Shown here one piece after another: positions 1 to 64,000 of a stretch of 64,000 nt of DNA; position 1 is the stretch's first letter, and each line of letters starts with the position of its first letter. The translations under genes and the position numbers were made by a program. Location of the stretch: assembly GCF_000179575.2 (NCBI RefSeq), contig NC_015636.1, positions 1,403,495 through 1,467,494 of the forward strand. Direction: 5' to 3'. A model generated the notes under the pieces. That model made no database searches, had not been told where the DNA came from, and worked only from the letters and a program-made list of their open reading frames with translations. The stretch comes from Methanothermococcus okinawensis IH1. GTDB lineage: Archaea; AGJL01; Methanococci; Methanococcales; Methanococcaceae.

Positions 1-707
1 TTTGTATAGGTATGTGTTGGAGATTTTTCAAAGGAAAATGTTCCATCTCCAAAACTCCACATAGTAAATATTATATTTCTACTTACCGAATAACTAAATT
101 TAACAGTGTCTCCTTCTACAATTTCAGTTTTATCAGCATTTACATTAACTTGTGTTGTATCTATACTTAATCCAGAAAATTCTTCATTCATTTTAATGTT
201 TGAGAAGTATTTTATTATAACAGTATTATTTGAGCCGTTGTATAAAATATCCCAAGTAGTTTTAGAATTTGAAGGACTACCATTAAAAATATATTTTGTA
301 TTGGAGATGTCCCCCACTACAAGCCAGTTATAAGTCAATGCCTTAGAATATGCAGTATTATTTAGATATCCGCACCATGATACTGGATATGGAAATGGAA
401 TGTTATATTTATGTGTAACTATTTTATTAGAACCATAATCTGTTTCTGTTAAATCCCCAAAATCCCATTTTGTAAATCCGCTATTTATAATATTTTGGGA
501 TATGTTATCTTTTGCTAACGCTTTAAATGTTAAAGTATCATTTACGTTATATGCAATAATATAAGAGTTATAGTTATTTGTGTAGTTTGAGCTATTTGTT
601 ATATTCATAGTATCTGAGTGAATTGGAATTATATAACCATTTGATGACCATAGAAATCCTCCAATACCAAACAAAATAATTATCTGAATTATATATTTAG
701 TATTCAT
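1..707 (-). CDS. Secreted PKD-domain surface protein, N-terminal part (cut by window edge)
   Basis: An open frame runs from an ATG at 707 to the window edge, giving 235 visible residues and no stop. Residues 5-20 are a hydrophobic signal segment ([12 protein letters not shown]) after one lysine. The rest is rich in N-x-S/T sequons, for example NITN, NYTN, NDT, NISQ, NNTA and NGS, as expected for an N-glycosylated envelope protein. A PKD-like stretch [15 protein letters not shown] lies at 81-95. A clear PKD motif, [19 protein letters not shown], lies at 217-235 and is truncated. PKD domains are beta-sandwich modules of archaeal surface proteins. The start has GGTGAAATT just upstream. Adhesion or S-layer function is inference. 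The C-terminus and any membrane anchor lie outside the window. Confidence 0.8.
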
Positions 708-885
708 AATTTCACCACTTATCATATAGAAAACATTGTGATTGGCACTAACTTTATACACATATACGTTGAAATTAAAATTTAAAATAAAATAACTAAT
801 CAACTTAGGGTATATTATTATTTTCTTGTTATATGCACTTCGTTTGATATGGGCTTCAGGTGTTGTATTATTTATTTGAGTGAAT

Positions 886-1323
886 TTATTGAATTTGAAT
901 TGAAGTATTTTTTAAAATATAATATCTACTATTATCGTAAGTTATGTTTATGGTTTTATTTAGGTTTTTTCCCGATGATGATAGGATATCTCCTGTTATA
1001 TTAACCCCCTTATCAGTAGGTATAAAAAATATAGTTCTTGTTGTATCTACAACAATGCTTTTATTGCCAAAATACAGAGTATATGATTTAAGACCTATTG
1101 GTTTTAATTCCATTGATATAGTTACATTTTTTGAATAACTTAGTAAGGCATAATTTTCAAAACTATCTGCAATTGAATAAAGCCTATCGGCTAATTCAGC
1201 ATTTTTAAAACTTTTAGATGTATTAAACACATTGTAATATATTAATGTAGATATCAACAATAAAAACATAATTGCAAGAACTGCATCAATAGAAATTTGA
1301 CCTTTTTTATAATAAAGTTTCAT
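886..1323 (-). CDS. Class III signal peptide (type IV pilin-like) protein
   Basis: This 145-residue protein begins [20 protein letters not shown]. That is the KKGQ-x-S-x-D/E class III signal followed by a hydrophobic helix at about 12-30. In methanococci such signals are cut between Gly and Gln by the prepilin peptidase EppA, here after G8. The mature part is beta-rich with several N-x-S/T sequons and no cysteine. I chose the ATG at 1323 over the GTG at 1332 because it keeps the short basic leader typical of the class and leaves GTGATT as the ribosome binding site. It lies downstream of the divergent TPR region and next to the PKD protein on the same strand, so both may belong to the cell envelope. 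Whether it is a major or minor pilin cannot be told. Confidence 0.78.
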
Positions 1324-1776
1324 AATAATCACATATTATTTTAGTTTAAATAATGTGATAATTCCTTTATTTATTTTTTATTGCCTGTAATTATGATATT
1401 ACTATAAAAATATTATATTATTAATTTTAGTTATTAGTTATCTAAATAAATAATAAAATTGGGTATAATTTAAATAATAATTAAATATCAATATATTATT
1501 AAATATTGCAATTATAATATATATAATAATATAGTTAAAGATGTATTAAACACATGAGCTCCTATTGATGATAATCTATTGATAAAATATATAATAAATG
1601 CGCTTTTTGTTATTTTCAAAAGTTAACCTTATATATAATTTATTAACAAAATATATTTATCATTAACAAAATATAATTTATTATTAATAACATCTAAACT
1701 ATAAGTTTGGAATCTGAGGCATATAAAAGTCTCTTATTATTTTTATTTCCTATTTTAAATTAATGGATGTGATACC
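1324..1776. other. AT-rich divergent intergenic region
   Basis: This 453-bp gap lies between the divergent pilin-like and TPR genes. It is almost pure A/T. Visible items are a GAGCTC at 1556, a TATA-like run CTTATATATAAT near 1628-1640, two copies of ATTAACAAAATATA near 1640-1680, and a small inverted repeat AAACT-ATA-AGTTT at 1696-1708. The TATA-like run lies about 140 bp before the TPR start. I see no gene or RNA. Confidence 0.4.
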
Positions 1777-2388
1777 ATGGGGTTTTTCAATACTATTAAA
1801 AAATTTTTTAATACGAAAAAAAAAGCTAAATCATGGATAATCAAAGGAATTGCTCTCGAAAAATTAGGGAAACACGAGGAAGCTATTAAATACTATGATA
1901 AAGCATTGGAAATATGCCCAAATTATGCTGAGTTATGGAAGCTTAAAGGAATTGCCCTTGAAAAATTGGGGAGATATAGAGAAGCCAGTGAATGTTACAA
2001 CAAAGCATTGGAAATAAACCCGAATTATGCTAAATCATGGAAGCTTAAAGGAATTGCCCTTGAAAAAGTTGGTAGATATGAGGAAGCTATTAAATGCTAC
2101 GATAAAGCATTGGAAATAAATCCAAACAATACTCTTGCCTGGAAGCTTAAAGGAATAGCTCTTGAAAAATTGGAAAAATACGAGGAAGCTATTATATGCT
2201 ACGATAAAGCATTGGAAATAAACCCGAATTACACTAAAGTATTGAGGTTTAAAGGAAATGCTCTTGAAAAATTGGGGAGATATGAGGAGGCTATTAAATG
2301 CTACGATAAAGCGTTGAAAATAAACCCAAAGTATTTTCTAGCAAAAATTGATAAAAAAAGATTGGAAAAAATCATGAGTAATAAATAA
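1777..2388 (+). CDS. Tetratricopeptide repeat protein
   Basis: This 203-residue protein is almost wholly made of five 34-residue TPRs, at about 17-50, 51-84, 85-118, 119-152 and 153-186. Each follows the pattern K-G-I-A-L-E-K-L-G-x-Y-E-E-A-I-x-C-Y-D-K-A-L-E-I-N-P-N. TPRs form helical scaffolds for protein-protein contacts, so the partner rather than a catalytic activity defines the role, and the partner is unknown. The N-terminal 16 residues are basic (FFNTIKKFFNTKKKAKS), without a signal peptide or membrane helix. The DNA repeats, 102 bp each, are nearly identical, so copy number could change by slippage or recombination. GTGATACC lies before the ATG. It stands alone on its strand. Confidence 0.88.
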   Translation: MGFFNTIKKFFNTKKKAKSWIIKGIALEKLGKHEEAIKYYDKALEICPNYAELWKLKGIALEKLGRYREASECYNKALEINPNYAKSWKLKGIALEKVGRYEEAIKCYDKALEINPNNTLAWKLKGIALEKLEKYEEAIICYDKALEINPNYTKVLRFKGNALEKLGRYEEAIKCYDKALKINPKYFLAKIDKKRLEKIMSNK

Positions 2389-2691
2389 TTACTATATAGG
2401 ATGAATAATTACTAAGTGAGCTCCTATAATATAAAGTAAATTAGGTAATATTAATTCACTACTATTTTAAAAACTGCATTTTTTAAAGTAACTATTAATC
2501 CAAATTTAAAATTTAAATTATATATTCTGTAATTTGGTATTAGATTAATTAATAATTGATAGTATATTAGATTAATTAATGAAAATATTTATATAACAAA
2601 TTACTATACCATATTTTATTAATGTTTTTAGTTATATTTGAATAGTTAATATCTTAGAATGTTATTAAAAAATCTAATATATGGTGATAGG
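2389..2691. other. AT-rich intergenic region before the TusA-DsrE operon
   Basis: This roughly 300-bp gap holds a GAGCTC at 2418 and a probable promoter for the sulfur-carrier pair. AAATATTTATATAAC near 2583-2597 is a TATA-like box about 100 bp before the TusA start. The motif TATTAGATTAATTAAT occurs twice near 2538-2580. No coding frame or RNA is visible. Confidence 0.35.
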
Positions 2692-2904
2692 ATGGAGCTC
2701 GATGTTAGTGGAACGGTATGCCCAATTCCAGTATTAAAAACAAAAAAGGCATTAGATTCCATAGATGATGGGGAAGAATTAACTGTAATAGGGAATTACA
2801 AACCAGCACTCGAAAATATAGCAAGGTTTGTTGAAGAACATGGACACACAGTTGTATCTACCGAAGAAACTGAAAAAGGATTTAAAATTGTAATTAAAAA
2901 ATAA
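2692..2904 (+). CDS. TusA/SirA-family sulfur carrier protein
   Basis: This 70-residue protein has the family signature C-P-x-P in VCPIPVLKTKKAL, with Cys10 as the expected persulfide-carrying residue. Length and the beta-alpha-beta-alpha pattern fit TusA. These proteins accept sulfur as a cysteine persulfide and hand it on for thiolation of tRNA or cofactors, and in methanogens for other sulfur or selenium transfers. I chose the ATG at 2692 over the upstream ATG at 2659 because GGTGATAG lies just before it and the family starts here. The DsrE-like gene follows 13 bp downstream and is very probably co-transcribed. The acceptor cannot be identified. The Glu2-Leu3 pair is coded GAG-CTC, an instance of the repeated GAGCTC palindrome. 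Confidence 0.85.
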   Translation: MELDVSGTVCPIPVLKTKKALDSIDDGEELTVIGNYKPALENIARFVEEHGHTVVSTEETEKGFKIVIKK

Positions 2905-2917
2905 AAAGGTGATATTT

Positions 2918-3262
2918 TTGAAATTTACAGTAATAATTACAACAGCACCATACGGAAAAGAAAGGGCATATTCAGGTCTTAGGTTTGCATTGACCTCACT
3001 TTTAGAAGGTATTGATGTTAATATATTTCTTCTTGAAGATGGCGTTTATGTTGCAAAAACATCTCAAAATCCAGCAGAGGTTCCAAACTACTTAGAATAC
3101 TTAAAAAACTGTATTGAAGCAGGAGCAGTTGTAAAGGCATGCGGTCCATGTAGTAAAGCAAGGGGGTTAAGTGAAGAAGACATACTTGATGGTGTGCAAC
3201 TTGCTACAATGCATGATTTGGTGGCATTTGTAAAAGAAAGCGATAATGTTATTACATTTTAA
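2918..3262 (+). CDS. DsrE/DsrF-like sulfur relay protein
   Basis: This 114-residue protein starts KFTVIITTAPYGKERAYSG and contains CGPCSKARG, with Cys75 and Cys78, plus Cys65. That is the layout of DsrE/TusD-type small sulfur-relay proteins, where the cysteine in the C-terminal third receives sulfur from a TusA-type carrier. I favour a TTG start at 2918 because GGTGAT at 2908-2913 is correctly spaced from it. The GTG at 2909 lies inside that binding site. It is the second gene of a two-gene unit with the TusA-like carrier, so direct persulfide exchange between them is likely. The pathway fed is unknown. The two cysteines two residues apart could also form a disulfide. Confidence 0.82.
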   Translation: MKFTVIITTAPYGKERAYSGLRFALTSLLEGIDVNIFLLEDGVYVAKTSQNPAEVPNYLEYLKNCIEAGAVVKACGPCSKARGLSEEDILDGVQLATMHDLVAFVKESDNVITF

Positions 3263-3312
3263 TAATACCTATATATCATTTAATTATTATTTATTTAGTT
3301 ATTAATTTTTAA

Positions 3313-4080
3313 TTATTTTAATTTATTTTTTTCATTTTTCTTTATATCGTTAATTATGACGGAAGATTCTGGATTAACGGGACAAGCCCTCATGTGTAAT
3401 GAAAATAGATAAGGATAACTATCTTTTAAATGCATTAAATAGGATATCCATACAATAACCAATAATTTATATACTCTTAGTATATCATTCTTTAAATGTT
3501 CCAAATCACTTTTTGGAAGGTTTTCTAAATTTTTCCTTCTATGTAATTCATCCATTAAATGAAATACTGCCAATAACAATTCTGTAAATTCTTCATGTTC
3601 TAATAGTATTGGATTTTCCAATATTCTAATGAGAAAATCCCTATTATTTATTAATAAACTTTTTAAATCATATAAATTTATTTTTTCCATATCTATATCA
3701 TAATTATAACTCATCAATGATTTTTTTAATAATTTATTTTTTTTATTATTCCAATCCGCAGATATTTTTAAATAATTGGACATATCTCCAATATCAGCTT
3801 TTAATATAATTTTTAACAATTCCTCCCCAATTCCGTTAAAAAAACATCCAAAAAGAATATATAATTTTTCTAATTTTTTCCTTTTTTCCTGATATTCCAA
3901 TATCTTTTCAATAATTAAACTAATAAACAATACATCAATTGGTAAAAAGGCTAAATGCAATAGGAAATAACTAAATATATGTCCAAAATCTTTAAATATT
4001 AAAAAATGAAGCAAATATGTAAATATAGAAAGAAATAACAAGCAAATGGCTGTTATTAACATGTAAAACTTATTATCCAT
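3313..4080 (-). CDS. Unknown membrane protein
   Basis: I do not recognise this 255-residue protein. It has two N-terminal membrane helices, at about 5-29 and 36-58. A long charged helical stretch follows (EYQEKRKKLEKLYILFG), then an alpha-helical, Lys/Leu-rich cytoplasmic-looking domain. A weakly hydrophobic stretch lies near 205-225. The start has GGTGTTATT upstream. It ends 50 bp from the DsrE-like gene, convergent with it, and lies downstream of CooC on the same strand after a 140-bp gap. No enzymatic motif was seen. A sensor or scaffold membrane protein is one possibility, but nothing in the sequence proves it. Confidence 0.65.
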   Translation of the reverse strand: MDNKFYMLITAICLLFLSIFTYLLHFLIFKDFGHIFSYFLLHLAFLPIDVLFISLIIEKILEYQEKRKKLEKLYILFGCFFNGIGEELLKIILKADIGDMSNYLKISADWNNKKNKLLKKSLMSYNYDIDMEKINLYDLKSLLINNRDFLIRILENPILLEHEEFTELLLAVFHLMDELHRRKNLENLPKSDLEHLKNDILRVYKLLVIVWISYLMHLKDSYPYLFSLHMRACPVNPESSVIINDIKKNEKNKLK

Positions 4081-4220
4081 AATAACACCAAATATATGTC
4101 TAAGGTTTATATTCTATGATTAAAAAATATCCTGAATATATTATATTTTTTAATTTATTACATATTATATTTTCCTTATTTTTTACTTTTTATGTTATTT
4201 ATGGTTATTTTAATGATTTA

Positions 4221-5000
4221 TTATTTACTTTTAAATTCTACGATTTTATTGTATAATTTTTCAACTTCTTTCCCCACATTTGAGTCCAAACCAACAGGTT
4301 TTCCCACTAAATCAGATGATGAAACTTCTTCACTGTATGGGATATATCCAATTATAGGAATATTCACCTCTTTCTCAAATATTCTTGTGAATGTTTCTTT
4401 TTCATTGTTATTTTTTATTTTATTTACAACGGCATATAAATTTTTTATATTTATATCATTTGCAAGCTTCTTTATTCTCTTTGCAGTTAAAAGAGATTTT
4501 TTTGATGGTTCTACTACAACAATCATGATATCTACATTTTCTGTGGTTTTTCTTCCAAGATGTTCTATGCCTGCTTCCATATCCATTATAACTACTTCGT
4601 TTCTTTTTAATACAAGATGTCTTAAAAGTCGCCTTAACAACACCGAAGCAGGACATACACATCCCCCTCCGCCTTGTTCAATTGTTCCCATAACAAGTAG
4701 ATGAATATTTCCATTTTCAGTTTTATAAGCGTATTTTTCAACAATATCATCTACTTTTGGATTAATCTTAAAAACTGCCCCGTATTCTCCAACTTTTGCT
4801 CCTGTTCTTTCTGCTATTAGTTCTTCCATTTTCGATAAGGGAACTATATCTTCATCAATCCCTAATGCACATGCAAGGTTCATATCAGGGTCTGCATCAA
4901 CAGCTATAACTTTATATCCATTTTTTTCAAATAATCTTGCCAGTGATGATGATATAAATGTCTTCCCTACTCCGCCTTTTCCAGTAATCGCTATCTTCAT
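4221..5000 (-). CDS. cooC: CooC-like nickel-insertion ATPase
   Basis: This 259-residue P-loop ATPase is of the MinD/Mrp class. The deviant Walker A GKGGVGKT is at 7-14, AVDADPDMN at 33-41, and a CxC pair is in GGGGCVCPAS (Cys114, Cys116). The CxC pair is typical of CooC, which dimerises around a metal and helps load nickel into carbon monoxide dehydrogenase. VIMDMEAGIEHLGR (137-150) is the Walker B/switch II region and also matches CooC. In methanogens the client would be the CODH part of acetyl-CoA decarbonylase/synthase, which is not in this window. An alternative is a related maturation ATPase for another nickel enzyme. The gene is divergent from SepSecS across a 382-bp gap. Confidence 0.88.
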   Translation of the reverse strand: MKIAITGKGGVGKTFISSSLARLFEKNGYKVIAVDADPDMNLACALGIDEDIVPLSKMEELIAERTGAKVGEYGAVFKINPKVDDIVEKYAYKTENGNIHLLVMGTIEQGGGGCVCPASVLLRRLLRHLVLKRNEVVIMDMEAGIEHLGRKTTENVDIMIVVVEPSKKSLLTAKRIKKLANDINIKNLYAVVNKIKNNNEKETFTRIFEKEVNIPIIGYIPYSEEVSSSDLVGKPVGLDSNVGKEVEKLYNKIVEFKSK

Positions 5001-5382
5001 ATTATCGCCTAAGATTCTAAATAAATGATAATAAAAATAATAGTATTTGATTTTTAATATCTATTAATGCTTATATGGTTTAATAACCTACATAAATATA
5101 AAGGTATAATTTTATATGTAAATATATAATAAATATAATTAATAAATATAATAGGATATATACCATAATATAATGTAATTTGAAATATAATACAATGATA
5201 TATATAAATAAATGCATAAATAAAATAAAGTAAGATGAAGACTAATATAGTAATTATATCTAAAATATAAACAATATAAACTAATAATTATTATACTTGG
5301 CATTAACATTGTTAAATATATGGTAAGATTTTATCGTAATAATATATACGATATAAATGCAATTATCCAAAAGTGATATATC
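5001..5382. other. AT-rich divergent region between cooC and SepSecS
   Basis: The 382-bp gap is nearly all A/T with long ATATAATA tracts. It must hold both divergent promoters, but many TATA-like runs compete and I cannot choose. AGTGATATATC just before the ATG at 5383 is the SepSecS ribosome binding site. No ORF or structured RNA was seen. Confidence 0.35.
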
Positions 5383-6693
5383 ATGTTTAATTTAAATATA
5401 AACGGCATGTTACCTAAAAATATGGAGGATAGGGGTAAATTAATACTGAGAGACAATTTAAAAGAAATTGAAGAGATATTAAACCACAGAACTATACCAA
5501 AAAATGGATTAGATGATGAAAAAATAAAAATATTCTTAAAATTACTGTCTCTTATGGATACTGATAAAGACCCAAAAGCTATAAGGATAGGAGAAAGGGA
5601 AGGTAGGATATCCTCAAAAATTCAGGAAGAACTTGTTTCTGGATTTTGCCATGGCGTTGGAAGAAGCGGAAATCTAATCGACCCTCAGCCTAAGGCCCCC
5701 GGAGCAAGTGTGATGTATAAATTGACAAATAATATTTTAAAAAGTTTTTTAAAGAATTTGGGATTGAATGTTTATTCAATAGCTACTCCTGTGGCTACTG
5801 GAATGTCAATAGCACTGTGTTTAAGTGCGGCAAGAAAAAAATACAATTCAAATGTAGCTATATATCCTTATGCAGCACATAAAAGTCCGATAAAAGCCGT
5901 ATCTTTTGCAGGACTTAGAATGAGATTGGTTGAAACTAAGTTATATGAAGATGCTGTAAAGGTTGATGTTGGGGATATAGAAGATGCCATAAAAAAGGAA
6001 ATAAAATCCAACAATAATCCATGTGTTTTAAGCACCCTTACATTTTTTCCCCCAAGAGAAAGTGATGATATTGAAGAAATAGCAAAAATTTGTGATGAGT
6101 ATAATATTCCCCACATAATAAATGGAGCTTATGCCATTCAAAATAAATTTTATATAAATAAATTGAATAAAGCATTTAAATATAGGGTGGATGCAGTGGT
6201 GAGCTCATCCGATAAAAATTTACTTACCCCAATAGGCGGTGGGATAGTTTATTCAAAAAACAAAGAATTCTTAAATGAAGTATCATTCTGTTATCCAGGC
6301 AGAGCATGTGCAACACCAATTGTAACTATGTTGGTTTCAATGTTATCCTTGGGTTTAAACAAATATTTGGAGCTTATGAAAAAGCAGAAAGAAAGCAGAA
6401 AACTTCTGAATAATCTTTTAAAGGAATTAGCGGAAAAAACAAATAATAAAGTTTTAAATATTAAAAACCCCATATCATTAGGTATTACCGTAGGTTCAAA
6501 CCCTGTGGAAATAGCAGGGAAATTATACAATCTAAGAATTACAGGTCCAAGGGGAATAATGTCCTCAGATAAATTTGGTAATTGTTATTTGGGCAATTAT
6601 CCTTATAATTATGTTGTTATGAATGCAGCAATTGGTGTTAAAAATAAGGATATTATTGTTGCAGTTGAAAGATTAAAAAATGTCATATCATAA
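5383..6693 (+). CDS. spcS: O-phosphoseryl-tRNA(Sec) selenium transferase (SepSecS)
   Basis: This 436-residue PLP enzyme converts O-phosphoseryl-tRNA(Sec) to selenocysteinyl-tRNA(Sec) using selenophosphate, the last step of archaeal and eukaryotic Sec synthesis. Visible signatures are the substrate loop REGRISSKI near 72-80, HGVGRSGNLIDPQPKAPG at 90-107, TPVATGMSIALCL (135-147) and the PLP lysine in VVSSSDKNLLTPIGGG (Lys278). Length fits the family. It shows the organism encodes selenoproteins, although I found no in-frame TGA or SECIS candidate here. minD starts only 24 bp downstream on the same strand, so the two may share a transcript without an obvious functional link. Confidence 0.95.
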   Translation: MFNLNINGMLPKNMEDRGKLILRDNLKEIEEILNHRTIPKNGLDDEKIKIFLKLLSLMDTDKDPKAIRIGEREGRISSKIQEELVSGFCHGVGRSGNLIDPQPKAPGASVMYKLTNNILKSFLKNLGLNVYSIATPVATGMSIALCLSAARKKYNSNVAIYPYAAHKSPIKAVSFAGLRMRLVETKLYEDAVKVDVGDIEDAIKKEIKSNNNPCVLSTLTFFPPRESDDIEEIAKICDEYNIPHIINGAYAIQNKFYINKLNKAFKYRVDAVVSSSDKNLLTPIGGGIVYSKNKEFLNEVSFCYPGRACATPIVTMLVSMLSLGLNKYLELMKKQKESRKLLNNLLKELAEKTNNKVLNIKNPISLGITVGSNPVEIAGKLYNLRITGPRGIMSSDKFGNCYLGNYPYNYVVMNAAIGVKNKDIIVAVERLKNVIS

Positions 6694-6717
6694 AAAATAC
6701 TAAATATCGGTGAAAAT

Positions 6718-7503
6718 ATGGCAATAACTATTGCAATAGCTTCTGGTAAGGGAGGCACTGGTAAAACTACAATTTCAGCCAATTTATCAGTAGCACTTTC
6801 AAAATTTGGAAAAGATGTAATTGTGCTTGATGCAGATATAGCTATGGCTAATTTGGAGCTCGTAATGGGTTTAGATGGGAAACCTATAACATTAAATGAT
6901 GTTCTTGCAGGTAGTGTAAGTGTAGAGCAGGCTATTTATGAAGGTCCTGCTGGTGTAAAGGTTATTCCGGCCGGTGTATCATTGGATAGTTTCAAAAAAG
7001 CTAAACCGGAGAAATTATTAGAGGTATTAACAAAGTTGCATGAGTTAGGGGAGATTATAATAATTGATTGTCCAGCAGGTATTGGAAAAGAAGCATTAAC
7101 CGCAATATCAACTGCTGAACATCTAATATTGGTGGTAAATCCCGAAATATCATCCATTTCTGATGCTTTAAAGGTTGTAGCTATTTCAAGAAGATTTGAA
7201 ACTAATATATTGGGAACAATAATTAACAGGACTACCGCAGAGGATTCCGAGCTCAGTGCTAAGGCAATTGAAACAATATTGGAAGTCCCTATACTTGGAA
7301 TAATTCCTGAAGACCCAAATATAAGGAGATGCGCAGCATTTGGAGAACCTATCGTAATAAGGTACCCTGATTCTCCTGCTTCACAAGCTATAATGCAAAT
7401 TGCAGCAAGATTAACTGGGAAGGAATATATTCCTAAAAAAACTGAGGAAAAATCGTTTATTAAAAAATTCATTAAAGGATTATTTGGGGGAGGTAAAAAA
7501 TGA
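6718..7503 (+). CDS. minD: MinD-family ATPase
   Basis: This 261-residue ATPase has the deviant Walker A SGKGGTGKTT at 9-18, DADIAMANLELVMGL (38-52) and IIIDCPAGIGKEALTA (switch II). It ends in a basic amphipathic helix, KSFIKKFIKGLFGGGKK, which is the membrane-targeting sequence typical of MinD. Archaeal MinD homologues position cell-surface structures such as archaella and chemoreceptor arrays rather than the division site. That role is known from haloarchaeal MinD4 and is inference here. The stop overlaps the start of the next gene by ATGA, so translation is probably coupled to the small membrane protein that follows. Confidence 0.9.
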   Translation: MAITIAIASGKGGTGKTTISANLSVALSKFGKDVIVLDADIAMANLELVMGLDGKPITLNDVLAGSVSVEQAIYEGPAGVKVIPAGVSLDSFKKAKPEKLLEVLTKLHELGEIIIIDCPAGIGKEALTAISTAEHLILVVNPEISSISDALKVVAISRRFETNILGTIINRTTAEDSELSAKAIETILEVPILGIIPEDPNIRRCAAFGEPIVIRYPDSPASQAIMQIAARLTGKEYIPKKTEEKSFIKKFIKGLFGGGKK

Positions 7504-7679
7504 TAGATATAACAGTAGTCTTTGCAATAGCTATTATCAGCTTAATACTCAATATCCTTTTATTTACTAAGCTTATGCAGTTAAAAAACGAGTTAGATAA
7601 TGTTAAACACTCTACAAGACTTACCCGAGAAGAGGTGGAAAAATTAAATGAGAGGTTAAAAAGGATTAAGTCATTATAA
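7500..7679 (+). CDS. Small membrane protein coupled to MinD (59 aa)
   Basis: This frame opens with an ATG at 7500 that overlaps the minD stop codon (ATGA) and runs 59 codons to a TAA. It starts MIDITVVFAIAIISLILNIL, a single membrane helix at about 4-24. A charged, coiled-coil-like tail follows (LMQLKNELDNVKHSTRL, then REEVEKLNERLKRIKSL). GGGGGAGG before the ATG, within the minD end, is a strong ribosome binding site. I recognise no family. The architecture and the translational coupling suggest a membrane partner or topological factor for MinD, comparable in concept only to MinE or small septum proteins. That is inference. Confidence 0.75.
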   Translation: MIDITVVFAIAIISLILNILLFTKLMQLKNELDNVKHSTRLTREEVEKLNERLKRIKSL

Positions 7680-7811
7680 TTGCAATTGATTTTAAATATT
7701 AATTGCTCCAAATTTTATATTATTATAATTGTATTTTATATTATATATTTTAATTATTTATATTTTATATTATTTTAATTATTTTAAATTAAAATATATT
7801 GTTGTGATATT

Positions 7812-8513
7812 ATGAAAAGGCTGTTTTTGATAATCTCTCTTTTGATATTGGCAGGCAACTATGGTTATGAGAATATAAATATAAGCCCAAAATTAGTGGA
7901 TAATACTACGAATAATGTATATATTGAATATAATCTAAATAATTCACTTGCAATACACAATTTTACTTTAAATTTAGTTTCTGATGGGATAGCATTTGAG
8001 AATAATACACTAAATATATCCTATGTCGAAGGAGGTAAAGGAATATATAAAAATTTTAGTGGTAAAATTATAAATAAAAGTATAAATGATTACAATATAA
8101 TTATATCGGTTAGATATGTATTAAATAATTCGTTAATAAGTTATATAAAACATTTTCATGTATATAAGGTAAATAATTCCAAATTAATAAACAATAATGA
8201 AACCTTATTAAATACAGAGAATAAATCATCAAAATCAACCCCTAATATCACCAATAATACCAATAACAACAATTCCACAACTATATCAAAAAATGAAACC
8301 CATGGTAAAAAGACACACAAAGCAAATTCAATAATAACAAATAATACCAACATCACCAATAACAGCATTACTGCCAATAGCAACAATATAGTCAATAAGC
8401 CTTCAAATGATAATAATAATGATAATCAGCTAAATTATGTAGTTTATGGTATAATTGGTTTAATAATGGGTGTTATTTCTGCATTGATAGTAATATATGT
8501 TTATAGATTATAA
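7812..8513 (+). CDS. Secreted, Asn/Thr-rich protein with C-terminal anchor
   Basis: This 233-residue protein has a signal peptide (MKRLFLIISLLILAGNYGYE) and a beta-rich domain at about 22-130. A low-complexity Asn/Ser/Thr stretch at about 140-205 holds a dozen N-x-S/T sequons. A C-terminal membrane helix (YVVYGIIGLIMGVISALIVI) ends in YVYRL. The topology is a domain held outside the cell by a glycosylated stalk and a single anchor. GTGATATT lies before the ATG. The next gene is a GT2 glycosyltransferase only 60 bp downstream, and a link to glycosylation of this or similar proteins is possible but unproven. The domain resembles CARDB-like beta-sandwich surface domains only in outline. Confidence 0.75.
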   Translation: MKRLFLIISLLILAGNYGYENINISPKLVDNTTNNVYIEYNLNNSLAIHNFTLNLVSDGIAFENNTLNISYVEGGKGIYKNFSGKIINKSINDYNIIISVRYVLNNSLISYIKHFHVYKVNNSKLINNNETLLNTENKSSKSTPNITNNTNNNNSTTISKNETHGKKTHKANSIITNNTNITNNSITANSNNIVNKPSNDNNNDNQLNYVVYGIIGLIMGVISALIVIYVYRL

Positions 8514-8574
8514 TTTCTCCTCCTATTTTTATATTATTATATATTTACAGATACAGCTAATTTAAGGGAAAATT

Positions 8575-9303
8575 ATGGACAACTTAGCCGTCGTAGTAAT
8601 ACCTGCATATAATGAAGAAAAAAATATCTTAAAAGTATTGGATGATTTAAATAAATTAAGTGATTTAAGTGAGCAGTTTGATTCAATAGTTGTAGATGAT
8701 GGAAGTACCGATGGAACAAAAACGATTATTGAAAATTATATAAAAAATAACTCTCTTAACTATAAAATATACACTATATTTAAAAGCAAAAATGAAGGCA
8801 AATCAAAAGCATTAGAAGATGGAACTAAATTTGCGCTAAAACAAGGATATAATTATATAATATATATGGATGGGGATTACCAGCATAAACCAAGAGATAT
8901 TCCAAAAATGTTTAAAAAATTAAAAAAAACTAATGCAGATGCTGTTTTTGGTATTAGGAAGTATAACCATATTCCATTACATAGGCAAATATCGAATTTT
9001 TTGGCAAGTATTTTTATGTCCTTGGTAATTTCGATATATTCTAAAAAAATTTACTTTTTTAGGGATATACAGAGTGGATTTAGGATTATTAAAAGTGATT
9101 TTTTAAATGATGCATATTTCGGCGAAGGATATAGTGTAGAGCATATAATAGCCCTCCAATTGGCAAAAAAGAAAGCTAAAATTGTTGAAGAATATATTGA
9201 AATTGAATATCATCCTGATGCAACATCCCATATTACAACAAAAAAGATACTTGATGTTATGAAAGAGGTTGCAAAATTTGTACTATTCCATAATAATAAA
9301 TAA
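8575..9303 (+). CDS. GT2-family glycosyltransferase (dolichyl-phosphate sugar synthase-like)
   Basis: This 242-residue GT-A fold enzyme has VVVIPAYNEEKNI at 6-18, VVDDGSTDGTK at 39-49, NEGKSKALEDG and the DxD motif YMDGDYQHKP (Asp99, Asp101). DIQSGFRIIKSDF is the typical acceptor-side segment of dolichyl-phosphate mannose/glucose synthases. No C-terminal membrane domain is present, so it resembles short soluble or peripheral DPM1-type enzymes. The likely reaction is transfer of a sugar from a nucleotide donor to dolichyl phosphate or a related lipid in the cytoplasm, for N-glycan or other surface glycan synthesis. Sugar specificity cannot be read. AAGGGAAAATT precedes the ATG. It ends 10 bp from the convergent K+ channel gene. 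Confidence 0.88.
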   Translation: MDNLAVVVIPAYNEEKNILKVLDDLNKLSDLSEQFDSIVVDDGSTDGTKTIIENYIKNNSLNYKIYTIFKSKNEGKSKALEDGTKFALKQGYNYIIYMDGDYQHKPRDIPKMFKKLKKTNADAVFGIRKYNHIPLHRQISNFLASIFMSLVISIYSKKIYFFRDIQSGFRIIKSDFLNDAYFGEGYSVEHIIALQLAKKKAKIVEEYIEIEYHPDATSHITTKKILDVMKEVAKFVLFHNNK

Positions 9304-9313
9304 AATAAGTAAA

Positions 9314-10321
9314 TTAATGATTATTATCTTTTAATATTTTTTTAAGCTCATCAAGATGTTTTTTAGTTCCAAATGCATATATAACATCATTTACTTCCAA
9401 TATAACATTAGGACTGGGGTTAATAATTACATTATCTCCCTTTTTTATGGCAAGTATTGTTGCACCGGAACTCTGCCTTATTTTTGATTCACTGATTGAT
9501 TTTCCCACAACTACTGAATTGGGTGAAATTGTAAATCTCCCTATCTCCATATCATGGGTGGTGTCCATTAGAGTAGATACAAAGTCTAAAATTTCTGGTT
9601 TCAATGTGAGCTCTGCTATTCTTAAACCACCTATGGTATATGGAGAGACCACTCTGTCTGCACCTGCTTTCAAAAGCTTATTAACTGAGGTATCATTATC
9701 CACTTTGGCAACAACATAAAGATTTGGATTAAATCCTTTGGCTGAGAGGGTGATAAATAAATTTTCGGCATCTGAACTAACTGATGCAATTAATCCCTTT
9801 GCTTTCTTTACACCAGCCCTTTCCAATACATCATCCGATGTAGCATCACCTACAACATATATCAAATTTTTATATCGGTCTAATTCATCTAAAATCTTTT
9901 TTTCATCTGCATCAATTACAACAAATGGAACTCCAGCTTTTTCAAATTTTTTAGCCACTATTTTTCCAATTCTTCCAAATCCACATAATATATAGTGATT
10001 ATTCATCTTTTTTAACTTATTTTGCATTTTTTTCAACCTTAATATTTTTTTGAATTGCCCCTCTATAAAAAATCCTGCAATAGATGCTACGGTATAAGCC
10101 ATAGCCCCTGTGCCGCATATAACATATATTAATGTTAAAATTCTTCCGTCAAATGTGGTGGGTATAATATCCCCATAACCTACGGTGGACATTGTGATTA
10201 TTACAACATATAGGGCTGTGAAAAAATCCCAATTCTCAAAATGCATGAGTCCTATGGTTGCTAATAATACAATAGCACATATCGTTCCAATCCCTAATTT
10301 TATTCGCTCTAATGATTCCAT
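9314..10321 (-). CDS. MthK-like potassium channel with RCK domain
   Basis: This 335-residue protein has two membrane helices (about 8-26 and 61-83) around a pore loop with the K+ selectivity filter TVGYGD at 46-51. A cytoplasmic RCK/TrkA-N domain with ILCGFGRIGK (111-120, Rossmann glycine motif) and a TrkA-C domain at about 255-330 follow. This is the MthK architecture: a tetrameric K+ channel gated by Ca2+ or nucleotide binding to an RCK ring. MthK of Methanothermobacter also makes a free RCK protein from an internal start near residue 107. A methionine sits at the same place here (Met106), but no clear binding site precedes it. AAGGGATT precedes the ATG. Confidence 0.93.
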   Translation of the reverse strand: MESLERIKLGIGTICAIVLLATIGLMHFENWDFFTALYVVIITMSTVGYGDIIPTTFDGRILTLIYVICGTGAMAYTVASIAGFFIEGQFKKILRLKKMQNKLKKMNNHYILCGFGRIGKIVAKKFEKAGVPFVVIDADEKKILDELDRYKNLIYVVGDATSDDVLERAGVKKAKGLIASVSSDAENLFITLSAKGFNPNLYVVAKVDNDTSVNKLLKAGADRVVSPYTIGGLRIAELTLKPEILDFVSTLMDTTHDMEIGRFTISPNSVVVGKSISESKIRQSSGATILAIKKGDNVIINPSPNVILEVNDVIYAFGTKKHLDELKKILKDNNH

Positions 10322-10597
10322 TTTTTAAATCCCTTATTTATTTTGTAATTTATATCAATATAGTATATCATCTTTTTATTTATTTTAATTTAATAGTTAT
10401 TTAATAGTTTATTAATTTATATTTTAATAGTATATCTTTTAGTTTAAATGAAAAATTAAGTTAATATAAATACCGCAATAAAGGAAATAGAATAAAATAT
10501 AGAATAAAAAAGTAATAATAAATAAAAAATAATATAAAAATAAAAGAATAAAAAAGTAATAAGTAAAAAAAGTAAATATAATATGGTGGTAAATAAT

Positions 10598-11437
10598 ATG
10601 ATAGATTCAAAAACTAAGATGTTAGGTCTTATTGGTCATCCTGTTGAGCATTCATTATCCCCTATAATGCATAATGCGGCATTAAGAGATAAAAATCTAA
10701 ATTATGTTTATCTCGCATTTGATGTTCTTCCAGAAAATTTAAAATATGTTGTTGATGGGTTAAAATCTCTTGGAACAGTGGACGGATTTAATGTAACTAT
10801 CCCTCACAAAGTAAATATAATGAAATATCTTGACGAAATAGACAGAGAGGCTGAGTTCATAGGTGCAGTAAATACTGTAAAAATAGCAAATAATAAAGCA
10901 GTAGGATATAACACCGATGGATTAGGGGCAAGGAGGTCTCTTGAAGAAGAAATTGGAAAGGTAGAAAATAAAAATATCTTAATAGTAGGGGCAGGTGGAG
11001 CTGCAAGGGCAGTAGCATTTGAATTTGCAAAAAATAACAATTTAACAATCATAAATAGAACTGTTGAAAAGGCGGAGCTCCTATCAAAAGAAATATCTGA
11101 AAAACTAAATAAACCTATATATTACAACAATTTAGATGTAGATATTGATGACTTTGATATAATTATACATACAACACCAATAGGTATGTATCCAAATATT
11201 GAAGCTAAACCTATTATAGATACAGATGGGATTAAAGATAATATGGTTGTAATGGATTTAATATATAATCCAAAAGAGACCATACTTTTAAAAGAGGCTA
11301 AAAAGCATGGGGCAAAAACAATTAACGGACTTGGGATGCTGGTATATCAAGGAGCAATAGCTTTTGAAATATGGACTGGTGTTAAGCCAGATATTGATAT
11401 TATGAAAAGGACACTTTATAATTCTTTAAAATACTAA
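10598..11437 (+). CDS. aroE: Shikimate dehydrogenase
   Basis: This 279-residue enzyme reduces 3-dehydroshikimate to shikimate with NADPH in aromatic amino acid synthesis. Signatures are LGLIGHPVEHSLSPIMHN (9-26, substrate serines), FNVTIPHK with catalytic Lys71, YNTDGLG, the NADP loop ILIVGAGGAARAVAFEF near 127-143, and INGLGMLVYQGAIAFE at the C-terminus. Length matches the family. I chose the ATG at 10598 because GGTGGT at 10585-10590 is properly spaced before it. The ATG at 10583 overlaps that site. The upstream 276 bp are A-rich and featureless. Confidence 0.95.
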   Translation: MIDSKTKMLGLIGHPVEHSLSPIMHNAALRDKNLNYVYLAFDVLPENLKYVVDGLKSLGTVDGFNVTIPHKVNIMKYLDEIDREAEFIGAVNTVKIANNKAVGYNTDGLGARRSLEEEIGKVENKNILIVGAGGAARAVAFEFAKNNNLTIINRTVEKAELLSKEISEKLNKPIYYNNLDVDIDDFDIIIHTTPIGMYPNIEAKPIIDTDGIKDNMVVMDLIYNPKETILLKEAKKHGAKTINGLGMLVYQGAIAFEIWTGVKPDIDIMKRTLYNSLKY

Positions 11438-11502
11438 TTAAAATATAAATAAAATATTAAAATATTAAAATATAAATATTAACTAATATTAACGGTGAAA
11501 AA

Positions 11503-11862
11503 ATGATATCCAACAATTATGAAAAGTTTAAAGGGATGGTTGATGAATTGATAGAAAAATACAAGGGCGATATGGGTTGCCATGTATCATTTACGGGATT
11601 TGTAAGAAATTACAATATTGACAAAGAAGGACATAAGATTCCCACCGACAATATGGTAATTCCAGATATTCTTGATATATTGGAAGATATCAGAAAAGAT
11701 GCAATTGAAAAATTTAACCTTTTAGATGTTGCAATTTACCACAACAAAGGCACTTTAAAAGTTGGAGATGTGGTATCATCTATTTATGTATTTGCAAGGC
11801 ATAGGAAAGAGGGATTTTTAGCGTGTGAATATATTATTGATAAAATAAAAAAATATCATTAG
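11503..11862 (+). CDS. MoaE-like protein (molybdopterin synthase large subunit family, short)
   Basis: This 119-residue protein matches MoaE at several points: GCHVSFTGFVRNYN (25-38), the AIYHNKGTLKVGDVVSSIYV segment (77-96), then ARHRKEGFLACEYIIDKIKK (98-117). MoaE transfers thiocarboxylate sulfur from MoaD to precursor Z to form molybdopterin. The chain stops just after the DKIKK helix, where true MoaE continues with the conserved P-I-W-K catalytic lysine segment, so the terminal part of the active site is absent. It may be a non-catalytic relative or a functional short archaeal form. The ATG follows AACGGTGAAAA. It stands between aroE and mfnD on the same strand. The stop is clean, with no sign of a frameshift continuing the family sequence. 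Confidence 0.75.
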   Translation: MISNNYEKFKGMVDELIEKYKGDMGCHVSFTGFVRNYNIDKEGHKIPTDNMVIPDILDILEDIRKDAIEKFNLLDVAIYHNKGTLKVGDVVSSIYVFARHRKEGFLACEYIIDKIKKYH

Positions 11863-11974
11863 GTATATTTAATCCCTATTTCTCATTAAAATTAATTTTT
11901 TTATCTAATATTTAAAAATATGTAATTTAATACATATGATACTTAATTTAAAACTTCGATTTTTTGGTGGTTTT

Positions 11975-12910
11975 ATGAAGGTATTGCTTTTTGAATATGC
12001 AGTAGGCAGTGGTGAAATCGTAGAAAACACTATCTTTGAAGAAGGAAAATTAATGTATGATAAATTACTTAACGACTTTTTAAAGGAGGGTTATTCTGTT
12101 ATTTCTATTGTTGATAACAAAAATAGCAATTATTATTCCAATTTAAAAAACAGGAATTTAGAGATACATGCACCAGAAGAAAATTATAAATCAAAATTAA
12201 ATGAATTACTATCCAATAGAGATATAGATATGGCGTTAATAATTGCACCAGAAAGCGACAATATATTATACGATTTAACCAAAATAGTTGAAAAATATGA
12301 CAATGTTATAAATTTAGGCTCTTCTTCAAAAGGCATTAAGATAGCAGGAAATAAATATTTAACATACAACAAAATTAAGGATTATGTAAAAACACCAAAA
12401 ACATTTCCATTAAAAAAATATATTGTAAAAGAAATCGATGGTTGCGGAGGAGCTCACCAAATAGTAGATGAAAATTATATTGTCCAAGAGTTTGTAGAAG
12501 GGAAACCATATTCAATAAGTTTTATAGTTCAAAATATGGACTATGATAGAAAAATATATCCGTTATGCTTAAATAAGCAATATATAAATAAAAAGTACTG
12601 TGGCGGTGAAATAAACATATCTCATCCATTGAAAGATGAAATTATTAAAGAATCAGAAAAAGCATTAAAGAGAATAGAAGGATTAAACGGTTATGTCGGT
12701 GTAGATGTTATTGTAAATAATAACGATATATATATACTCGAAATAAACCCACGAATTACAACATCGGTAGCAGGACTAAATATAGAACCCTCACTTGCAA
12801 AACTTTTGGTTGATAATGTGTCTAAAAAGGAAAAGGAATTGATATATAAATTAAATAATGGAAAAAAATTTGTTAGGGATGAAACTGGAAAATTTATTTT
12901 TAAGCGGTAA
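11975..12910 (+). CDS. mfnD: Tyramine-glutamate ligase MfnD (ATP-grasp)
   Basis: This 311-residue ATP-grasp protein starts MKVLLFEYAVGSGEIVENT. A lysine-bearing strand YIVKEIDGCGGAH is followed by IVQEFVEGKPYSISFI, and the metal-binding end of the fold is DIYILEINPRITTS. Overall it matches the MJ0815/MfnD family, which joins L-glutamate to tyramine by a gamma-glutamyl bond in methanofuran synthesis. I chose the ATG at 11975 because TTGGTGGTTTT precedes it and the family begins MKVLLFEYA. An upstream in-frame ATG at 11936 would add 13 non-conserved residues. The 3' end overlaps the convergent antiporter gene by 11 bp. The assignment rests on recalled family resemblance. Confidence 0.85.
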   Translation: MKVLLFEYAVGSGEIVENTIFEEGKLMYDKLLNDFLKEGYSVISIVDNKNSNYYSNLKNRNLEIHAPEENYKSKLNELLSNRDIDMALIIAPESDNILYDLTKIVEKYDNVINLGSSSKGIKIAGNKYLTYNKIKDYVKTPKTFPLKKYIVKEIDGCGGAHQIVDENYIVQEFVEGKPYSISFIVQNMDYDRKIYPLCLNKQYINKKYCGGEINISHPLKDEIIKESEKALKRIEGLNGYVGVDVIVNNNDIYILEINPRITTSVAGLNIEPSLAKLLVDNVSKKEKELIYKLNNGKKFVRDETGKFIFKR

Positions 12911-14066
12911 ATGAATCATGATATTTATTAACTAAATTCTTAACCAATATTGGAGCTATCATTGAGGTTATTAAGGACAACACCACTATGGCAACAAAAA
13001 ATTCATTGGATATTATGCCGAGCTCCTTGCCAACAGATGCTGCAACAAGGGATGCTGAAATTTTTGGTATGGTTAATAATCCTCCACACATACTTTTTAT
13101 TTTATCATATCCTACAAGTTTAAATGATATATAGCCAGATATAACTTTTAAAACTACTGCACCGATTATAGTGGCTAAAATTAATCCAACATTACTTAAA
13201 TTATACAATACTGAGATATTTGTATTCATCCCCAATGCAAAGAAAAATATCGGTATAAAAAAACCATAACCGATGGCATTTAGGTTTTTATTTAGCAATT
13301 CGTCATGTTCTTTTTTTGTCAATGATTCTGAAATTGCTATTCCTGTTATAAATGCTCCAATTATTGGGTGAAGGCCTAAATGTTCCCCTATGAGAATAGA
13401 TATTAATATGATAAATATTACAAAATGTATCTTTTTAATATGTAATTTTTCGAATTTTTCAAATATTATTTTTGAAATATACGGGATTGTTAGTAATAAT
13501 GCCCCAATATACACCACATCGGAAGTTATAAAATAACCCACATTAAAATTTTGACCATCTGTACTTAATCTGATTATTATCGATAAAATTATAAGGCTGA
13601 TTAAATCTACCAAAATCGTAGAGCCAAGAACCGTAGTTCCAAATTTTGATTTTGTAAGATTCAATTCATTCATTAATGCATACACTATACCAACAGAATG
13701 GGATGAAAATATTATGGCATATAGCAGAGCTCCTATAAAGTTAAGTCCAAACCATGTCCCTATTAAATAACCCCCTATGGCTGGAATGATAAGAGAAAAT
13801 AAACTTATGAATATGGAACTTTTGAATTCCCTCCTTAAAGTCTCATTATCTACTTCCATACCTGCCAAAAACATTAAAAATATAGCTCCAAATGACGAGA
13901 ACAACTCTATTACATTATCCGGCTGTATTAGCCCAAGTCCATAAGGTCCAGCAATTATGCCTGCCAACATCACTGAAGTAATACTCGGAACATTGAATCT
14001 TTTTAATATTTCAGGCATTATAAATATGAATGAGATTATTATAAAAAACATCAAATAGGCATCCAC
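12900..14066 (-). CDS. CPA2-family Na+(K+)/H+ antiporter
   Basis: This 388-residue membrane protein has about 12 hydrophobic helices and no cytoplasmic regulatory domain. Typical segments are ITSVMLAGIIAGPYGLGLI and the Asp-containing helix TTVLGSTILVDLISL, with GEHLGLHPIIGAFITGIAIS in the second half. This fits the KefB/NapA branch of cation/proton antiporters, which exchange Na+ or K+ for H+ across the membrane. Ion preference cannot be read. The start is GTG at 14066, with TTGGTGAAATT correctly spaced. It is a single gene, convergent with mfnD. Loss of the RCK domain seen in KefB makes a simple antiporter more likely than a gated efflux channel. Confidence 0.88.
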   Translation of the reverse strand: MDAYLMFFIIISFIFIMPEILKRFNVPSITSVMLAGIIAGPYGLGLIQPDNVIELFSSFGAIFLMFLAGMEVDNETLRREFKSSIFISLFSLIIPAIGGYLIGTWFGLNFIGALLYAIIFSSHSVGIVYALMNELNLTKSKFGTTVLGSTILVDLISLIILSIIIRLSTDGQNFNVGYFITSDVVYIGALLLTIPYISKIIFEKFEKLHIKKIHFVIFIILISILIGEHLGLHPIIGAFITGIAISESLTKKEHDELLNKNLNAIGYGFFIPIFFFALGMNTNISVLYNLSNVGLILATIIGAVVLKVISGYISFKLVGYDKIKSMCGGLLTIPKISASLVAASVGKELGIISNEFFVAIVVLSLITSMIAPILVKNLVNKYHDSFTA

Positions 14067-14275
14067 AATTTCACCAATTGATATATATTAACTATATATA
14101 AATTTATAATTAAAATGTTATAAAATTAGAATAGAGTAATAAATATATTTTTCATTTGTTTATTAAAATTATTATTAATTATATTAAATTTTTTAAAATA
14201 TACCGTAAAAAATATTATTTAATAAAATATAATAAGAAATAAAGATAATAAAATATAGAACATTATAGTTTTTAT

Positions 14276-17200
14276 TTATAATTTTTGTATTGATATTTTT
14301 ATTTTATAAACTTCCTTGTTAGGGGTTTTTATTTCCCATTCTTGTTCATAATCTGGTTTTATTTCATTTACAAACATACCTCTTACTTCTTTTTCAATGG
14401 ACTTTAATATATCTTCGTTAAATTCTATGCCTTCTATTTTTACCTTTATTTTCTCTTCAATATCTAAATCCATGTCCTTTCTCATAGATTGAATTCTTCT
14501 AATGACCTCCCTCATAAGTCCCTCTTTTATAATATCCTCGGTTAGTTCAATATCCATATATACACTTCCCTTTGAAAATTCCATGCCTACGATGTTTTCT
14601 GGAATTTCTATTTTAAATTCGACATATTCGGGTTTTATCTCATATCCATTAATTTCAACTGTTCCCTCTTCTTTTAATTTTTCACTGAGCTCATTTGGAT
14701 TTATGGAGTTAATGATTTTTACAACATTTGGAACCTCACTTTTGAATACCTTTCCGAGCTCCCTATAATTTGGCTTAACAGTCATGTTTCCTTTGAACTC
14801 TTCAACATCTATTTCCTTAACATTGCCCTGCTCTTTTATGATATAGCCATATTTCTCCACCACATTTTCAAGGCTCTTTGGAAGTATTATTTTTGATATT
14901 GGGTATCTCAATGTGTGTTTTACCTTATCCCTTCCTCTCAATATGGCATCTACAATTTCCCTTACAACTTCTATATCCTCTTCAAGTGTTTTATTTATAT
15001 ACTTCTCATCAACAGTTATTTTATTCATAAATATACTTTCTGGCATGCCTTGTGTTCTCATGTTTTGATATATCTTTTCACTTATGTGTGGTGCAACAGG
15101 TGCTAGAATTGTAATTAACTTCATCAATACATAGTATAATGTTTGATATGCTGAAAGTTTTTCAGGGTCATCCTTTTCCATCCATGTTCTACTTCTTATA
15201 AGTTTAATATACCATCTACTTAAATCGTTTAATATGAACTCTCTTAATTTCCATGTATAGGAATGTAAATGAGGCATTTCTAAATCTTCAATTATCTCCT
15301 TTGTTAAACTGTTTATTTTACTTATTATCCACTTATCTTCATCCTTTAAATAATTCATATATTCATCGTTTGGCACAAAGTTATCAAGCACCATATAATT
15401 TACTGCAAAGGCGTAGGAATTCCAAAGAGTATTGAATAAACTTTTTATTTCACCGAGCTCCTTATATGAGAACCTTATATCTTCCCATGCCTTATTTGCA
15501 CTGAGTAAATAATATCTCAATAAATCCGCACCATATTCTTCAACTACATCATCTGGATTTACCACATTGCCTAAACTTTTGCTCATTTTGTTTCCGTTTT
15601 CATCAAGTGCAAATCCGTGCATCATGCATTTTTTATAGGGTATATCATTGAATACAATTTCACTCAATGCATGCTGGGAGTAGAACCATTTTGTAACCTG
15701 GTCGTTTCCTTCAACAATGAAATCAGCTTTTTTAAGTTTTTTTGCATTTATTGATGCATAAGGAGCCAATCCTGAGTCATACCATACATCAAGAACATCA
15801 GGCACTCTTTTCATTTCTCCTCCACAGCTACATTTTAAAATAACCTTATCCATTGTAGGTTTATGAAGGTCATCAAGAGGGACATCGTTTATCATCTTTT
15901 CCTTTAATTCCTCAACACTTCCTATTACCTCATACTTTCCACATTTTTCACATACCCATATTGGAAGTGGTATTCCCCAATATCTCTGCCTGCTTATATT
16001 CCAATCTCCAACAAATTTAACTCCATTTATGTATCTTGTTTCTACCCAATTTGGCACCCAATCAACAGTTTTAGTATGTTCTATTATGTCATCCTTTATC
16101 TTTGATATGTTTAAGAACCATTGCTCAGTAGCTCTAAATAAAAGTGGTGTTTTACATCTCCAACAGTGCGGATATGTGTGTTTTATTTTTCCTGCTGAAA
16201 CTAAAAGATTTTTATCTTTTAAAGTTTTTATAACATGTTCATCAGCATCTTTTACAAACACTCCTTTCCATTTTCCTTCTATATATTTACCTTCATCATC
16301 TATTGGAGAGTAAATTGGAACATTGTATCTTTTACCAACTTCAAAGTCCTCTTCACCAAATCCTGGTGCAGTATGAACTAAACCAGTTCCGCCATCCAAT
16401 GTAACATGCTCTCCCAATACCACAGTATGGACATTTTTTAGTTTTGAAAATTCTTTTTGTTTTTCGTTTTCTTCCAACAATGGATGAATGTATTTTTTAC
16501 CTTCCAAATCCTTTCCTTTTACAGTTTTTATTATATTATATGATTTTATATTGTTATCTTTACGAGCTCTCTTCATAACTTCTTCAACTAATGCCTCAGC
16601 TATTATCAATGTTTCTTTTATTTCTTGCCCATCTCTTTCTAAAACAACTTCAACATAGGCATAATCATAATCTGGATGAACTGAAACAAGAAGATTTGCA
16701 ATTAAGGTCCATGGGGTTGTTGTCCAGATTACCAAGTATGTGTTTTTTTCTTCTTTATTTTTATTTTTATTTCCTTCTTTAATTTCATCCTCTTCATCCT
16801 CTTCGTCCATTAATTTAAATTTAACATAAACTGATGGGTCAAGAACTTCTTTATATTCTCCCCTAACCTCATGCTCTGCCAGTGAAGTTTCACATCTTGG
16901 ACACCAGTATCCTACCCTCAAATCCTTTGAAAGAAGATTTTTTTCATAGGCCTTTTTTAAACTCCACCATCCTGTTTCTATATAGTCGTTTTTTATAGGT
17001 AAATATGCATTTTCCCAATCAAGCCATATACCAAGGTTTTTAAATTGATTTTCCATTATTTCCTTATTTCTCAATGCAAATTCCTTACATTTTTCAATAA
17101 ATTCTGTTGTTCCAATTTTTGTTTCAATGTCCTTTTTTGATTTTATGTTAAATTCATTTTCAACCTTTACCTCAATAGGAAGACCGTGCATATCCCATCC

Positions 17201-17446
17201 TGCCTTATCAAGAACATTGTATTTTTGCATTCTCTTAAATCTCAATATTGTGTCTTTTATTGTTTTATTCCATGCAGTTCCTAAATGTATTGCACCAGAA
17301 CAGTATGGGGGACCATCTACAAAATAATATTCTGGATAGTGCTCATTTAGCTTTTTTACCTTTTGGTATATCTTATTATCTTCCCAAAAATTTTTTATTT
17401 CCTTGTCCATTTCTCTAAAATTAACTGCTCCTTTAACCTCTTTCAT
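14276..17446 (-). CDS. ileS: Isoleucyl-tRNA synthetase
   Basis: This class I synthetase of 1056 residues has the HIGH-type motif GAIHLGTAWN (HLGT at 54-57), GWDMHGLPIEVKVENE, and KMSKS in ENGNKMSKSLGNVVNP at about residue 619. The editing (CP1) domain lies near 200-400, with VIWTTTPWTLIANLL and GTGLVHTAPGFGEEDF. Zinc-type cysteine pairs include CPRC, CWRC, CEKC and CSCG. It charges tRNA-Ile and edits valine. The N-terminal half carries an acidic/lysine insertion (DEEDEEDEIKEGNKNKNKEE) before the editing motif, part of a habit of low-complexity inserts in this genome. GGGTGAAGGC precedes the ATG. It appears to be a single gene. Confidence 0.97.
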   Translation of the reverse strand: MKEVKGAVNFREMDKEIKNFWEDNKIYQKVKKLNEHYPEYYFVDGPPYCSGAIHLGTAWNKTIKDTILRFKRMQKYNVLDKAGWDMHGLPIEVKVENEFNIKSKKDIETKIGTTEFIEKCKEFALRNKEIMENQFKNLGIWLDWENAYLPIKNDYIETGWWSLKKAYEKNLLSKDLRVGYWCPRCETSLAEHEVRGEYKEVLDPSVYVKFKLMDEEDEEDEIKEGNKNKNKEEKNTYLVIWTTTPWTLIANLLVSVHPDYDYAYVEVVLERDGQEIKETLIIAEALVEEVMKRARKDNNIKSYNIIKTVKGKDLEGKKYIHPLLEENEKQKEFSKLKNVHTVVLGEHVTLDGGTGLVHTAPGFGEEDFEVGKRYNVPIYSPIDDEGKYIEGKWKGVFVKDADEHVIKTLKDKNLLVSAGKIKHTYPHCWRCKTPLLFRATEQWFLNISKIKDDIIEHTKTVDWVPNWVETRYINGVKFVGDWNISRQRYWGIPLPIWVCEKCGKYEVIGSVEELKEKMINDVPLDDLHKPTMDKVILKCSCGGEMKRVPDVLDVWYDSGLAPYASINAKKLKKADFIVEGNDQVTKWFYSQHALSEIVFNDIPYKKCMMHGFALDENGNKMSKSLGNVVNPDDVVEEYGADLLRYYLLSANKAWEDIRFSYKELGEIKSLFNTLWNSYAFAVNYMVLDNFVPNDEYMNYLKDEDKWIISKINSLTKEIIEDLEMPHLHSYTWKLREFILNDLSRWYIKLIRSRTWMEKDDPEKLSAYQTLYYVLMKLITILAPVAPHISEKIYQNMRTQGMPESIFMNKITVDEKYINKTLEEDIEVVREIVDAILRGRDKVKHTLRYPISKIILPKSLENVVEKYGYIIKEQGNVKEIDVEEFKGNMTVKPNYRELGKVFKSEVPNVVKIINSINPNELSEKLKEEGTVEINGYEIKPEYVEFKIEIPENIVGMEFSKGSVYMDIELTEDIIKEGLMREVIRRIQSMRKDMDLDIEEKIKVKIEGIEFNEDILKSIEKEVRGMFVNEIKPDYEQEWEIKTPNKEVYKIKISIQKL

Positions 17447-17542
17447 GCCTTCACCCTTTTATTATTTAATTATTATTATACCATTATTATATCATTATTT
17501 GATTTTATCATTTTTTACTTTTATTTTTTGCTGTTTTTATGT

Positions 17543-17974
17543 TTAATTTAGATTGAGAAGAAGATTTATAAATTTTTTGCTTTTTTGGAGGCCTGCCATT
17601 TTTTCTTTTTCGTTCTCTTCTTCATCGCCACCCTTACTTTTATAATATCCTTTTAATGGAGGCATTTTTGGAAGGTCTTCAATAAGATAAGGATACGGTT
17701 CATGCCTTTCACTTATCACCACGATATGTGCAGGAGGGTGGATTTTTCTTATTTTATCTATTGCTCTTGGAGCGTTTTCTTCGATTTTAACCAAACATGC
17801 TTTTTTGCATGGTTTTTTAATACCTCCAAGTATGTATTTTAGGAGCTCATCCGCAGCCTCTGGAACCATGATTTTTGGCTTTCCAATTATTGTTAATTTT
17901 GCATGTCTATGTATATCTGCCAAAGCATTCTTAATCTTTTCGTAATTGTCGCCCCGTATGAGTAGTAATACCAT
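17543..17974 (-). CDS. DUF356-type methanogen protein
   Basis: This 143-residue protein begins MVLLLIRGDNYEKIKNALAD, followed by HAKLTIIGKPKIMVPEAADE. This is the pattern I recall for DUF356, a family confined mainly to methanogens, of unknown function. It has two cysteines in KKPCKKACLV and a conserved-looking RKIHPPAHIVVISERHEP. The C-terminal 35 residues are charged and look disordered (SKGGDEEENEKEKMAG). GGTGAAGAAGCT precedes the ATG. It lies just outside the left direct repeat of the restriction-modification island. Methanogen restriction suggests a link to methanogen-specific metabolism, but no role can be stated. The family name is from memory. Confidence 0.68.
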   Translation of the reverse strand: MVLLLIRGDNYEKIKNALADIHRHAKLTIIGKPKIMVPEAADELLKYILGGIKKPCKKACLVKIEENAPRAIDKIRKIHPPAHIVVISERHEPYPYLIEDLPKMPPLKGYYKSKGGDEEENEKEKMAGLQKSKKFINLLLNLN

Positions 17975-18034
17975 AGCTTCTTCACCGTGTTTCTTTTAAT
18001 TATTTAAAAAATAAATAAAAAATAAAAAATAAAA

Positions 18035-18095
18035 TAATTTAATGTAAATTATGTTTTATCTTTTTTAAATGTTTTTGATTTATAAAGTTAAATTA
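18035..18095 (+). repeat. Left direct repeat of type I RM island
   Basis: Bases 18035-18076 are identical over 42 positions to 24928-24969, in the same orientation. A further 18 or so bases align with two changes and one indel. The core runs from TAATTTAATGTAAATTATG to TTAAATGTTTTT. This copy lies 20 bp beyond the hsdR stop. The pair encloses all five genes of the restriction-modification locus and no others, which suggests insertion or excision by recombination. It may also be a dispersed intergenic repeat. Confidence 0.8.
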
Positions 18096-18114
18096 TTTAT
18101 CAAAATGTTTTGCA

Positions 18115-21100
18115 TTATGAAGTTAATGGATAATCTCGATATAATTCAATAGCCTGTTTAAAAATTATATCTGTTAATTCATCCATATTTTTCTGTTTTA
18201 ATATTTTATGTTTTATATCATATTTTCTCAATATACGTTTTATAGATGCTCTAACTCTTGCTTTTGAGCTCTCATATCTAAACCAATCTGTGGATAAATT
18301 TTTCTTTATTTTTTCGGTAATTTCCCTTACAATTTCTATAATAATTTCCATTTCATCGTCGTTTAAATTTGAATTGCTATATAAGTATATTAGAGCATCA
18401 TAAAATACCTCTTCTTCATCAGTTAAACCAAGTTTTTTAGCATTATCTGAGGAATACTTCAATTCCTCAGCGATATTCATAAGCTGCTCCATTACCTGTT
18501 CAACAGTAATTAATCTATTGTTATATTTTCTTATAGCTTCCTCTATTTTTTCTTGAAAAGATTTTCTTTTAATTCTATTTCGTTTAAGTAATACTTTTAC
18601 CTGGTCATTTAGTAGTTTTTCTAAAACCTTAACTTGAACATCCTTAACCTTAATATTATTAAGATATTTTAAAAATTTGGGGTCAAATATCGATATAGAT
18701 TTAGTATCCTTTAATCCAAAGATATTTATAACATCTTTTGCTTGGATGCTTCTATTTACGAGCTCTATAAGTGCATCTTCTAAGGAGTCCGATATTTCGT
18801 TATTTTTGGTGTAGGTATAATTTCTAAGATTTTTTGCTACCAATTGGAAAAATTCTAAATCATCCCTAATTTTCATTGCCTCAGGGTGTGGGCTCACAAG
18901 TGCATGAACCTTTGTTAATTCCGATACCAATTTTAAATAATTTCTTAAAATTCCTTTTTCTTTTTTGTCATCCTCTGTGATTTTGTAATATGCCATCTGT
19001 ATAAGTTTTGCGAGCTCCGTATTTGATAAGGATTTCCAATTGGAATAATCTATTTTATTTAGATACAGCCTTGCTATATCATACTTATCTTTCATTAGCT
19101 TTAACGCTTCGTTAAGTGGGAGCATGGTTTCTTTTACAACTTTTCCACTGTATCTATCAAGCGATTTTTTAAGGTCGTCGGTAATTCCAATATAATCGAT
19201 TATCCAGCCACCTGCTTTATTGGGATACACCCTATTTACTCTTGCAACTGCCTGTAATAGATTGTGGTTTTTCATAGGTTTATCAATATACATCCTATCC
19301 ACAACAGGCACATCAAAACCTGTGAGCCACATATCCACAACTATAACAATTTTTAAAGGGTCATTGGGATTTTTAAATCTTTCTGCGAGCTCCTCCAATT
19401 CATGCTTTGTTCGTATATGCTCCCAAAATTTCTTAGGGTCGTGGCTTTTATTTCCAGACATTACTACGGCTATTTCCGGGCAATCTTTTATTTTTTTCAT
19501 ATAGTTATACATTTCTACGGCGGCATTTCTGCTTATACATACGACCATGGCTTTTGTATTTAATTCTTTGCCGTTAAAGTGGGTAATAATATCTTTTGCT
19601 ATTTTTTCCATTCTTGATGGTGTTGTAATAAGGGTTTCAACTGCTGAAAATCTTCTTTTTATATTTTCTTCCTTTGAATTTTCCAACTCTTTTGTTATGT
19701 TTTCAAAATCCAAATCCAAATATTCATTTGAAAGATGGAGCTCTGAAAATCTTGCCTCATAGTAAATAGGAACAATAGCCCCATCCTCTGTCGCATCCTT
19801 TATAGTATATATTCCTGCGTAATCTCCAAAAGTATTTGTTGTAGATTTATCTTCAAGTTCTATTGGCGTTCCTGTGAATCCAATAAACATTGCATTTGGT
19901 AGAGCTCCTCTTATGTTCTGGGCAAGTTTTTTATATTGGCTCCTATGTGCCTCATCTGCAATCACTATAATGTTATTTCTATCTGAGATTTTAGGGAATA
20001 TATTATCTTTATTATTATTTCCTTTTTCATCCTTTGTTAGTTGGAATTTTTGAATGGTTGTAAATATTATGTCCCCCGATTTAATGTTTAACTTGTCCCT
20101 AAGGTCTTCTATTGATTCTGCCTTTTTTCCGTATGTTCCTAACTCAGTTTTTATAAAGGTTTTATAAATTTGGTCGTCTAAATCGTTTCTATCGGTTAAA
20201 ATTAATATTGTTGGATTATTTAGTTCTGGAAGTTTTATAATTTTTCTCGTGTAAAATAACATGGATAAAGATTTACCGCTTCCCTGTGTGTGCCAAAATG
20301 TTCCGATTCTCTTATCTTTTGAGTTTATGGCTTTCAGGGTTCTATTTACTGCTTTTCTAACATCGTAAAACTGGTGATACATAGCTATTTTTTTAATAAT
20401 TTGTTTTTTGTCGATTTCATATACTATAAAATCCTGAATATATTCTAAAAGCCTTTTTCTATTGAATAATCCTTTAATTAAAACCTCTAATGAAGGGGTT
20501 GTTTTTTCCTCGTAGTCGTATTTATCGTTAATCCCCCTCCATTTTGAAAATCTTTCGTAATTTGCTGTGATACTTCCTATTTTAGTTTTCAATAGGTTGC
20601 TTATTACTAATATTTCGTTGTAGTAGAATATTTGGGGTGCGAGCTCCTTATAATTTTGAATTTGTTTATATGCACTTTTTATGGATGAGTTGGCTGGATT
20701 TTTAAATTCAAATAATGCTATCGGTAATCCATTAATAAATAGGATTAAATCAAATCTTACTCCATCCTTATTTTCTTCCTTTACCACAAATTGATTTGAT
20801 ATTAAAAAAGAGTTATTATTTATATTGTTAAAATCTATTAATTTTACTATATCAGCTTTTATATTGCCTTCTTTGTCCCTATATTCTATGGGTATTCCGT
20901 TTATAAGTAATCTATGAAAATTATAGTTTGCCTCTTCTATGCTTATGTTTGATAATGATATTATTCGTTTATATACTTCTTTTAGTGCGGCATCTGGAAT
21001 AGTTGGATTTAATGTTCTTATGGCTTTTAGAAATCTTTCTTTTAAAATCACATCTGCGAAGGTTTCCCTTTCTCCTTTTTCTGGGGTGAGCTCCTTTCCA

Positions 21101-21183
21101 TGTATATATTGGTATCCCTCCCCATCACTTAACCAATTTATAGCGGGCTGTTCTACTATCTTATCTTCGCTGGTATTTCCCAT
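18115..21183 (-). CDS. hsdR: Type I restriction enzyme, R (motor/nuclease) subunit
   Basis: This 1022-residue protein has the N-terminal nuclease motif RFDLILFINGLPIALFEFK (Asp145 and the E-x-K at 159-161). Helicase motifs are Walker A TQGSGKS (299-305), IVIADEAHRSQYKK, IGFTGTPIELED, and the late motif QAVARVNR. A helical C-terminal region would contact the modification enzyme. It translocates DNA with ATP and cuts at a distance when target sites are unmethylated, in complex with HsdM and HsdS. It appears intact. AGGTGATAGA precedes the ATG. A palindrome TCGGAGCTCCGA sits 25 bp upstream, and mntA-hepT separates this gene from hsdS. It is the last gene of the five-gene minus-strand run. Confidence 0.95.
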   Translation of the reverse strand: MGNTSEDKIVEQPAINWLSDGEGYQYIHGKELTPEKGERETFADVILKERFLKAIRTLNPTIPDAALKEVYKRIISLSNISIEEANYNFHRLLINGIPIEYRDKEGNIKADIVKLIDFNNINNNSFLISNQFVVKEENKDGVRFDLILFINGLPIALFEFKNPANSSIKSAYKQIQNYKELAPQIFYYNEILVISNLLKTKIGSITANYERFSKWRGINDKYDYEEKTTPSLEVLIKGLFNRKRLLEYIQDFIVYEIDKKQIIKKIAMYHQFYDVRKAVNRTLKAINSKDKRIGTFWHTQGSGKSLSMLFYTRKIIKLPELNNPTILILTDRNDLDDQIYKTFIKTELGTYGKKAESIEDLRDKLNIKSGDIIFTTIQKFQLTKDEKGNNNKDNIFPKISDRNNIIVIADEAHRSQYKKLAQNIRGALPNAMFIGFTGTPIELEDKSTTNTFGDYAGIYTIKDATEDGAIVPIYYEARFSELHLSNEYLDLDFENITKELENSKEENIKRRFSAVETLITTPSRMEKIAKDIITHFNGKELNTKAMVVCISRNAAVEMYNYMKKIKDCPEIAVVMSGNKSHDPKKFWEHIRTKHELEELAERFKNPNDPLKIVIVVDMWLTGFDVPVVDRMYIDKPMKNHNLLQAVARVNRVYPNKAGGWIIDYIGITDDLKKSLDRYSGKVVKETMLPLNEALKLMKDKYDIARLYLNKIDYSNWKSLSNTELAKLIQMAYYKITEDDKKEKGILRNYLKLVSELTKVHALVSPHPEAMKIRDDLEFFQLVAKNLRNYTYTKNNEISDSLEDALIELVNRSIQAKDVINIFGLKDTKSISIFDPKFLKYLNNIKVKDVQVKVLEKLLNDQVKVLLKRNRIKRKSFQEKIEEAIRKYNNRLITVEQVMEQLMNIAEELKYSSDNAKKLGLTDEEEVFYDALIYLYSNSNLNDDEMEIIIEIVREITEKIKKNLSTDWFRYESSKARVRASIKRILRKYDIKHKILKQKNMDELTDIIFKQAIELYRDYPLTS

Positions 21184-21207
21184 TCTATCACCTAATATAT
21201 ATTCCCC

Positions 21208-21219
21208 TCGGAGCTCCGA
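21208..21219. repeat. 12-bp palindrome TCGGAGCTCCGA, copy 1
   Basis: A perfect 12-bp palindrome in the short gap between hepT and hsdR, 25 bp before the hsdR start. An identical copy lies at 21867-21878 before mntA. The core is GAGCTC, the over-represented hexamer of this window. It could be an operator, since it is symmetric and upstream of a start, or a mark of insertion of the mntA-hepT pair. Confidence 0.6.
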
Positions 21220-21231
21220 CTTATATATTAT

Positions 21232-21591
21232 TCACTCTTTTAAAATTTTTTCAATGATGGGTTTTAGTTTTGGAATTTTATTTATTACTACATCATAAAC
21301 TAAATAATAATCTACCCCGAAGTATTTATGAATTAAAACATCCCTCATGCCTGCGATATTTCGCCATTGTATTTCTGGATGAGAATCTCTTATTTCATTT
21401 GGTATGTTTTTAACAGCTTCACCAATTATTTCCAAACTTCGAACAAATGCTCGTTTTAATGTTTCGTCTTCTATAAATGTATTATAATCTAAGTTATGTG
21501 ATGTGTTTAGCAAATATTCACACTCATCGAGTATATGTAGTAAGTATTTTCTTTTATCCTTCAATATACTCAACCTCTGATAGTATCTCAT
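21232..21591 (-). CDS. hepT: HepT-like HEPN ribonuclease toxin
   Basis: This protein of up to 119 residues is of the DUF86/HEPN family. It is all helical, with [17 protein letters not shown] at the N-terminus and the catalytic R-x4-H motif in [15 protein letters not shown]. HepT is the RNase toxin paired with the nucleotidyltransferase antitoxin MntA, which inactivates it by adding AMP to the Tyr near the R-x4-H motif. A tyrosine is present at that place (HKY). It overlaps mntA by 38 bp if it starts at the ATG 21591. A TTG at 21564 behind GAGGTTGAG would give an 11-bp overlap and a start closer to the family's. The position inside a restriction operon suggests a defence or stabilising role. 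Confidence 0.87.
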
Positions 21592-21856
21592 TTCTTAAAT
21601 GCTTAGAAATGCTTTCTTTGGTTAATAAATCAACATCTGTTTTAAAAATATCTTTTAAATAATAGTAAAGATTCATAAAATTATCAAAATTTTTGTATCC
21701 TTCTTCAAACTCAACTAATATGTCTATATCTGATGTTTCCTTTTGTTCCCCTCTTGCATAACTTCCAAATATTCCGATAGTTTTAACCTTATATTTTTCT
21801 CTTAGTTCCTTTTTATGTTCTAAGATAATCTTTTTAATTTCGTTTAAGGTTTTCAT
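21554..21856 (-). CDS. mntA: MntA-like nucleotidyltransferase antitoxin
   Basis: This 100-residue minimal nucleotidyltransferase has the motif [20 protein letters not shown], the GSxxR-x9-DxDxL core of MNT proteins, with catalytic aspartates in SDIDILVEF. MntA adds AMP groups from ATP to a HepT tyrosine and so blocks the toxin. I chose the ATG at 21856 because AAGGTGATTAT precedes it and [11 protein letters not shown] is the normal family start. Upstream in-frame codons lack support. It is translationally coupled to hepT downstream. The gene lies between hsdS and hsdR in the same orientation. A 12-bp palindrome is centred 16 bp before the start codon. Confidence 0.88.
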
Positions 21857-21866
21857 ATAATCACCT

Positions 21867-21878
21867 TCGGAGCTCCGA
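21867..21878. repeat. 12-bp palindrome TCGGAGCTCCGA, copy 2
   Basis: Identical to the sequence at 21208-21219. The two copies enclose the mntA-hepT pair exactly. This one lies directly before the mntA ribosome binding site. I saw no third copy of the full 12-mer in the window, while its GAGCTC core is common. Confidence 0.6.
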
Positions 21879-21960
21879 TAAGTTCCGTAAATTAAAAGAT
21901 AAATCAAACATTTTTTTATAAATAAATATAAAGTTTATATTTTAAAATTAATTGGATATA

Positions 21961-23226
21961 TTATGGTTTTACTCTAATTTTCCCTGTGATAAGTTTAGGT
22001 AGTAGTGTATCTCTTATTTTAGTTAAGGTTTGGATTTCTTTTTGATTATTTAAAATTTGGTTAAATATGGGTTTTGTTAAATCTCCAAATAATTTTAAAA
22101 TTCTTTTCATCTCATCTATTTTTTTAGGTAATGTTATTTTCATGTGTTCTACTGATTTTCCAGCATGTAATATAGTTGTCCCACTAGCATAATTCTTTAT
22201 AGTGTTTTGAATATTATCACTTTTTAAAAGACAGTATATATACATATTTGGAATATCGTATTCTGATATTGGACATACTTTACGTATTCCTGATGAATAA
22301 GCACCATTATATCCAAATTTTACAACACCCAAACTTCCATCTAATGATATTATAATATCCTCAGAATTCAAAATTTTATTTTTTGCCATTTCTTTTGGAA
22401 TATATACCTTTTCAGAATTAGAATTTAAATCTCTAATTCGAATAAATCTAATATGGTTTTCTTTTTTTATAAGTGTATAATATTTAGAACCTGGTTCAAT
22501 CCCCCTTATAAAGTTCAATATATTTTTTATAGGTTTGATACTCCAACCCTTCGGTATCTCTCCGAGCTCGCTATTTATAAACTCTCCACCAGAACTTTTA
22601 TATGGTTTTCCTTCTTCGTTTGGAAATTCAAAATCTATAAACCATCTTTTAAAAATTGTTTTTGCCATTTCTTCTAATGTTTTATTCATTTTAATGTTTA
22701 ATTCAATTTTATCATCTAAACTTGATAATATTTCGGCTATTTTTTGCTGTTCTTTAAGTGGTGGAAGTAGGATTTCTAAATTTTTTATAGTGGTTCCAGA
22801 TATTTCCTTAAAAGTGGAACCTCCAGCCAAACTTTCTAATACTTTTTTCTTAGTTTTTAACCAATAATAAAGAAATTCATAGTTTAATTTATCTTCATTA
22901 GTTATAAAACTTCTAAATCCTTGATTAGTTGTAAGTTCATTTTTAGCAATAGCCACATAACCAATTGGTGCTCGGGATGATAATAAAATGGTTCCAGGAG
23001 GTAGTAATTTTGCAGAAGAATTTTTAAGCCCTTCTCGACTTATGTTTCTTTCTCCCTTACATATATATTTAAAAATATAATTAGATAAATCCTTGGGAGT
23101 AATCCATGGTATATCACCGTTCCAATATTCAGATTTTTTAGTGGAAGGAGTCCCACCCCCTATAACATTTGCAACTTCTCCCAATTTTCGAACTTCCCAA
23201 CCATCAGGTAAATATAAATCGTCCAT
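21961..23226 (-). CDS. hsdS: Type I restriction-modification specificity subunit
   Basis: This 421-residue protein has two target recognition domains. The first starts LPDGWEVRKLGEVANVIGGG, and the second starts LGEIPKGWSIKPIKNILNFI near residue 220. Each is followed by a helical spacer: LPPLKEQQKIAEILSSLDDK centrally and a weaker copy at the C-terminus (IQTLTKIRDTLLPKLITGKI). HsdS reads a bipartite DNA target and docks two HsdM copies. The target sequence cannot be read from the protein. It is intact, with no phase-variable repeat tract and no extra silent hsdS nearby. It starts 41 bp after hsdM. Confidence 0.94.
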   Translation of the reverse strand: MDDLYLPDGWEVRKLGEVANVIGGGTPSTKKSEYWNGDIPWITPKDLSNYIFKYICKGERNISREGLKNSSAKLLPPGTILLSSRAPIGYVAIAKNELTTNQGFRSFITNEDKLNYEFLYYWLKTKKKVLESLAGGSTFKEISGTTIKNLEILLPPLKEQQKIAEILSSLDDKIELNIKMNKTLEEMAKTIFKRWFIDFEFPNEEGKPYKSSGGEFINSELGEIPKGWSIKPIKNILNFIRGIEPGSKYYTLIKKENHIRFIRIRDLNSNSEKVYIPKEMAKNKILNSEDIIISLDGSLGVVKFGYNGAYSSGIRKVCPISEYDIPNMYIYCLLKSDNIQNTIKNYASGTTILHAGKSVEHMKITLPKKIDEMKRILKLFGDLTKPIFNQILNNQKEIQTLTKIRDTLLPKLITGKIRVKP

Positions 23227-23267
23227 AATATCACAACATATAAATTTATTAATAATAAAAATTAAAA

Positions 23268-24887
23268 TTATGCCTTAAATCCCAATTCACTTAAATTATT
23301 CTTTATTCTTTCTTCTAATTCTCTCGATTTTTTAAAGTGTTCTGATAATTCCTTAGTCAATCTTTCCATTTTATCTTCAAAAGGTTCTGAGTCTTCTTCA
23401 ACATCTGCAATTCCAACATAACGCCCAGGAGTTAAAATATAATCTTGTTCTCTTATTTCATCTATCGTAGCAACTTTACAGAATCCCTTTTCATCCTTAT
23501 AATCTGGATAGCCATCCTCTCCCCTATAACATCTATAAACATCAGCTATTTTTTTAATCTGTTCATCTGAAAATTCGTTCTGATTTCTTGCTACGGGGGT
23601 GTAAATTTCCCTTGCATCTATAAATAGAGTTTCCCATTTCCTACTTCTAAACCTTCCATTCTCTTTGTTTTTGTCTATTACCCATATACAAGCGGGAATT
23701 TGCGTAGTATAAAACATCTTATTAGGTAGTGATATTATACAATCTACAATACCTTCTTCTATTATCTTTTTTCTTATCTCCCCTTCTTTACCACCAGCAG
23801 ATAGGGAACCATTAGCCATAATAAAAGCAGCTATGCCATTATCCGATAAATGATAAATAAAATGCTGTATCCATAAAAAGTTTGCATTCCCACTTTTTGC
23901 ATTTTCTGCCTTTTTTGGAACAATTCCATAGGGAAACCTTACATCTCCTTCCAAAACCTTTTGGTCATAATCCTTGTAGTTAAACGGCGGATTTGTAATA
24001 ATATAATCTGCTTTTAAATCCCTATGTTTATCATTTGATAGCGTGTCTCCCTGTTTTATCTGGTCATGGGATAATCTATGTATCGCAAGGTTCATTTTAC
24101 ATATTCTAACATTTGAGGAATTCAACTCCTGACCATATATTGCTAAATCTATACCATTTCCATTTTTTAAATACTCCTTTACAAACTTAGAGCTCTGAAC
24201 AAACATTCCACCACTACCACATGCAGGGTCGTATATTCTACCTCTTAACGGCTCCACCAACTCAACAAGCAGTTTTACAATACATTCAGGAGTAAAGAAC
24301 TCACCCCCTTTCTGCCCCAATTTCTGGGAAAAGTTCCTCATAAAATACCCATAAATTGTTCCGAATACATCCCCTATACTTTCATCCTTGTTTTCTATAA
24401 ATTCCTTATAATTAATATTATTAAATAAATCAAGTAATGCCCCTAATTTCTCATGTGGAATTTCTGCCCTTACATATTCCTTAGGTAATACTCCCTTTAA
24501 TTTACTGTTATGTTTTTCAAGCAAAATCATTGCATCATCCAATAACTTGGCAATATTTGGATTTTTCGCATTTTTTATTAAATAATCCCACCTTGATTGT
24601 TCAGGAACATAAAAAACATTTTCAGAAATATATTCCTCATTATCTTCTAAAAGTCCTATGAGCTCATCTTCTGTTTCACAATAATAATCACTTTTGGGAT
24701 TTTTAGATAAATCAATTAATTCTCTTCTTCTTTCTTCAAACATATCAGAAGCATATTTTAAGAATATAATGCCCAATACTATATCTTTATATCTTGAAGG
24801 GTCAACACTACCCCTTAGTTTTTCAGCACTACCCCATAATGTTTTTTCAAGTTTTTTTAACATTTCCTGTTTCTTCTTTAACTTCAT
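23268..24887 (-). CDS. hsdM: Type I restriction-modification N6-adenine methyltransferase subunit
   Basis: This 539-residue protein has the AdoMet-binding motif YDPACGSGGMFVQ at about 217 and the adenine methylase catalytic motif NPPF at about 297. LRGSVDPSRYKDIVLGIIFL is the usual N-terminal HsdM helical domain, and GGEFFTPECIVKLLVELV precedes motif I. It methylates adenine on both halves of the HsdS target and so protects host DNA. The ATG follows AAAGGGATAAT. It is the first gene of the minus-strand operon hsdM-hsdS-mntA-hepT-hsdR. The right direct repeat (24928-24987) sits 40 bp upstream, so it overlaps the probable promoter. Confidence 0.96.
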   Translation of the reverse strand: MKLKKKQEMLKKLEKTLWGSAEKLRGSVDPSRYKDIVLGIIFLKYASDMFEERRRELIDLSKNPKSDYYCETEDELIGLLEDNEEYISENVFYVPEQSRWDYLIKNAKNPNIAKLLDDAMILLEKHNSKLKGVLPKEYVRAEIPHEKLGALLDLFNNINYKEFIENKDESIGDVFGTIYGYFMRNFSQKLGQKGGEFFTPECIVKLLVELVEPLRGRIYDPACGSGGMFVQSSKFVKEYLKNGNGIDLAIYGQELNSSNVRICKMNLAIHRLSHDQIKQGDTLSNDKHRDLKADYIITNPPFNYKDYDQKVLEGDVRFPYGIVPKKAENAKSGNANFLWIQHFIYHLSDNGIAAFIMANGSLSAGGKEGEIRKKIIEEGIVDCIISLPNKMFYTTQIPACIWVIDKNKENGRFRSRKWETLFIDAREIYTPVARNQNEFSDEQIKKIADVYRCYRGEDGYPDYKDEKGFCKVATIDEIREQDYILTPGRYVGIADVEEDSEPFEDKMERLTKELSEHFKKSRELEERIKNNLSELGFKA

Positions 24888-24927
24888 ATTATCCCTTTTT
24901 TAAATAATAGCAGATATTAAAATAAAG

Positions 24928-24987
24928 TAATTTAATGTAAATTATGTTTTATCTTTTTTAAATGTTTTTTATTTTAAAGTTAAATAA
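24928..24987 (+). repeat. Right direct repeat of type I RM island
   Basis: Partner of the repeat at 18035-18095, with a 42-bp identical core at 24928-24969. It lies directly upstream of hsdM and may supply its promoter. Recombination between the two copies would remove about 6.9 kb, leaving the DUF356 gene next to the HARP gene. Confidence 0.8.
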
Positions 24988-25057
24988 CTGTAATAACGAA
25001 TATGTTAATTTTACTAAATATAAATTAATAAATATTAAATAAATATTAATATATTAA

Positions 25058-25753
25058 TTAAATCTTCTTTCCATAGACATTTAAATATTCTTTAAGTATA
25101 AATGGAAAATCCCTTGCCTTAACAAATCTCAATCCAAGGCGTTGAGCCCATTTTTCAATACCTTCATCACTTGCCACCACTGCGGCGTCGAGCTCCTTTG
25201 CAAGTAATAGCACATCTAAATCTGGGGCACTATCAAGAGTTCCAGTTCTCAAAGCACTTCTATATTTATTCCTAAATGAATTTACAGTTTTTGATAAAAC
25301 ATCATCTATTAATAATTTTTTATCTTTCTTATCTTTTTCATCCTTTAACTTGTCATCCTGTGAAAGCACATAAGCTTCTGATGCTGTTTCATACATTGCA
25401 TTTTCACTTATTCTCATGCCTTTGTTTATTCTTTCCCTTAAATCCTTTATATATTCATAAAGTATCTCTGCTGGGAGTTTTATTTCATACCTATTTGGTG
25501 TTTTCTTTACAAGCCAAGTATCTACTTTAATTAAAATTTCTTCTGGACACCCCTCCCTTTTCAAAAATCCTGCGAGCTCATCATATACACTTGGATACGG
25601 AATATGGCATGAAATATCCAAATGAACCCTTGATTCTGATATTAAATCAAGTATCATCTCAGCAGATTCAGAAATCGTATTTGCCCCAAGCGATTTTCTA
25701 ACCTCACTATCTGTAATTGCCGTAGTATCCAAACAAAATCTTTGTTTTTGCAA
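25058..25753 (-). CDS. HARP: protein-only RNase P (PIN domain, UPF0278/RNA ligase partner family)
   Basis: This 231-residue protein is of the family formerly called RNA ligase partner or UPF0278, later shown to include the protein-only RNase P of Aquifex (HARP). PIN-like acidic residues are visible: Asp9 in RFCLDTTAI, Asp174, Asp178 and Asp180 in GTLDSAPDLDVLLLAKELDA, and Asp196 in VVASDEG. The helical protrusion used for oligomerisation corresponds to about 85-165. It carries a lysine/aspartate-rich loop (KLKDEKDKKDKKLL). Expected activity is 5' maturation of tRNA precursors. Archaea with HARP usually keep the RNA-based RNase P too. The start is TTG at 25753, well spaced from GGTGAT. It follows the TmcAL-like gene by 33 bp. 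Confidence 0.87.
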   Translation of the reverse strand: MQKQRFCLDTTAITDSEVRKSLGANTISESAEMILDLISESRVHLDISCHIPYPSVYDELAGFLKREGCPEEILIKVDTWLVKKTPNRYEIKLPAEILYEYIKDLRERINKGMRISENAMYETASEAYVLSQDDKLKDEKDKKDKKLLIDDVLSKTVNSFRNKYRSALRTGTLDSAPDLDVLLLAKELDAAVVASDEGIEKWAQRLGLRFVKARDFPFILKEYLNVYGKKI

Positions 25754-25786
25754 AATATCACCATTTTATATTATTTAATTATTTAA

Positions 25787-26857
25787 TTAAAAATCGTCAT
25801 TTACTGCAAGTATTTTTATCTTTGAAGGATAATTTTTTATATATTCAGAAATAATTTTATTATCTATTCGAGCTTCGAGCTTTGATATGATTCTCTCTTT
25901 ATAATGTCTTGAAAATCCATAGGGAATAGCATTTTTTATCTCATCAACAGTAGTATAAGGCCTGTTCTTTTCTAAATATTCTGCTATATGTTTTGGAATA
26001 TATCTTTTTAAATCATATTCATTTGCAGTTTCCAGTATCCTATCTTCAAACCTTTTTAAAATAATACTATTAAGTTTCCCTTTATCATAATATCTCTTTA
26101 AAATATTTAATGTGGTTTCTGGAAGCATATTTCTTATCTCATCAAATTTTCCGTTAAGTATGCTTTCTCTAATTTTAGTCCCACTTATGCCTTCTATTCG
26201 TTTTATAAAAACAAATTTTGGATTAAAATTGATATTGTAGTTTTTATTAACTTTATAAATAGTATTTGACATAGAAGCTATAACATAATTATCTATTTCA
26301 AGTTTTTCACATAGGAGCTCACCCGTTTCAATGCATGATACATTATAGGGCTTAACTTTTATATGGTATCCACTATTTATACAGTTTATGACCTTTTCCA
26401 TGGCATTTTCCTCAATATGCCCTCTTGGTATAATTTCCGCCCCTATGTTATAAAACATCTTTATAAGACACTGCATATATTGACCAGAGCCCATTATTCC
26501 CATAGGAGGACCTTCAACAACCACATCTGCACCAGCTTTTATAGCCATTTCAGAACGGATATATCTATCAACAAGATATGGAATGCCTCTTCCACTTCTT
26601 TCAAGCGGTGCTGGAAGAATACTTATAAAGATACCGTATTTTTTACCTTCATTTAAGCAGTATTTATGCCCATTATGTAATGGATTGTATTCTGTGAAAT
26701 CTGCAACAATATTACTTGGTTTTTCTTCCCCCTCTTTTTTGGATTTGATATTATCAATAATCTTTTTTAGATGGTTTATACAATTATTATCCTTTTCTTT
26801 TGAATACTTTATTATTTCATTCCTATCCTTTAAAAAATTTTTTAAATGTGAGCTCAT
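25787..26857 (-). CDS. TmcAL-like HIGH-family nucleotidyltransferase
   Basis: This 356-residue protein has [20 protein letters not shown], with the nucleotidyltransferase motif HNGH at 61-64. It then has the segment [20 protein letters not shown], and [11 protein letters not shown], the second-site motif of this class. The order matches TmcAL, which uses ATP and acetate to make N4-acetylcytidine at tRNA-Met C34, and related archaeal proteins. Unlike bacterial TmcAL, it carries about 45 extra charged residues before the domain. Its substrate in archaea is unproven, since archaeal ac4C is usually made by the Tan1/NAT10 type, so another nucleotidyl transfer is possible. The ATG follows GAGGGTAAT. 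It is probably co-transcribed with the HARP gene, which would fit a tRNA role. Confidence 0.72.
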
Positions 26858-27083
26858 ATTACCCTCTTACATTTTTATGTTTTATATTAATTTTCTACGA
26901 ATTATTTTTTAAATACTTTAAAATATTACTTTAAGATATAAGTTTAAGATAATTTAAGATACCTACTTATATAATATACTAATTAACGGTAGTGTAAAAA
27001 TAATCACTAAACCAAAATCTTTATATATGATAGTTGCATTGGTTATTTTGCTGAAATATCATGGGAAAGAAAAACCCATAAGC

Positions 27084-27093
27084 TTATAATATA
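27084..27093 (+). promoter_or_regulatory. TATA box of tRNA-Val
   Basis: TTATAATATA is centred about 25 bp before the first tRNA base at 27114, the normal place for an archaeal TATA box on a leaderless tRNA transcript. A second, stronger-looking box TTTATATA lies at 27020-27027. Confidence 0.55.
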
Positions 27094-27113
27094 AGAAATA
27101 TCAAAAGCACATT

Positions 27114-27187
27114 GGGCCCATGGTCTAGTTGGCTATGACATCGCCCTTACAAGGCGAGGGTCGCCGGTTCGAATCCGGCTGGGCCCA
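27114..27187 (+). tRNA. tRNA-Val (anticodon TAC)
   Basis: A complete 74-nt cloverleaf. The acceptor stem is GGGCCCA with TGGGCCC and discriminator A at 27187. The D arm has GTCTAGTTGGCTATGAC. The anticodon stem is TCGCC/GGCGA with loop CTTACAA, giving anticodon TAC. The T arm is GCCGG-TTCGAAT-CCGGC. It reads GUN valine codons, chiefly GUA. No CCA is encoded (the bases after the discriminator are CTA), and no intron is present. It stands alone on the plus strand between two minus-strand blocks. Confidence 0.97.
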
Positions 27188-27190
27188 CTA

Positions 27191-27200
27191 TTTTTATTTT
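27191..27200 (+). terminator. Oligo-T terminator after tRNA-Val
   Basis: TTTTTATTTT begins 3 bases after the tRNA end, which suits archaeal T-tract termination. No hairpin precedes it apart from the tRNA itself. Confidence 0.45.
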
Positions 27201-27329
27201 AGGAGCATATATTCATTAATATACATACACTATTTATTAGGTTCCAACCGACACGAATGTGGAGGTTGGATTTTGCTTGGCGAGCTTTTTTAAAGCTCGC
27301 TTAGGAATATATATTCATTAATATACATA
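27201..27329 (+). ncRNA. Candidate structured element: two GC-rich hairpins between direct repeats
   Basis: A 27-nt repeat (AGGA..ATATATTCATTAATATACATA type, two mismatches) stands at 27201-27227 and 27303-27329. Between them is a 75-bp stretch of far higher GC than its surroundings. It holds stem TCCAACC (27243-27249) with GGTTGGA (27264-27270), with an inner CAC/GTG, and a perfect 9-bp stem GCGAGCTTT (27280-27288) with AAAGCTCGC (27292-27300). No coding frame was found. GC islands in AT-rich archaeal genomes often mark RNAs, but the element could also be a repeated mobile or terminator unit. Confidence 0.45.
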
Positions 27330-27458
27330 TATAGATTTAATTAATAATAAGAATATATAATAAGAAAATAAGAATAATAAAATAAAAAGTAATAGAAAAT
27401 AAATAGATACTCATAATCCTAAAAAAATAAAATTAAAACAATAAAAAAGATAAATTAT

Positions 27459-29066
27459 TTAATAGTTCCTTCTCTGTTTAGCATAATCTACAATAGACTT
27501 TCCATTTCTTCTAGTTCTACCAAGTGTCTTCATAATCTTATCGGCATCCCTTGAAGAAACTGTAATGTATGAGAAGTTTTCAAATACTGCAACATCATCT
27601 ATATACCTACCTCTTACACCTGTTTCATCTTCAATATACTCTACAAGTTTTCTAGGGTTCATTCCATCTTTTTTTCCAAGAGCTATAAATAATCTTGTCT
27701 GACCCTCTTTAACTTCTTTAACATTACTATTTCTACTGTGCTTGATTTTGCCATATTTTTTTTCATTTAATTCATCGTTTAAACTATATTTTAAAAGGGA
27801 TGCTATAACTTTTTCGGCATCGTTGTTATTTTCTTCCAATAATTTTTTAGCAATATCAAGATATTCTTGACTAACCTCACCTGAGCTCACAATCTTTGAA
27901 ATATTTTCAATAACTGATGACTTTTTAGCATGGATAATATCTTCCACAGTTGGGAGCTCCCTTTTTTCAATATCTGTTTTTGCTATCTTCTTTATGTATT
28001 TCAATTTTCTAAATTCATCTGGTTGAACAAATGTAATTGCTGTTCCTTTTTTTCCAGCTCTTCCTGTTCTTCCGATTCTATGAACATAAGATTCTGGATT
28101 TTGTGGAAGGGAATAATTTATAACATGGGTAAGATTATTTATATCAATACCTCTTGCTGCAACATCTGTTGCTACAAGGATATTTGACCTTTTGTTTTTA
28201 AATCTGGATAATATTCTTTCTCTCTGATTTTGAACAATATCTCCATGAATACCTTCTGCCTTATATCCTCTATTTGCAAGCTTATTTGCTATGTCATTTA
28301 CATCGGCCCTTGTTTTACAGAATACCAATCCGTAAAAATCATTGTTCATATCTATTGTTCTACACAATGCTTCAAATTTATCGGAGCTCCTAACATCATA
28401 GTAAATCTGTTCTACCATATCTGTTGTCAATTGCTCCTTTTTAACACTTATTACTTCATATTTTCTCATATGTTTTTTAGCCAATCCCATAATTTTCCTA
28501 GGTAATGTGGCAGAGAAAAGAAGCATTTTTTTATCGGGGTTTGTATATCTTAAAATTTCCTCAACATCATCTATAAAGCCCATATCAAGCATTTCATCAG
28601 CTTCATCAAGGACAACATAAGAAACATTGTGTAATTTTAGATTTCCTCTTTTTAAGTGGTCCAATATTCTTCCAGGAGTTCCTACAACAATATCAACCCC
28701 TCTTTTTAATTTCCTTGTCTGTTCAGTTATTGACTGCCCCCCATAAACAGGAAGTATATTTAACTTTTTATTTCCTTTTAATGAGTTTATCTCATCTGAA
28801 ACCTGTATTGCGAGCTCCCTTGTTGGTGTAAGAACAAGTGCCTGAACATCCTTTGAATCCTCTTTAAGTGTTTCAATCATTGGTATTCCAAATGCCGCAG
28901 TTTTTCCAGTTCCAGTTTGTGCCTGTCCTATAATATCCAAGTTTCCTTTTAATAAGATAGGTATTGCTTTCTTTTGAATTGGTGTTGGACTTGTGAATCC
29001 TTTTTTTTCTAATGCATTTATTACATTTTCAGATAATCCTAATTCTTTAAATTCTGCCATAGTCAT
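27459..29066 (-). CDS. DEAD-box RNA helicase with C-terminal DbpA-type RNA-binding domain
   Basis: This 535-residue protein has every helicase motif in order: Q motif FTSPTPIQKKAIPIL, Walker A AQTGTGKT, PTRELA, DEAD in VVLDEADEMLDMGF, SAT in LLFSATLPRKI, VATDVAARGIDI and HRIGRTGRAGKKG. The last 75 residues or so (TRLFIALGKKDGMNPRKLV to the end) match the DbpA/CsdA RNA-binding domain. Enzymes of this type unwind short RNA duplexes in ribosome assembly and cold adaptation. The start ATG at 29066 has GGTTGATTAT ahead of it. It is a single gene with long flanking gaps. A link to cold response is inference from the bacterial relatives. Confidence 0.95.
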   Translation of the reverse strand: MTMAEFKELGLSENVINALEKKGFTSPTPIQKKAIPILLKGNLDIIGQAQTGTGKTAAFGIPMIETLKEDSKDVQALVLTPTRELAIQVSDEINSLKGNKKLNILPVYGGQSITEQTRKLKRGVDIVVGTPGRILDHLKRGNLKLHNVSYVVLDEADEMLDMGFIDDVEEILRYTNPDKKMLLFSATLPRKIMGLAKKHMRKYEVISVKKEQLTTDMVEQIYYDVRSSDKFEALCRTIDMNNDFYGLVFCKTRADVNDIANKLANRGYKAEGIHGDIVQNQRERILSRFKNKRSNILVATDVAARGIDINNLTHVINYSLPQNPESYVHRIGRTGRAGKKGTAITFVQPDEFRKLKYIKKIAKTDIEKRELPTVEDIIHAKKSSVIENISKIVSSGEVSQEYLDIAKKLLEENNNDAEKVIASLLKYSLNDELNEKKYGKIKHSRNSNVKEVKEGQTRLFIALGKKDGMNPRKLVEYIEDETGVRGRYIDDVAVFENFSYITVSSRDADKIMKTLGRTRRNGKSIVDYAKQRRNY

Positions 29067-29737
29067 ATAATCAACCTATTTTAATTTTTATCGGGAGGGT
29101 ATAAAACTAACTCTTAAATGTCCCAATATTATAAAATAATAGTCCATAGAAGTAAGTTTTAACCCCCTTATTTAATCGTTATTAATCTTTATTTTAATTT
29201 TTTTAATTATTTCATGTGTATTATTCATGTATCACATATTATATATGATATGTATTACTGTATATAACAAAATATGAATAAATATGATGTTATGTGAGCT
29301 CCCACTATCTATATAATATCTCCAAAAAAGCCATATACATCAATACATCATCATGCAGATTTTCCATTTTTGGATAAAGTATGTGAAAGCACTGGCACTT
29401 CCACGGATACTTATATTAAAGGTTAAATATGGAAGCACCACATTTTTAGCTAAATTACCAAAAAATTAAAAACTTTTTAAATTGAAAAAATAATCTTCTT
29501 CAATTATATGGTGTATAAATATCAAATCAAAGATTTCCGCTTAATTTCAATTTAGCTAAATTTAACTAAAAACTTATTTATACTTATGTTTTATCATATA
29601 TATAGTTTGGTATTATTATTAATTTTTTCTAAATTTTATTATATTTTTTATCAGAATTTATTTTGGAGACTTTATAAAAATTATTATAAAATTATATGTT
29701 AAGTATATTATAGTTATTATGGACATCCATATCTCAA
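29067..29737. other. 671-bp gap with a hairpin and possible gene remnant
   Basis: No intact gene is visible. At 29380-29416 an inverted pair AAGTATGTGAAAG / CTTCCACGGATACTT can form an imperfect hairpin. Around 29340-29450 the base composition is less AT-rich than the rest. A plus-strand frame there reads HADFPFLDKVCESTGTSTD and a shifted frame reads TTFLAKLPKN before a stop, as though a coding sequence had decayed. The motif TTTAGCTAAATT occurs twice, near 29439 and 29555. One GAGCTC lies at 29294-29299. Confidence 0.35.
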
Positions 29738-30178
29738 TTATTGAGCAGGAGCCGTAGGAGTTTGTTGTTTTTGACTTTCCATCAATTTAACTTTTTTCTC
29801 CAAATCTTTCTGCATCTTTTCCATAAATTTGACAGTTTTTTCTATCTGTTCTTTAATCATGGTTTCTGCATTGGTTAGCTCTTCTGAGGACTTTTTGAAG
29901 TCTTCAACAACTTCGTCTATGTTTTTTTCAAGGAACACATCTGCACCAGCTCCAACTATAATGTTTTCACTGTCAATAACCTCTGCTTTTACAAATGCTC
30001 CACCGCCTAATGGAATTAAAATCTCCTTTGATTCTTTCAATCCATTCATGGATTCAATAGATTTCATTAATTCCATCTTCATAATCTCTATTTTCCCGAG
30101 CTCATCTTGAAGTTTTTTAACCTGCTGATTGTATAATTCCAACTCATAAAATTGTTTCTGTATCTCTTCGTTTGTCAT
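29738..30178 (-). CDS. pfdA: Prefoldin alpha subunit
   Basis: This 146-residue protein has the prefoldin alpha layout: an N-terminal coiled-coil helix (EEIQKQFYELELYNQQVKKL), a central beta-hairpin part LIPLGGGAFVKAEVIDSENI, IVGAGADVFLEKNIDE, and a C-terminal coiled-coil helix ending in a Gln/Pro/Ala tail. Two alpha and four beta subunits form the jellyfish-shaped chaperone that passes unfolded proteins to the thermosome. I took the ATG at 30178 because AGGTGAAAAAA precedes it. The GTG-type extension at 30193 overlaps the binding site. No partner gene is adjacent. Confidence 0.93.
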   Translation of the reverse strand: MTNEEIQKQFYELELYNQQVKKLQDELGKIEIMKMELMKSIESMNGLKESKEILIPLGGGAFVKAEVIDSENIIVGAGADVFLEKNIDEVVEDFKKSSEELTNAETMIKEQIEKTVKFMEKMQKDLEKKVKLMESQKQQTPTAPAQ

Positions 30179-30426
30179 TTTTTTCACCTGCAATTACCTG
30201 TGATTCAATATAAATATTAATTTCTATTATTATATTTACTTTTATATTTTTTTATTCATTTTATATTTTATATTTTATTTTCTAAATTTTTTTAATTCCT
30301 CTTTATACATCTTATTTTTATGGTTTATAAATCACAAACTATATATATCTATTTATAATTATTAATAATTATAAATTTAGTTTTGCATAATCTATTATTA
30401 TTGTTATTATGCTATATGGTGATATC

Positions 30427-30729
30427 ATGAATGTTTTCGGTGTCGTAGGTTATGTATTTGTTTTATTGAAGGCTTTAAGTGAAGCATGGCTTGATGTTGT
30501 AGGAAGAAGTATAAATGGGAGTATAAATCCTCAAATTGTTGAAATAGAAACTGATATTAATAATTTAATAGGTCAGGTTCTTTTAGCATGTAGTATCACC
30601 TTAACACCTGGAACATTAACAATAGGATTGTCTCCTGAAAAAAGAGTATTAAAAGTTGCCACAATAAGTCCAAGGAAAAGGGATGAAATCATCCCATTTG
30701 AACCATATATTAAAAAAATTTTTGACTAA
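30427..30729 (+). CDS. ehbA: MnhE/EhbA-family membrane subunit
   Basis: This 100-residue protein has one clear membrane helix near the N-terminus ([19 protein letters not shown]). It carries the family motif [19 protein letters not shown] (52-70), characteristic of MnhE subunits of multi-subunit Na+/H+ antiporters. In methanogens this family supplies EhbA of the energy-converting hydrogenase Ehb, which uses ion flow to drive ferredoxin reduction for biosynthesis. No other mnh or ehb gene is adjacent. Scattered ehb genes are known in methanococci, so EhbA is plausible. The ATG at 30427 follows GGTGATATC. The symbol is a family-level guess. Confidence 0.72.
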
Positions 30730-30817
30730 ATTATAATAATTTTTATATATCTATATATTAAAGATATTTAAACTTGATGTTATTATATGTATTTATTTTA
30801 AAGTTTTTTTACATTAA

Positions 30818-31207
30818 TTATTTAAACCATTCAGGCGTTTTTAACAATTTATAACCTCCTAAAAAACCTGGTTTAGTGTGTATTTCAAAACCCAAACTTT
30901 TTAAATCCTTAATTCTTGAATGAACTGCTCCACGGCTCTCCCTGTTAATATATTTTTTTAAATATTCACCAGATATATAATCAGAATTTTTTGAAAATAT
31001 TCCTTTTTCTTCCAGTATTTTTCTGGCTTTTTTTTTCCCAAACTCTTCTATAAGTTTAGCGTATGTTTTATTAACTTCTAACAATATGCACAATATTATA
31101 AAATGACCTAAATCTAATTTTAAATCTTTCTCGTAGGCATGTTCTAAAAATGTCCAAAAATCTAAATTCTTTCCATATTTCTTAAAATCCAATCTTTCAG
31201 GTGGCAT
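30818..31207 (-). CDS. Putative winged-helix protein of unknown role
   Basis: I do not recognise this 129-residue protein. It is helical and charged. The C-terminal 35 residues, starting at about residue 94 (RGAVHSRIKDLKSLGFEIHT, then KPGFLGGYKLLKTPEW), look like the recognition helix and wing of a winged-helix DNA-binding domain. An upstream helical part includes EFGKKKARKILEEKGIFSKN. A regulator is the most economical guess. GTGATAGAT precedes the ATG. It faces the EhbA-like gene convergently and is divergent from rfcL across a 344-bp gap, so it could regulate rfcL or itself, which is speculation. Confidence 0.6.
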   Translation of the reverse strand: MPPERLDFKKYGKNLDFWTFLEHAYEKDLKLDLGHFIILCILLEVNKTYAKLIEEFGKKKARKILEEKGIFSKNSDYISGEYLKKYINRESRGAVHSRIKDLKSLGFEIHTKPGFLGGYKLLKTPEWFK

Positions 31208-31551
31208 ATATCTATCACAGAAATGGTTTATTCAAAATATACATAAAAATATAAAAAATACATATAACTAATTTATAATTACAATTAACAATAATTTATA
31301 ATTACCATAATATATATTATATTATTATTTATTTAATTTTATTAACATTATTAGTTAGTATATTTATTTAGCATATGATTTTATCAATTTATAACGCTTA
31401 TTTAGCTTTATTTATATTTAATTATATATTAAAATTTATTTATATATTAATTTACATTTATACATCATTTACTATATTTTATTATACTCTATTATAATAT
31501 TATATTTTATTATAATATTTTATTATATCTTCATATCTTTTTGGTGATTTT
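31208..31551. other. AT-rich divergent region before rfcL
   Basis: The 344-bp gap is nearly pure A/T with many partial repeats of TTATAATATTATATTT. It must contain the rfcL promoter and that of the divergent winged-helix gene. TTGGTGATTTT before 31552 is the rfcL ribosome binding site. No ORF or structured RNA was found. Confidence 0.35.
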
Positions 31552-33096
31552 ATGAATTGGGTTGAAAAATACAGACCAAAAACCATGGCTGAGGTTGTTG
31601 GAAATACAAAAATTAAAGAAGAATTAAAAAAATGGATTGAGGATTATTTACAGGGTAAGCCTGTAAAACCTGTTCTGCTTGTTGGACCTCCGGGATGCGG
31701 TAAAACAACACTTGCAAATGCCCTTGCAAATGATTATGGTTTTGAAATAATTGAGTTAAATGCAAGTGATAAAAGAAATAAGGATGTTATTAAGCAGGTA
31801 GTTGGAAGTGCATCAGTTTCAAAGTCATTATCTGGAAAAAGAGCTCTGATTATTTTGGATGAAGTTGATGGAATATCGGGAAACAGCGATAGGGGAGGGG
31901 TGAGCGAGATATTAAAAATAATAAAAACAGCAAAAAATCCTATAATATTAACTGCAAATGATATTTACAAACCATCGTTAATGTCTTTGAGAAATGCCTG
32001 TAAAATCGTGAAAATTGGGTCTGTTCATACAAATTCCATAGTCCCAGTATTGAGAAGAATAGCTCTAAAAGAAGGTTTTAATGTAGATGATAGTGTTCTT
32101 AAAATAATAGCAAAACATGCAGGTGGCGATGTTAGGGCTGCCATTAACGACTTAGAATCCCTTGCCCTTGGAAATGATTTAAATCTAGAAGAGGTTAAGG
32201 AGCTCCCAGATAGGGATGTTGAAAAAAATATATTTGATGCCATAAGAATTATATTTAAAACCACACATTACGATATTGCGGTATCTTCTGTGTATGATGT
32301 AAAGGAAGATATTGGAACTGTTGAAGAGTGGATTGCCGAGAATATACCAAGGGAATACAAAAAGAAAGAGGATATAGTCCGTGCTTATGATTATCTTTCA
32401 AAGGCAGATATATTTTTAGGAAGAGTTTATAAAAGGCAGTATTATGGGCTTTGGAGATATGCCTCTGCACTCATGACTGCGGGAGTAGCTCTTGCAAAGG
32501 ATGAAAAATACCGAGGTTTTGTTTCTTATGTTAGACCTACGGTATTTACAAAACTTATGAAAACAAAGGCAAAACGAAATATTTTAAACAAAATACTTAA
32601 TAAAATAAGTTCAAAAACCCATGTAGCCACCAAAAGAGCCAGAGAAGATTTATCATATCTACAACTTATACTTAAATCAAATCCCGAACTTGGAGCGGAG
32701 CTCGTAGAATTTTATGAATTTACTGTTGATGAAGTGGAATATTTAACAAATAAAACCACTGCTAAAAAGATATTTAAGATAATAAAGGAAAAAAGAGAAT
32801 TAGAAGAAAAATTAAAATCAAAATTAAAGACTTCTGAAATAGAAAAAGATAAAAATGAGACTAAAAAGAAAAAGAAGATTAAAGATAAAAAAGTAAATAA
32901 TAACGAAAAAAATCTAAAAGACAGTATTGAAACTATTGAAGAAATTATTAAAGATACTGAAAATAAAGAGAAAAAAGAAAAAGAACTATTTAATAAAACA
33001 GATGATAACAAATCCAAACCATCCAGTGCTAAAAAGGATAAGAAGGATAAAAATAAAGAAAAGCCTAAACAAATAACATTGGAAGCGTTTTTTTAA
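31552..33096 (+). CDS. rfcL: Replication factor C large subunit
   Basis: This 514-residue AAA+ clamp-loader subunit has WVEKYRPKTMAEVVGN at 3-18, Walker A VGPPGCGKTTLANA at 43-56, and Walker B IILDEVDGI near 99. SLRNACK and GDVRAAINDLESL (sensor 2) follow. With RfcS it loads the PCNA ring onto primed DNA. The tail from about residue 405 is an unusually long lysine/glutamate-rich stretch. The protein ends in KQITLEAFF, a perfect Q-x-x-L-x-x-F-F PCNA-interacting box. GGTGATTTT precedes the ATG. The lysine-rich spacer is probably a flexible tether between the AAA+ core and the clamp-binding end. Confidence 0.96.
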   Translation: MNWVEKYRPKTMAEVVGNTKIKEELKKWIEDYLQGKPVKPVLLVGPPGCGKTTLANALANDYGFEIIELNASDKRNKDVIKQVVGSASVSKSLSGKRALIILDEVDGISGNSDRGGVSEILKIIKTAKNPIILTANDIYKPSLMSLRNACKIVKIGSVHTNSIVPVLRRIALKEGFNVDDSVLKIIAKHAGGDVRAAINDLESLALGNDLNLEEVKELPDRDVEKNIFDAIRIIFKTTHYDIAVSSVYDVKEDIGTVEEWIAENIPREYKKKEDIVRAYDYLSKADIFLGRVYKRQYYGLWRYASALMTAGVALAKDEKYRGFVSYVRPTVFTKLMKTKAKRNILNKILNKISSKTHVATKRAREDLSYLQLILKSNPELGAELVEFYEFTVDEVEYLTNKTTAKKIFKIIKEKRELEEKLKSKLKTSEIEKDKNETKKKKKIKDKKVNNNEKNLKDSIETIEEIIKDTENKEKKEKELFNKTDDNKSKPSSAKKDKKDKNKEKPKQITLEAFF

Positions 33097-33169
33097 AATT
33101 TTAATTTCTTTCTTAAAGTTCCATGCTTATATTCTATTTTATTTATATTTATCTATTTATTTATTTTAT

Positions 33170-34207
33170 TTATATATTTTTAACCAATATATCCAATACC
33201 AACACATACTCTCTTGGAGAATAGGATTTTACAACTCTTTTTTCCAAAATCTCACAATTACATTTAGATTTAAATAACTCAATGGCATCGTTGAAATCCT
33301 TACCAATAGTATAATAATGGATTATACCATTATCTTCGACAATATTTAGGGCTTTATCCACAAATAAGTGAGCATATTTAGGAAGATTCATTATTACCCT
33401 ATTTCCTTTTACATCTACCATTCTCACATCTTTTAGGATTGGAGTTATTTTATTTTGGAGTCTGTTCAATTCTATATTCTTTTTAAGAAGTTCTATGGCA
33501 TTAGGATTTATGTCTATGGCATAAATTTTCTTTGCATTTTTGCATGCTATGGAAAATGGACCAACTCCGCAAAACATATCAACAACAACATCGTCAAATT
33601 TTACTTTTTCCATGATTCTTTTTCTCTCCCATCCCAATCTAGGTGAAAAATAGACCTTTTCAACATCCACCCATAATTTATAACCATTTTCTTTATAAAG
33701 TGTTAAAGTTCTATACTCACCTGCTAAGAGCTCTAACTCTCTAATTCTAAACTCTCCTTTTATATTGCTTTTTCGTCTAAACACTGATTTAATGGATGGA
33801 ATTAATTTTAATGCAGTTTTTCCTATCTTTTTTCTCATTTCTTCGTTAATTTCATCCGATATTTGAAGTATTACAATATCTCCAATAACATCGTAGGATA
33901 AAGCTATAAGTCCTTCTTCTACTTCTTTTTTAAAGTTTTTAAGTAAGTATCCTCTAAAATTCATCTGTCTTTTTTTTGCTTTTTTTAGATATTCATCATT
34001 CACTTCAACAAATTCAATTTTATTAATTATTTTATTAATCAGCTCATTTATATCTTTTTTTATATCTTCATTTAAATTTATCAAGGGGATGTATAAATAA
34101 TCGTCTTCTTTTTTTAAGCTATAATTTTTATTTAGTAAATTATTATCTAAAAGAAATCTTCTTATCTTCTCCCCTTCTTTTATATCAACTTTACAACAGA
34201 TTACCAT
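33170..34207 (-). CDS. trm5: tRNA (guanine37-N1)-methyltransferase Trm5
   Basis: This 345-residue AdoMet enzyme has an N-terminal RNA-recognition region and the methylase motifs VVVDMFCGVGPFSIACKNAK, IYAIDINPNAIELLKKNI and RVIMNLPKYAHLFVDKAL. The N-L-P-K motif is the hallmark of Trm5. It methylates N1 of G37 next to the anticodon, which prevents +1 frameshifting. Length and motif order match the Trm5b class. The ATG at 34207 follows ATCGGTGATTGT. It is convergent with rfcL and is a single gene. Confidence 0.94.
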   Translation of the reverse strand: MVICCKVDIKEGEKIRRFLLDNNLLNKNYSLKKEDDYLYIPLINLNEDIKKDINELINKIINKIEFVEVNDEYLKKAKKRQMNFRGYLLKNFKKEVEEGLIALSYDVIGDIVILQISDEINEEMRKKIGKTALKLIPSIKSVFRRKSNIKGEFRIRELELLAGEYRTLTLYKENGYKLWVDVEKVYFSPRLGWERKRIMEKVKFDDVVVDMFCGVGPFSIACKNAKKIYAIDINPNAIELLKKNIELNRLQNKITPILKDVRMVDVKGNRVIMNLPKYAHLFVDKALNIVEDNGIIHYYTIGKDFNDAIELFKSKCNCEILEKRVVKSYSPREYVLVLDILVKNI

Positions 34208-34326
34208 ACAATCACCGAGATATTGGAGATTAACTTACTCCTTATTAATTTAAATATATTTTGCTTTTTAATTAAATATGAGAATAAAAGATTATTAAAA
34301 AAGAAAAATTAATTAAAAATGTGAAT

Positions 34327-34704
34327 TTATACTTTGTTTTTAAGTTTATAATAATGATATTCAACAGTTTTTAAGTTTATTCCAGTTAGTTCTGAAATCT
34401 CTTTTGGATGTTTGTCAAGATATTTAGATATAATTTCTTCATTTTTTGAAGGTCTCCCTGTTTTTACCGTTATGGGCTTAACTTCCAAACCAATGTCTTT
34501 TAATGCTTCAATTAGTTTTTTATTTGTTCGTTCATATTTTGATTTTGGCAAATATATAATCTCAATATTTGAGTTCTCCAATAGCTCAATAACTAAATTT
34601 TTGGATAATTCTGTGTTTATATATATTTCCTTTTCATCACCAAAATTTAGATTATCAATCCTTTTAATAAGTTCTTTTGCAGATTTTCCCCTTAATTCTA
34701 TCAT
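34327..34704 (-). CDS. Small helix-turn-helix protein
   Basis: This 125-residue protein consists of an N-terminal alpha/beta half (about 1-80, with KSAKELIKRIDNLNFGDEKE) and a C-terminal helix-turn-helix from about 84 (GRPSKNEEIISKYLDKHPKE, then ISELTGINLKTVEYHYYKLK). The HTH resembles the LuxR/resolvase-like short form. I do not recognise the family with certainty and think of DUF1699-type methanogen proteins. A DNA-binding regulator is likely. AAAGGATAAT precedes the ATG. It is divergent from the larger regulator at 34944 across a 239-bp gap, but no operator-like sequence stands out. Confidence 0.62.
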   Translation of the reverse strand: MIELRGKSAKELIKRIDNLNFGDEKEIYINTELSKNLVIELLENSNIEIIYLPKSKYERTNKKLIEALKDIGLEVKPITVKTGRPSKNEEIISKYLDKHPKEISELTGINLKTVEYHYYKLKNKV

Positions 34705-34943
34705 ATTATCCTTTTATTTTATATCAATATATGTAATTATATTATTATATTATAGTTATTTAAATTTATTATCATCTTATTGTATTGTTATATCTTACCA
34801 TACTATTATTTTATCTTATTATTACCACTATATGAAGAAATATATTTATATATATTTCCGTAAATAATATATAGTAGGTAGTTTAGAATTAGATATTATC
34901 GGTGTATTTAAATATATGTTAAAAAATAGAGATAGGTGGGATT

Positions 34944-35996
34944 ATGAGAGAGATTATAATTTCAGAGTGTATGGACCTATTAACCAAATATGATTTTATA
35001 GTTTCACAGTCATTTAGCAGGTCATGCTTTGATATACTTGCTAGAAAAGATGATGAAAAATATCTAATAAAAGTATTAAAAAATATAGACAGTTTAAGCC
35101 ATGAACAGTCCATGGAACTTATAAAGATATCTCGTATATTAAATGCTATTCCATTATTAATCGGGGTAAGAACAAGGAATGTTCCAATGGAAAATGATGT
35201 GGTGTATGAACGGCACAATGTAAAGGCAATAACACTTGGAACTTTTAAATTATATTTAGAAGGTAGTCCCCCTATTATTTATGCAGGCAGGGGTGGATTC
35301 TTTGTAAATATTGATGGAGAGGCACTGAAAGAAATTAGGGAAAAATTAAATATTTCAGTAGGTGAGCTCGCAGAGTTTTCAAATGTTTCAAGAAAAGCCA
35401 TATATAAATATGAACAGAATAAAGCAAATCCTTCTATTGAAGTTGCTTTAAAAATAGAACAGTATTTAGATGCTCCATTGGTCAAAGGAATACCTTTGGA
35501 ACTAAATTACAACAATGGACCTTTAAGCACTGAAACAAACAACGAGGATAATATATATAATAAATATGATAAATACGACAAGTATGGTAATGAACACGAC
35601 AATAATAGCAGTAGTGGATACGAGGAAGAATTTAAAATGCATGTTATGAAATTACTTGATGAATTGGGATTTAACATGATTGAGACAAAAAAAGCTCCAT
35701 TTGATGCAGTTGCTGAAAAACATGATATTTATGAGTATAAGGAATACAACATAAATGCATTATTATTAACAAATATTGAAGAAACAGAAACCGAAGAAAC
35801 TAGAAAGAAAGCATTAATTGTAAATAAATTATCATCTATATTAAATAGTCATTCGTTATTAATTTTAGAAAAGGGAGCAAGAGATATAGGAAATATAAAA
35901 ACCATAAGTATAAAAGAATTGGAAAAAATGGATGATGCATTTGAATTATTTGATTATTTGATAAATAAAAGTAGAAATACCTCATCCAGTAAATAA
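34944..35996 (+). CDS. Archaeal HTH regulator with two flanking nuclease-like domains (COG1395 type)
   Basis: This 350-residue protein has a central helix-turn-helix of the Xre type, LKEIREKLNISVGELAEFSN and VSRKAIYKYEQNKANPS (about 128-166). The N-terminal domain (about 1-125) belongs to the archaeal family of putative HTH regulators that resemble restriction-endonuclease folds. The C-terminal region (about 232-345) looks like a second, diverged copy of it. Between HTH and C-terminal copy is a tyrosine/asparagine/aspartate-rich linker (NIYNKYDKYDKYGNEHDNN). AGGTGGGATT precedes the ATG. The regulated genes are unknown. Confidence 0.8.
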   Translation: MREIIISECMDLLTKYDFIVSQSFSRSCFDILARKDDEKYLIKVLKNIDSLSHEQSMELIKISRILNAIPLLIGVRTRNVPMENDVVYERHNVKAITLGTFKLYLEGSPPIIYAGRGGFFVNIDGEALKEIREKLNISVGELAEFSNVSRKAIYKYEQNKANPSIEVALKIEQYLDAPLVKGIPLELNYNNGPLSTETNNEDNIYNKYDKYDKYGNEHDNNSSSGYEEEFKMHVMKLLDELGFNMIETKKAPFDAVAEKHDIYEYKEYNINALLLTNIEETETEETRKKALIVNKLSSILNSHSLLILEKGARDIGNIKTISIKELEKMDDAFELFDYLINKSRNTSSSK

Positions 35997-36099
35997 TAAA
36001 TTTTAATATAAGTATATAAAATATATAAAAACTAAAAACCAATATAATAATTAAAAAGTAAATAAAAACATAATAAATATAAAATAAATAAAATAGAAA

Positions 36100-36300
36100 T
36101 TATTTCAATGCCATTTTTACATCAGCAGCTTTTACTGTTTTTCTACCAGCATGTTTTGCCAATTCTACGGAAGTCTGAGCAATATCCATTGCTATTTCTT
36201 CTAATTGCTCAGCAAGAAGAACTGCGGCTTCTCTGCTTACTCTTTCAGCACCAGCTTTTTTTAATATTCTTTCCATTGGAGCTATTGGAAGTTCTGTCAT
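36100..36300 (-). CDS. Archaeal histone
   Basis: This 66-residue single histone fold starts [20 protein letters not shown], then [20 protein letters not shown] and ends [18 protein letters not shown]. It is a typical HMf-type histone that dimerises and wraps DNA. The [12 protein letters not shown] end is the L2-alpha3 region, and the Arg/Lys residues there are DNA contacts. The ATG at 36300 was chosen because GGTGATATAT lies before it. The in-frame ATG at 36309 falls directly behind that site. It is a single gene, as usual for highly expressed histones. Confidence 0.95.
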
Positions 36301-36494
36301 ATATATCACCTATCTTTATTTAATAGTTAGATTTAAGTATGTAATCTATTTTAATTATACTTTAAGTTGGTATTTTACCTATATTTAAACTTTTCGGTTT
36401 TATTTACATTCTATTTTTGTATATCTTAAAAATAATAAATTAATATTGTAATAGAAGGATAGATATATTCCGAACATAACTTATAATATTTATG

Positions 36495-37220
<726 letters not shown>

Positions 37221-37257
37221 CTAAAACAGTAATAATATTTTTCTTTAAAATAATATA

Positions 37258-37701
37258 TTATTTGCCGTCTTCGGACATTATAAATTCCATACATTTACCG
37301 CTGAATTGGTATTCCCTACATTTCCTAATAATATAAGAATACAAACTTTCAATGTCCTTTAAATCACCATGACTGTATATTAATATATCCCTTCTAATAT
37401 TGGTATTTACTTTGATACCATTGCTTTCCAGTTCTTCTATGATTTCCTTGGCATAGTGTTTTCCAGCCCTGTCAAAATCGGTTAATAAAATAACCTCTTT
37501 AACACCATTTTTTACGAGCTCATCTGCAATTTCAAAAAAAGGCGTATGTGATACAGTTATGAAATTACCATCTATCCCTAATTTTTTTAATGATTCAATG
37601 TCCTTTTTTCCTTCAACAAGTATTGGTTTGCCGTTTTTACTTTCCTCTTTAAGTTCGTCAATGGTTTCAATAAGTTTTAAAAAGTATTCCTCTCTTTTCA
37701 T
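37258..37701 (-). CDS. Toprim-domain protein (UPF0292, RNase M5/primase-like)
   Basis: This 147-residue protein is essentially a Toprim domain: PILVEGKKDIESLKKLGIDG with the catalytic Glu, ITVSHTP, and EVILLTDFDRAGKHYAKEI with the D-x-D motif. Toprim domains coordinate metal for nicking or joining nucleic acids, as in RNase M5 and DnaG primase. This small archaeal family has no settled role. A function in RNA maturation or DNA repair is a guess. C-terminal cysteines are Cys130 and Cys140. GTGATAAT precedes the ATG. It is placed between nadE and arfC on the same strand. Confidence 0.83.
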   Translation of the reverse strand: MKREEYFLKLIETIDELKEESKNGKPILVEGKKDIESLKKLGIDGNFITVSHTPFFEIADELVKNGVKEVILLTDFDRAGKHYAKEIIEELESNGIKVNTNIRRDILIYSHGDLKDIESLYSYIIRKCREYQFSGKCMEFIMSEDGK

Positions 37702-37808
37702 ATTATCACAATAAATAAAAAAATCTTAATAATGCAAAAACCAATATGGTGTAATAATATACATAAAATAAATAATACATATAAAATATATTAAAATTAA
37801 GATTAAAA

Positions 37809-38573
37809 TCATTTTGGAATAGGTAATGGTTCTGATTTATGTTTGTTTAAGGCTATTCTTTTTAGAATATCATCTATTGTTAAAATAGGCACATTCAATT
37901 CCTTTGAAATTGATTCTTTGTCCATATTATGTTCAATTCTTATTAAAATTTTATCGAGAAGTTCATAGCTTATACCGAGCTCAGCTTCATCGGTTTGACC
38001 TTCCCAAAGTCCTGCTGATGGTGCCTTGTTTATTATTTCATTGGGAATACCCAAATATTTTGCGAGCTCCCTTACTTCCGTTTTAAAGAGATTCCCTATT
38101 AATAAAAAATCACTTCCTAAATCCCCATATTTTGTTCCATAACCCATGTATATTTCTGATTTATTTGAAGTCCCTGCAACAAGTAAATTATTTTTATTTG
38201 CAAAGTAGTACAAGATACACATCCTTATTCTTGGTTTAAGATTTCCATCTGCAAGTTTATTAAACTCTCTTGTTGGAACATACCCTCCTGCTCCGAATGC
38301 CTTTAAAATATCTGTTATATCTGAAATAATATATTTTATGCCAAGTTTTTTTGCAATTAATTCAGCATGTTCCTTATCCATAGGATTTGAGTTTTTCTCT
38401 GGCATTATTATACCTAAAACTTTATCTTTTCCAAGTGCCTTTACGCATAAGGTAGCCACCAATGAGCTATCTATGCCCCCACTTAAACCAACTACTACCC
38501 CATTTGCATTGGCATTTTTAACCATGTTATTTACAAAATTAGTTAATTTATCCGTCAATTCTTCATAATCCAT
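37809..38573 (-). CDS. nadE: NH3-dependent NAD+ synthetase
   Basis: This 254-residue ATP-pyrophosphatase has the PP-loop GLSGGIDSSLVATLC (29-43), LVAGTSNKSEIYMGYGTKYG and SAGLWEGQTDEAELGISYEL. It amidates deamido-NAD+ to NAD+ with ammonia. There is no N-terminal glutaminase domain, so free ammonia is the donor. Length matches the ammonia-dependent class. CGGTGATATA precedes the ATG. It is the upstream gene of a minus-strand run nadE-Toprim-arfC. Confidence 0.95.
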   Translation of the reverse strand: MDYEELTDKLTNFVNNMVKNANANGVVVGLSGGIDSSLVATLCVKALGKDKVLGIIMPEKNSNPMDKEHAELIAKKLGIKYIISDITDILKAFGAGGYVPTREFNKLADGNLKPRIRMCILYYFANKNNLLVAGTSNKSEIYMGYGTKYGDLGSDFLLIGNLFKTEVRELAKYLGIPNEIINKAPSAGLWEGQTDEAELGISYELLDKILIRIEHNMDKESISKELNVPILTIDDILKRIALNKHKSEPLPIPK

Positions 38574-38826
38574 TATATCACCGTTTTTATGTATTTTTAT
38601 TTTATTTATTAATTATTTTTATAATTTTAATAATTTTCTATAATATATTTATTATTTTTAATATTTTATTAATTATATATTATTATATTTTAATATTTCT
38701 TTAAAAATGTTATATTTTAATTATATTCTATAATATGTTTTGATTATATATAGGGTAGTTTATATGTTTAATAAAAATATTAATATTATATAACTTCACA
38801 TTTGATTAAAATATTTTGGTGATATT

Positions 38827-39510
38827 GTGCAGTTAAGGTTGAATTCTGGAAACATATTAAACAAAAATGTTCATGAGGTCGGAATAATAGCATTGGGTTC
38901 TTTTTTGGAAAACCATGGTTCAATTTTGCCAATAGATACCGATGCAAAAATAGCCTCATATATATCTTTAAATGTAGCAATATTAACTGGTGCAAAATTT
39001 TTAGGCGTGGTTCTACCATCTACTGAGTATGATTATGTAAAGCACGGAATACACAACAAACCAGAGGAAGTTATAGAATATTTAAAATATATTATAAATG
39101 AAGGAAAAAAGCTTGGTGTAAAAAAATTTTTAATAATTAACTGTCATGGTGGAAATACACTTATATCCAATCTATTAAATGACTTGGAGAACCAGTATAG
39201 TGTAAGAATAATATTAAAAAATATAACATTTACCCATGCTGCAACGGAGGAGCTCTCTGTTGGAAGTGTAATTGGAATAGCTGATGAAGCTGAAAACCGA
39301 TTAAAAGAGCATGACTTTAATAAATATCCTGAAATAGGTATGGTTGGATTAAAAGAAGCCAGAGAACAAAATAAATACATAGATGAAGAGGCAAAATTTG
39401 TTGAAAAGCATGGTGTAAAAATTGATAGGGGGCTTGGTGAAAAGATTCTAAAAAAAGCCATCTCAGAATGTGTAGAAATTGTTAAAGAATTAAGTAATGA
39501 TAAAAAATAA
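38827..39510 (+). CDS. arfB: FAPy nucleotide deformylase ArfB
   Basis: This 227-residue enzyme is of the creatininase family: [20 protein letters not shown] with metal-binding Glu and His, [37 protein letters not shown] and [15 protein letters not shown]. These fit ArfB (MJ0116 type), which removes formate from the GTP-derived formylamino-pyrimidine nucleotide in archaeal riboflavin and F420 synthesis. Its product is the substrate of ArfC, encoded at 36495-37172. The start is GTG at 38827 behind TTGGTGATATT. It is divergent from nadE. Confidence 0.92.
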
Positions 39511-39665
39511 ATTAACATTAAAATAATTAAGAATTAAATAATATCTCAAAAAATGTAAAAATAAAGATATAAAAGATATGAAAATACAAAATATTATATG
39601 CAATATAAAATGTAAATTAAAAAATTAAATAAATAAAAAAAATAAATAAACGAAAAGTAACTCGT

Positions 39666-39809
39666 TTATCCTCTTGCTTCCTTAGCTTTTGGTCTCAATT
39701 TTGAGTATCCACATTTTCTGCATTTTGTAGCTTTCCATGGGTTTCTTGCATTGCATCTCATGCAAATTTTTTTCTTAAAAATTCTATTCATTGCTTCTTC
39801 AAATGCCAT
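39666..39809 (-). CDS. rpl40e: Ribosomal protein L40e
   Basis: A 47-residue frame in a gap: [20 protein letters not shown], then [20 protein letters not shown], and a basic end KAKEARG. Two C-x2-C pairs (CMRC, CRKC) form the zinc ribbon of L40e of the large ribosomal subunit. Length and composition match archaeal L40e. AAGGTGAGAAAC precedes the ATG. It lies between arfB (convergent) and tsr3, on the same strand as tsr3. Confidence 0.94.
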
Positions 39810-39907
39810 GTTTCTCACCTTGATGTTATAATAAGTTAAATATTTTTTCCACTATATATTATTTACTCTTTTATAATATTTTAGAAAAATTAGAAAACAT
39901 TAAGTTT

Positions 39908-40423
39908 TCATCTATTTTTAATTTTTTGCAAAACTTCATTTTGAATTTGGATAATTTCCTTGGAAGTCTTACCGCAATAACTTTCAAGCAATTCTTTATT
40001 AACATCTATAAAAGTTTTTGCCCATTTGAAACCATTTAATAAAGAGAGGGCATCCTTTTTATAGTTTGTGATATAAAGTATAGCAATGAATGCCTCCAAG
40101 GTTGAAAGTTTGCAAGGTTTTCCATAATTTACAGGATTCGCTGCTACTAAAAATGGGAGACTTCGCTGGTTTTTGGAATTAGTCATTTTAAATACTTTCT
40201 CAGCCTGTTTCCAAGAACAATCCAATGCCATTATCCCATATTTTTCAATTATCGGTCTATCCTCAACAGAAACCGCAGTTTCAGCAAAAGGATTTAATAA
40301 AATGCTGTTCCTTGGTATCTTATAATGGTTTTTTATAATTTTTGCCATTCCAAGTCTTCCCATTTTCAATGCAGTGCATTTTTTAGGGTCACACTGGTTT
40401 GTGTGATATATATATAATTTCAT
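39908..40423 (-). CDS. tsr3: 18S/16S rRNA aminocarboxypropyltransferase Tsr3 (DUF367)
   Basis: This 171-residue protein has NQCDPKKCTALKMGRLGMAK, LLNPFAETAVSVEDRP, MALDCSWKQAEKVFK, LPFLVAANPVNYGKPCKLST and LEAFIAILYI. These are the signatures of Tsr3, which transfers the aminocarboxypropyl group from AdoMet to a hypermodified small-subunit rRNA uridine. It acts in late ribosome assembly. GGTGAGTAATAATT precedes the ATG. It sits upstream of rpl40e in the same direction, and the two may share a transcript across a 98-bp gap. Confidence 0.93.
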   Translation of the reverse strand: MKLYIYHTNQCDPKKCTALKMGRLGMAKIIKNHYKIPRNSILLNPFAETAVSVEDRPIIEKYGIMALDCSWKQAEKVFKMTNSKNQRSLPFLVAANPVNYGKPCKLSTLEAFIAILYITNYKKDALSLLNGFKWAKTFIDVNKELLESYCGKTSKEIIQIQNEVLQKIKNR

Positions 40424-40649
40424 AATTATTACTCACCATTATAGTATTTAAATGTAAATGATATAGGTGTAATTTAGATGTAAATTAAATAAATAATAAA
40501 TGATAACTATTGCTGAAATTATAAATTTCATATATTAAATATATTGTGGAAAATATATCCCAGATAAATAATTGAAAAAATTAAAATTAAAAAATGTATA
40601 TTATAAAAATAATAAAAATATATTTTTATAAAAAATAAAGTTTGATAAC

Positions 40650-41837
40650 ATGAAGGTAGGATTTTTGCTTGGAAAAGAACATGAAACACTTCCATATTCA
40701 GAACTAAATGCACTTTTGGAAATATATGATATTGATAAAAATTTGAGTATATTTGATAATTATGTGGTATTAGATAAATTAGATGATGATAATAGCGATA
40801 ACGATAAAGATAACAAAAATAACAACATATCAAAAGCAGAATATATGGAAACTATAAACAATATAGAAAGTATAACAAAAAGAAGTGCCTATATAAACGA
40901 AAGCCATTTAATATTATTTGAAATGCTGTATGTAGATAAAGATTTACAAAAAAATATTAATATGTTTTATAAAAATTTGATAGATTTGCCTCTTGATAAT
41001 ATATTGAATATAGATATATCAAAAGATACCTTTGCAGTCAGAGCTCTCAAAGTTCCCAAGGAAATTAAACAGAAAGAAGATAAAAATGAAAAAAATATTA
41101 TAAAAAATACAAAAGATATAAAAGATATAAAAAAGCCAAATTCTATGGATATTGAAAGAGAAGTGGGAAGGATAATAAAAGAAAAAACTGGTGCAAAGGT
41201 AAATCTTAAAAATCCCTCAAAAGTTGTAAAAGTTATAATATTAAAGGATAGAATTTATTTGGCATTGTTAATTGAAAAAAGAGATAAGGAGTATTTCCAA
41301 AAAAACAGACCTCATCTAAGGGCATATTTTCATCCTGGGTGCATACTTCCAAAGCTTGCAAGATGTATGGTTAATTTAGCAAGATTAAAAGAAGGAGATA
41401 TATTACTTGACCCATTTTGTGGAACTGGTGGATTTCTAATTGAAGGGGGATTTATAGGATGTAAATTAATTGGTAGTGACATCGATGACAGAATGGTTGA
41501 AGGAACATTGTTAAATCTTAAATCTTATAATTTAATGGATAATATAATATCTATTAAAAAATGGGATGCAAAATATATAAAAGATTATTTAAATACATTG
41601 AAAATAAAAGAAGTAGATGGAATTATTACAGACCCTCCCTATGGTATCTCGACATCTAAAAAGGGGGACATTGAAAGTATATTAAATAGTTTAGGGAATG
41701 TTCTAAAAGATAATGGATATATGGTTTTTGCATCTTCAAAAAAGGTATATTTAGAAGATTTACGATTAATGGATATGTATGAGATATACATCCATAAGAG
41801 TTTAACCCGATATGTGCATGTCTATAAAAAAGAATAA
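40650..41837 (+). CDS. trmG10: tRNA (guanine10-N2)-dimethyltransferase (Trm11 family, THUMP)
   Basis: This 395-residue protein has an N-terminal THUMP/RNA-binding half and the AdoMet methylase motifs LLDPFCGTGGFLIEGGFIG, GSDIDDRMVEGTLLNLKSY and IITDPPYGISTSKKGD. The DPPY motif is typical of N2-guanine methylases. The archaeal enzyme makes m2,2G10 in tRNA. The N-terminal half carries two low-complexity inserts rich in Asp/Asn/Lys (about 48-65 and 149-170). RPHLRAYFHPGCILPKLARC marks the THUMP-methylase junction. A weak GTTTGAT precedes the ATG. It is a single gene, convergent with acs. Confidence 0.93.
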   Translation: MKVGFLLGKEHETLPYSELNALLEIYDIDKNLSIFDNYVVLDKLDDDNSDNDKDNKNNNISKAEYMETINNIESITKRSAYINESHLILFEMLYVDKDLQKNINMFYKNLIDLPLDNILNIDISKDTFAVRALKVPKEIKQKEDKNEKNIIKNTKDIKDIKKPNSMDIEREVGRIIKEKTGAKVNLKNPSKVVKVIILKDRIYLALLIEKRDKEYFQKNRPHLRAYFHPGCILPKLARCMVNLARLKEGDILLDPFCGTGGFLIEGGFIGCKLIGSDIDDRMVEGTLLNLKSYNLMDNIISIKKWDAKYIKDYLNTLKIKEVDGIITDPPYGISTSKKGDIESILNSLGNVLKDNGYMVFASSKKVYLEDLRLMDMYEIYIHKSLTRYVHVYKKE

Positions 41838-41927
41838 TGAAACCTAAAAAATAAAATAATCAAAACATAAAAATTAATATATAGGAAATAAAATGATAAT
41901 AAAATAATGATTTAAAAAATAATTTAA

Positions 41928-41960
41928 ATAATAAAATAATAAAATAATAAAATAATAATA
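41928..41960. repeat. Short A/T tandem repeat
   Basis: The unit AAAATAAT is repeated about four times between the convergent ends of trmG10 and acs. It ends where the acs stop begins. It may serve as a bidirectional terminator region or be a slippage-prone microsatellite. No other role is visible. Confidence 0.5.
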
Positions 41961-43862
41961 TTATAAATATTTAAAATCACTTAATTCTTTTCTGATTTCA
42001 TCTACACTTGTATTATCTTCTATGGTAGATAAATCCCCTAATTCTTCTCCCATTATTAGTTTTTTAAGTATTCTTCTCATAATTTTTCCACTTCTTGTTT
42101 TAGGGAGTTTATTTACAAATAAAATCATGTGTGGTGTGGCAATAGGACCCATTGTTTCTTTCACATAATGTATGAGCTCTTCCTTCAATTCCTTTTTATT
42201 TTGATAACCTTTGTTTAATACCACAAATGCCACTGGAACTTCTCCTTTAATATCGTCTGGTTTTCCAATAACTGCACTTTCTGCAACTGCGGGATGGGAG
42301 ATGAGAACATGTTCAACTTCTGCTGTTCCTATCCTATGCCCTGCTACATTTAAAACCTCATCAGCCCTACCTAATATCCAGAAATATCCATCTTCATCCT
42401 TTATAGCATAATCTGATGGACAATAACAATTTTTTATTCTTTCCCAATATGCTGCCCTATACCGTGCATCGTTCTTCCATAATCCCATCAACATTCCAGG
42501 CCATGGATTCTTAATGACCAACAACCCCCTTTTATTTGGTGGAAGACTATTTCCATATTCATCCACTACATCAGCATCTATACCTATGCCGGGGAATGTG
42601 GCTGAACCTGGTTTTAAAGGAATATCTTGTATGCCTATTGGTGGATATATAACATGACCTCCCGTTTCTGTCTGCCAATAACAATCACATATTGGACATC
42701 TTTTCTGACCTACAACTTCGTAATACCATTTCCAAGCCCTTGGGTTTATCGGTTCTCCAACGCTTCCAAGCATTCTAAGGGTGGATAAATTATATTTTTT
42801 TACCCATTCTTCCCCATACATCATCAACATCCTTATTGCCGTTGGGGCAGTATATAATATGGTAACTCCATGTTTTTCTATAATTTCCCATATTCTTCCA
42901 GGATTTGGATAATCTATTGCCCCTTCATACATTACAATAGTAGTTCCACATGCCAACGGTGCATATACCACATAACTATGTCCTGTTATCCATCCAATAT
43001 CTGCTGTGCACCAAAACACATCCATATCGTTAATGCCCCATGTCCATTCAAGTGTTTTTGTGGTATAAACCATAAATCCTCCTGTTGAATGCACAACCCC
43101 TTTTGGTTTTCCAGTAGTTCCGCTCGTATATAATATAAATAGCGGATGATTTGCTTCCACAGGCACAGGTTCTACATAATTTTTTGCCCCCTTCATGAGC
43201 TCATCCCAGCAATAGTCCCTTCCTTCCATCAATTTTAAATCGTTATTTCTTTTTACATATACCGTATGATTTATAGTGGGGCAGTTTAAAAGTGCCTTAT
43301 CAACTATACCCTTTAAATCTATTTTTTTACCCCTTCTATAAAGTATATCGGAAGTTATCAAAACCTTTGCCTCTGCATCATTTATTCGTTCTGCAAGTGC
43401 ATCAGCTGAAAATCCTGAAAATACCACTGAATGTATAGCCCCAATCCTTGCACATGCAAGCATAGCTATTGCAGCTTCTGGTATCATGGGCATATATATT
43501 GCTACCCTATCGCCAGTCTCTACACCTAAATTCTGCAAAACATTTGCAAATTTATTAACCTCTCTATACAATTCATAGTATGTTAATATCCTACATTCTC
43601 CATTTTCTCCTTCCCATATTATGGCAGCCTTATTTCTTCTATTGTTTAGTATATGTCTATCTACACAATTATAACAGGCATTCAACCTTCCATTAATAAA
43701 CCATTTTGCATAGGGAACATGCCACTCTAAAACTTTATCCCATGTTTTGTTCCAATCTAAACATTTTGCTTGTTCCCCCCAAAATTTTTCAGGATTTTCC
43801 AGTGCTTCTTTTTTTATACTATTTAATTTTTCCAGAGGTATATATTTATCCCCAGATTTCAT
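41961..43862 (-). CDS. acs: Acetyl-CoA synthetase (AMP-forming)
   Basis: This 633-residue enzyme has the AMP-binding motif [51 protein letters not shown] and the C-terminal lysine motif [14 protein letters not shown]. It activates acetate to acetyl-CoA with ATP, letting a methanococcus assimilate acetate. The start is the ATG at 43862, with AGGTGTTAAT correctly placed. The upstream in-frame start at 43895 lacks a binding site. The 263-bp divergent gap to the DUF4350 operon holds both promoters. The C-terminal lysine is the acetylation-control site in relatives. Confidence 0.95.
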
Positions 43863-44125
43863 ATTAACACCTCTTAATTTATAATTATTAATCATTATAA
43901 TTATCGTTATATACTACTATATAAGCATTTCGATTTTTAACAAAGATATATTCGTTAAATGTCGATTTAAAATAATAAAAAAATTAAATAATAAACGTAT
44001 AATAATACATTTTATAATTAAATATAAATACATTAATTAGAATTAATTATGTATTTTGAAAATATATAAAATAATATAAAATATAAAATAATAATATCCA
44101 ATTTCCCCTCGCAGATGGTGAATAT

Positions 44126-45157
44126 ATGAAAATAGAACAGTATATTTTACTTATGATAATACTAATAGGTTTTATATCTATGCCTTTGGTAATCCCAACG
44201 ATTAAAACCACCCAACCTTATAGTGTATTTAATACAAAAGATGAGGGTTGTTCAAATTTTTTAATTTTAATGCATAGAGAAGGCAATGTAAAACCATTGA
44301 TATATCCCTATAAAGATACAGATTTAAAAGAAAATTCAGTTTTATTTATTATAGGTCCAGATGTTGATTTTACAAAAGATGAGGGTGAGCTCCTAAAAAA
44401 TTATGTTTCTTCTGGAAATACCCTTGTTATTGCCGATAATTTTAACAGAGGAAATAGTATTTTAAAATATATGAACATTTCGGAGAGATTTTCCAATAAG
44501 CCACTTTATGATATCATAGAACCAATAGCATTGTATAATGGGGGATATATCTTATTAAAAAATCCTACAACAATAAAGGACATATCCAACACAAATGGGC
44601 ATATAATTATATCATCCAGTGCATCGAGTAATATAATCAATTATCCAAAACCAAACAATGAAAAATCCTATCCTTTAATGGTGGAAAAAGATTATGGCAA
44701 CGGAAAAATAATATTAATTTCTGACCCAAATATATTTACAAACCAATTATTCAATACCAATAAAAAGTTTTTAAAAACTTATTTTAATTACAGTAATCAA
44801 CACAGCATTGTATATTTCGATGAATACCATCATTCAGATGTAAATCCACAAAATATTGCTACAATCGTTGTAAATTCCAACAATATAACCCCCAAATTTC
44901 TAAGTTATTTGTCGATTATTGTATTGATAATTGTCGTTATATTGGAGAGCGATAAATTACAAACAATATTGATAAACAGAATACATAACATTATTATTGA
45001 TATTGCTAATATGGTAGGAAATAATAAATTATTTAAATATTTAACAGAAGAAAACAATAATATTAATGATATTAAATTCTATAATTTAGACGATATTGCC
45101 AAAAAATACAATATGGATAAATCTACATTATATAAGATATTGAGTAAATTAAAATAA
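44126..45157 (+). CDS. DUF4350-type membrane protein with C-terminal HTH
   Basis: This 343-residue protein has an N-terminal membrane anchor (YILLMIILIGFISMPLVI). A domain follows with NEKSYPLMVEKDYGNGKIIL and SVLFIIGPDVDFTKDEGELL, which resembles DUF4350/GATase-like domains. A second membrane helix lies near 258-275 (FLSYLSIIVLIIVVIL). The C-terminal 30 residues (YNLDDIAKKYNMDKSTLYKI) look like a helix-turn-helix. DUF4350 proteins travel with MoxR ATPases and DUF58 proteins, as here. GGTGAATAT precedes the ATG. The joined membrane anchor and HTH is unusual. Role unknown. Confidence 0.72.
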   Translation: MKIEQYILLMIILIGFISMPLVIPTIKTTQPYSVFNTKDEGCSNFLILMHREGNVKPLIYPYKDTDLKENSVLFIIGPDVDFTKDEGELLKNYVSSGNTLVIADNFNRGNSILKYMNISERFSNKPLYDIIEPIALYNGGYILLKNPTTIKDISNTNGHIIISSSASSNIINYPKPNNEKSYPLMVEKDYGNGKIILISDPNIFTNQLFNTNKKFLKTYFNYSNQHSIVYFDEYHHSDVNPQNIATIVVNSNNITPKFLSYLSIIVLIIVVILESDKLQTILINRIHNIIIDIANMVGNNKLFKYLTEENNNINDIKFYNLDDIAKKYNMDKSTLYKILSKLK

Positions 45158-45208
45158 TATAAATTAAAATAAAATTTAAAAAAATTTAGAATAAAATAGG
45201 ATGGTATT

Positions 45209-46141
45209 ATGGTATTTAGAAAACTCAAAAATGAGATGAAAAAAGAAATAATTGGGATGGATGACATTATTCGAGATTTATTTGTATGTCTTATTTCAGA
45301 GGGGCATGTTTTATTAGAGGGAGTGCCAGGTTTGGCAAAAACCACATTGGCGAAATCATTTTCAAAATGTATGGGCTTATATTTTTCAAGGGTTCAGGGT
45401 ACTCCAGATTTAATACCTTCGGATATAACAGGCGGTGAAATATACAAGATGCAAACAGGTGAATTTCAATATATTCCTGGACCATTATTTGCAAATATTG
45501 TCTTAGTGGATGAGATAAATAGAATGTCTCCAAAAACTCAGTCCGCACTATTAGAGGCTATGGAAGAAAATAGTATATCAGTAGGTGGAAAAACATACAC
45601 CTTACCAAAACCTTTCATAGTAATTGCCACTCAAAACCCTGTTGAATTTGAAGGAACTTACTCATTACCTGCGGCACAGCTTGATAGGTTTATGATGAAG
45701 CTAAATTTGGATTATTTGAAAGAGGATGATGAATTAAAGGTATTGAATCTAAAAAAAAGTAATGGAAACAATATTGAACAAATAAATACGGTTTTGGACA
45801 AAAGAACCCTTAACGATGTATTCAATACTGTAAAGAGTATTCATGTTTCGCAACCTATATTAAAATACATACGGGATATTGTGGTTGCCACAAGGAATGA
45901 TAATCGTATAGTGTTGGGGGCAAGCACAAGAGCAGGGATTCAATTACTAAAAGTTGCAAAGGCAAATGCCTATTTGGACGATAGAACTTATGTACTCCCA
46001 GATGATGTTAAAAACAATGTCGTTAAAGTTTTATCCCATAGAATGATAGTAGATTATGAGGAAGAAACACCAACTAAGGAAATATTAACTGATATAATCG
46101 ATAGAATAGAGGTTCCAAAGGGGGAATTTAGATGGGAATAA
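45209..46141 (+). CDS. MoxR-family AAA+ ATPase
   Basis: This 310-residue AAA+ protein has Walker A LEGVPGLAKTTLAKSF (36-51), Walker B NIVLVDEINRMSPKTQSALL, IATQNPVEFEGTYSLPAAQL (sensor 1 region) and LGASTRAGIQLLKVAKANAY. MoxR ATPases act as chaperones in assembly of enzymes or membrane complexes, usually with a DUF58 and often a VWA partner. Here DUF4350 precedes by 51 bp and DUF58 follows after a roughly 116-bp gap. No VWA protein is adjacent. GGATGGTATT precedes the ATG. Length is usual for the family. Confidence 0.93.
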   Translation: MVFRKLKNEMKKEIIGMDDIIRDLFVCLISEGHVLLEGVPGLAKTTLAKSFSKCMGLYFSRVQGTPDLIPSDITGGEIYKMQTGEFQYIPGPLFANIVLVDEINRMSPKTQSALLEAMEENSISVGGKTYTLPKPFIVIATQNPVEFEGTYSLPAAQLDRFMMKLNLDYLKEDDELKVLNLKKSNGNNIEQINTVLDKRTLNDVFNTVKSIHVSQPILKYIRDIVVATRNDNRIVLGASTRAGIQLLKVAKANAYLDDRTYVLPDDVKNNVVKVLSHRMIVDYEEETPTKEILTDIIDRIEVPKGEFRWE

Positions 46142-46257
46142 TCATTAATATTATTTTACTTAGGAGATATGAGATAAAATAATCATAAACATTTACTTTA
46201 AGAATAAAAATAAAAGTCGTTATGCGTTTAATATATATTAGGATAAAAGGGGATTTG

Positions 46258-47793
46258 ATGAATAAAACACCATATTCAAAGATATTGTCCATATTTGGAA
46301 TAATTTGTTATGCAAATGGCTATTTATTAAATAATTTATACTCCACATTCATAGGCGTTTTTATTTTTCTATACCTATATTTTACAGAAAAAATAGTAGA
46401 TTTTGAAATAGATACAGTTGTGGATAAAAATAACAATAGAATTGTGGATTTAAAGGAATATATGCCTACAAAATTAATATTTAATATCTATAAAAATAAT
46501 GCAAAACCTTATTTAAAGTTTAAATCAAAACATGGTGTAATTTCATCAAATATTTTCAGTGAATATTCATTTAATCATTTCAATAATTCCCCCAATTATA
46601 ATAATTCTAATATTAATAATACCGATATTGCTACTAATACCCTTAATGTTTCCAACTCTTCCAATAACACTAATTTATCCAATTTACAAACCTATAATCA
46701 TATTATTAAATATTTGGTAAATGTAATGCCCTATAAAAAAGGAGAATTTATTGTTGATGCAATGGGCAAAATATTCGATAAAAGAACATTGAATTACATT
46801 GATTATTCAAAATCTTTTAAATTTGATGTTGCACCATCTCTTGAAGGGTTAAAACACAATATTGAACAAAATGAGTATGTAAAATCAACATTTGGAGGCA
46901 TTGTTGAGCCAGAACTTGATGAATTAAAAATTTATGAAATTGGCGATGATATTAAGAGAATAGATTGGAAAAAATCCATTGGAAGTAATTCTATAATTGT
47001 TAGAAAACTACTTCACATGGAAGCTCAGAGCATATATTATTTTTTGGATATAGGACATAGCATGAGAATCTCCATTGATGAAAATAACAACAAAATCAAC
47101 TATGCAACAGGAGTTCTGTTAAATTTTATAAAATACAATGAAAATGATAACTATCTTTTTTTGTATGATGATTACAAAATTGTAAAATCAAGTGCAATAA
47201 ACAATAATAATAAAAGAAGAATTAAAAAGTTTTCTAAAAATACCACCTTTCAACAGTATATTGAAAAAGAGCTCTTAAATATTAAGCCTATTTTGGTAGA
47301 TAAATACATACCAACTATAACAAATATAGAGCATAAAAGATATAATGGTAGTAGTTTCGGTAGTAGTGGTGTTGAACATAACTATAAAAATCAAGAATAT
47401 AATGACAATAATATTATTCATTCATATTTATCGAGGAGGAAAAAAGGGAGCTCAGGTATATTTGAATGTGCAAGGTATTTAATGAAAATGAAAACTGGAA
47501 ATGTAATGATATTTACCGATTTGGATTCAAATATTATACCACTTTTAAAAAGTATAAATATGCTTACTAAAAAAGGATTTAACATAATAATATATGCATT
47601 ATATAGCCCTTCTTTTAATATTCATAAAGAGGAGTTATCCAATGAAGAAATATTACAAGAAATTTATAAGCATTACATACATAGGCAAAAAATTATTAAA
47701 ATATTGAGAAGAAAAGGCATTGTTGTTGTTGATTTAAATAATAAAGATGGTATGAAAAATATAATAGATAAATTAAAAAGATGTAAAATTTAA
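46258..47793 (+). CDS. DUF58-domain protein
   Basis: This 511-residue protein has an N-terminal membrane pair (about 10-45), then low-complexity Asn/Ser repeats at about 105-150. The DUF58 core is FGGIVEPELDELKIYEIGDD, followed by KRIDWKKSIGSNSIIVRKL. The motif D-x-x-R-x-I-D-W-K is diagnostic. A late VWA-like half has VMIFTDLDSNIIPLLKS. The partner of the MoxR ATPase just upstream. The ATG at 46258, behind AAAGGGGATTTG, is preferred to the start at 46222. Another Gly/Ser/Asn-rich insert lies near 375-400. Function as a MoxR substrate or adaptor is family knowledge; the client is unknown. Confidence 0.88.
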   Translation: MNKTPYSKILSIFGIICYANGYLLNNLYSTFIGVFIFLYLYFTEKIVDFEIDTVVDKNNNRIVDLKEYMPTKLIFNIYKNNAKPYLKFKSKHGVISSNIFSEYSFNHFNNSPNYNNSNINNTDIATNTLNVSNSSNNTNLSNLQTYNHIIKYLVNVMPYKKGEFIVDAMGKIFDKRTLNYIDYSKSFKFDVAPSLEGLKHNIEQNEYVKSTFGGIVEPELDELKIYEIGDDIKRIDWKKSIGSNSIIVRKLLHMEAQSIYYFLDIGHSMRISIDENNNKINYATGVLLNFIKYNENDNYLFLYDDYKIVKSSAINNNNKRRIKKFSKNTTFQQYIEKELLNIKPILVDKYIPTITNIEHKRYNGSSFGSSGVEHNYKNQEYNDNNIIHSYLSRRKKGSSGIFECARYLMKMKTGNVMIFTDLDSNIIPLLKSINMLTKKGFNIIIYALYSPSFNIHKEELSNEEILQEIYKHYIHRQKIIKILRRKGIVVVDLNNKDGMKNIIDKLKRCKI

Positions 47794-47813
47794 AAAGATT
47801 TAATGTGTTATTT

Positions 47814-48413
47814 ATGTATAGGATATTATTACTGTTGGAGGGAATAATTTTTTTAAATATTCCTTATAAAGAATATTTGATAGTAGGTATTTTTCTGTCA
47901 TTGTTAGCCATATATTTTAAAAAATTTTTAGGATTTATCATTTATTTAATAGTATTGTTATGGTTATCCAATGAATTATTTATTAAAAATATTTTTTCTT
48001 TGGATTTTATATATGCACTGGTATATTTAATATTTCCATCACTGCTAAGTTTAGAAACCATTTTGAAAAAGGATATTTCCCTAAATGATAAAACTGCAAT
48101 TTTTATCATCCCTTTGATACTGTATTTCATAGATGATATATTTAGGGTATTAAATAATTTTCAGAATCTAATAACTATTGTATATGGCATATTTTTGATT
48201 TATGCATTATATCTAAATTTCCAAGATGAATTGTATAAAATAAATAAAATTTTAATATTAAAAATTATGTCTATGGTTGTTATTCCAATATTTATTGTAT
48301 ATCTATTGTATATATTCTATCCAGATTTACTGTCCAATCCAAAATCCCAAATATCTCTTATAATAGGATTTACTGGTATTTTTTTACTGACATATAAAAT
48401 TAAACATCAGTGA
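47814..48413 (+). CDS. Polytopic membrane protein of the MoxR operon
   Basis: This protein of about 199 residues has around seven hydrophobic helices, such as RILLLLEGIIFLNIPYKEYL and FLGFIIYLIVLLWLSNELFI, and short loops. It follows DUF58 by 20 bp in the same direction. The start is uncertain. ATG 47814 and GTG 47805 are both possible, and neither has a good binding site, so translation may be coupled to the DUF58 stop. I recognise no family. Its place suggests a membrane part of the MoxR-DUF58 complex, in the position held in other genomes by DUF4129 or transglutaminase-type proteins, with no visible resemblance to them. Confidence 0.68.
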   Translation: MYRILLLLEGIIFLNIPYKEYLIVGIFLSLLAIYFKKFLGFIIYLIVLLWLSNELFIKNIFSLDFIYALVYLIFPSLLSLETILKKDISLNDKTAIFIIPLILYFIDDIFRVLNNFQNLITIVYGIFLIYALYLNFQDELYKINKILILKIMSMVVIPIFIVYLLYIFYPDLLSNPKSQISLIIGFTGIFLLTYKIKHQ

Positions 48414-48483
48414 TTAAGAATTTCCAATACTTTTTGAAATACTATTATAATAAATATTCCAATACCTATATAAACCATAATAT

Positions 48484-48648
48484 TTAGATTTTCCTGAACT
48501 CTTTTTTAAAATAAGGTCTAAATAACTCATACAATATTAAGAAGCATATAAGCAATAAAACAAGGAATAATTTAATATCATTTACAAAAATAGATATAAA
48601 TGTAATATATGATATAAGTATAATTAAAAATATCAATTCATATTTCAT
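48484..48648 (-). CDS. Small membrane protein (54 aa)
   Basis: A 54-codon frame opens at ATG 48648 behind TTAGGTGATTAA. It encodes two hydrophobic helices (YELIFLIILISYITFISIFV and LFLVLLLICFLILY) joined by NDIK and ends in a basic tail (FRPYFKKEFRKI). The excellent binding site and the alternating hydrophobic pattern support a real gene. It lies downstream of the 48753-49640 gene in the same direction, with a 104-bp gap, and convergent with the MoxR operon. No family is recognised. Confidence 0.65.
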   Translation of the reverse strand: MKYELIFLIILISYITFISIFVNDIKLFLVLLLICFLILYELFRPYFKKEFRKI

Positions 48649-48752
48649 TTAATCACCTAAATATAAAAGAGCTAATTATATTATTATTTTGATATTCTAT
48701 TTTATATCTTTAAATTATCTATTTTAATAATTTTAAATATTATTTTATTATT

Positions 48753-49640
48753 TTATATATTATTATCCAAGACATTTAATTTAATAATTATATTCCTATT
48801 ATCTTCGATTATCTCCTCTATTTTTAACATGCGATTTAACGATTTTGCAATACTTAATACTATAAAACCGCATACTGGACAGGGACATTTTTTACATAGT
48901 CCATCTTTTTGAAGTTTTTTACATACTGAGTTATCGTTTATTTTATATGATACTGTGATGGTTTTATTATCGTTAAAATTTACATTAACATTACTTCCAA
49001 GCTGAAAAAGATTTAAGGAATAATCCAAATAGTTTTCTATATTTATTATCATACTAGATTTATCATCATACTCATCAAGGGTGAGCTCATCCAAATCATC
49101 ATATTTTTTTAATATATTTATAAGGCTTTTCCCCAATGGCGTAAATACAATACCCATTTCTTTTTTGTTATCCGAATTTACAAATAAAACACTGTCATCA
49201 ATTAATCCAAAGTTTATCTTGAAATTTTCATTTAGTGGAAGAAATATGGCACCATTTTTTAAGTTTTCTCTTGGAGGAATGATTATTCCACTGTTTTTTA
49301 TATCCAAACTTTTTATCAATTTTCCAACCAAATCCATATAATCATTAAAAACACTTGAACCTATATTATATCTTAAATATTTTTCGTATGAAAACGACAA
49401 TAAAACCCAACCTATCAATAATAATCCAATTCCCAAATTTATAAAATGAATAATGCTATTGAGATATCCATAACCTAAAAATCCAAAACCCGCAGCAATT
49501 ACAATTATAGCAGTAAATTTTTTAAAATTAGAAATATTTAGTAGAAATTTAGTTCTTAATTTTTTATGTTTAATTAATTCAACATCATCATCATCACTGT
49601 TATTACTGTTATTATTACTGTTATTGTTATTATCTATCAT
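48753..49640 (-). CDS. Unknown membrane protein with Cys-rich C-terminal domain
   Basis: This 295-residue protein starts with a run of Asn, Ser and Asp (NNNNSNNNSNNSDDDDVE). Two membrane helices follow (about 42-60 and 66-86, with FIAGFGFLGYGYL-type glycine-rich sequence). A large soluble domain ends in KKLQKDGLCKKCPCPVCGFI, with five cysteines counting CKK earlier, in an arrangement fit for a metal or iron-sulfur site. VIDSVLF-type beta strands fill the middle. GGAGGAATTTAC is a very strong ribosome binding site. I recognise no family. Its neighbours (MoxR operon, small membrane protein, DUF1616) suggest an envelope function. Confidence 0.65.
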   Translation of the reverse strand: MIDNNNNSNNNSNNSDDDDVELIKHKKLRTKFLLNISNFKKFTAIIVIAAGFGFLGYGYLNSIIHFINLGIGLLLIGWVLLSFSYEKYLRYNIGSSVFNDYMDLVGKLIKSLDIKNSGIIIPPRENLKNGAIFLPLNENFKINFGLIDDSVLFVNSDNKKEMGIVFTPLGKSLINILKKYDDLDELTLDEYDDKSSMIINIENYLDYSLNLFQLGSNVNVNFNDNKTITVSYKINDNSVCKKLQKDGLCKKCPCPVCGFIVLSIAKSLNRMLKIEEIIEDNRNIIIKLNVLDNNI

Positions 49641-50042
49641 GTAAATTCCTCCAAGATATTTAAAAAATAAAAAAAATAATAAATTTATATGCTATATATA
49701 GGTTCAATACTTAATTCTATTAAAATTTTAAATAATTTTATATAACAATCATTCTATTACTTTTATTAAATCCATTTTTATAAAATCTAAATTAAATATT
49801 ATTTTATACCCTTATTGCTTATAATAACTTTATTTTTAATTTCTTAATCTCCTTTAAAATATATCTTAAAAGGTTTAATCATCTAATATTATTAATTTCC
49901 CATATATAAATTTTAATAAATTTTTTATTTAGTATAATGCTATAAAATATCTATTCTTTATAATTTATATTATAATTTATATAAAAACAGGAAATTTAAT
50001 AGGCATAATTAAGAGAATGTAAAATTAAATTATTATATATTG
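49641..50042. other. AT-rich intergenic region
   Basis: This 402-bp gap lies between two minus-strand genes. It is mainly A/T homopolymer-like sequence. One inverted repeat, CCTTTAAAATATATCTTAAAAGG near 49852-49874 (given as its arms CCTTTAAAATATA and TATCTTAAAAGG), could form a weak stem. The promoter of the 48753-49640 gene must lie here. I see no gene. Confidence 0.35.
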
Positions 50043-50588
50043 TTATATTAAAGATTTTTCAGTAGGTTTTGAAACATTTACCCAGAGATGAAGTTCCCTA
50101 TAAACCTTTTTTTTATCATCAATGGTTAATATAAATTCCACCTTATGTTTTCCAGTGCGGTCTATTGAAAAATTTAAAGGTATCAAAGCCGTTTCATTAT
50201 GCATTAAACTAATTTTCTTAGAAAAGGCGTAATTATAAGACAAGGTTCCATTCCATTCATTTTTTGGAGATATATTTATAGAATAATTATAATCGTAGGT
50301 ATCGTTTGATAAAAATACCCATACTGTATAATTCATAGGTCTATATTCAAGGTTCCTAACCCCAATAATCACAATACCAGATTCATTTTCATGTAATTGT
50401 GTAGGATAGTTATAAGCTTTTAAATCTTCGTTCAATATATAAAATTCTGTAAATCTCTCCCCAATCTTCGGAGCATTGATTAAATATATCGTTAAACCTA
50501 TTGAAGCGATTAATAGAATAAGTAATATAATTGTTAATGATTTTTCCAGTGTTTTTTTGTATTTTTTATAATAATCTTTAAAATTCAT
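50043..50588 (-). CDS. DUF1616-type membrane-anchored protein
   Basis: This 181-residue protein has one N-terminal membrane helix (LTIILLILLIASIGLTIYLI, about 18-37) followed by an extracytoplasmic domain. RFTEFYILNEDLKAYNYPTQ, then GIVIIGVRNLEYRPMNYTVW matches the DUF1616 C-terminal pattern. Several N-x-S/T sequons (NES, NDT, NIS, NGT, NET) agree with an external position. It is the second gene after manC, 8 bp from its stop, so the two are co-transcribed. AATAGGTGAATAA precedes the ATG. A role in surface glycan or glycoprotein assembly is suggested by manC but not proven. DUF1616 assignment is by memory of the motif. Confidence 0.75.
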   Translation of the reverse strand: MNFKDYYKKYKKTLEKSLTIILLILLIASIGLTIYLINAPKIGERFTEFYILNEDLKAYNYPTQLHENESGIVIIGVRNLEYRPMNYTVWVFLSNDTYDYNYSINISPKNEWNGTLSYNYAFSKKISLMHNETALIPLNFSIDRTGKHKVEFILTIDDKKKVYRELHLWVNVSKPTEKSLI

Positions 50589-50596
50589 TTATTCAC

Positions 50597-52006
50597 CTAT
50601 TTTCGTCCCCAATCATCATTGAATCTAATAATATCATCTTCTTCAAGATACTCCCCAATTTGAGCTTCAATGACTTCCAAAGGTATTTTTCCAGGATTTT
50701 CCAATCTATGCTTTAATCCACTTTTGACAAATGTGCTTTCACCATTTCTAACAAAATACTCCTTATCATCGACAACTACCTTTGCCATGCCTTTAACCAC
50801 TATCCAGTGTTCGCTTCTATGGTGGTGAAGTTGATAACTTAATTTTTTCCCCGGAAGAACTGTGATTCTTTTTATTTTATAAAATTTGCCCTCATCCAAT
50901 ATAGTATATGAGCCCCAAGGCCTATAAACCGTTTTATGATATAAAACCCTTTCATCATTTTTTCTTTTTAATGTATTGAATACCTCTTTAATTTTTTGGG
51001 AGCTCCCCTTCTTACAAATCATTAAGGCGTCCCTTGTATCGACAACTATCAAATCATTTACATCAATCAACGATGTAAATTTATTATTTTCAGTATTTAT
51101 CAAGTTATTTTTTGAATTGATAAAAAGATTTTCGCCATGAACAATATTTCCAGCGTCATCCGTTTTAAATTCATCATAAAAGGCATCAAAACTACCCAAA
51201 TCATTCCATTTTATATTTAAAGGTATAACTGCTACATTTTTTGATTTTTCCATTATACCGTAATCTATCGATATATCGGGGACATTATTATATACTTCAT
51301 TTATATCATCAGATTTAAACAATTCATAGAGCTCAGGTTTATATGTTTTTACCTCCTCTTCAAATAAATCGGCATCAAATAAAAACATCCCGCTATTCCA
51401 AAGATAACCGTTTTTAATATATTTCTCTGCGGTTTTTAAATCAGGTTTTTCTTTAAATTCATCAACGGTATATCCAATATTTAGTTTCTTTAAAGGCTTT
51501 ATATAACCATATCCAGTATGTGGCTTTGTTGGAGTTATTCCAAATGTTATTAAATAATCTTTTGCGATTTTCTTTCCTTCCATTATGGTATTTATAAACA
51601 ATTCCTCATCATTTTTGTCGATTAGATGGTCAGATGGAAATACTCCAACGATGTTTTTATTATTGTCGTTTTCATTATTATTATTCTTATTTTTAATGAC
51701 TTTTACTCCATAATATATTGCTGGAAGTGTATTTTTTCCAATCGGTTCAATCAATATATTATCCTCATTAAAATTGTTATAACCGAGCTCTTCAATTTGA
51801 CCCAATACCAAAAATTTATGTTTTTCATTTGTTACAATATAAATATCATCTAAATTATTATTGCTCAGTGCTAAGCATCTTTCAAAAGTCATTTGAAAAA
51901 GAGATTTTTTAAATGATTTAAATTTTATAAATTGTTTTGGATAATATTCTCTGCTTAATGGCCATAATCTACTGCCTACTCCCCCTGCCAATATAATAGA
52001 TTTCAT
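50597..52006 (-). CDS. manC: Mannose-1-phosphate guanylyltransferase / mannose-6-phosphate isomerase
   Basis: This 469-residue bifunctional protein has the nucleotidyltransferase start IILAGGVGSRLWPLSREYYP and FPSDHLID. The motif YTVDEFKEKPDLKTAEKYI and NSGMFLFDADLF follow. A C-terminal cupin has RPWGSYTILDEGKFYKIKRI and then LSYQLHHHRSEHWIVVKGMA, the phosphomannose isomerase part. It makes GDP-mannose for surface glycans. The ATG at 52006 behind GGGTGAAAAAG is preferred over the GTG at 52015, which lies in the binding site. DUF1616 follows directly. Confidence 0.94.
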   Translation of the reverse strand: MKSIILAGGVGSRLWPLSREYYPKQFIKFKSFKKSLFQMTFERCLALSNNNLDDIYIVTNEKHKFLVLGQIEELGYNNFNEDNILIEPIGKNTLPAIYYGVKVIKNKNNNNENDNNKNIVGVFPSDHLIDKNDEELFINTIMEGKKIAKDYLITFGITPTKPHTGYGYIKPLKKLNIGYTVDEFKEKPDLKTAEKYIKNGYLWNSGMFLFDADLFEEEVKTYKPELYELFKSDDINEVYNNVPDISIDYGIMEKSKNVAVIPLNIKWNDLGSFDAFYDEFKTDDAGNIVHGENLFINSKNNLINTENNKFTSLIDVNDLIVVDTRDALMICKKGSSQKIKEVFNTLKRKNDERVLYHKTVYRPWGSYTILDEGKFYKIKRITVLPGKKLSYQLHHHRSEHWIVVKGMAKVVVDDKEYFVRNGESTFVKSGLKHRLENPGKIPLEVIEAQIGEYLEEDDIIRFNDDWGRK

Positions 52007-52205
52007 CTTTTTCACCCTCTGTAAGTTAATATAAATTAATCATTATTATCTAAACATAATTATTTGTTCTAATTATATATAAAAATAATATGATTTGAGA
52101 TATATATTTAGTTTTATATGTTATATAATATATTCAGTAGGATATAATATTTTATAGTATTTTTATCATTTTTTATATTGTCCTATAATAAAAACTTAAA
52201 ATATA

Positions 52206-52706
52206 TTAATATGTAATATTATATTCTTCTTTTAAGATTTTAACTAACACATCAAGTGTTTTTTTAATACCATTTTTCTGTCTCTCAATTATATTCTTTC
52301 CATTTATTAGGTCACCATAAACATCTGTTGTAAATACATATTTATTTTTATTCGTTAAAATACATATACCCCCCCTTCCAACACCTGCGGTAGTCCCTAT
52401 GGATATATCGCAGTTTAAAATATCTTTAACACCTTTTGCCATTAAATACGATACTTTTAAATCATTCTTTTCAGAGTATGCCTTTGCATATTCGTATTTA
52501 TAATCGGGAATTGGCAACTTAATATTTAAAAGTTTCTCGGCACTGTATTTTAGTGGAATAAACATTGAAGCCATTACCTTCACATGACCATTGATGTAAG
52601 GATAATATGGATGCTCTTTAACTTCGTTATATCCCGATGCAATTTTATGTATTGTAGTCCCTATTTTTCCATGGGTAAAACACTCTGCTGTGGCTATTGA
52701 TAGCAT
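52206..52706 (-). CDS. UPF0254 family protein
   Basis: This 166-residue protein begins MLSIATAECFTHGKIGTTIH and contains IGTTAGVGRGGICILTNKNK and YVFTTDVYGDLINGKNI. These conserved segments match UPF0254, a methanogen-enriched family with no assigned role. The glycine-rich GVGRGG stretch could bind a nucleotide or phosphate. The ATG follows TTGGTGATTAT. It is divergent from cheF across a 266-bp gap and separated from manC by 190 bp. It may be transcribed alone. Confidence 0.8.
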   Translation of the reverse strand: MLSIATAECFTHGKIGTTIHKIASGYNEVKEHPYYPYINGHVKVMASMFIPLKYSAEKLLNIKLPIPDYKYEYAKAYSEKNDLKVSYLMAKGVKDILNCDISIGTTAGVGRGGICILTNKNKYVFTTDVYGDLINGKNIIERQKNGIKKTLDVLVKILKEEYNITY

Positions 52707-52972
52707 ATAATCACCAATATTCTATTTTATTTGGGAAATTTATAAATATGATTATACAATATATTAAATCTTGATAAATTTATATAATGAAAGCTAAAAT
52801 TTAAAAAATTTAAGTAGTTATAATATATAACTCTTTGTTTAAAGTTTAAAATATAAATCAAATACCCAATGATGCAATAATATATATTTTGATTATTTTT
52901 AATTTTAAATTTTAATAAAGGAAGATTTTAAGTTAACCTAAAAACTTATTATTATAAAAGGAGTTGATTCCA

Positions 52973-54037
52973 ATGACAAAATCCAAATCTAAAGCAATCG
53001 CTAGATTTGAAGGCAAGGGCATAATTGTTAATCCATATACATTAAAAGACCCATTCACAAAGTGGAATAAGCTTCAAATAATGTTATTTAATGATAAAAT
53101 TGAATTTAATTTTGGCAATAAAAAAATTGAAGCTAATCTTGAATATATAGAAGACATAGGCGCTGAACTACCAAGAAGAGCTATGGAAATTGCAAAGGCG
53201 TCTCTTGAAGATATATCCCATTATTCTTCAATCACTATAAGACTTCCAGACAGTGATAGGACTATAATTGGTTTTGCACCGGAAACATCACTATATGGAA
53301 AAACATTGGTAAATTCGTTTTTAAAAAAACTTTTTTATATATTACTCAGTAAAAAAGAAGTAAAAGTGCAGTATGGTATAATTAAGGGAGGTTCTTTTGA
53401 TACATCAGTGTCATGGGAAGATGGATTCTTGGTGTTTGCACAAAAACCTATAAAAAAAGGAGTCTCAGTAGTTAATGAGCAGGTTTTAGCCGTAGCTGTA
53501 ACAAGCGGCGGAAAACCAAAAGTTTATGACTTATTTAACAATATAGAATCAGTAGATAGAGTATCTAAAACCATCACGATGGGGGAAAAAGAAGATGAAG
53601 TGGAAGTTCTTGAAATAAAACAAATTAAAGGCGGAGAAACTATGACTTCATATATTTACTTACCTCAAAAAGAAAGGCTATTTGTTCTAAGATATATTGC
53701 AACATTAACAAAATATTCCAATTCGGTTAAGAAACTATTGCCAAAAACGGAAGATGAATTGGAATCACAGTTAGCATCTGAAAGTTGGAGTGGCGATAGA
53801 ATAAAAAGTGAAATTGAACAGTTAGAACCTGAGGAACAGGAAATATTGACTGCATTATATACTGGAATATCATCCCTTGAATTGCCCCCTATGATGGGTT
53901 TGGAAGTTGATGAAGTGGAGAAAATATTGGAAAAATTAATTGATAAAGGACTTCTTGACTTGGTAAGAATAAGAAAAGAGACAGAATTAACTGAAAAAGG
54001 TAGGGCAATTACTAACTATATTATATCTAACTTTTAA
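52973..54037 (+). CDS. cheF: Archaeal taxis protein CheF
   Basis: This 354-residue protein matches the archaeal CheF/DUF439 family: SKAIARFEGKGIIVNPYTLK, WNKLQIMLFNDKIEFNFGNK, TIRLPDSDRTIIGFAPETS, and a winged-helix-like end GLEVDEVEKILEKLIDKGLL. CheF links phosphorylated CheY to the archaellum motor switch. It is the first of four plus-strand che genes. I chose the ATG at 52973, nine bases after AAAGGAG. The upstream TTG at 52964 touches that site. The family is confined to motile archaea, so an archaellum is expected elsewhere. Confidence 0.93.
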   Translation: MTKSKSKAIARFEGKGIIVNPYTLKDPFTKWNKLQIMLFNDKIEFNFGNKKIEANLEYIEDIGAELPRRAMEIAKASLEDISHYSSITIRLPDSDRTIIGFAPETSLYGKTLVNSFLKKLFYILLSKKEVKVQYGIIKGGSFDTSVSWEDGFLVFAQKPIKKGVSVVNEQVLAVAVTSGGKPKVYDLFNNIESVDRVSKTITMGEKEDEVEVLEIKQIKGGETMTSYIYLPQKERLFVLRYIATLTKYSNSVKKLLPKTEDELESQLASESWSGDRIKSEIEQLEPEEQEILTALYTGISSLELPPMMGLEVDEVEKILEKLIDKGLLDLVRIRKETELTEKGRAITNYIISNF

Positions 54038-54114
54038 TGGACGTAATGTATAAATACCCGTGTCTCTAAAAATGTACATTTATATGAATATACAAACTAA
54101 ATAGGTGAAGTAAT

Positions 54115-54486
54115 ATGGCAGATGTTGTAAGAACTCTGGTGGTTGATGATTCTGCATTTATGAGAAATATTTTAAAAAAAATTTTAGCCTCAACAAACAA
54201 ATATGTTGTAGTGGGAGAAGCATCAAATGGTAAAGAAGCTATCGAAAAAACAAAAGAACTAAATCCTAACTTAATCACTATGGATATTGTAATGCCTGAG
54301 CTCACGGGGATAGAAGCTACAAGGGAAATAAAAAAAGAGTTTCCTGATATAAAGATTGTAATGTGCACCTCAGTTGATCAGGAAAAAAAGATGATTGAAG
54401 CCATAGATGCAGGTGCGGATGGCTATATAGTTAAACCATTTCAAGCTCCAAAAATTCTTGAACAACTTAATAAATTATTTCAATAA
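54115..54486 (+). CDS. cheY: Chemotaxis response regulator CheY
   Basis: This 123-residue single receiver domain has the acidic pair in LVVDDSAFMR (Asp11, Asp12), the phospho-accepting Asp57 in LITMDIVMPELTG, the switch Thr/Ser in VMCTSVDQ and the Lys in GYIVKPFQAP. No output domain is present. CheA phosphorylates it and CheF delivers it to the motor. AATAGGTGAAGTAAT precedes the ATG. It is 77 bp after cheF and 37 bp before the first cheC. Confidence 0.97.
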   Translation: MADVVRTLVVDDSAFMRNILKKILASTNKYVVVGEASNGKEAIEKTKELNPNLITMDIVMPELTGIEATREIKKEFPDIKIVMCTSVDQEKKMIEAIDAGADGYIVKPFQAPKILEQLNKLFQ

Positions 54487-54523
54487 ATAATTATTTTCAT
54501 TACAAAATTTTCAAAGGGTTATT

Positions 54524-55240
54524 ATGAAATGTGGCAATGTATATATTTCGCCTAAATCATGGGATATTATAATGCAAGATATTATTAATGAAGAAATGAA
54601 AGAAAAAATGATATATTCTGAAAAGGAATGTAATTTTGTAAAAAATTTTCGTATAATGGGATTAACCAGAGTTGAAGAAATAGGAAAATCTGCTGCTGAA
54701 AAAGCATGTGGTTTTATAAGGGATATGACTGGAAATCATGTGGAGACCAAATCAGTTAATGTTATGATTACTACTCCATTGGAGATTAAAGAAGAAAAAA
54801 TTAAAAATGACTATAAAATAGTAACTGGAATTAATTTCAGTGGAGATATAAATGGAATTGGTGTATTAATATTCTCAGAAGATTGTGCATTAAAACTGTC
54901 GAAATCTATGCTCGCAGGAATGGGCATGGAGGATTACAGCGATGAGTTAGATGAAATGAAAATATCTGCCCTTAATGAAACATGTAATTTGATTATATCT
55001 GCTTATGTAGATACCATAGCTAATTTTATGGATATATCATTGAACATGTCCCCACCGTTTTTTATCAAAGGTATTGAATATGAAATAATTGAAAATATTT
55101 TTGGAGATTGTGGCGTAAATAACCAGGACTTAGTATTAACCTTTAAATCTGGGCTTTTTTCTCAAGGAATTGGTTCAGGTTTTGAAGTATTGATTGTAAT
55201 GCCTCCAAATTCAATAAATACATTATTTAAAAAATTATAA
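54524..55240 (+). CDS. cheC: Chemotaxis phosphatase CheC, first copy
   Basis: This 238-residue member of the CheC/CheX/FliY family has one clear active motif, ISALNETCNLIISAYVDTIA with E-x-x-N, followed by SPPFF about 23 residues on. The first pseudo-repeat, RVEEIGKSAAEKACGFIRDM, lacks the Asn and is probably inactive. An N-terminal extension of about 35 residues (WDIIMQDIINEEMKEKM) is unlike bacterial CheC. CheC dephosphorylates CheY-P and binds CheD. GGGTTATT lies before the ATG. The next cheC begins 31 bp later. Confidence 0.9.
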   Translation: MKCGNVYISPKSWDIIMQDIINEEMKEKMIYSEKECNFVKNFRIMGLTRVEEIGKSAAEKACGFIRDMTGNHVETKSVNVMITTPLEIKEEKIKNDYKIVTGINFSGDINGIGVLIFSEDCALKLSKSMLAGMGMEDYSDELDEMKISALNETCNLIISAYVDTIANFMDISLNMSPPFFIKGIEYEIIENIFGDCGVNNQDLVLTFKSGLFSQGIGSGFEVLIVMPPNSINTLFKKL

Positions 55241-55271
55241 TCTTTTATAAATTAAAATTAGGGGGTTATTA

Positions 55272-55877
55272 ATGAGTATTTTAGAATCTATGAAAAAAAT
55301 AACAAGCATAGGGCAGGATGCATCGGAGAATATTGCTAAGGCTTTTGAAGGATTAACTGGGGAAAATACTGAGGTTCAATTTTTAGGAACTCGATTTGTA
55401 CCAGTGGAGTATTTACCTGAGCAATTTGGAGATGAAACCTGTAAAATTGTTCGTATAGATTTTAATGGTGTGCTTTCAGGCAGAACTTTAATGATTTTGC
55501 CAAAAGAAGATGCTGTAAAATTAGAGAAACTTCTTCTTTTAGACATTCTTTGGGATAGTTTAGTAAATAAAGTAGAACTGCCGGATTATTCTGAGATGGA
55601 AGTTTCCCTAATAGGTGAAGTGGCAAATATTGTAGTGGCTGCATTTTTAAATGTTTTTGCTAATACCTTAGAGGATGAAATAAATATTACGCCCCCTGAG
55701 TTTATTGAAGACAGTGGATTCTCAGTGGTAGAATCATTAATTCTTGAAATGGGTGACAATTTAGACATTGCTCTTGTATTTGATAATAAAATAGATATTG
55801 TTGGTAAATTCCCAATAAAGTGTAATCTTCTGATTTTAATTAATCCAGAAACTGTCGAAAATCTTAATATCCTTTAA
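55272..55877 (+). CDS. cheC: Chemotaxis phosphatase CheC, second copy
   Basis: This 201-residue CheC-family protein has an E-x-x-N motif in EVSLIGEVANIVVAAFLNVF followed by TPPEFI. The first pseudo-repeat, KITSIGQDASENIAKAFEGL, is again degenerate. It is shorter than the upstream copy and lacks its N-terminal extension. Two diverged CheCs in tandem are common in archaeal che loci, where they may contribute different phosphatase or CheD-binding roles. AGGGGGTTATTA is a strong binding site. The gene ends 27 bp from the convergent cheR. Confidence 0.9.
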   Translation: MSILESMKKITSIGQDASENIAKAFEGLTGENTEVQFLGTRFVPVEYLPEQFGDETCKIVRIDFNGVLSGRTLMILPKEDAVKLEKLLLLDILWDSLVNKVELPDYSEMEVSLIGEVANIVVAAFLNVFANTLEDEINITPPEFIEDSGFSVVESLILEMGDNLDIALVFDNKIDIVGKFPIKCNLLILINPETVENLNIL

Positions 55878-55904
55878 ATTTTAAAAATTAGAATATAATT
55901 ATAA

Positions 55905-56729
55905 TTAATTTTTTTTAGCCATGTAAATCCTTTCTCTATGATTTATTGGTGTGAATAATGTTCTGGCTTTTCCATGCAATATTTCAGTTTTTCCAAGAAT
56001 TAAATATCCATTATTAACAAGACCCTCATAAAATTTTAAAAATAATTCAGCTTGAATTTTTTTATCAAAATATATTATGACATTTCTACAAAGTATAATG
56101 TTCATTCCTTTTAAAGGGGGTTCTTTTATTAAATCATGCTTTTTAAATTTAACATATTTTTTAATATCCTTTTTAAGTTCGTATTCTTGTTCATTTAATT
56201 TTATAAAATATTTGGATATCAATTCTTTATCAATATTTTTCAGCTGTTTATGAATATAGACCCCTTTTTTAGCCCTATCCAATATTTTGCTATCCAAATC
56301 AGTTCCAATAATACTTACAGGCATAAATTTTCTGTTATGTTTTTCTTTTAATTCATTTATCATAATTGCCAGTCCATATGGCTCTTCACCTGAGGAGCAG
56401 CCTGCACTCCATATTTTTAAACCCCTAATAGTCCTTTTATCCATTATAAGATTTTCCAATATTTTGTATATCTCTTTATATACAGTATTATCCCTCCAAA
56501 ACTCTGTTACATTTACTGTTAAGGTATCTTCCAATTTTTTATATTCGTCTGGATTATTTTTGATTAAATATTCATAATACTCTCGATAATTTTTACATTT
56601 ACATGCCCTCATCCTAACTGCTACTCTTCGTTTTATATATGCGTCTTTATATTGTTCTATATTTATTTTTAACTTAAATCTAATTTCCCTTTTTATTTTA
56701 TCAAAATATATGTCATCGTTAGTTTTCAT
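55905..56729 (-). CDS. cheR: Chemoreceptor methyltransferase CheR
   Basis: This 274-residue protein has an N-terminal helical domain (YIKRRVAVRMRACKCKNYRE) and an AdoMet methylase part. It holds LTVNVTEFWRDNTVYKEIYK, IWSAGCSSGEEPYGLAIMIN, IIGTDLDSKILDRAKKGVY and NIILCRNVIIYFDKKIQAEL. It methylates glutamates of the MCPs for adaptation. The ATG at 56729, seven bases after AAAGGTA, is preferred to the ATG at 56735. It follows MCP1 by about 80 bp in the same direction. Confidence 0.95.
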   Translation of the reverse strand: MKTNDDIYFDKIKREIRFKLKINIEQYKDAYIKRRVAVRMRACKCKNYREYYEYLIKNNPDEYKKLEDTLTVNVTEFWRDNTVYKEIYKILENLIMDKRTIRGLKIWSAGCSSGEEPYGLAIMINELKEKHNRKFMPVSIIGTDLDSKILDRAKKGVYIHKQLKNIDKELISKYFIKLNEQEYELKKDIKKYVKFKKHDLIKEPPLKGMNIILCRNVIIYFDKKIQAELFLKFYEGLVNNGYLILGKTEILHGKARTLFTPINHRERIYMAKKN

Positions 56730-56812
56730 AGACATTACCTTTGTTTATTGTTATAAAAATAAAATAATCGAAAATTAAAAAATAGTTCAAAAAAGATTAA
56801 AAAAGAATAAAC

Positions 56813-58858
56813 TTAATATCTGTAATTTCTGAAATCATTAACCAATGTTCCATCGGGAGACAGGTTTTTAGGAACCTGTTTTCCCATTTTTTTCAACTTA
56901 TATCTCTCACACATTTCGTAATTACCTTTACAATATTTATCTTTTAACTTTTCGGCTACTTCTGGATTGAGTTCAGGGTCATGCACAAATGGACATTTTG
57001 GAAGGTTTACACATTCAGTATCTGATACTCTAAATTTATCTACCTTTTGAGAGACTATATTGGCAATATTAACAGCCTCTTTAATAGCTCTAGCAGTCTC
57101 TTCAACAACTGCTTCTTGTTCTTCGGCACTTGCTGTTAATTCCTCAGCAGTAGCAGCAAACTCTTCGGATATTGAAGCTATATCTTGAACATTTTTCAAC
57201 GCATTCTGAATATTATCAGTAGAATCCTGAGCCTGTTTTTTAATTGCATTTATTCTTTCCAAAGTTTTATCTATTCCATCCTTAATTTTAAGAAATGCAC
57301 CATTCACTTCATCTATTGCAACAACGCCTTTATCTACTTCGTCCTTACCAGTTAGACCTAAGTCAATAGTTTTTTCAATCCTGTTGTGGATACTTGAAAT
57401 AGTTTTATTTATGTCATCAACGGATTTTCCAATCTCTTCTGCAAGTGATTTAATTTCACTTGCAACTACTGCAAATCCTTTTCCAGCTTCACCCGCTCGT
57501 GCAGCTTCTATGGATGCATTTAATGCCAATAAACCAGTTTGTTCTGCAATATCTTTAATCAATACTGTAACTTCGTTGATTTTCTTGCTCTCATCCCCTA
57601 ACTCTTGAATAGTTCTTCCTAAATCATCTATCACGTTGGCTATATTTTGCATGGTATCTATTGCGTTTTCTACCTTCTTAACACCTGTTTCTGAGTAACC
57701 TTCCACCTCCCTTGCAGTTTCTACTCCTTCTTCAGCCTTTTCAGTGGTTAATTTTACAAGTTCAGCAGTTCCGCCTAAATCTTGTGATAGGTCCTGTAAT
57801 TTTGTAGATTGGTCAGTTGCTGCTGTGGCAACCTGTGATGCTGCATCAGCCACCTGGTCAGAGATTTCCTTTACCCTTTCAGATTCTTCCTGCATAGTGT
57901 TTATCTCTTGGTTTAGTTGGGATATTTGGTTTTTCAGGTCATTTGTCATGTTTGCTATATTGTCCAATGCTTTATTGATAACTTTTTCAACTTCTTTATC
58001 TTTTCCACTATCATCTAATCTAACGGTGAGTTCACCCTCAGCTACCTTATTCATTGTATTATGTATCTCGATAAACATGCTTTCCAATTTTTTGCGCTCT
58101 TGCTCCTGTCTTTTTGTATCTTCCCGCAAATTATTATGTAGTTTCTTGATATTGAGATATATATTTCCAATTTCATCCTCATTGAATTTTACATTTTCTT
58201 TTATATCATAATGTCCATTGGCTAATTCACTAGTAATTCTTTCGAGGTCTTTTAAAGGATTCAACACTGTTTTTCGTATAATAATTATGGAGAGTATGCC
58301 TGTAAATAGGGCAAATACAACAGATGCTATTGCCACATCATTTGCAAATTTAAGTTTTTCATCGTATAATTTATTATATAATGTAACTGCTTTGTTCATT
58401 TCAGATAACAGTTCCATATTATGTTCTTTTAGATACAACAACGCTTCTTTAAATTCAGGGTCATTTGGATTTTTTGAACATATTATTTTTATTTTTTCAT
58501 AGAATGGATTCCATATCTCTTTTACTTTAAGAAGTTGAGCTTTAACATCATTGGAAGCTGGTGGAATTCCTAATTTTTTATCACCATATATTAAAGCATT
58601 TAATGTTTTGTCAAATAAGTCTGATGTTTCTTTCAAATCTTTTTTATCCTCAACATGACCTGCACTTATCATAAATGCCTCTTTGGTCATTTTTTGACTC
58701 AGCATTCTCTGTTTTCCAGCAAGATTAATTATATTTCCATCATGCTGCATACTACTATGCACAATCATGGTCGTGAAAGATACTATTGCAACAATTAGTA
58801 TTAATATCGCTAAAATTGATAAAATCTTGGTTTTAACAGATATTTTGTTCAATTTCAT
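56813..58858 (-). CDS. Methyl-accepting chemotaxis protein with PilJ-type sensor and Cys-rich tail (MCP1)
   Basis: This 681-residue receptor has a first membrane helix at about 10-31. An extracellular domain has the PilJ/type IV pili-type signature [21 protein letters not shown] second helix at about 170-190 precedes HAMP, a second HAMP-like stretch and a long signalling coiled coil with the hairpin tip [22 protein letters not shown]-terminal extension carries cysteines in [28 protein letters not shown] and VNLP. The ATG at 58858 follows GGGGATATT. The signalling half is DNA-identical to that of MCP2, a sign of gene conversion. The ligand is unknown. Confidence 0.93.
57061..57973 (-). repeat. 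Near-identical MCP repeat, copy in MCP1
   Basis: Aligns without gaps, at an offset of 2025 bp, with 59086-59998. Positions 57097-57973 (877 bp) show no difference by eye. It codes for the MCP signalling hairpin. Identity stops sharply at both ends. At the 5' coding end the proteins diverge at [16 protein letters not shown] against [16 protein letters not shown]. Confidence 0.85.
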
Positions 58859-59047
58859 AATATCCCCATTAATTAACATGAATTTAAAATTTTTGATTAT
58901 CTCTAAAAAATTCGATGTATTGAATTTAGTAATAAGAATTATATAAATTATTTGTGTATGTAATTGTGTAGCATCAATATTTTTAAAAATAAAGGTGTTA
59001 TAGCAGTTAAATTATAAATATAAAATAGAAAATAGTTAAAAAATAAT

Positions 59048-60439
59048 TTAAGCTTTAAATTTATCAACAGATAGTGCTAACTTATTGGCAATATTAACAG
59101 CCTCTTTAATAGCCCTGCCGCTCTCTTCAACAACTGCTTCTTGTTCTTCGGCACTTGCTGTTAATTCCTCAGCAGTAGCAGCAAACTCTTCGGATATTGA
59201 AGCTATATCTTGAACATTTTTCAACGCATTCTGAATATTATCAGTAGAATCCTGAGCCTGTTTTTTAATTGCATTTATTCTTTCCAAAGTTTTATCTATT
59301 CCATCCTTAATTTTAAGAAATGCACCATTCACTTCATCTATTGCAACAACGCCTTTATCTACTTCGTCCTTACCAGTTAGACCTAAGTCAATAGTTTTTT
59401 CAATCCTGTTGTGGATACTTGAAATAGTTTTATTTATGTCATCAACGGATTTTCCAATCTCTTCTGCAAGTGATTTAATTTCACTTGCAACTACTGCAAA
59501 TCCTTTTCCAGCTTCACCCGCTCGTGCAGCTTCTATGGATGCATTTAATGCCAATAAACCAGTTTGTTCTGCAATATCTTTAATCAATACTGTAACTTCG
59601 TTGATTTTCTTGCTCTCATCCCCTAACTCTTGAATAGTTCTTCCTAAATCATCTATCACGTTGGCTATATTTTGCATGGTATCTATTGCGTTTTCTACCT
59701 TCTTAACACCTGTTTCTGAGTAACCTTCCACCTCCCTTGCAGTTTCTACTCCTTCTTCAGCCTTTTCAGTGGTTAATTTTACAAGTTCAGCAGTTCCGCC
59801 TAAATCTTGTGATAGGTCCTGTAATTTTGTAGATTGGTCAGTTGCTGCTGTGGCAACCTGTGATGCTGCATCAGCCACCTGGTCAGAGATTTCCTTTACC
59901 CTTTCAGATTCTTCCTGCATAGTGTTTATCTCTTGGTTTAGTTGGGATATTTGGTTTTTCAGGTCATTTGTCATGTTTGCTATATTGTCCAATGCTTTGT
60001 TAAACGCCTTTTGAAGCCTGTTATGTTTCCCAGATTCATCTAGTCTAATAGTTAAATCTCCATTTTCAAGTTTAATCATGGCATTTGTAATTTCTTCAAA
60101 AGTTCTTCTAGTTCCTTTTTTATATTCCTCACATGAATTAAGTTTTTTGATTACTTCGCCAAGTTCTTTTATTATTTCATCGAATACCTCAGAATTATTT
60201 TTCATTTTCGTAAAGTCTTTATTCAATAATTTACCCATATCTCCAATAAAAACACACATGGTTTTTGAATCCTTTTTTAAAATGTTATATCCTATTGCAT
60301 ATGAAATTACTATGGATATAATCAAAGCACCGAATAGATATATAATCATCTTTTCTATAATATCAGGACACAACATACAAAGGGTCAAAAATAAAATTAT
60401 TGCTGGCGTCGAAGATAGTAACATCAATTTTTTATCCAT
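59048..60439 (-). CDS. Methyl-accepting chemotaxis protein without extracellular sensor (MCP2)
   Basis: This 463-residue receptor starts [20 protein letters not shown] and has two membrane helices close together, with a loop of only about a dozen residues (CPDIIEKMI). It therefore lacks an extracellular ligand domain. A short cytoplasmic linker precedes a HAMP-like segment and a signalling region identical to that of MCP1. Its C-terminus ends soon after the coiled coil ([10 protein letters not shown]), without a cysteine-rich tail. It may sense an intracellular or membrane state. The ATG at 60439, behind AAAGGTGAAACA, is preferred to one at 60496 that would overlap cheD by 47 bp. The start lies 10 bp after the cheD stop. 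Confidence 0.92.
59086..59998 (-). repeat. Near-identical MCP repeat, copy in MCP2
   Basis: Partner of 57061-57973. The 877-bp core is 59122-59998. Outside the core only short matches remain (for example TTAACAGCCTCTTTAATAG near the 3' coding end). Confidence 0.85.
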
Positions 60440-60449
60440 TGTTTCACCT

Positions 60450-60911
60450 TTAAATAATTTTTTCATTATTTCTATATCTAATAACTGCTTTTCCATCCTT
60501 CAAAAAAAATTTAACTGTTCTGCTGACATCCCCACCTATGTCTTCACCAATTATGCGTATTTTATACTGTTTTAATTCCTGTCTTGCCGCATCAGCATTT
60601 TTTTTACCTATGTCTATCGCACTAGATTTTTTAAACATTGCAGCACCGCCAACTATTTTTGCAGTAAGTCTGTCAGTTCTTGCACCCAATATAACCATCT
60701 TTGCAATAATGGCAGGAATGGCAGTATTAACATATTTTCCCGGATTTTTAATATTGTCATCCATGGTTTTTGGTAACATTACATGAGCCATCCCTCCAAT
60801 CTTTTTACCTCTATCATACAACATTATAGCCACACAAGAACCCAGCAATGTTTCAAGCACCTCGGGACTTTTTGAAACTTCAAAACCACCCATTTTAACT
60901 TTAAGCACCAT
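60450..60911 (-). CDS. cheD: Chemoreceptor glutamine deamidase CheD
   Basis: This 153-residue protein has the catalytic Cys26 in [19 protein letters not shown] and His43 in [10 protein letters not shown]. Later, [10 protein letters not shown] and [20 protein letters not shown] are strongly conserved CheD segments. It deamidates receptor glutamines to make methylation sites and binds CheC. It lies between cheA and MCP2, with 9 and 10 bp gaps, in a tight operon. GGTTGTTAGC precedes the ATG. Confidence 0.96.
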
Positions 60912-60920
60912 GCTAACAAC

Positions 60921-63785
60921 CTAAATATTGTTTAAATCTAATATGAGTGCTACCCTTCCATCACCCAATATTGTGGCTCCAGCAAGACCATGGATATTTT
61001 TCAAAATACCTGTGAGAGGTTTAACAACAATTTCTTCCCTTCCAATTACATCATCAACCACTACGCCTAATTTTCCGCTATTTCGTTCTATAACAATTAT
61101 ATAAACATCTTCAGACTCTTCAGCGGAATAATCATTAAGTATATCTCTTAACCAAATCACAGGTAGGATATGATTTCGGTATATTATGGCATCCTGACCT
61201 TCTAAATTTGATATATCTTCTTTTTTAACATGAGTAACATCCAAAACACTTGTTAATGGTATTGCATAAACTTGGTCTCTTAATTTAATCAACAATGCAA
61301 GAATGATTGCCATTGTTAAAGGTAATTGAAGTATTATCTTTGTTCCTTTTTCTTTTTCAGAGTATAATGATACACTACCTCCGAGGGACTCTATTTTGGA
61401 TTTTACAACATCCATTCCTACACCCCTTCCAGAAACATCTGAAACTTTTTCAGCAGTGCTAAATCCCGGTAAAAATACTAGATTAATGGCTTCCTGGTCT
61501 GATAGTTTATTGGCATCATCTTCCGATATAATTCCTTTTTCCACAGCTTTCTTCTTTATAATTTCAGGGTCTATTCCTTTACCATCGTCTTCAATTGTAA
61601 TAAGCACATGATTTCTTTCTCTTGTAGCTACTAATTTTAGCGTTCCCTTTCTAGGCTTTCCTTTTTTCTCCCTCTCTTCTGGGGTTTCGATACCATGGTC
61701 CAACGAGTTTCTAATAATATGTGTTAATGGTTCCGCGAGCTCATCCAATACAGTTCTATCAAGTTCAATATCTGAACCTTCGATTATTAATTCAACCTCT
61801 TTATTAAGGGCTTTTGAGGTATCTCTCACAGTTCTAGGAAACCTGTTGAATATAAAAGATACAGGTATCATCCGCATAGCCATTACTTCTTCCTGGAGCT
61901 CAGTAGCAAGCATGTTAAGTCTATTCACAGCATTGTGTAATTCCTTAATATTGTATTTATTTGCGATTTGAGTAAAATTTGCTCTATTTATAACTAATTC
62001 ACCAACTAAATTCATAAGTTTGTCCAATTTTTCAATATTTATTCTTACAGTCTGGGTTAATGTTTTCTTTTCTCCAGATTTTTCAGAAGGTTTCTTTTTT
62101 GAGTTTTGTGGTTTAGTAGATGTACTGCTTTTTTCATGTGGTTTGGAATTTTTTTTCATTTTTGACTGTTCTTTTAGATATTCAGGGGTTTCTATTATGA
62201 CATTCTTTATTTCTGGAATACTAAACACTATTTCTTTTAAATCATCCTCTTCTTTATTTGAAATTATATAAACTACAACCTCATTACCATCAAATTCTCC
62301 CTCTTGAAGTTTTTCACAAGAAGGTTCTGTTTTAATTATTTCTCCCACATTTTTAAGCTCTTTAATGGCCATGTAGGCACGAACAGATTTTAAAATACAC
62401 TCTTCATCGATTATTATTTTTAATTTATATGCATCTTTTATTCTATCATCTTTCACAGTTTCATTATTATTACCTCCTTCATCCACCCCTCCAATATTTC
62501 CAATTTTAAAATCGATGTTTATCGGAGCTACCGCAATGTACTCCATTTCACACATGGTATCGAAAACCTTTGTTATTTCGTCCAATTGTTTATTTGATAG
62601 AAAAATAATTTCAAGCTCATCATGGCTTTTTTCTTTAATTTCTTCTTCACTGGGGGTTGAAATTAATATATCTCCAATTTTTTTAATATTGGATATAACC
62701 ATGGATAATCTAACAGATTTTAAATCACAATCTTCTAGGACTTTGGATTTTAAATGATATAGTGTATATCCGTTATCCACCATTTCCTTTATATGTTCAG
62801 CATATTTATTAAAATCAAACTTGGAATGGTCTAATATTACCCCATATTCTTTAACATTATCAGATGAGCTCCGATGTTCATGCTTCAATGTTATTGCATC
62901 ATCTATTTTTTTATTTATTTTAGATAAATCAATGTCTAAATTATCAATACCGCCATTTTCCTCGAATGATTTTGCAATTTTCTCCATTGCATCTAATGAA
63001 CATTTCAATGCTTCCATGACTGATTTGTTAAATATAATATCCTCATTTAGAACATAATTAACTAAATCATTTATTTTTGTTAGTGTTTCTTTTAAATCAT
63101 CATAATTAAAGGCGTCAGCAACAATGTTAAGAACTTCAACAGATTTACTCATCTGACTAAGGATTTCATCAAGATTTTTCGGTTTTTTTATCTCGTTTTC
63201 ATTTCCTTCATTTTTTTCATCGTTTAAATTTGTTTTAATATTTACTGTTGTTTTTGGTTCCTTTAACACTATACTAATGGTGGATTTGGTATTTTGAGTA
63301 TTGTTATTTTCTTTCTTCGATTCTTCATTTTCTGCAACTTTTGAAATATTTACATTACTTTTTGAAGCTTCTGAGGCAGAGCTTCCCCCATTACCCATGT
63401 ATTTTTCTTTCAATGTTTTTATTTCATTAACTATACTATCAACATCGATAGAGCTAGTCTCAGCGTCTTCTTCAATTTCATTAACCATGGTTTCAAGAGC
63501 ATCAAGACATTTAAATAACAAATCCATAATTTCTGAATTTACAGCTATTTCACCGTTTCTTATGTTATCCAATATATCCTCCATATGATGCGTAAGGTTG
63601 GAGATATTATCAAAACCTAGGGTTCTTGCAGAACCTTTCAATGTATGGGCAGACCTGAATATTAAATTTATAATGTCTTTATTATCGGGATTATTTTCAA
63701 GTTCAACTAAGTTTTGATTTAAAGCTTCAAGATGTTCCGTAGCTTCAGCCATAAATAACTCTTTATATTGTTCCATTTCATCCAT
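60921..63785 (-). CDS. cheA: Chemotaxis histidine kinase CheA, expanded
   Basis: This 954-residue kinase is far longer than the usual 650-700. Hpt lies at about 5-125 with His47 in FRSAHTLKGSARTLGF. A degenerate second Hpt-like half at about 230-300 resembles residues 60-130 but lacks the histidine. Two tandem P2-like domains follow at about 341-421 and 453-533, each with a LKSVR motif. The dimerisation and ATPase core starts near 577 (TVRINIEKLDKLMNLVGELV; HIIRNSLDHGIETPEE; DDGKGID; GRGVGMDVV), and the CheW-like end has QVYAIPLTSVLDV. Start 63785, behind GGGGGCG, overlaps the cheB stop. Confidence 0.95.
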   Translation of the reverse strand: MDEMEQYKELFMAEATEHLEALNQNLVELENNPDNKDIINLIFRSAHTLKGSARTLGFDNISNLTHHMEDILDNIRNGEIAVNSEIMDLLFKCLDALETMVNEIEEDAETSSIDVDSIVNEIKTLKEKYMGNGGSSASEASKSNVNISKVAENEESKKENNNTQNTKSTISIVLKEPKTTVNIKTNLNDEKNEGNENEIKKPKNLDEILSQMSKSVEVLNIVADAFNYDDLKETLTKINDLVNYVLNEDIIFNKSVMEALKCSLDAMEKIAKSFEENGGIDNLDIDLSKINKKIDDAITLKHEHRSSSDNVKEYGVILDHSKFDFNKYAEHIKEMVDNGYTLYHLKSKVLEDCDLKSVRLSMVISNIKKIGDILISTPSEEEIKEKSHDELEIIFLSNKQLDEITKVFDTMCEMEYIAVAPINIDFKIGNIGGVDEGGNNNETVKDDRIKDAYKLKIIIDEECILKSVRAYMAIKELKNVGEIIKTEPSCEKLQEGEFDGNEVVVYIISNKEEDDLKEIVFSIPEIKNVIIETPEYLKEQSKMKKNSKPHEKSSTSTKPQNSKKKPSEKSGEKKTLTQTVRINIEKLDKLMNLVGELVINRANFTQIANKYNIKELHNAVNRLNMLATELQEEVMAMRMIPVSFIFNRFPRTVRDTSKALNKEVELIIEGSDIELDRTVLDELAEPLTHIIRNSLDHGIETPEEREKKGKPRKGTLKLVATRERNHVLITIEDDGKGIDPEIIKKKAVEKGIISEDDANKLSDQEAINLVFLPGFSTAEKVSDVSGRGVGMDVVKSKIESLGGSVSLYSEKEKGTKIILQLPLTMAIILALLIKLRDQVYAIPLTSVLDVTHVKKEDISNLEGQDAIIYRNHILPVIWLRDILNDYSAEESEDVYIIVIERNSGKLGVVVDDVIGREEIVVKPLTGILKNIHGLAGATILGDGRVALILDLNNI

Positions 63786-64000
63786 TTTCAACGCCCCCGA
63801 TATTTTTAATTAATTTTACAATAGTTTCTGGTATTTTTGATGGAGGCAATACTGCATCTGCAATATTCATTTCAATAACAGCTTTTGGCATGCCAAACAC
63901 AACACAGGTATCCTTATTTTGGGCTATTATTTTTCCTCCTTTTTCTTTTATTAATTTCAGACCATATGCTCCATCTCTGCCAATTCCTGTTAAAATTACT
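63778..64000 (-). CDS. cheB: Chemotaxis methylesterase CheB, C-terminal part (cut by window edge)
   Basis: Seventy-three codons are visible, entering at the right edge and ending at TGA 63778-63780. They read VILTGIGRDGAYGLKLIKEK, then IIAQNKDTCVVFGMPKAVIE and ADAVLPPSKIPETIVKLI. This is the CheB methylesterase end, including the G-x-x-x-D-G motif with a catalytic-triad Asp and the FGMP segment. CheB removes methyl groups and deamidates receptors after phosphorylation by CheA. The receiver domain lies outside the window. The stop overlaps the start of cheA by 8 bp, so the two are translationally coupled. Confidence 0.94.
   Translation of the reverse strand, partial: VILTGIGRDGAYGLKLIKEKGGKIIAQNKDTCVVFGMPKAVIEMNIADAVLPPSKIPETIVKLIKNIGGVENG

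Follow-up and report, generated by a model that had tools for sequence, protein, structure and literature searches.

The window analysed here, a 64,000-nucleotide stretch of the chromosome of the heat-loving methanogen Methanothermococcus okinawensis IH1 (the genome studied here, labelled G000; relatives are labelled G009, G015, G019 and so on), carries ileS, hsdR, hsdM and a set of chemotaxis genes including cheY and cheA, and the palindrome GAGCTC recurs through much of it. A preliminary description of this DNA had counted about 64 copies; the exact count is 64, and its example positions were correct within 0–2 bases (2695, 6856, 13020, 18266, 21211, 28384, 36611, 47269, and 61737). The sites, all exact matches, are listed below in order together with one stretch free of this highly iterated palindrome (HIP); (.) marks a feature without strand.

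1556..1561 (.), site 1
2418..2423 (.), site 2
2695..2700 (.), site 3
6201..6206 (.), site 4
6856..6861 (.), site 5
7249..7254 (.), site 6
9608..9613 (.), site 7
11075..11080 (.), site 8
12450..12455 (.), site 9
13020..13025 (.), site 10
13727..13732 (.), site 11
14687..14692 (.), site 12, in ileS
14756..14761 (.), site 13, in ileS
15455..15460 (.), site 14, in ileS
16564..16569 (.), site 15, in ileS
17843..17848 (.), site 16
18266..18271 (.), site 17, in hsdR
18760..18765 (.), site 18, in hsdR
19012..19017 (.), site 19, in hsdR
19387..19392 (.), site 20, in hsdR
19738..19743 (.), site 21, in hsdR
19902..19907 (.), site 22, in hsdR
20641..20646 (.), site 23, in hsdR
21088..21093 (.), site 24, in hsdR
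21211..21216 (.), site 25, favoured context CGGAGCTCCG
21870..21875 (.), site 26, favoured context CGGAGCTCCG
22564..22569 (.), site 27
24190..24195 (.), site 28, in hsdM
24660..24665 (.), site 29, in hsdM
25190..25195 (.), site 30
25574..25579 (.), site 31
26315..26320 (.), site 32
26850..26855 (.), site 33
27883..27888 (.), site 34
27954..27959 (.), site 35
28384..28389 (.), site 36
28812..28817 (.), site 37
29296..29301 (.), site 38
30098..30103 (.), site 39
31841..31846 (.), site 40
32200..32205 (.), site 41
32698..32703 (.), site 42
33728..33733 (.), site 43
35364..35369 (.), site 44
36611..36616 (.), site 45
37161..37166 (.), site 46
37516..37521 (.), site 47
37977..37982 (.), site 48
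38064..38069 (.), site 49
39250..39255 (.), site 50
41041..41046 (.), site 51
42174..42179 (.), site 52
43197..43202 (.), site 53
44387..44392 (.), site 54
47269..47274 (.), site 55
47448..47453 (.), site 56
49083..49088 (.), site 57
51000..51005 (.), site 58
51329..51334 (.), site 59
51785..51790 (.), site 60
54298..54303 (.), site 61, in cheY
54304..61736 (.), HIP-free stretch without GAGCTC, chemotaxis cluster (cheX-like genes, cheR, two MCPs, cheD)
61737..61742 (.), site 62, in cheA
61896..61901 (.), site 63, in cheA
62866..62871 (.), site 64, in cheA

As an observation, the excess of GAGCTC is strong. About four copies had been expected in the window from independent bases, close to the 3.3 that we computed, and the expectation was 3.1, 4.7, 12.5, and 34.9 under Markov models of order 1, 2, 3, and 4, respectively; the higher orders are an unfair null and were rejected, because most GAGCT and AGCTC 5-mers are the GAGCTC motif itself. 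The whole genome contains 2,070 copies, 13 of them on the plasmid; the chromosomal 2,057 stand against 82 (Markov-1) or 138 (Markov-2) expected and correspond to 1.24 per kb, or about one per 0.8 kb. Among palindromes across the whole chromosome, GAGCTC alone is in gross excess and the next by ratio is ATCGAT at 1.5x, while CTCGAG, for which no excess had been noticed, occurs 0 times in the window and 6 times in the genome. Under a synonymous-codon null that kept the proteins and the codon-boundary bases, genes held 1,880 copies vs 118 expected (16x), and by location there were 1,949 coding copies vs about 78 and 108 intergenic copies vs 1.7–3.6. Genome-wide the excess is a singular 16–25x, roughly twentyfold over what base composition and the proteins account for, and it is seen both in genes and in intergenic DNA; GATC, CTAG, and GTAC are avoided in the same genome.

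The excess operates at the level of DNA, being found in every coding phase, in intergenic DNA, on the plasmid, and in the prophage. The preliminary description had placed the motif in all frames and in gaps, and its coding copies indeed divide among phases 0, 1, and 2 as 1,030, 660, and 219, next to the intergenic copies; GAG and CTC, described as rare, make up 1.8% and 0.47% of codons, and about 48% of all CTC codons (1,022/2,142) sit inside GAGCTC. In the xGA-GCN-C arrangement, where the protein leaves one base free, the alanine codon is GCT in 641 of 665 cases, i.e., 96% motif completion vs a baseline of about 25%, and glutamine directly after GAGCTC is written CAG:CAA at 86:1 vs 2843:3958 overall. 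Codon bias was rejected on the synonymous null, the three coding phases, and the intergenic excess, and so was a drive on amino acids, as Glu-Leu is kept in a relative alike whether written as GAGCTC or otherwise (0.62 vs 0.60; 0.575 vs 0.53). The sites are favoured mostly at synonymous positions and each independently of the others. Spacing on the chromosome is Poisson (CV 1.03 vs 0.997 ± 0.022 for random placement), and occupancy is unaffected by how far away the next site lies, by strand, by position in the gene, or by the C-ending codon index used as a proxy for codon bias. A density or range function was rejected on the flat occupancy with distance, and the segregation motif that had been proposed earlier is disfavoured, as is any range-type signal, given the Poisson spacing and an occupancy that is indifferent to other sites nearby.

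Among 36 Methanococci, four genomes (G000, G009, G015, and G019; hereafter HIP+) show the excess, with 1,315–2,070 copies vs 4–229 in the relatives, and the Methanococcus genomes (g2, a genus assignment that we infer) are without it. The excess persists among G000, G009, and G019 at a protein identity of only about 70%. Between the sister genomes G000 and G015, 61–87% of sites are kept (60/98 and 60/69, the latter being the G015-present sites kept in G000), vs 36% for control hexamers with four G or C and 45% for all hexamers; 38 sites are private to G000 and 9 to G015, where the sampled density is 0.89/kb. One-mismatch sites are only slightly less conserved than controls (36–40% same), so small a difference that it gives no sign of conversion working fast and efficiently. 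By count, the one-mismatch neighbours of GAGCTC stand at 0.4–1.7x, with two exceptions confounded by avoidance of GATC or GCGC, and therefore the whole site is favoured rather than a single base change.

The sites come in two dialects of one exact 6-bp core, with a lineage-specific preference in two flanking bases on each side: CNGAGCTCNG in G000 and GGAGCTCC in G009. Flanks pooled over both sides of the core, an exact palindrome, give one preference. Enrichment in G000 is 4.0x for G and 0.21x for A at +2, and in G009 it is 5.5x for C at +1 and 3.9x for C at +2; the GGAGCTCC form accounts for 1259/1645 sites in G009, 335/2070 in G000, and 191/1515 in G019. In the window, CGGAGCTCCG is the favoured context at sites 25 and 26.

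A methylation mark had been suggested as the cause, and this was not supported, as no cognate DNA methyltransferase was found in G000 or G009 among five Pfam families (PF00145, PF01555, PF02086, PF02384, and PF07669). In G000 there are only two Type I HsdM proteins, a plasmid PglX-like protein, and a Dam-family enzyme that neither G009 nor G019 possesses; it has no C5 or N6_N4-type DNA methyltransferase, and a motif-IV scan of its ORFs gave nothing further convincing. In G009 (complete, one contig), there is one true PF01555 enzyme, whose partner is an MjaI-type nuclease (CTAG); the PF00145 and PF02086 matches are all weak, below cutoff, and on one frame common to both families, and PF07669 and PF02384 have no match. 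No methyltransferase from the five families is common to all four HIP+ genomes. An orphan methyltransferase of an unrecognised type might still modify GAGCTC, with methyl-directed repair or epigenetic use keeping the sites. Cyanobacterial HIP genomes reportedly encode one or more methyltransferases that can methylate the HIP (Elhai 2015, PMC4390886), annotation overlooked M.MaeIII of Methanococcus until 2023 (PMC10113651), and other archaea have m4C orphans specific for AGCT (PMC10609329), but with no enzyme shared by the HIP+ genomes in the five-family search and no cognate one in G009 or G000, the latter also scanned for motif IV, we regard such a mark as unlikely.

Selection could instead act on a binding site of a chromosomal protein (for architecture, recombination, or a self mark), with a small fitness gain per site. 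The palindromic 10-bp context, the lineage dialects, the conservation of sites, and the avoidance of protein change are consistent with this, but the lack of any density dependence, spacing rule, or effect of gene position and codon-bias proxy, and the HIP− relatives that manage without the excess, make it doubtful. Transformation favouring GAGCTC fragments might also let the motif accumulate by biased recombination, as for DUS/USS: sites occur at about one per kb with dialects around a conserved core, islands that look horizontally acquired are GAGCTC-poor, and Methanococcus maripaludis is naturally transformable (PMC10133366). DUS/USS are, however, described as non-palindromic and evenly spaced (PMC1939737), a nearby GAGCTC does not lower occupancy, and the g2 genomes lack the excess, all of which render an uptake signal quite improbable. 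A decaying remnant of a SacI-like restriction-modification system that has since been lost would fit the sparser G015 and its fewer private sites, but scarcely seems credible given the 96% occupancy at xGA-GCN-C, the 87% of G015-present sites kept in G000, and the survival of the excess at such protein divergence. SacI-type enzymes recognise the same sequence, although restriction sites are usually avoided whereas GAGCTC is enriched, and a Type II restriction-modification reading found no cognate methyltransferase for GAGCTC in the five families searched.

The reading that we prefer, with a probability of roughly 0.4, is that in this archaeal lineage the highly iterated palindrome GAGCTC is driven by a reader protein that biases the fate of mutations site by site. 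The hypothetical reader would be sequence-specific and two-fold symmetric, and the most likely route would be local repair or gene conversion steered in favour of the intact palindrome, with the many chromosome copies in each cell perhaps contributing; alternatively, each bound site may bring a tiny benefit (weak per-site selection). At equilibrium the pattern looks the same under biased repair as under weak selection, so it is only by inference that one drive is chosen over the other, and the repair or recombination signal raised in the preliminary description may be at work. Against the preferred reading stand the near-control conservation of one-mismatch sites and the absence of NucS (PF01939), a candidate mismatch nuclease, from all four HIP+ genomes. 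The strength of the drive would lie between about ln(16) and ln(40), or some 3–4 in scaled-selection units, and the flank dialects may record divergence of the reader. For the broader proposition of a methylation-independent HIP, in which an archaeal palindrome-reader drives its own 6–10 bp site to thousands of copies while its specificity drifted into dialects, we consider the odds slightly better than even.

GAGCTC had been likened to HIP1 (GCGATCGC) of cyanobacteria, which reportedly goes back to Robinson in 1995 and, to our knowledge, has been without explanation since 1995. The analogy stands, with a single genome-wide palindrome at this density that is patchy in relatives and not codon bias: GAGCTC is an archaeal counterpart of cyanobacterial HIP1. 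Alongside HIP1 there are alternate HIPs, and the leading model links HIPs to DNA methyltransferases (Elhai 2015, PMC4390886); it would call for such an enzyme that reads the palindrome. In both cases a single GC-rich palindrome is hugely over-represented, at a density near one per kb, lies chiefly in genes, and is patchy across relatives, with alternate forms (here the GGAGCTCC form in G009) and with copies in coding, non-coding, and extrachromosomal DNA. GAGCTC differs in its archaeal host, in a core with between-species flank dialects, in showing no spacing or saturation effect, and in that no cognate methyltransferase (Elhai's correlation, outside the original HIP definition) was found in G009 or G000 among the five families; HIP1 one-off sequences are also biased at the first and last base, whereas the ends of GAGCTC are unenriched among its neighbours.

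Very-short-patch repair in E. coli, with its CCWGG excess, resembles the drive proposed here in that a repair bias with sequence specificity raises the number of its own recognition sites, but it acts on a single base change and would be expected to leave the other neighbours elevated, whereas those of GAGCTC are nearly flat, and G000 lacks a C5 methyltransferase. Neisseria DUS occur as lineage dialects. DUS/USS of Neisseriaceae and Pasteurellaceae, which evolve in a molecular-drive mode (PMC1939737), resemble GAGCTC in density, in dialects, and in the kind of drive proposed here, and differ in being non-palindromic and evenly spaced. Our literature search turned up no paper on an archaeal GAGCTC excess. 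This HIP, comparable in strength but belonging to a second domain, has two dialects, close HIP-minus relatives, and no detectable cognate methyltransferase, and it constitutes an independent natural experiment; a methylation-independent HIP, if true, would be a new route to genome word content that uncouples HIPs from DNA methyltransferases. The responsible protein may be among the genes common to the four genomes and missing from their sisters, and therefore the question is directly testable.

Within G000, GAGCTC is present in plasmid and prophage structural genes and absent from a glycan cluster and the early prophage genes. Searching IMG/VR for viral relatives of the prophage yielded a single contig, whose capsid protein is 100% identical; this contig is apparently the genome's own prophage. 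The HIP-free stretch over the chemotaxis cluster (54304..61736) is the second longest gap on the chromosome, with 0 sites vs 8.8 expected (P = 1.6e-4 before correction).

GAGCTC occurs exactly 64 times in the window, where first- and second-order models expect 3-5, in agreement with the preliminary description (about 64 copies, about 4 expected). The assembly of the source genome (M. okinawensis IH1, G000) holds 2,070 copies, of which 13 lie on the plasmid (14,930 bp) and 2,057 on the chromosome (1,662,525 bp), against chromosomal expectations of 82 (order 1) or 138 (order 2). The reversed control CTCGAG, already described as lacking a similar excess, has only 6 copies in the assembly, and no other palindrome exceeds ~1.5-fold expectation on the chromosome, so the equal enrichment of other palindromes that was to refute a specific signal was not found.

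Codon usage as the cause is ruled out by a synonymous null, by coding phase and by an intergenic excess, which upholds the earlier claim that the palindrome is not simply codon bias. When codons were redrawn with amino acids and codon-boundary bases kept, 118 copies were expected in genes (open reading frames called here, not taken from annotation) vs 1,880 seen; all three phases were occupied (1,030, 660, and 219), and intergenic DNA held 108 copies vs 1.7-3.6 expected. At xGA-GCN-C, where the protein leaves one base of GAGCTC free, alanine was written GCT 641 times, GCC 14, GCA 10, and GCG 0, compared with a GCT share of about a quarter elsewhere. Glu-Leu dipeptides were encoded as GAGCTC in 29% of 3,534 cases, vs about 23 cases expected from surrounding codon rates by our own arithmetic. 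Amino-acid conservation of Glu-Leu was the same whether or not it was written GAGCTC, so the pressure acts within protein constraint.

The preference extends into the flanks, measured at wobble positions only. Moving outward from the site in G000, C was 3.0-fold over expectation at the first base, and at the second G was 4.0-fold and A 0.21-fold; the following codon was CAG 86 times vs CAA once, and CCG 84 vs CCA 7. GAGCTCAA and its mirror were nearly excluded (3% of Glu-Leu pairs); use of CTC after other residues, or of GAG before other residues, depended far less on these flanks. The relative G009 prefers C at both positions (GGAGCTCC and GGGAGCTCCC): GGAGCTCC makes up 77% of its GAGCTC sites vs 16% in G000, 14% in G015, and 13% in G019, and reaches 123-fold second-order expectation in 220 kb. 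The core is common to these lineages and the flanks are specific to each.

Sites are also retained between genomes, a check that had been proposed earlier. The DNA sampled amounted to 220 kb for G009, 60 kb for G019, and 84 kb for G015 (MAG S013_52_esom, judging by match coordinates); for G015 the query was a concatenation of partial sequences from 24 G000 proteins. G000 and G015 are 84% identical across the DNA compared; GAGCTC was kept at 60/69 G015 sites and 60/98 G000 sites, vs identity of 36% for four-G/C hexamers and 45% for all hexamers. G000 and G009 had 61 of 246 alignable sites in common. One-mismatch neighbours showed no enrichment, no strong depletion except in those containing GATC or GCGC, and stability slightly below controls. 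This is the pattern given by a reversible preference for the intact site, selective or via biased repair; with a system that repairs a single base, the other neighbours would be expected to be elevated.

Private sites numbered 38 in G000 vs 9 in G015, which suggests weaker maintenance in G015. There, xGA-GCN-C was filled at 20/23 positions and Glu-Leu at 21%. This sister genome, with fewer sites and a surplus of G000-only sites, may be on the way to losing the palindrome and could help to pin down the gene responsible.

Only four of 36 Methanococci carry the excess (G000; G009, 1,645 copies; G019, 1,515; G015, 1,315), and the other 32 have 4-229 copies. They are not one clade on a tree of isoleucyl-tRNA synthetase, a gene located in the window: G019 is sister to another genus, while G000 with G015, and G009, form early branches of genus-level group g1, whose remaining genomes lack the excess. 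Both gain with losses and repeated gain are possible. By match coordinates, single cells AD-155-C09, M21, and E23 are among the relatives without excess. AGCT itself is avoided in sampled g1 genomes of this kind, with ~45 copies per 100 kb in the sisters G014, G016, L216, L217, and L220 vs 300 in enriched genomes, reminiscent of exposure to an AGCT-specific restriction system.

Elhai (PMC4390886) reported that cyanobacterial genomes carrying a highly iterated palindrome (HIP) also encode a methyltransferase for it, and based a model on this. The methylation mark suggested in the preliminary description found no such counterpart, as no cognate enzyme was detected in G000 or G009 and none was common to the four enriched genomes in the families searched. 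G000 has no C5 or N6_N4 DNA methyltransferase; it encodes a Dam-family enzyme (absent from G009 and G019), two HsdM of Type I systems and, on the plasmid, a PglX-like protein, and a motif-IV scan of its reading frames gave no further convincing candidate. G009, complete to 99% in a single contig, gave nothing above cut-off for PF02086 or PF00145, none for PF02384 at 1e-8 and none for PF07669 at 1e-3; its single PF01555 enzyme adjoins an MjaI-family nuclease and hence is probably CTAG-specific, by analogy with that family. A cryptic mark made by a methyltransferase of unrecognised type is a less likely explanation; M.MaeIII was missed by annotation (PMC10113651), although that enzyme is CamA-like in its model and a scan such as the one for motif IV would probably have picked it up. 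The mismatch nuclease NucS is absent from the enriched genomes; it is missing from 22 Methanococcaceae genomes except one of group g4 (G021), with one further weak match in G016, and M. jannaschii has it.

Spacing of GAGCTC was Poisson (CV 1.03; 240 gaps under 100 bp vs 237 expected). Occupancy of potential sites was unrelated to how far away the next site lay, to strand, to gene or genome position, and to a codon-bias proxy, and dropped only beyond 1.5 kb from the nearest other site because of poor islands. These islands, selected after inspection and hence with uncorrected P values, are listed with a comparison region:

Surface-glycan cluster, 1,339,315-1,348,123: poor island, 0 GAGCTC vs 10.9 expected
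Early prophage genes: poor island, 2 GAGCTC vs 12.7 expected
Chemotaxis cluster, window 54,304 to 61,736: poor island, 0 GAGCTC
Prophage structural genes: full density, 11 GAGCTC vs 8.2 expected

The pattern fits gradual accumulation in DNA long resident in the host. The head-tailed prophage (G000:C2, ~312-341 kb) is a mosaic, its structural module at host level and its early genes nearly free of sites. Two adjacent chemoreceptor genes (window 56813-58879 and 59048-60496) have a long, nearly identical signalling domain in common, suggesting from sequence a recent duplication or gene conversion.

The GAGCTC preference is DNA-level, palindromic, flank-sensitive, per-site, and conserved, without a detectable cognate methyltransferase. 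A dimeric protein would read the site and either bias repair or conversion or confer a tiny benefit per site. We tentatively favor local biased repair or conversion (probability about 0.4). Selected binding sites and a cryptic methylation mark are each less likely; against the former, spacing follows no rule and occupancy does not vary with gene position or codon-bias proxy. A DNA uptake signal, least likely of these, and a range function of the kind in the methyl-directed repair model, saturating near one per kb, should both give diminishing returns, yet occupancy showed none.

GATC, CTAG, GTAC, ACGT, GTNNAC, and CTNNAG are strongly avoided in the G000 chromosome; they are nearly absent from G000 and G009 (220 kb) and normal in G014, and G000 has hardly any methyltransferases matching them. 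The window also encodes HsdR and HsdM of a Type I restriction system (18115-21183 and 23268-24887), and eight GAGCTC lie in hsdR.
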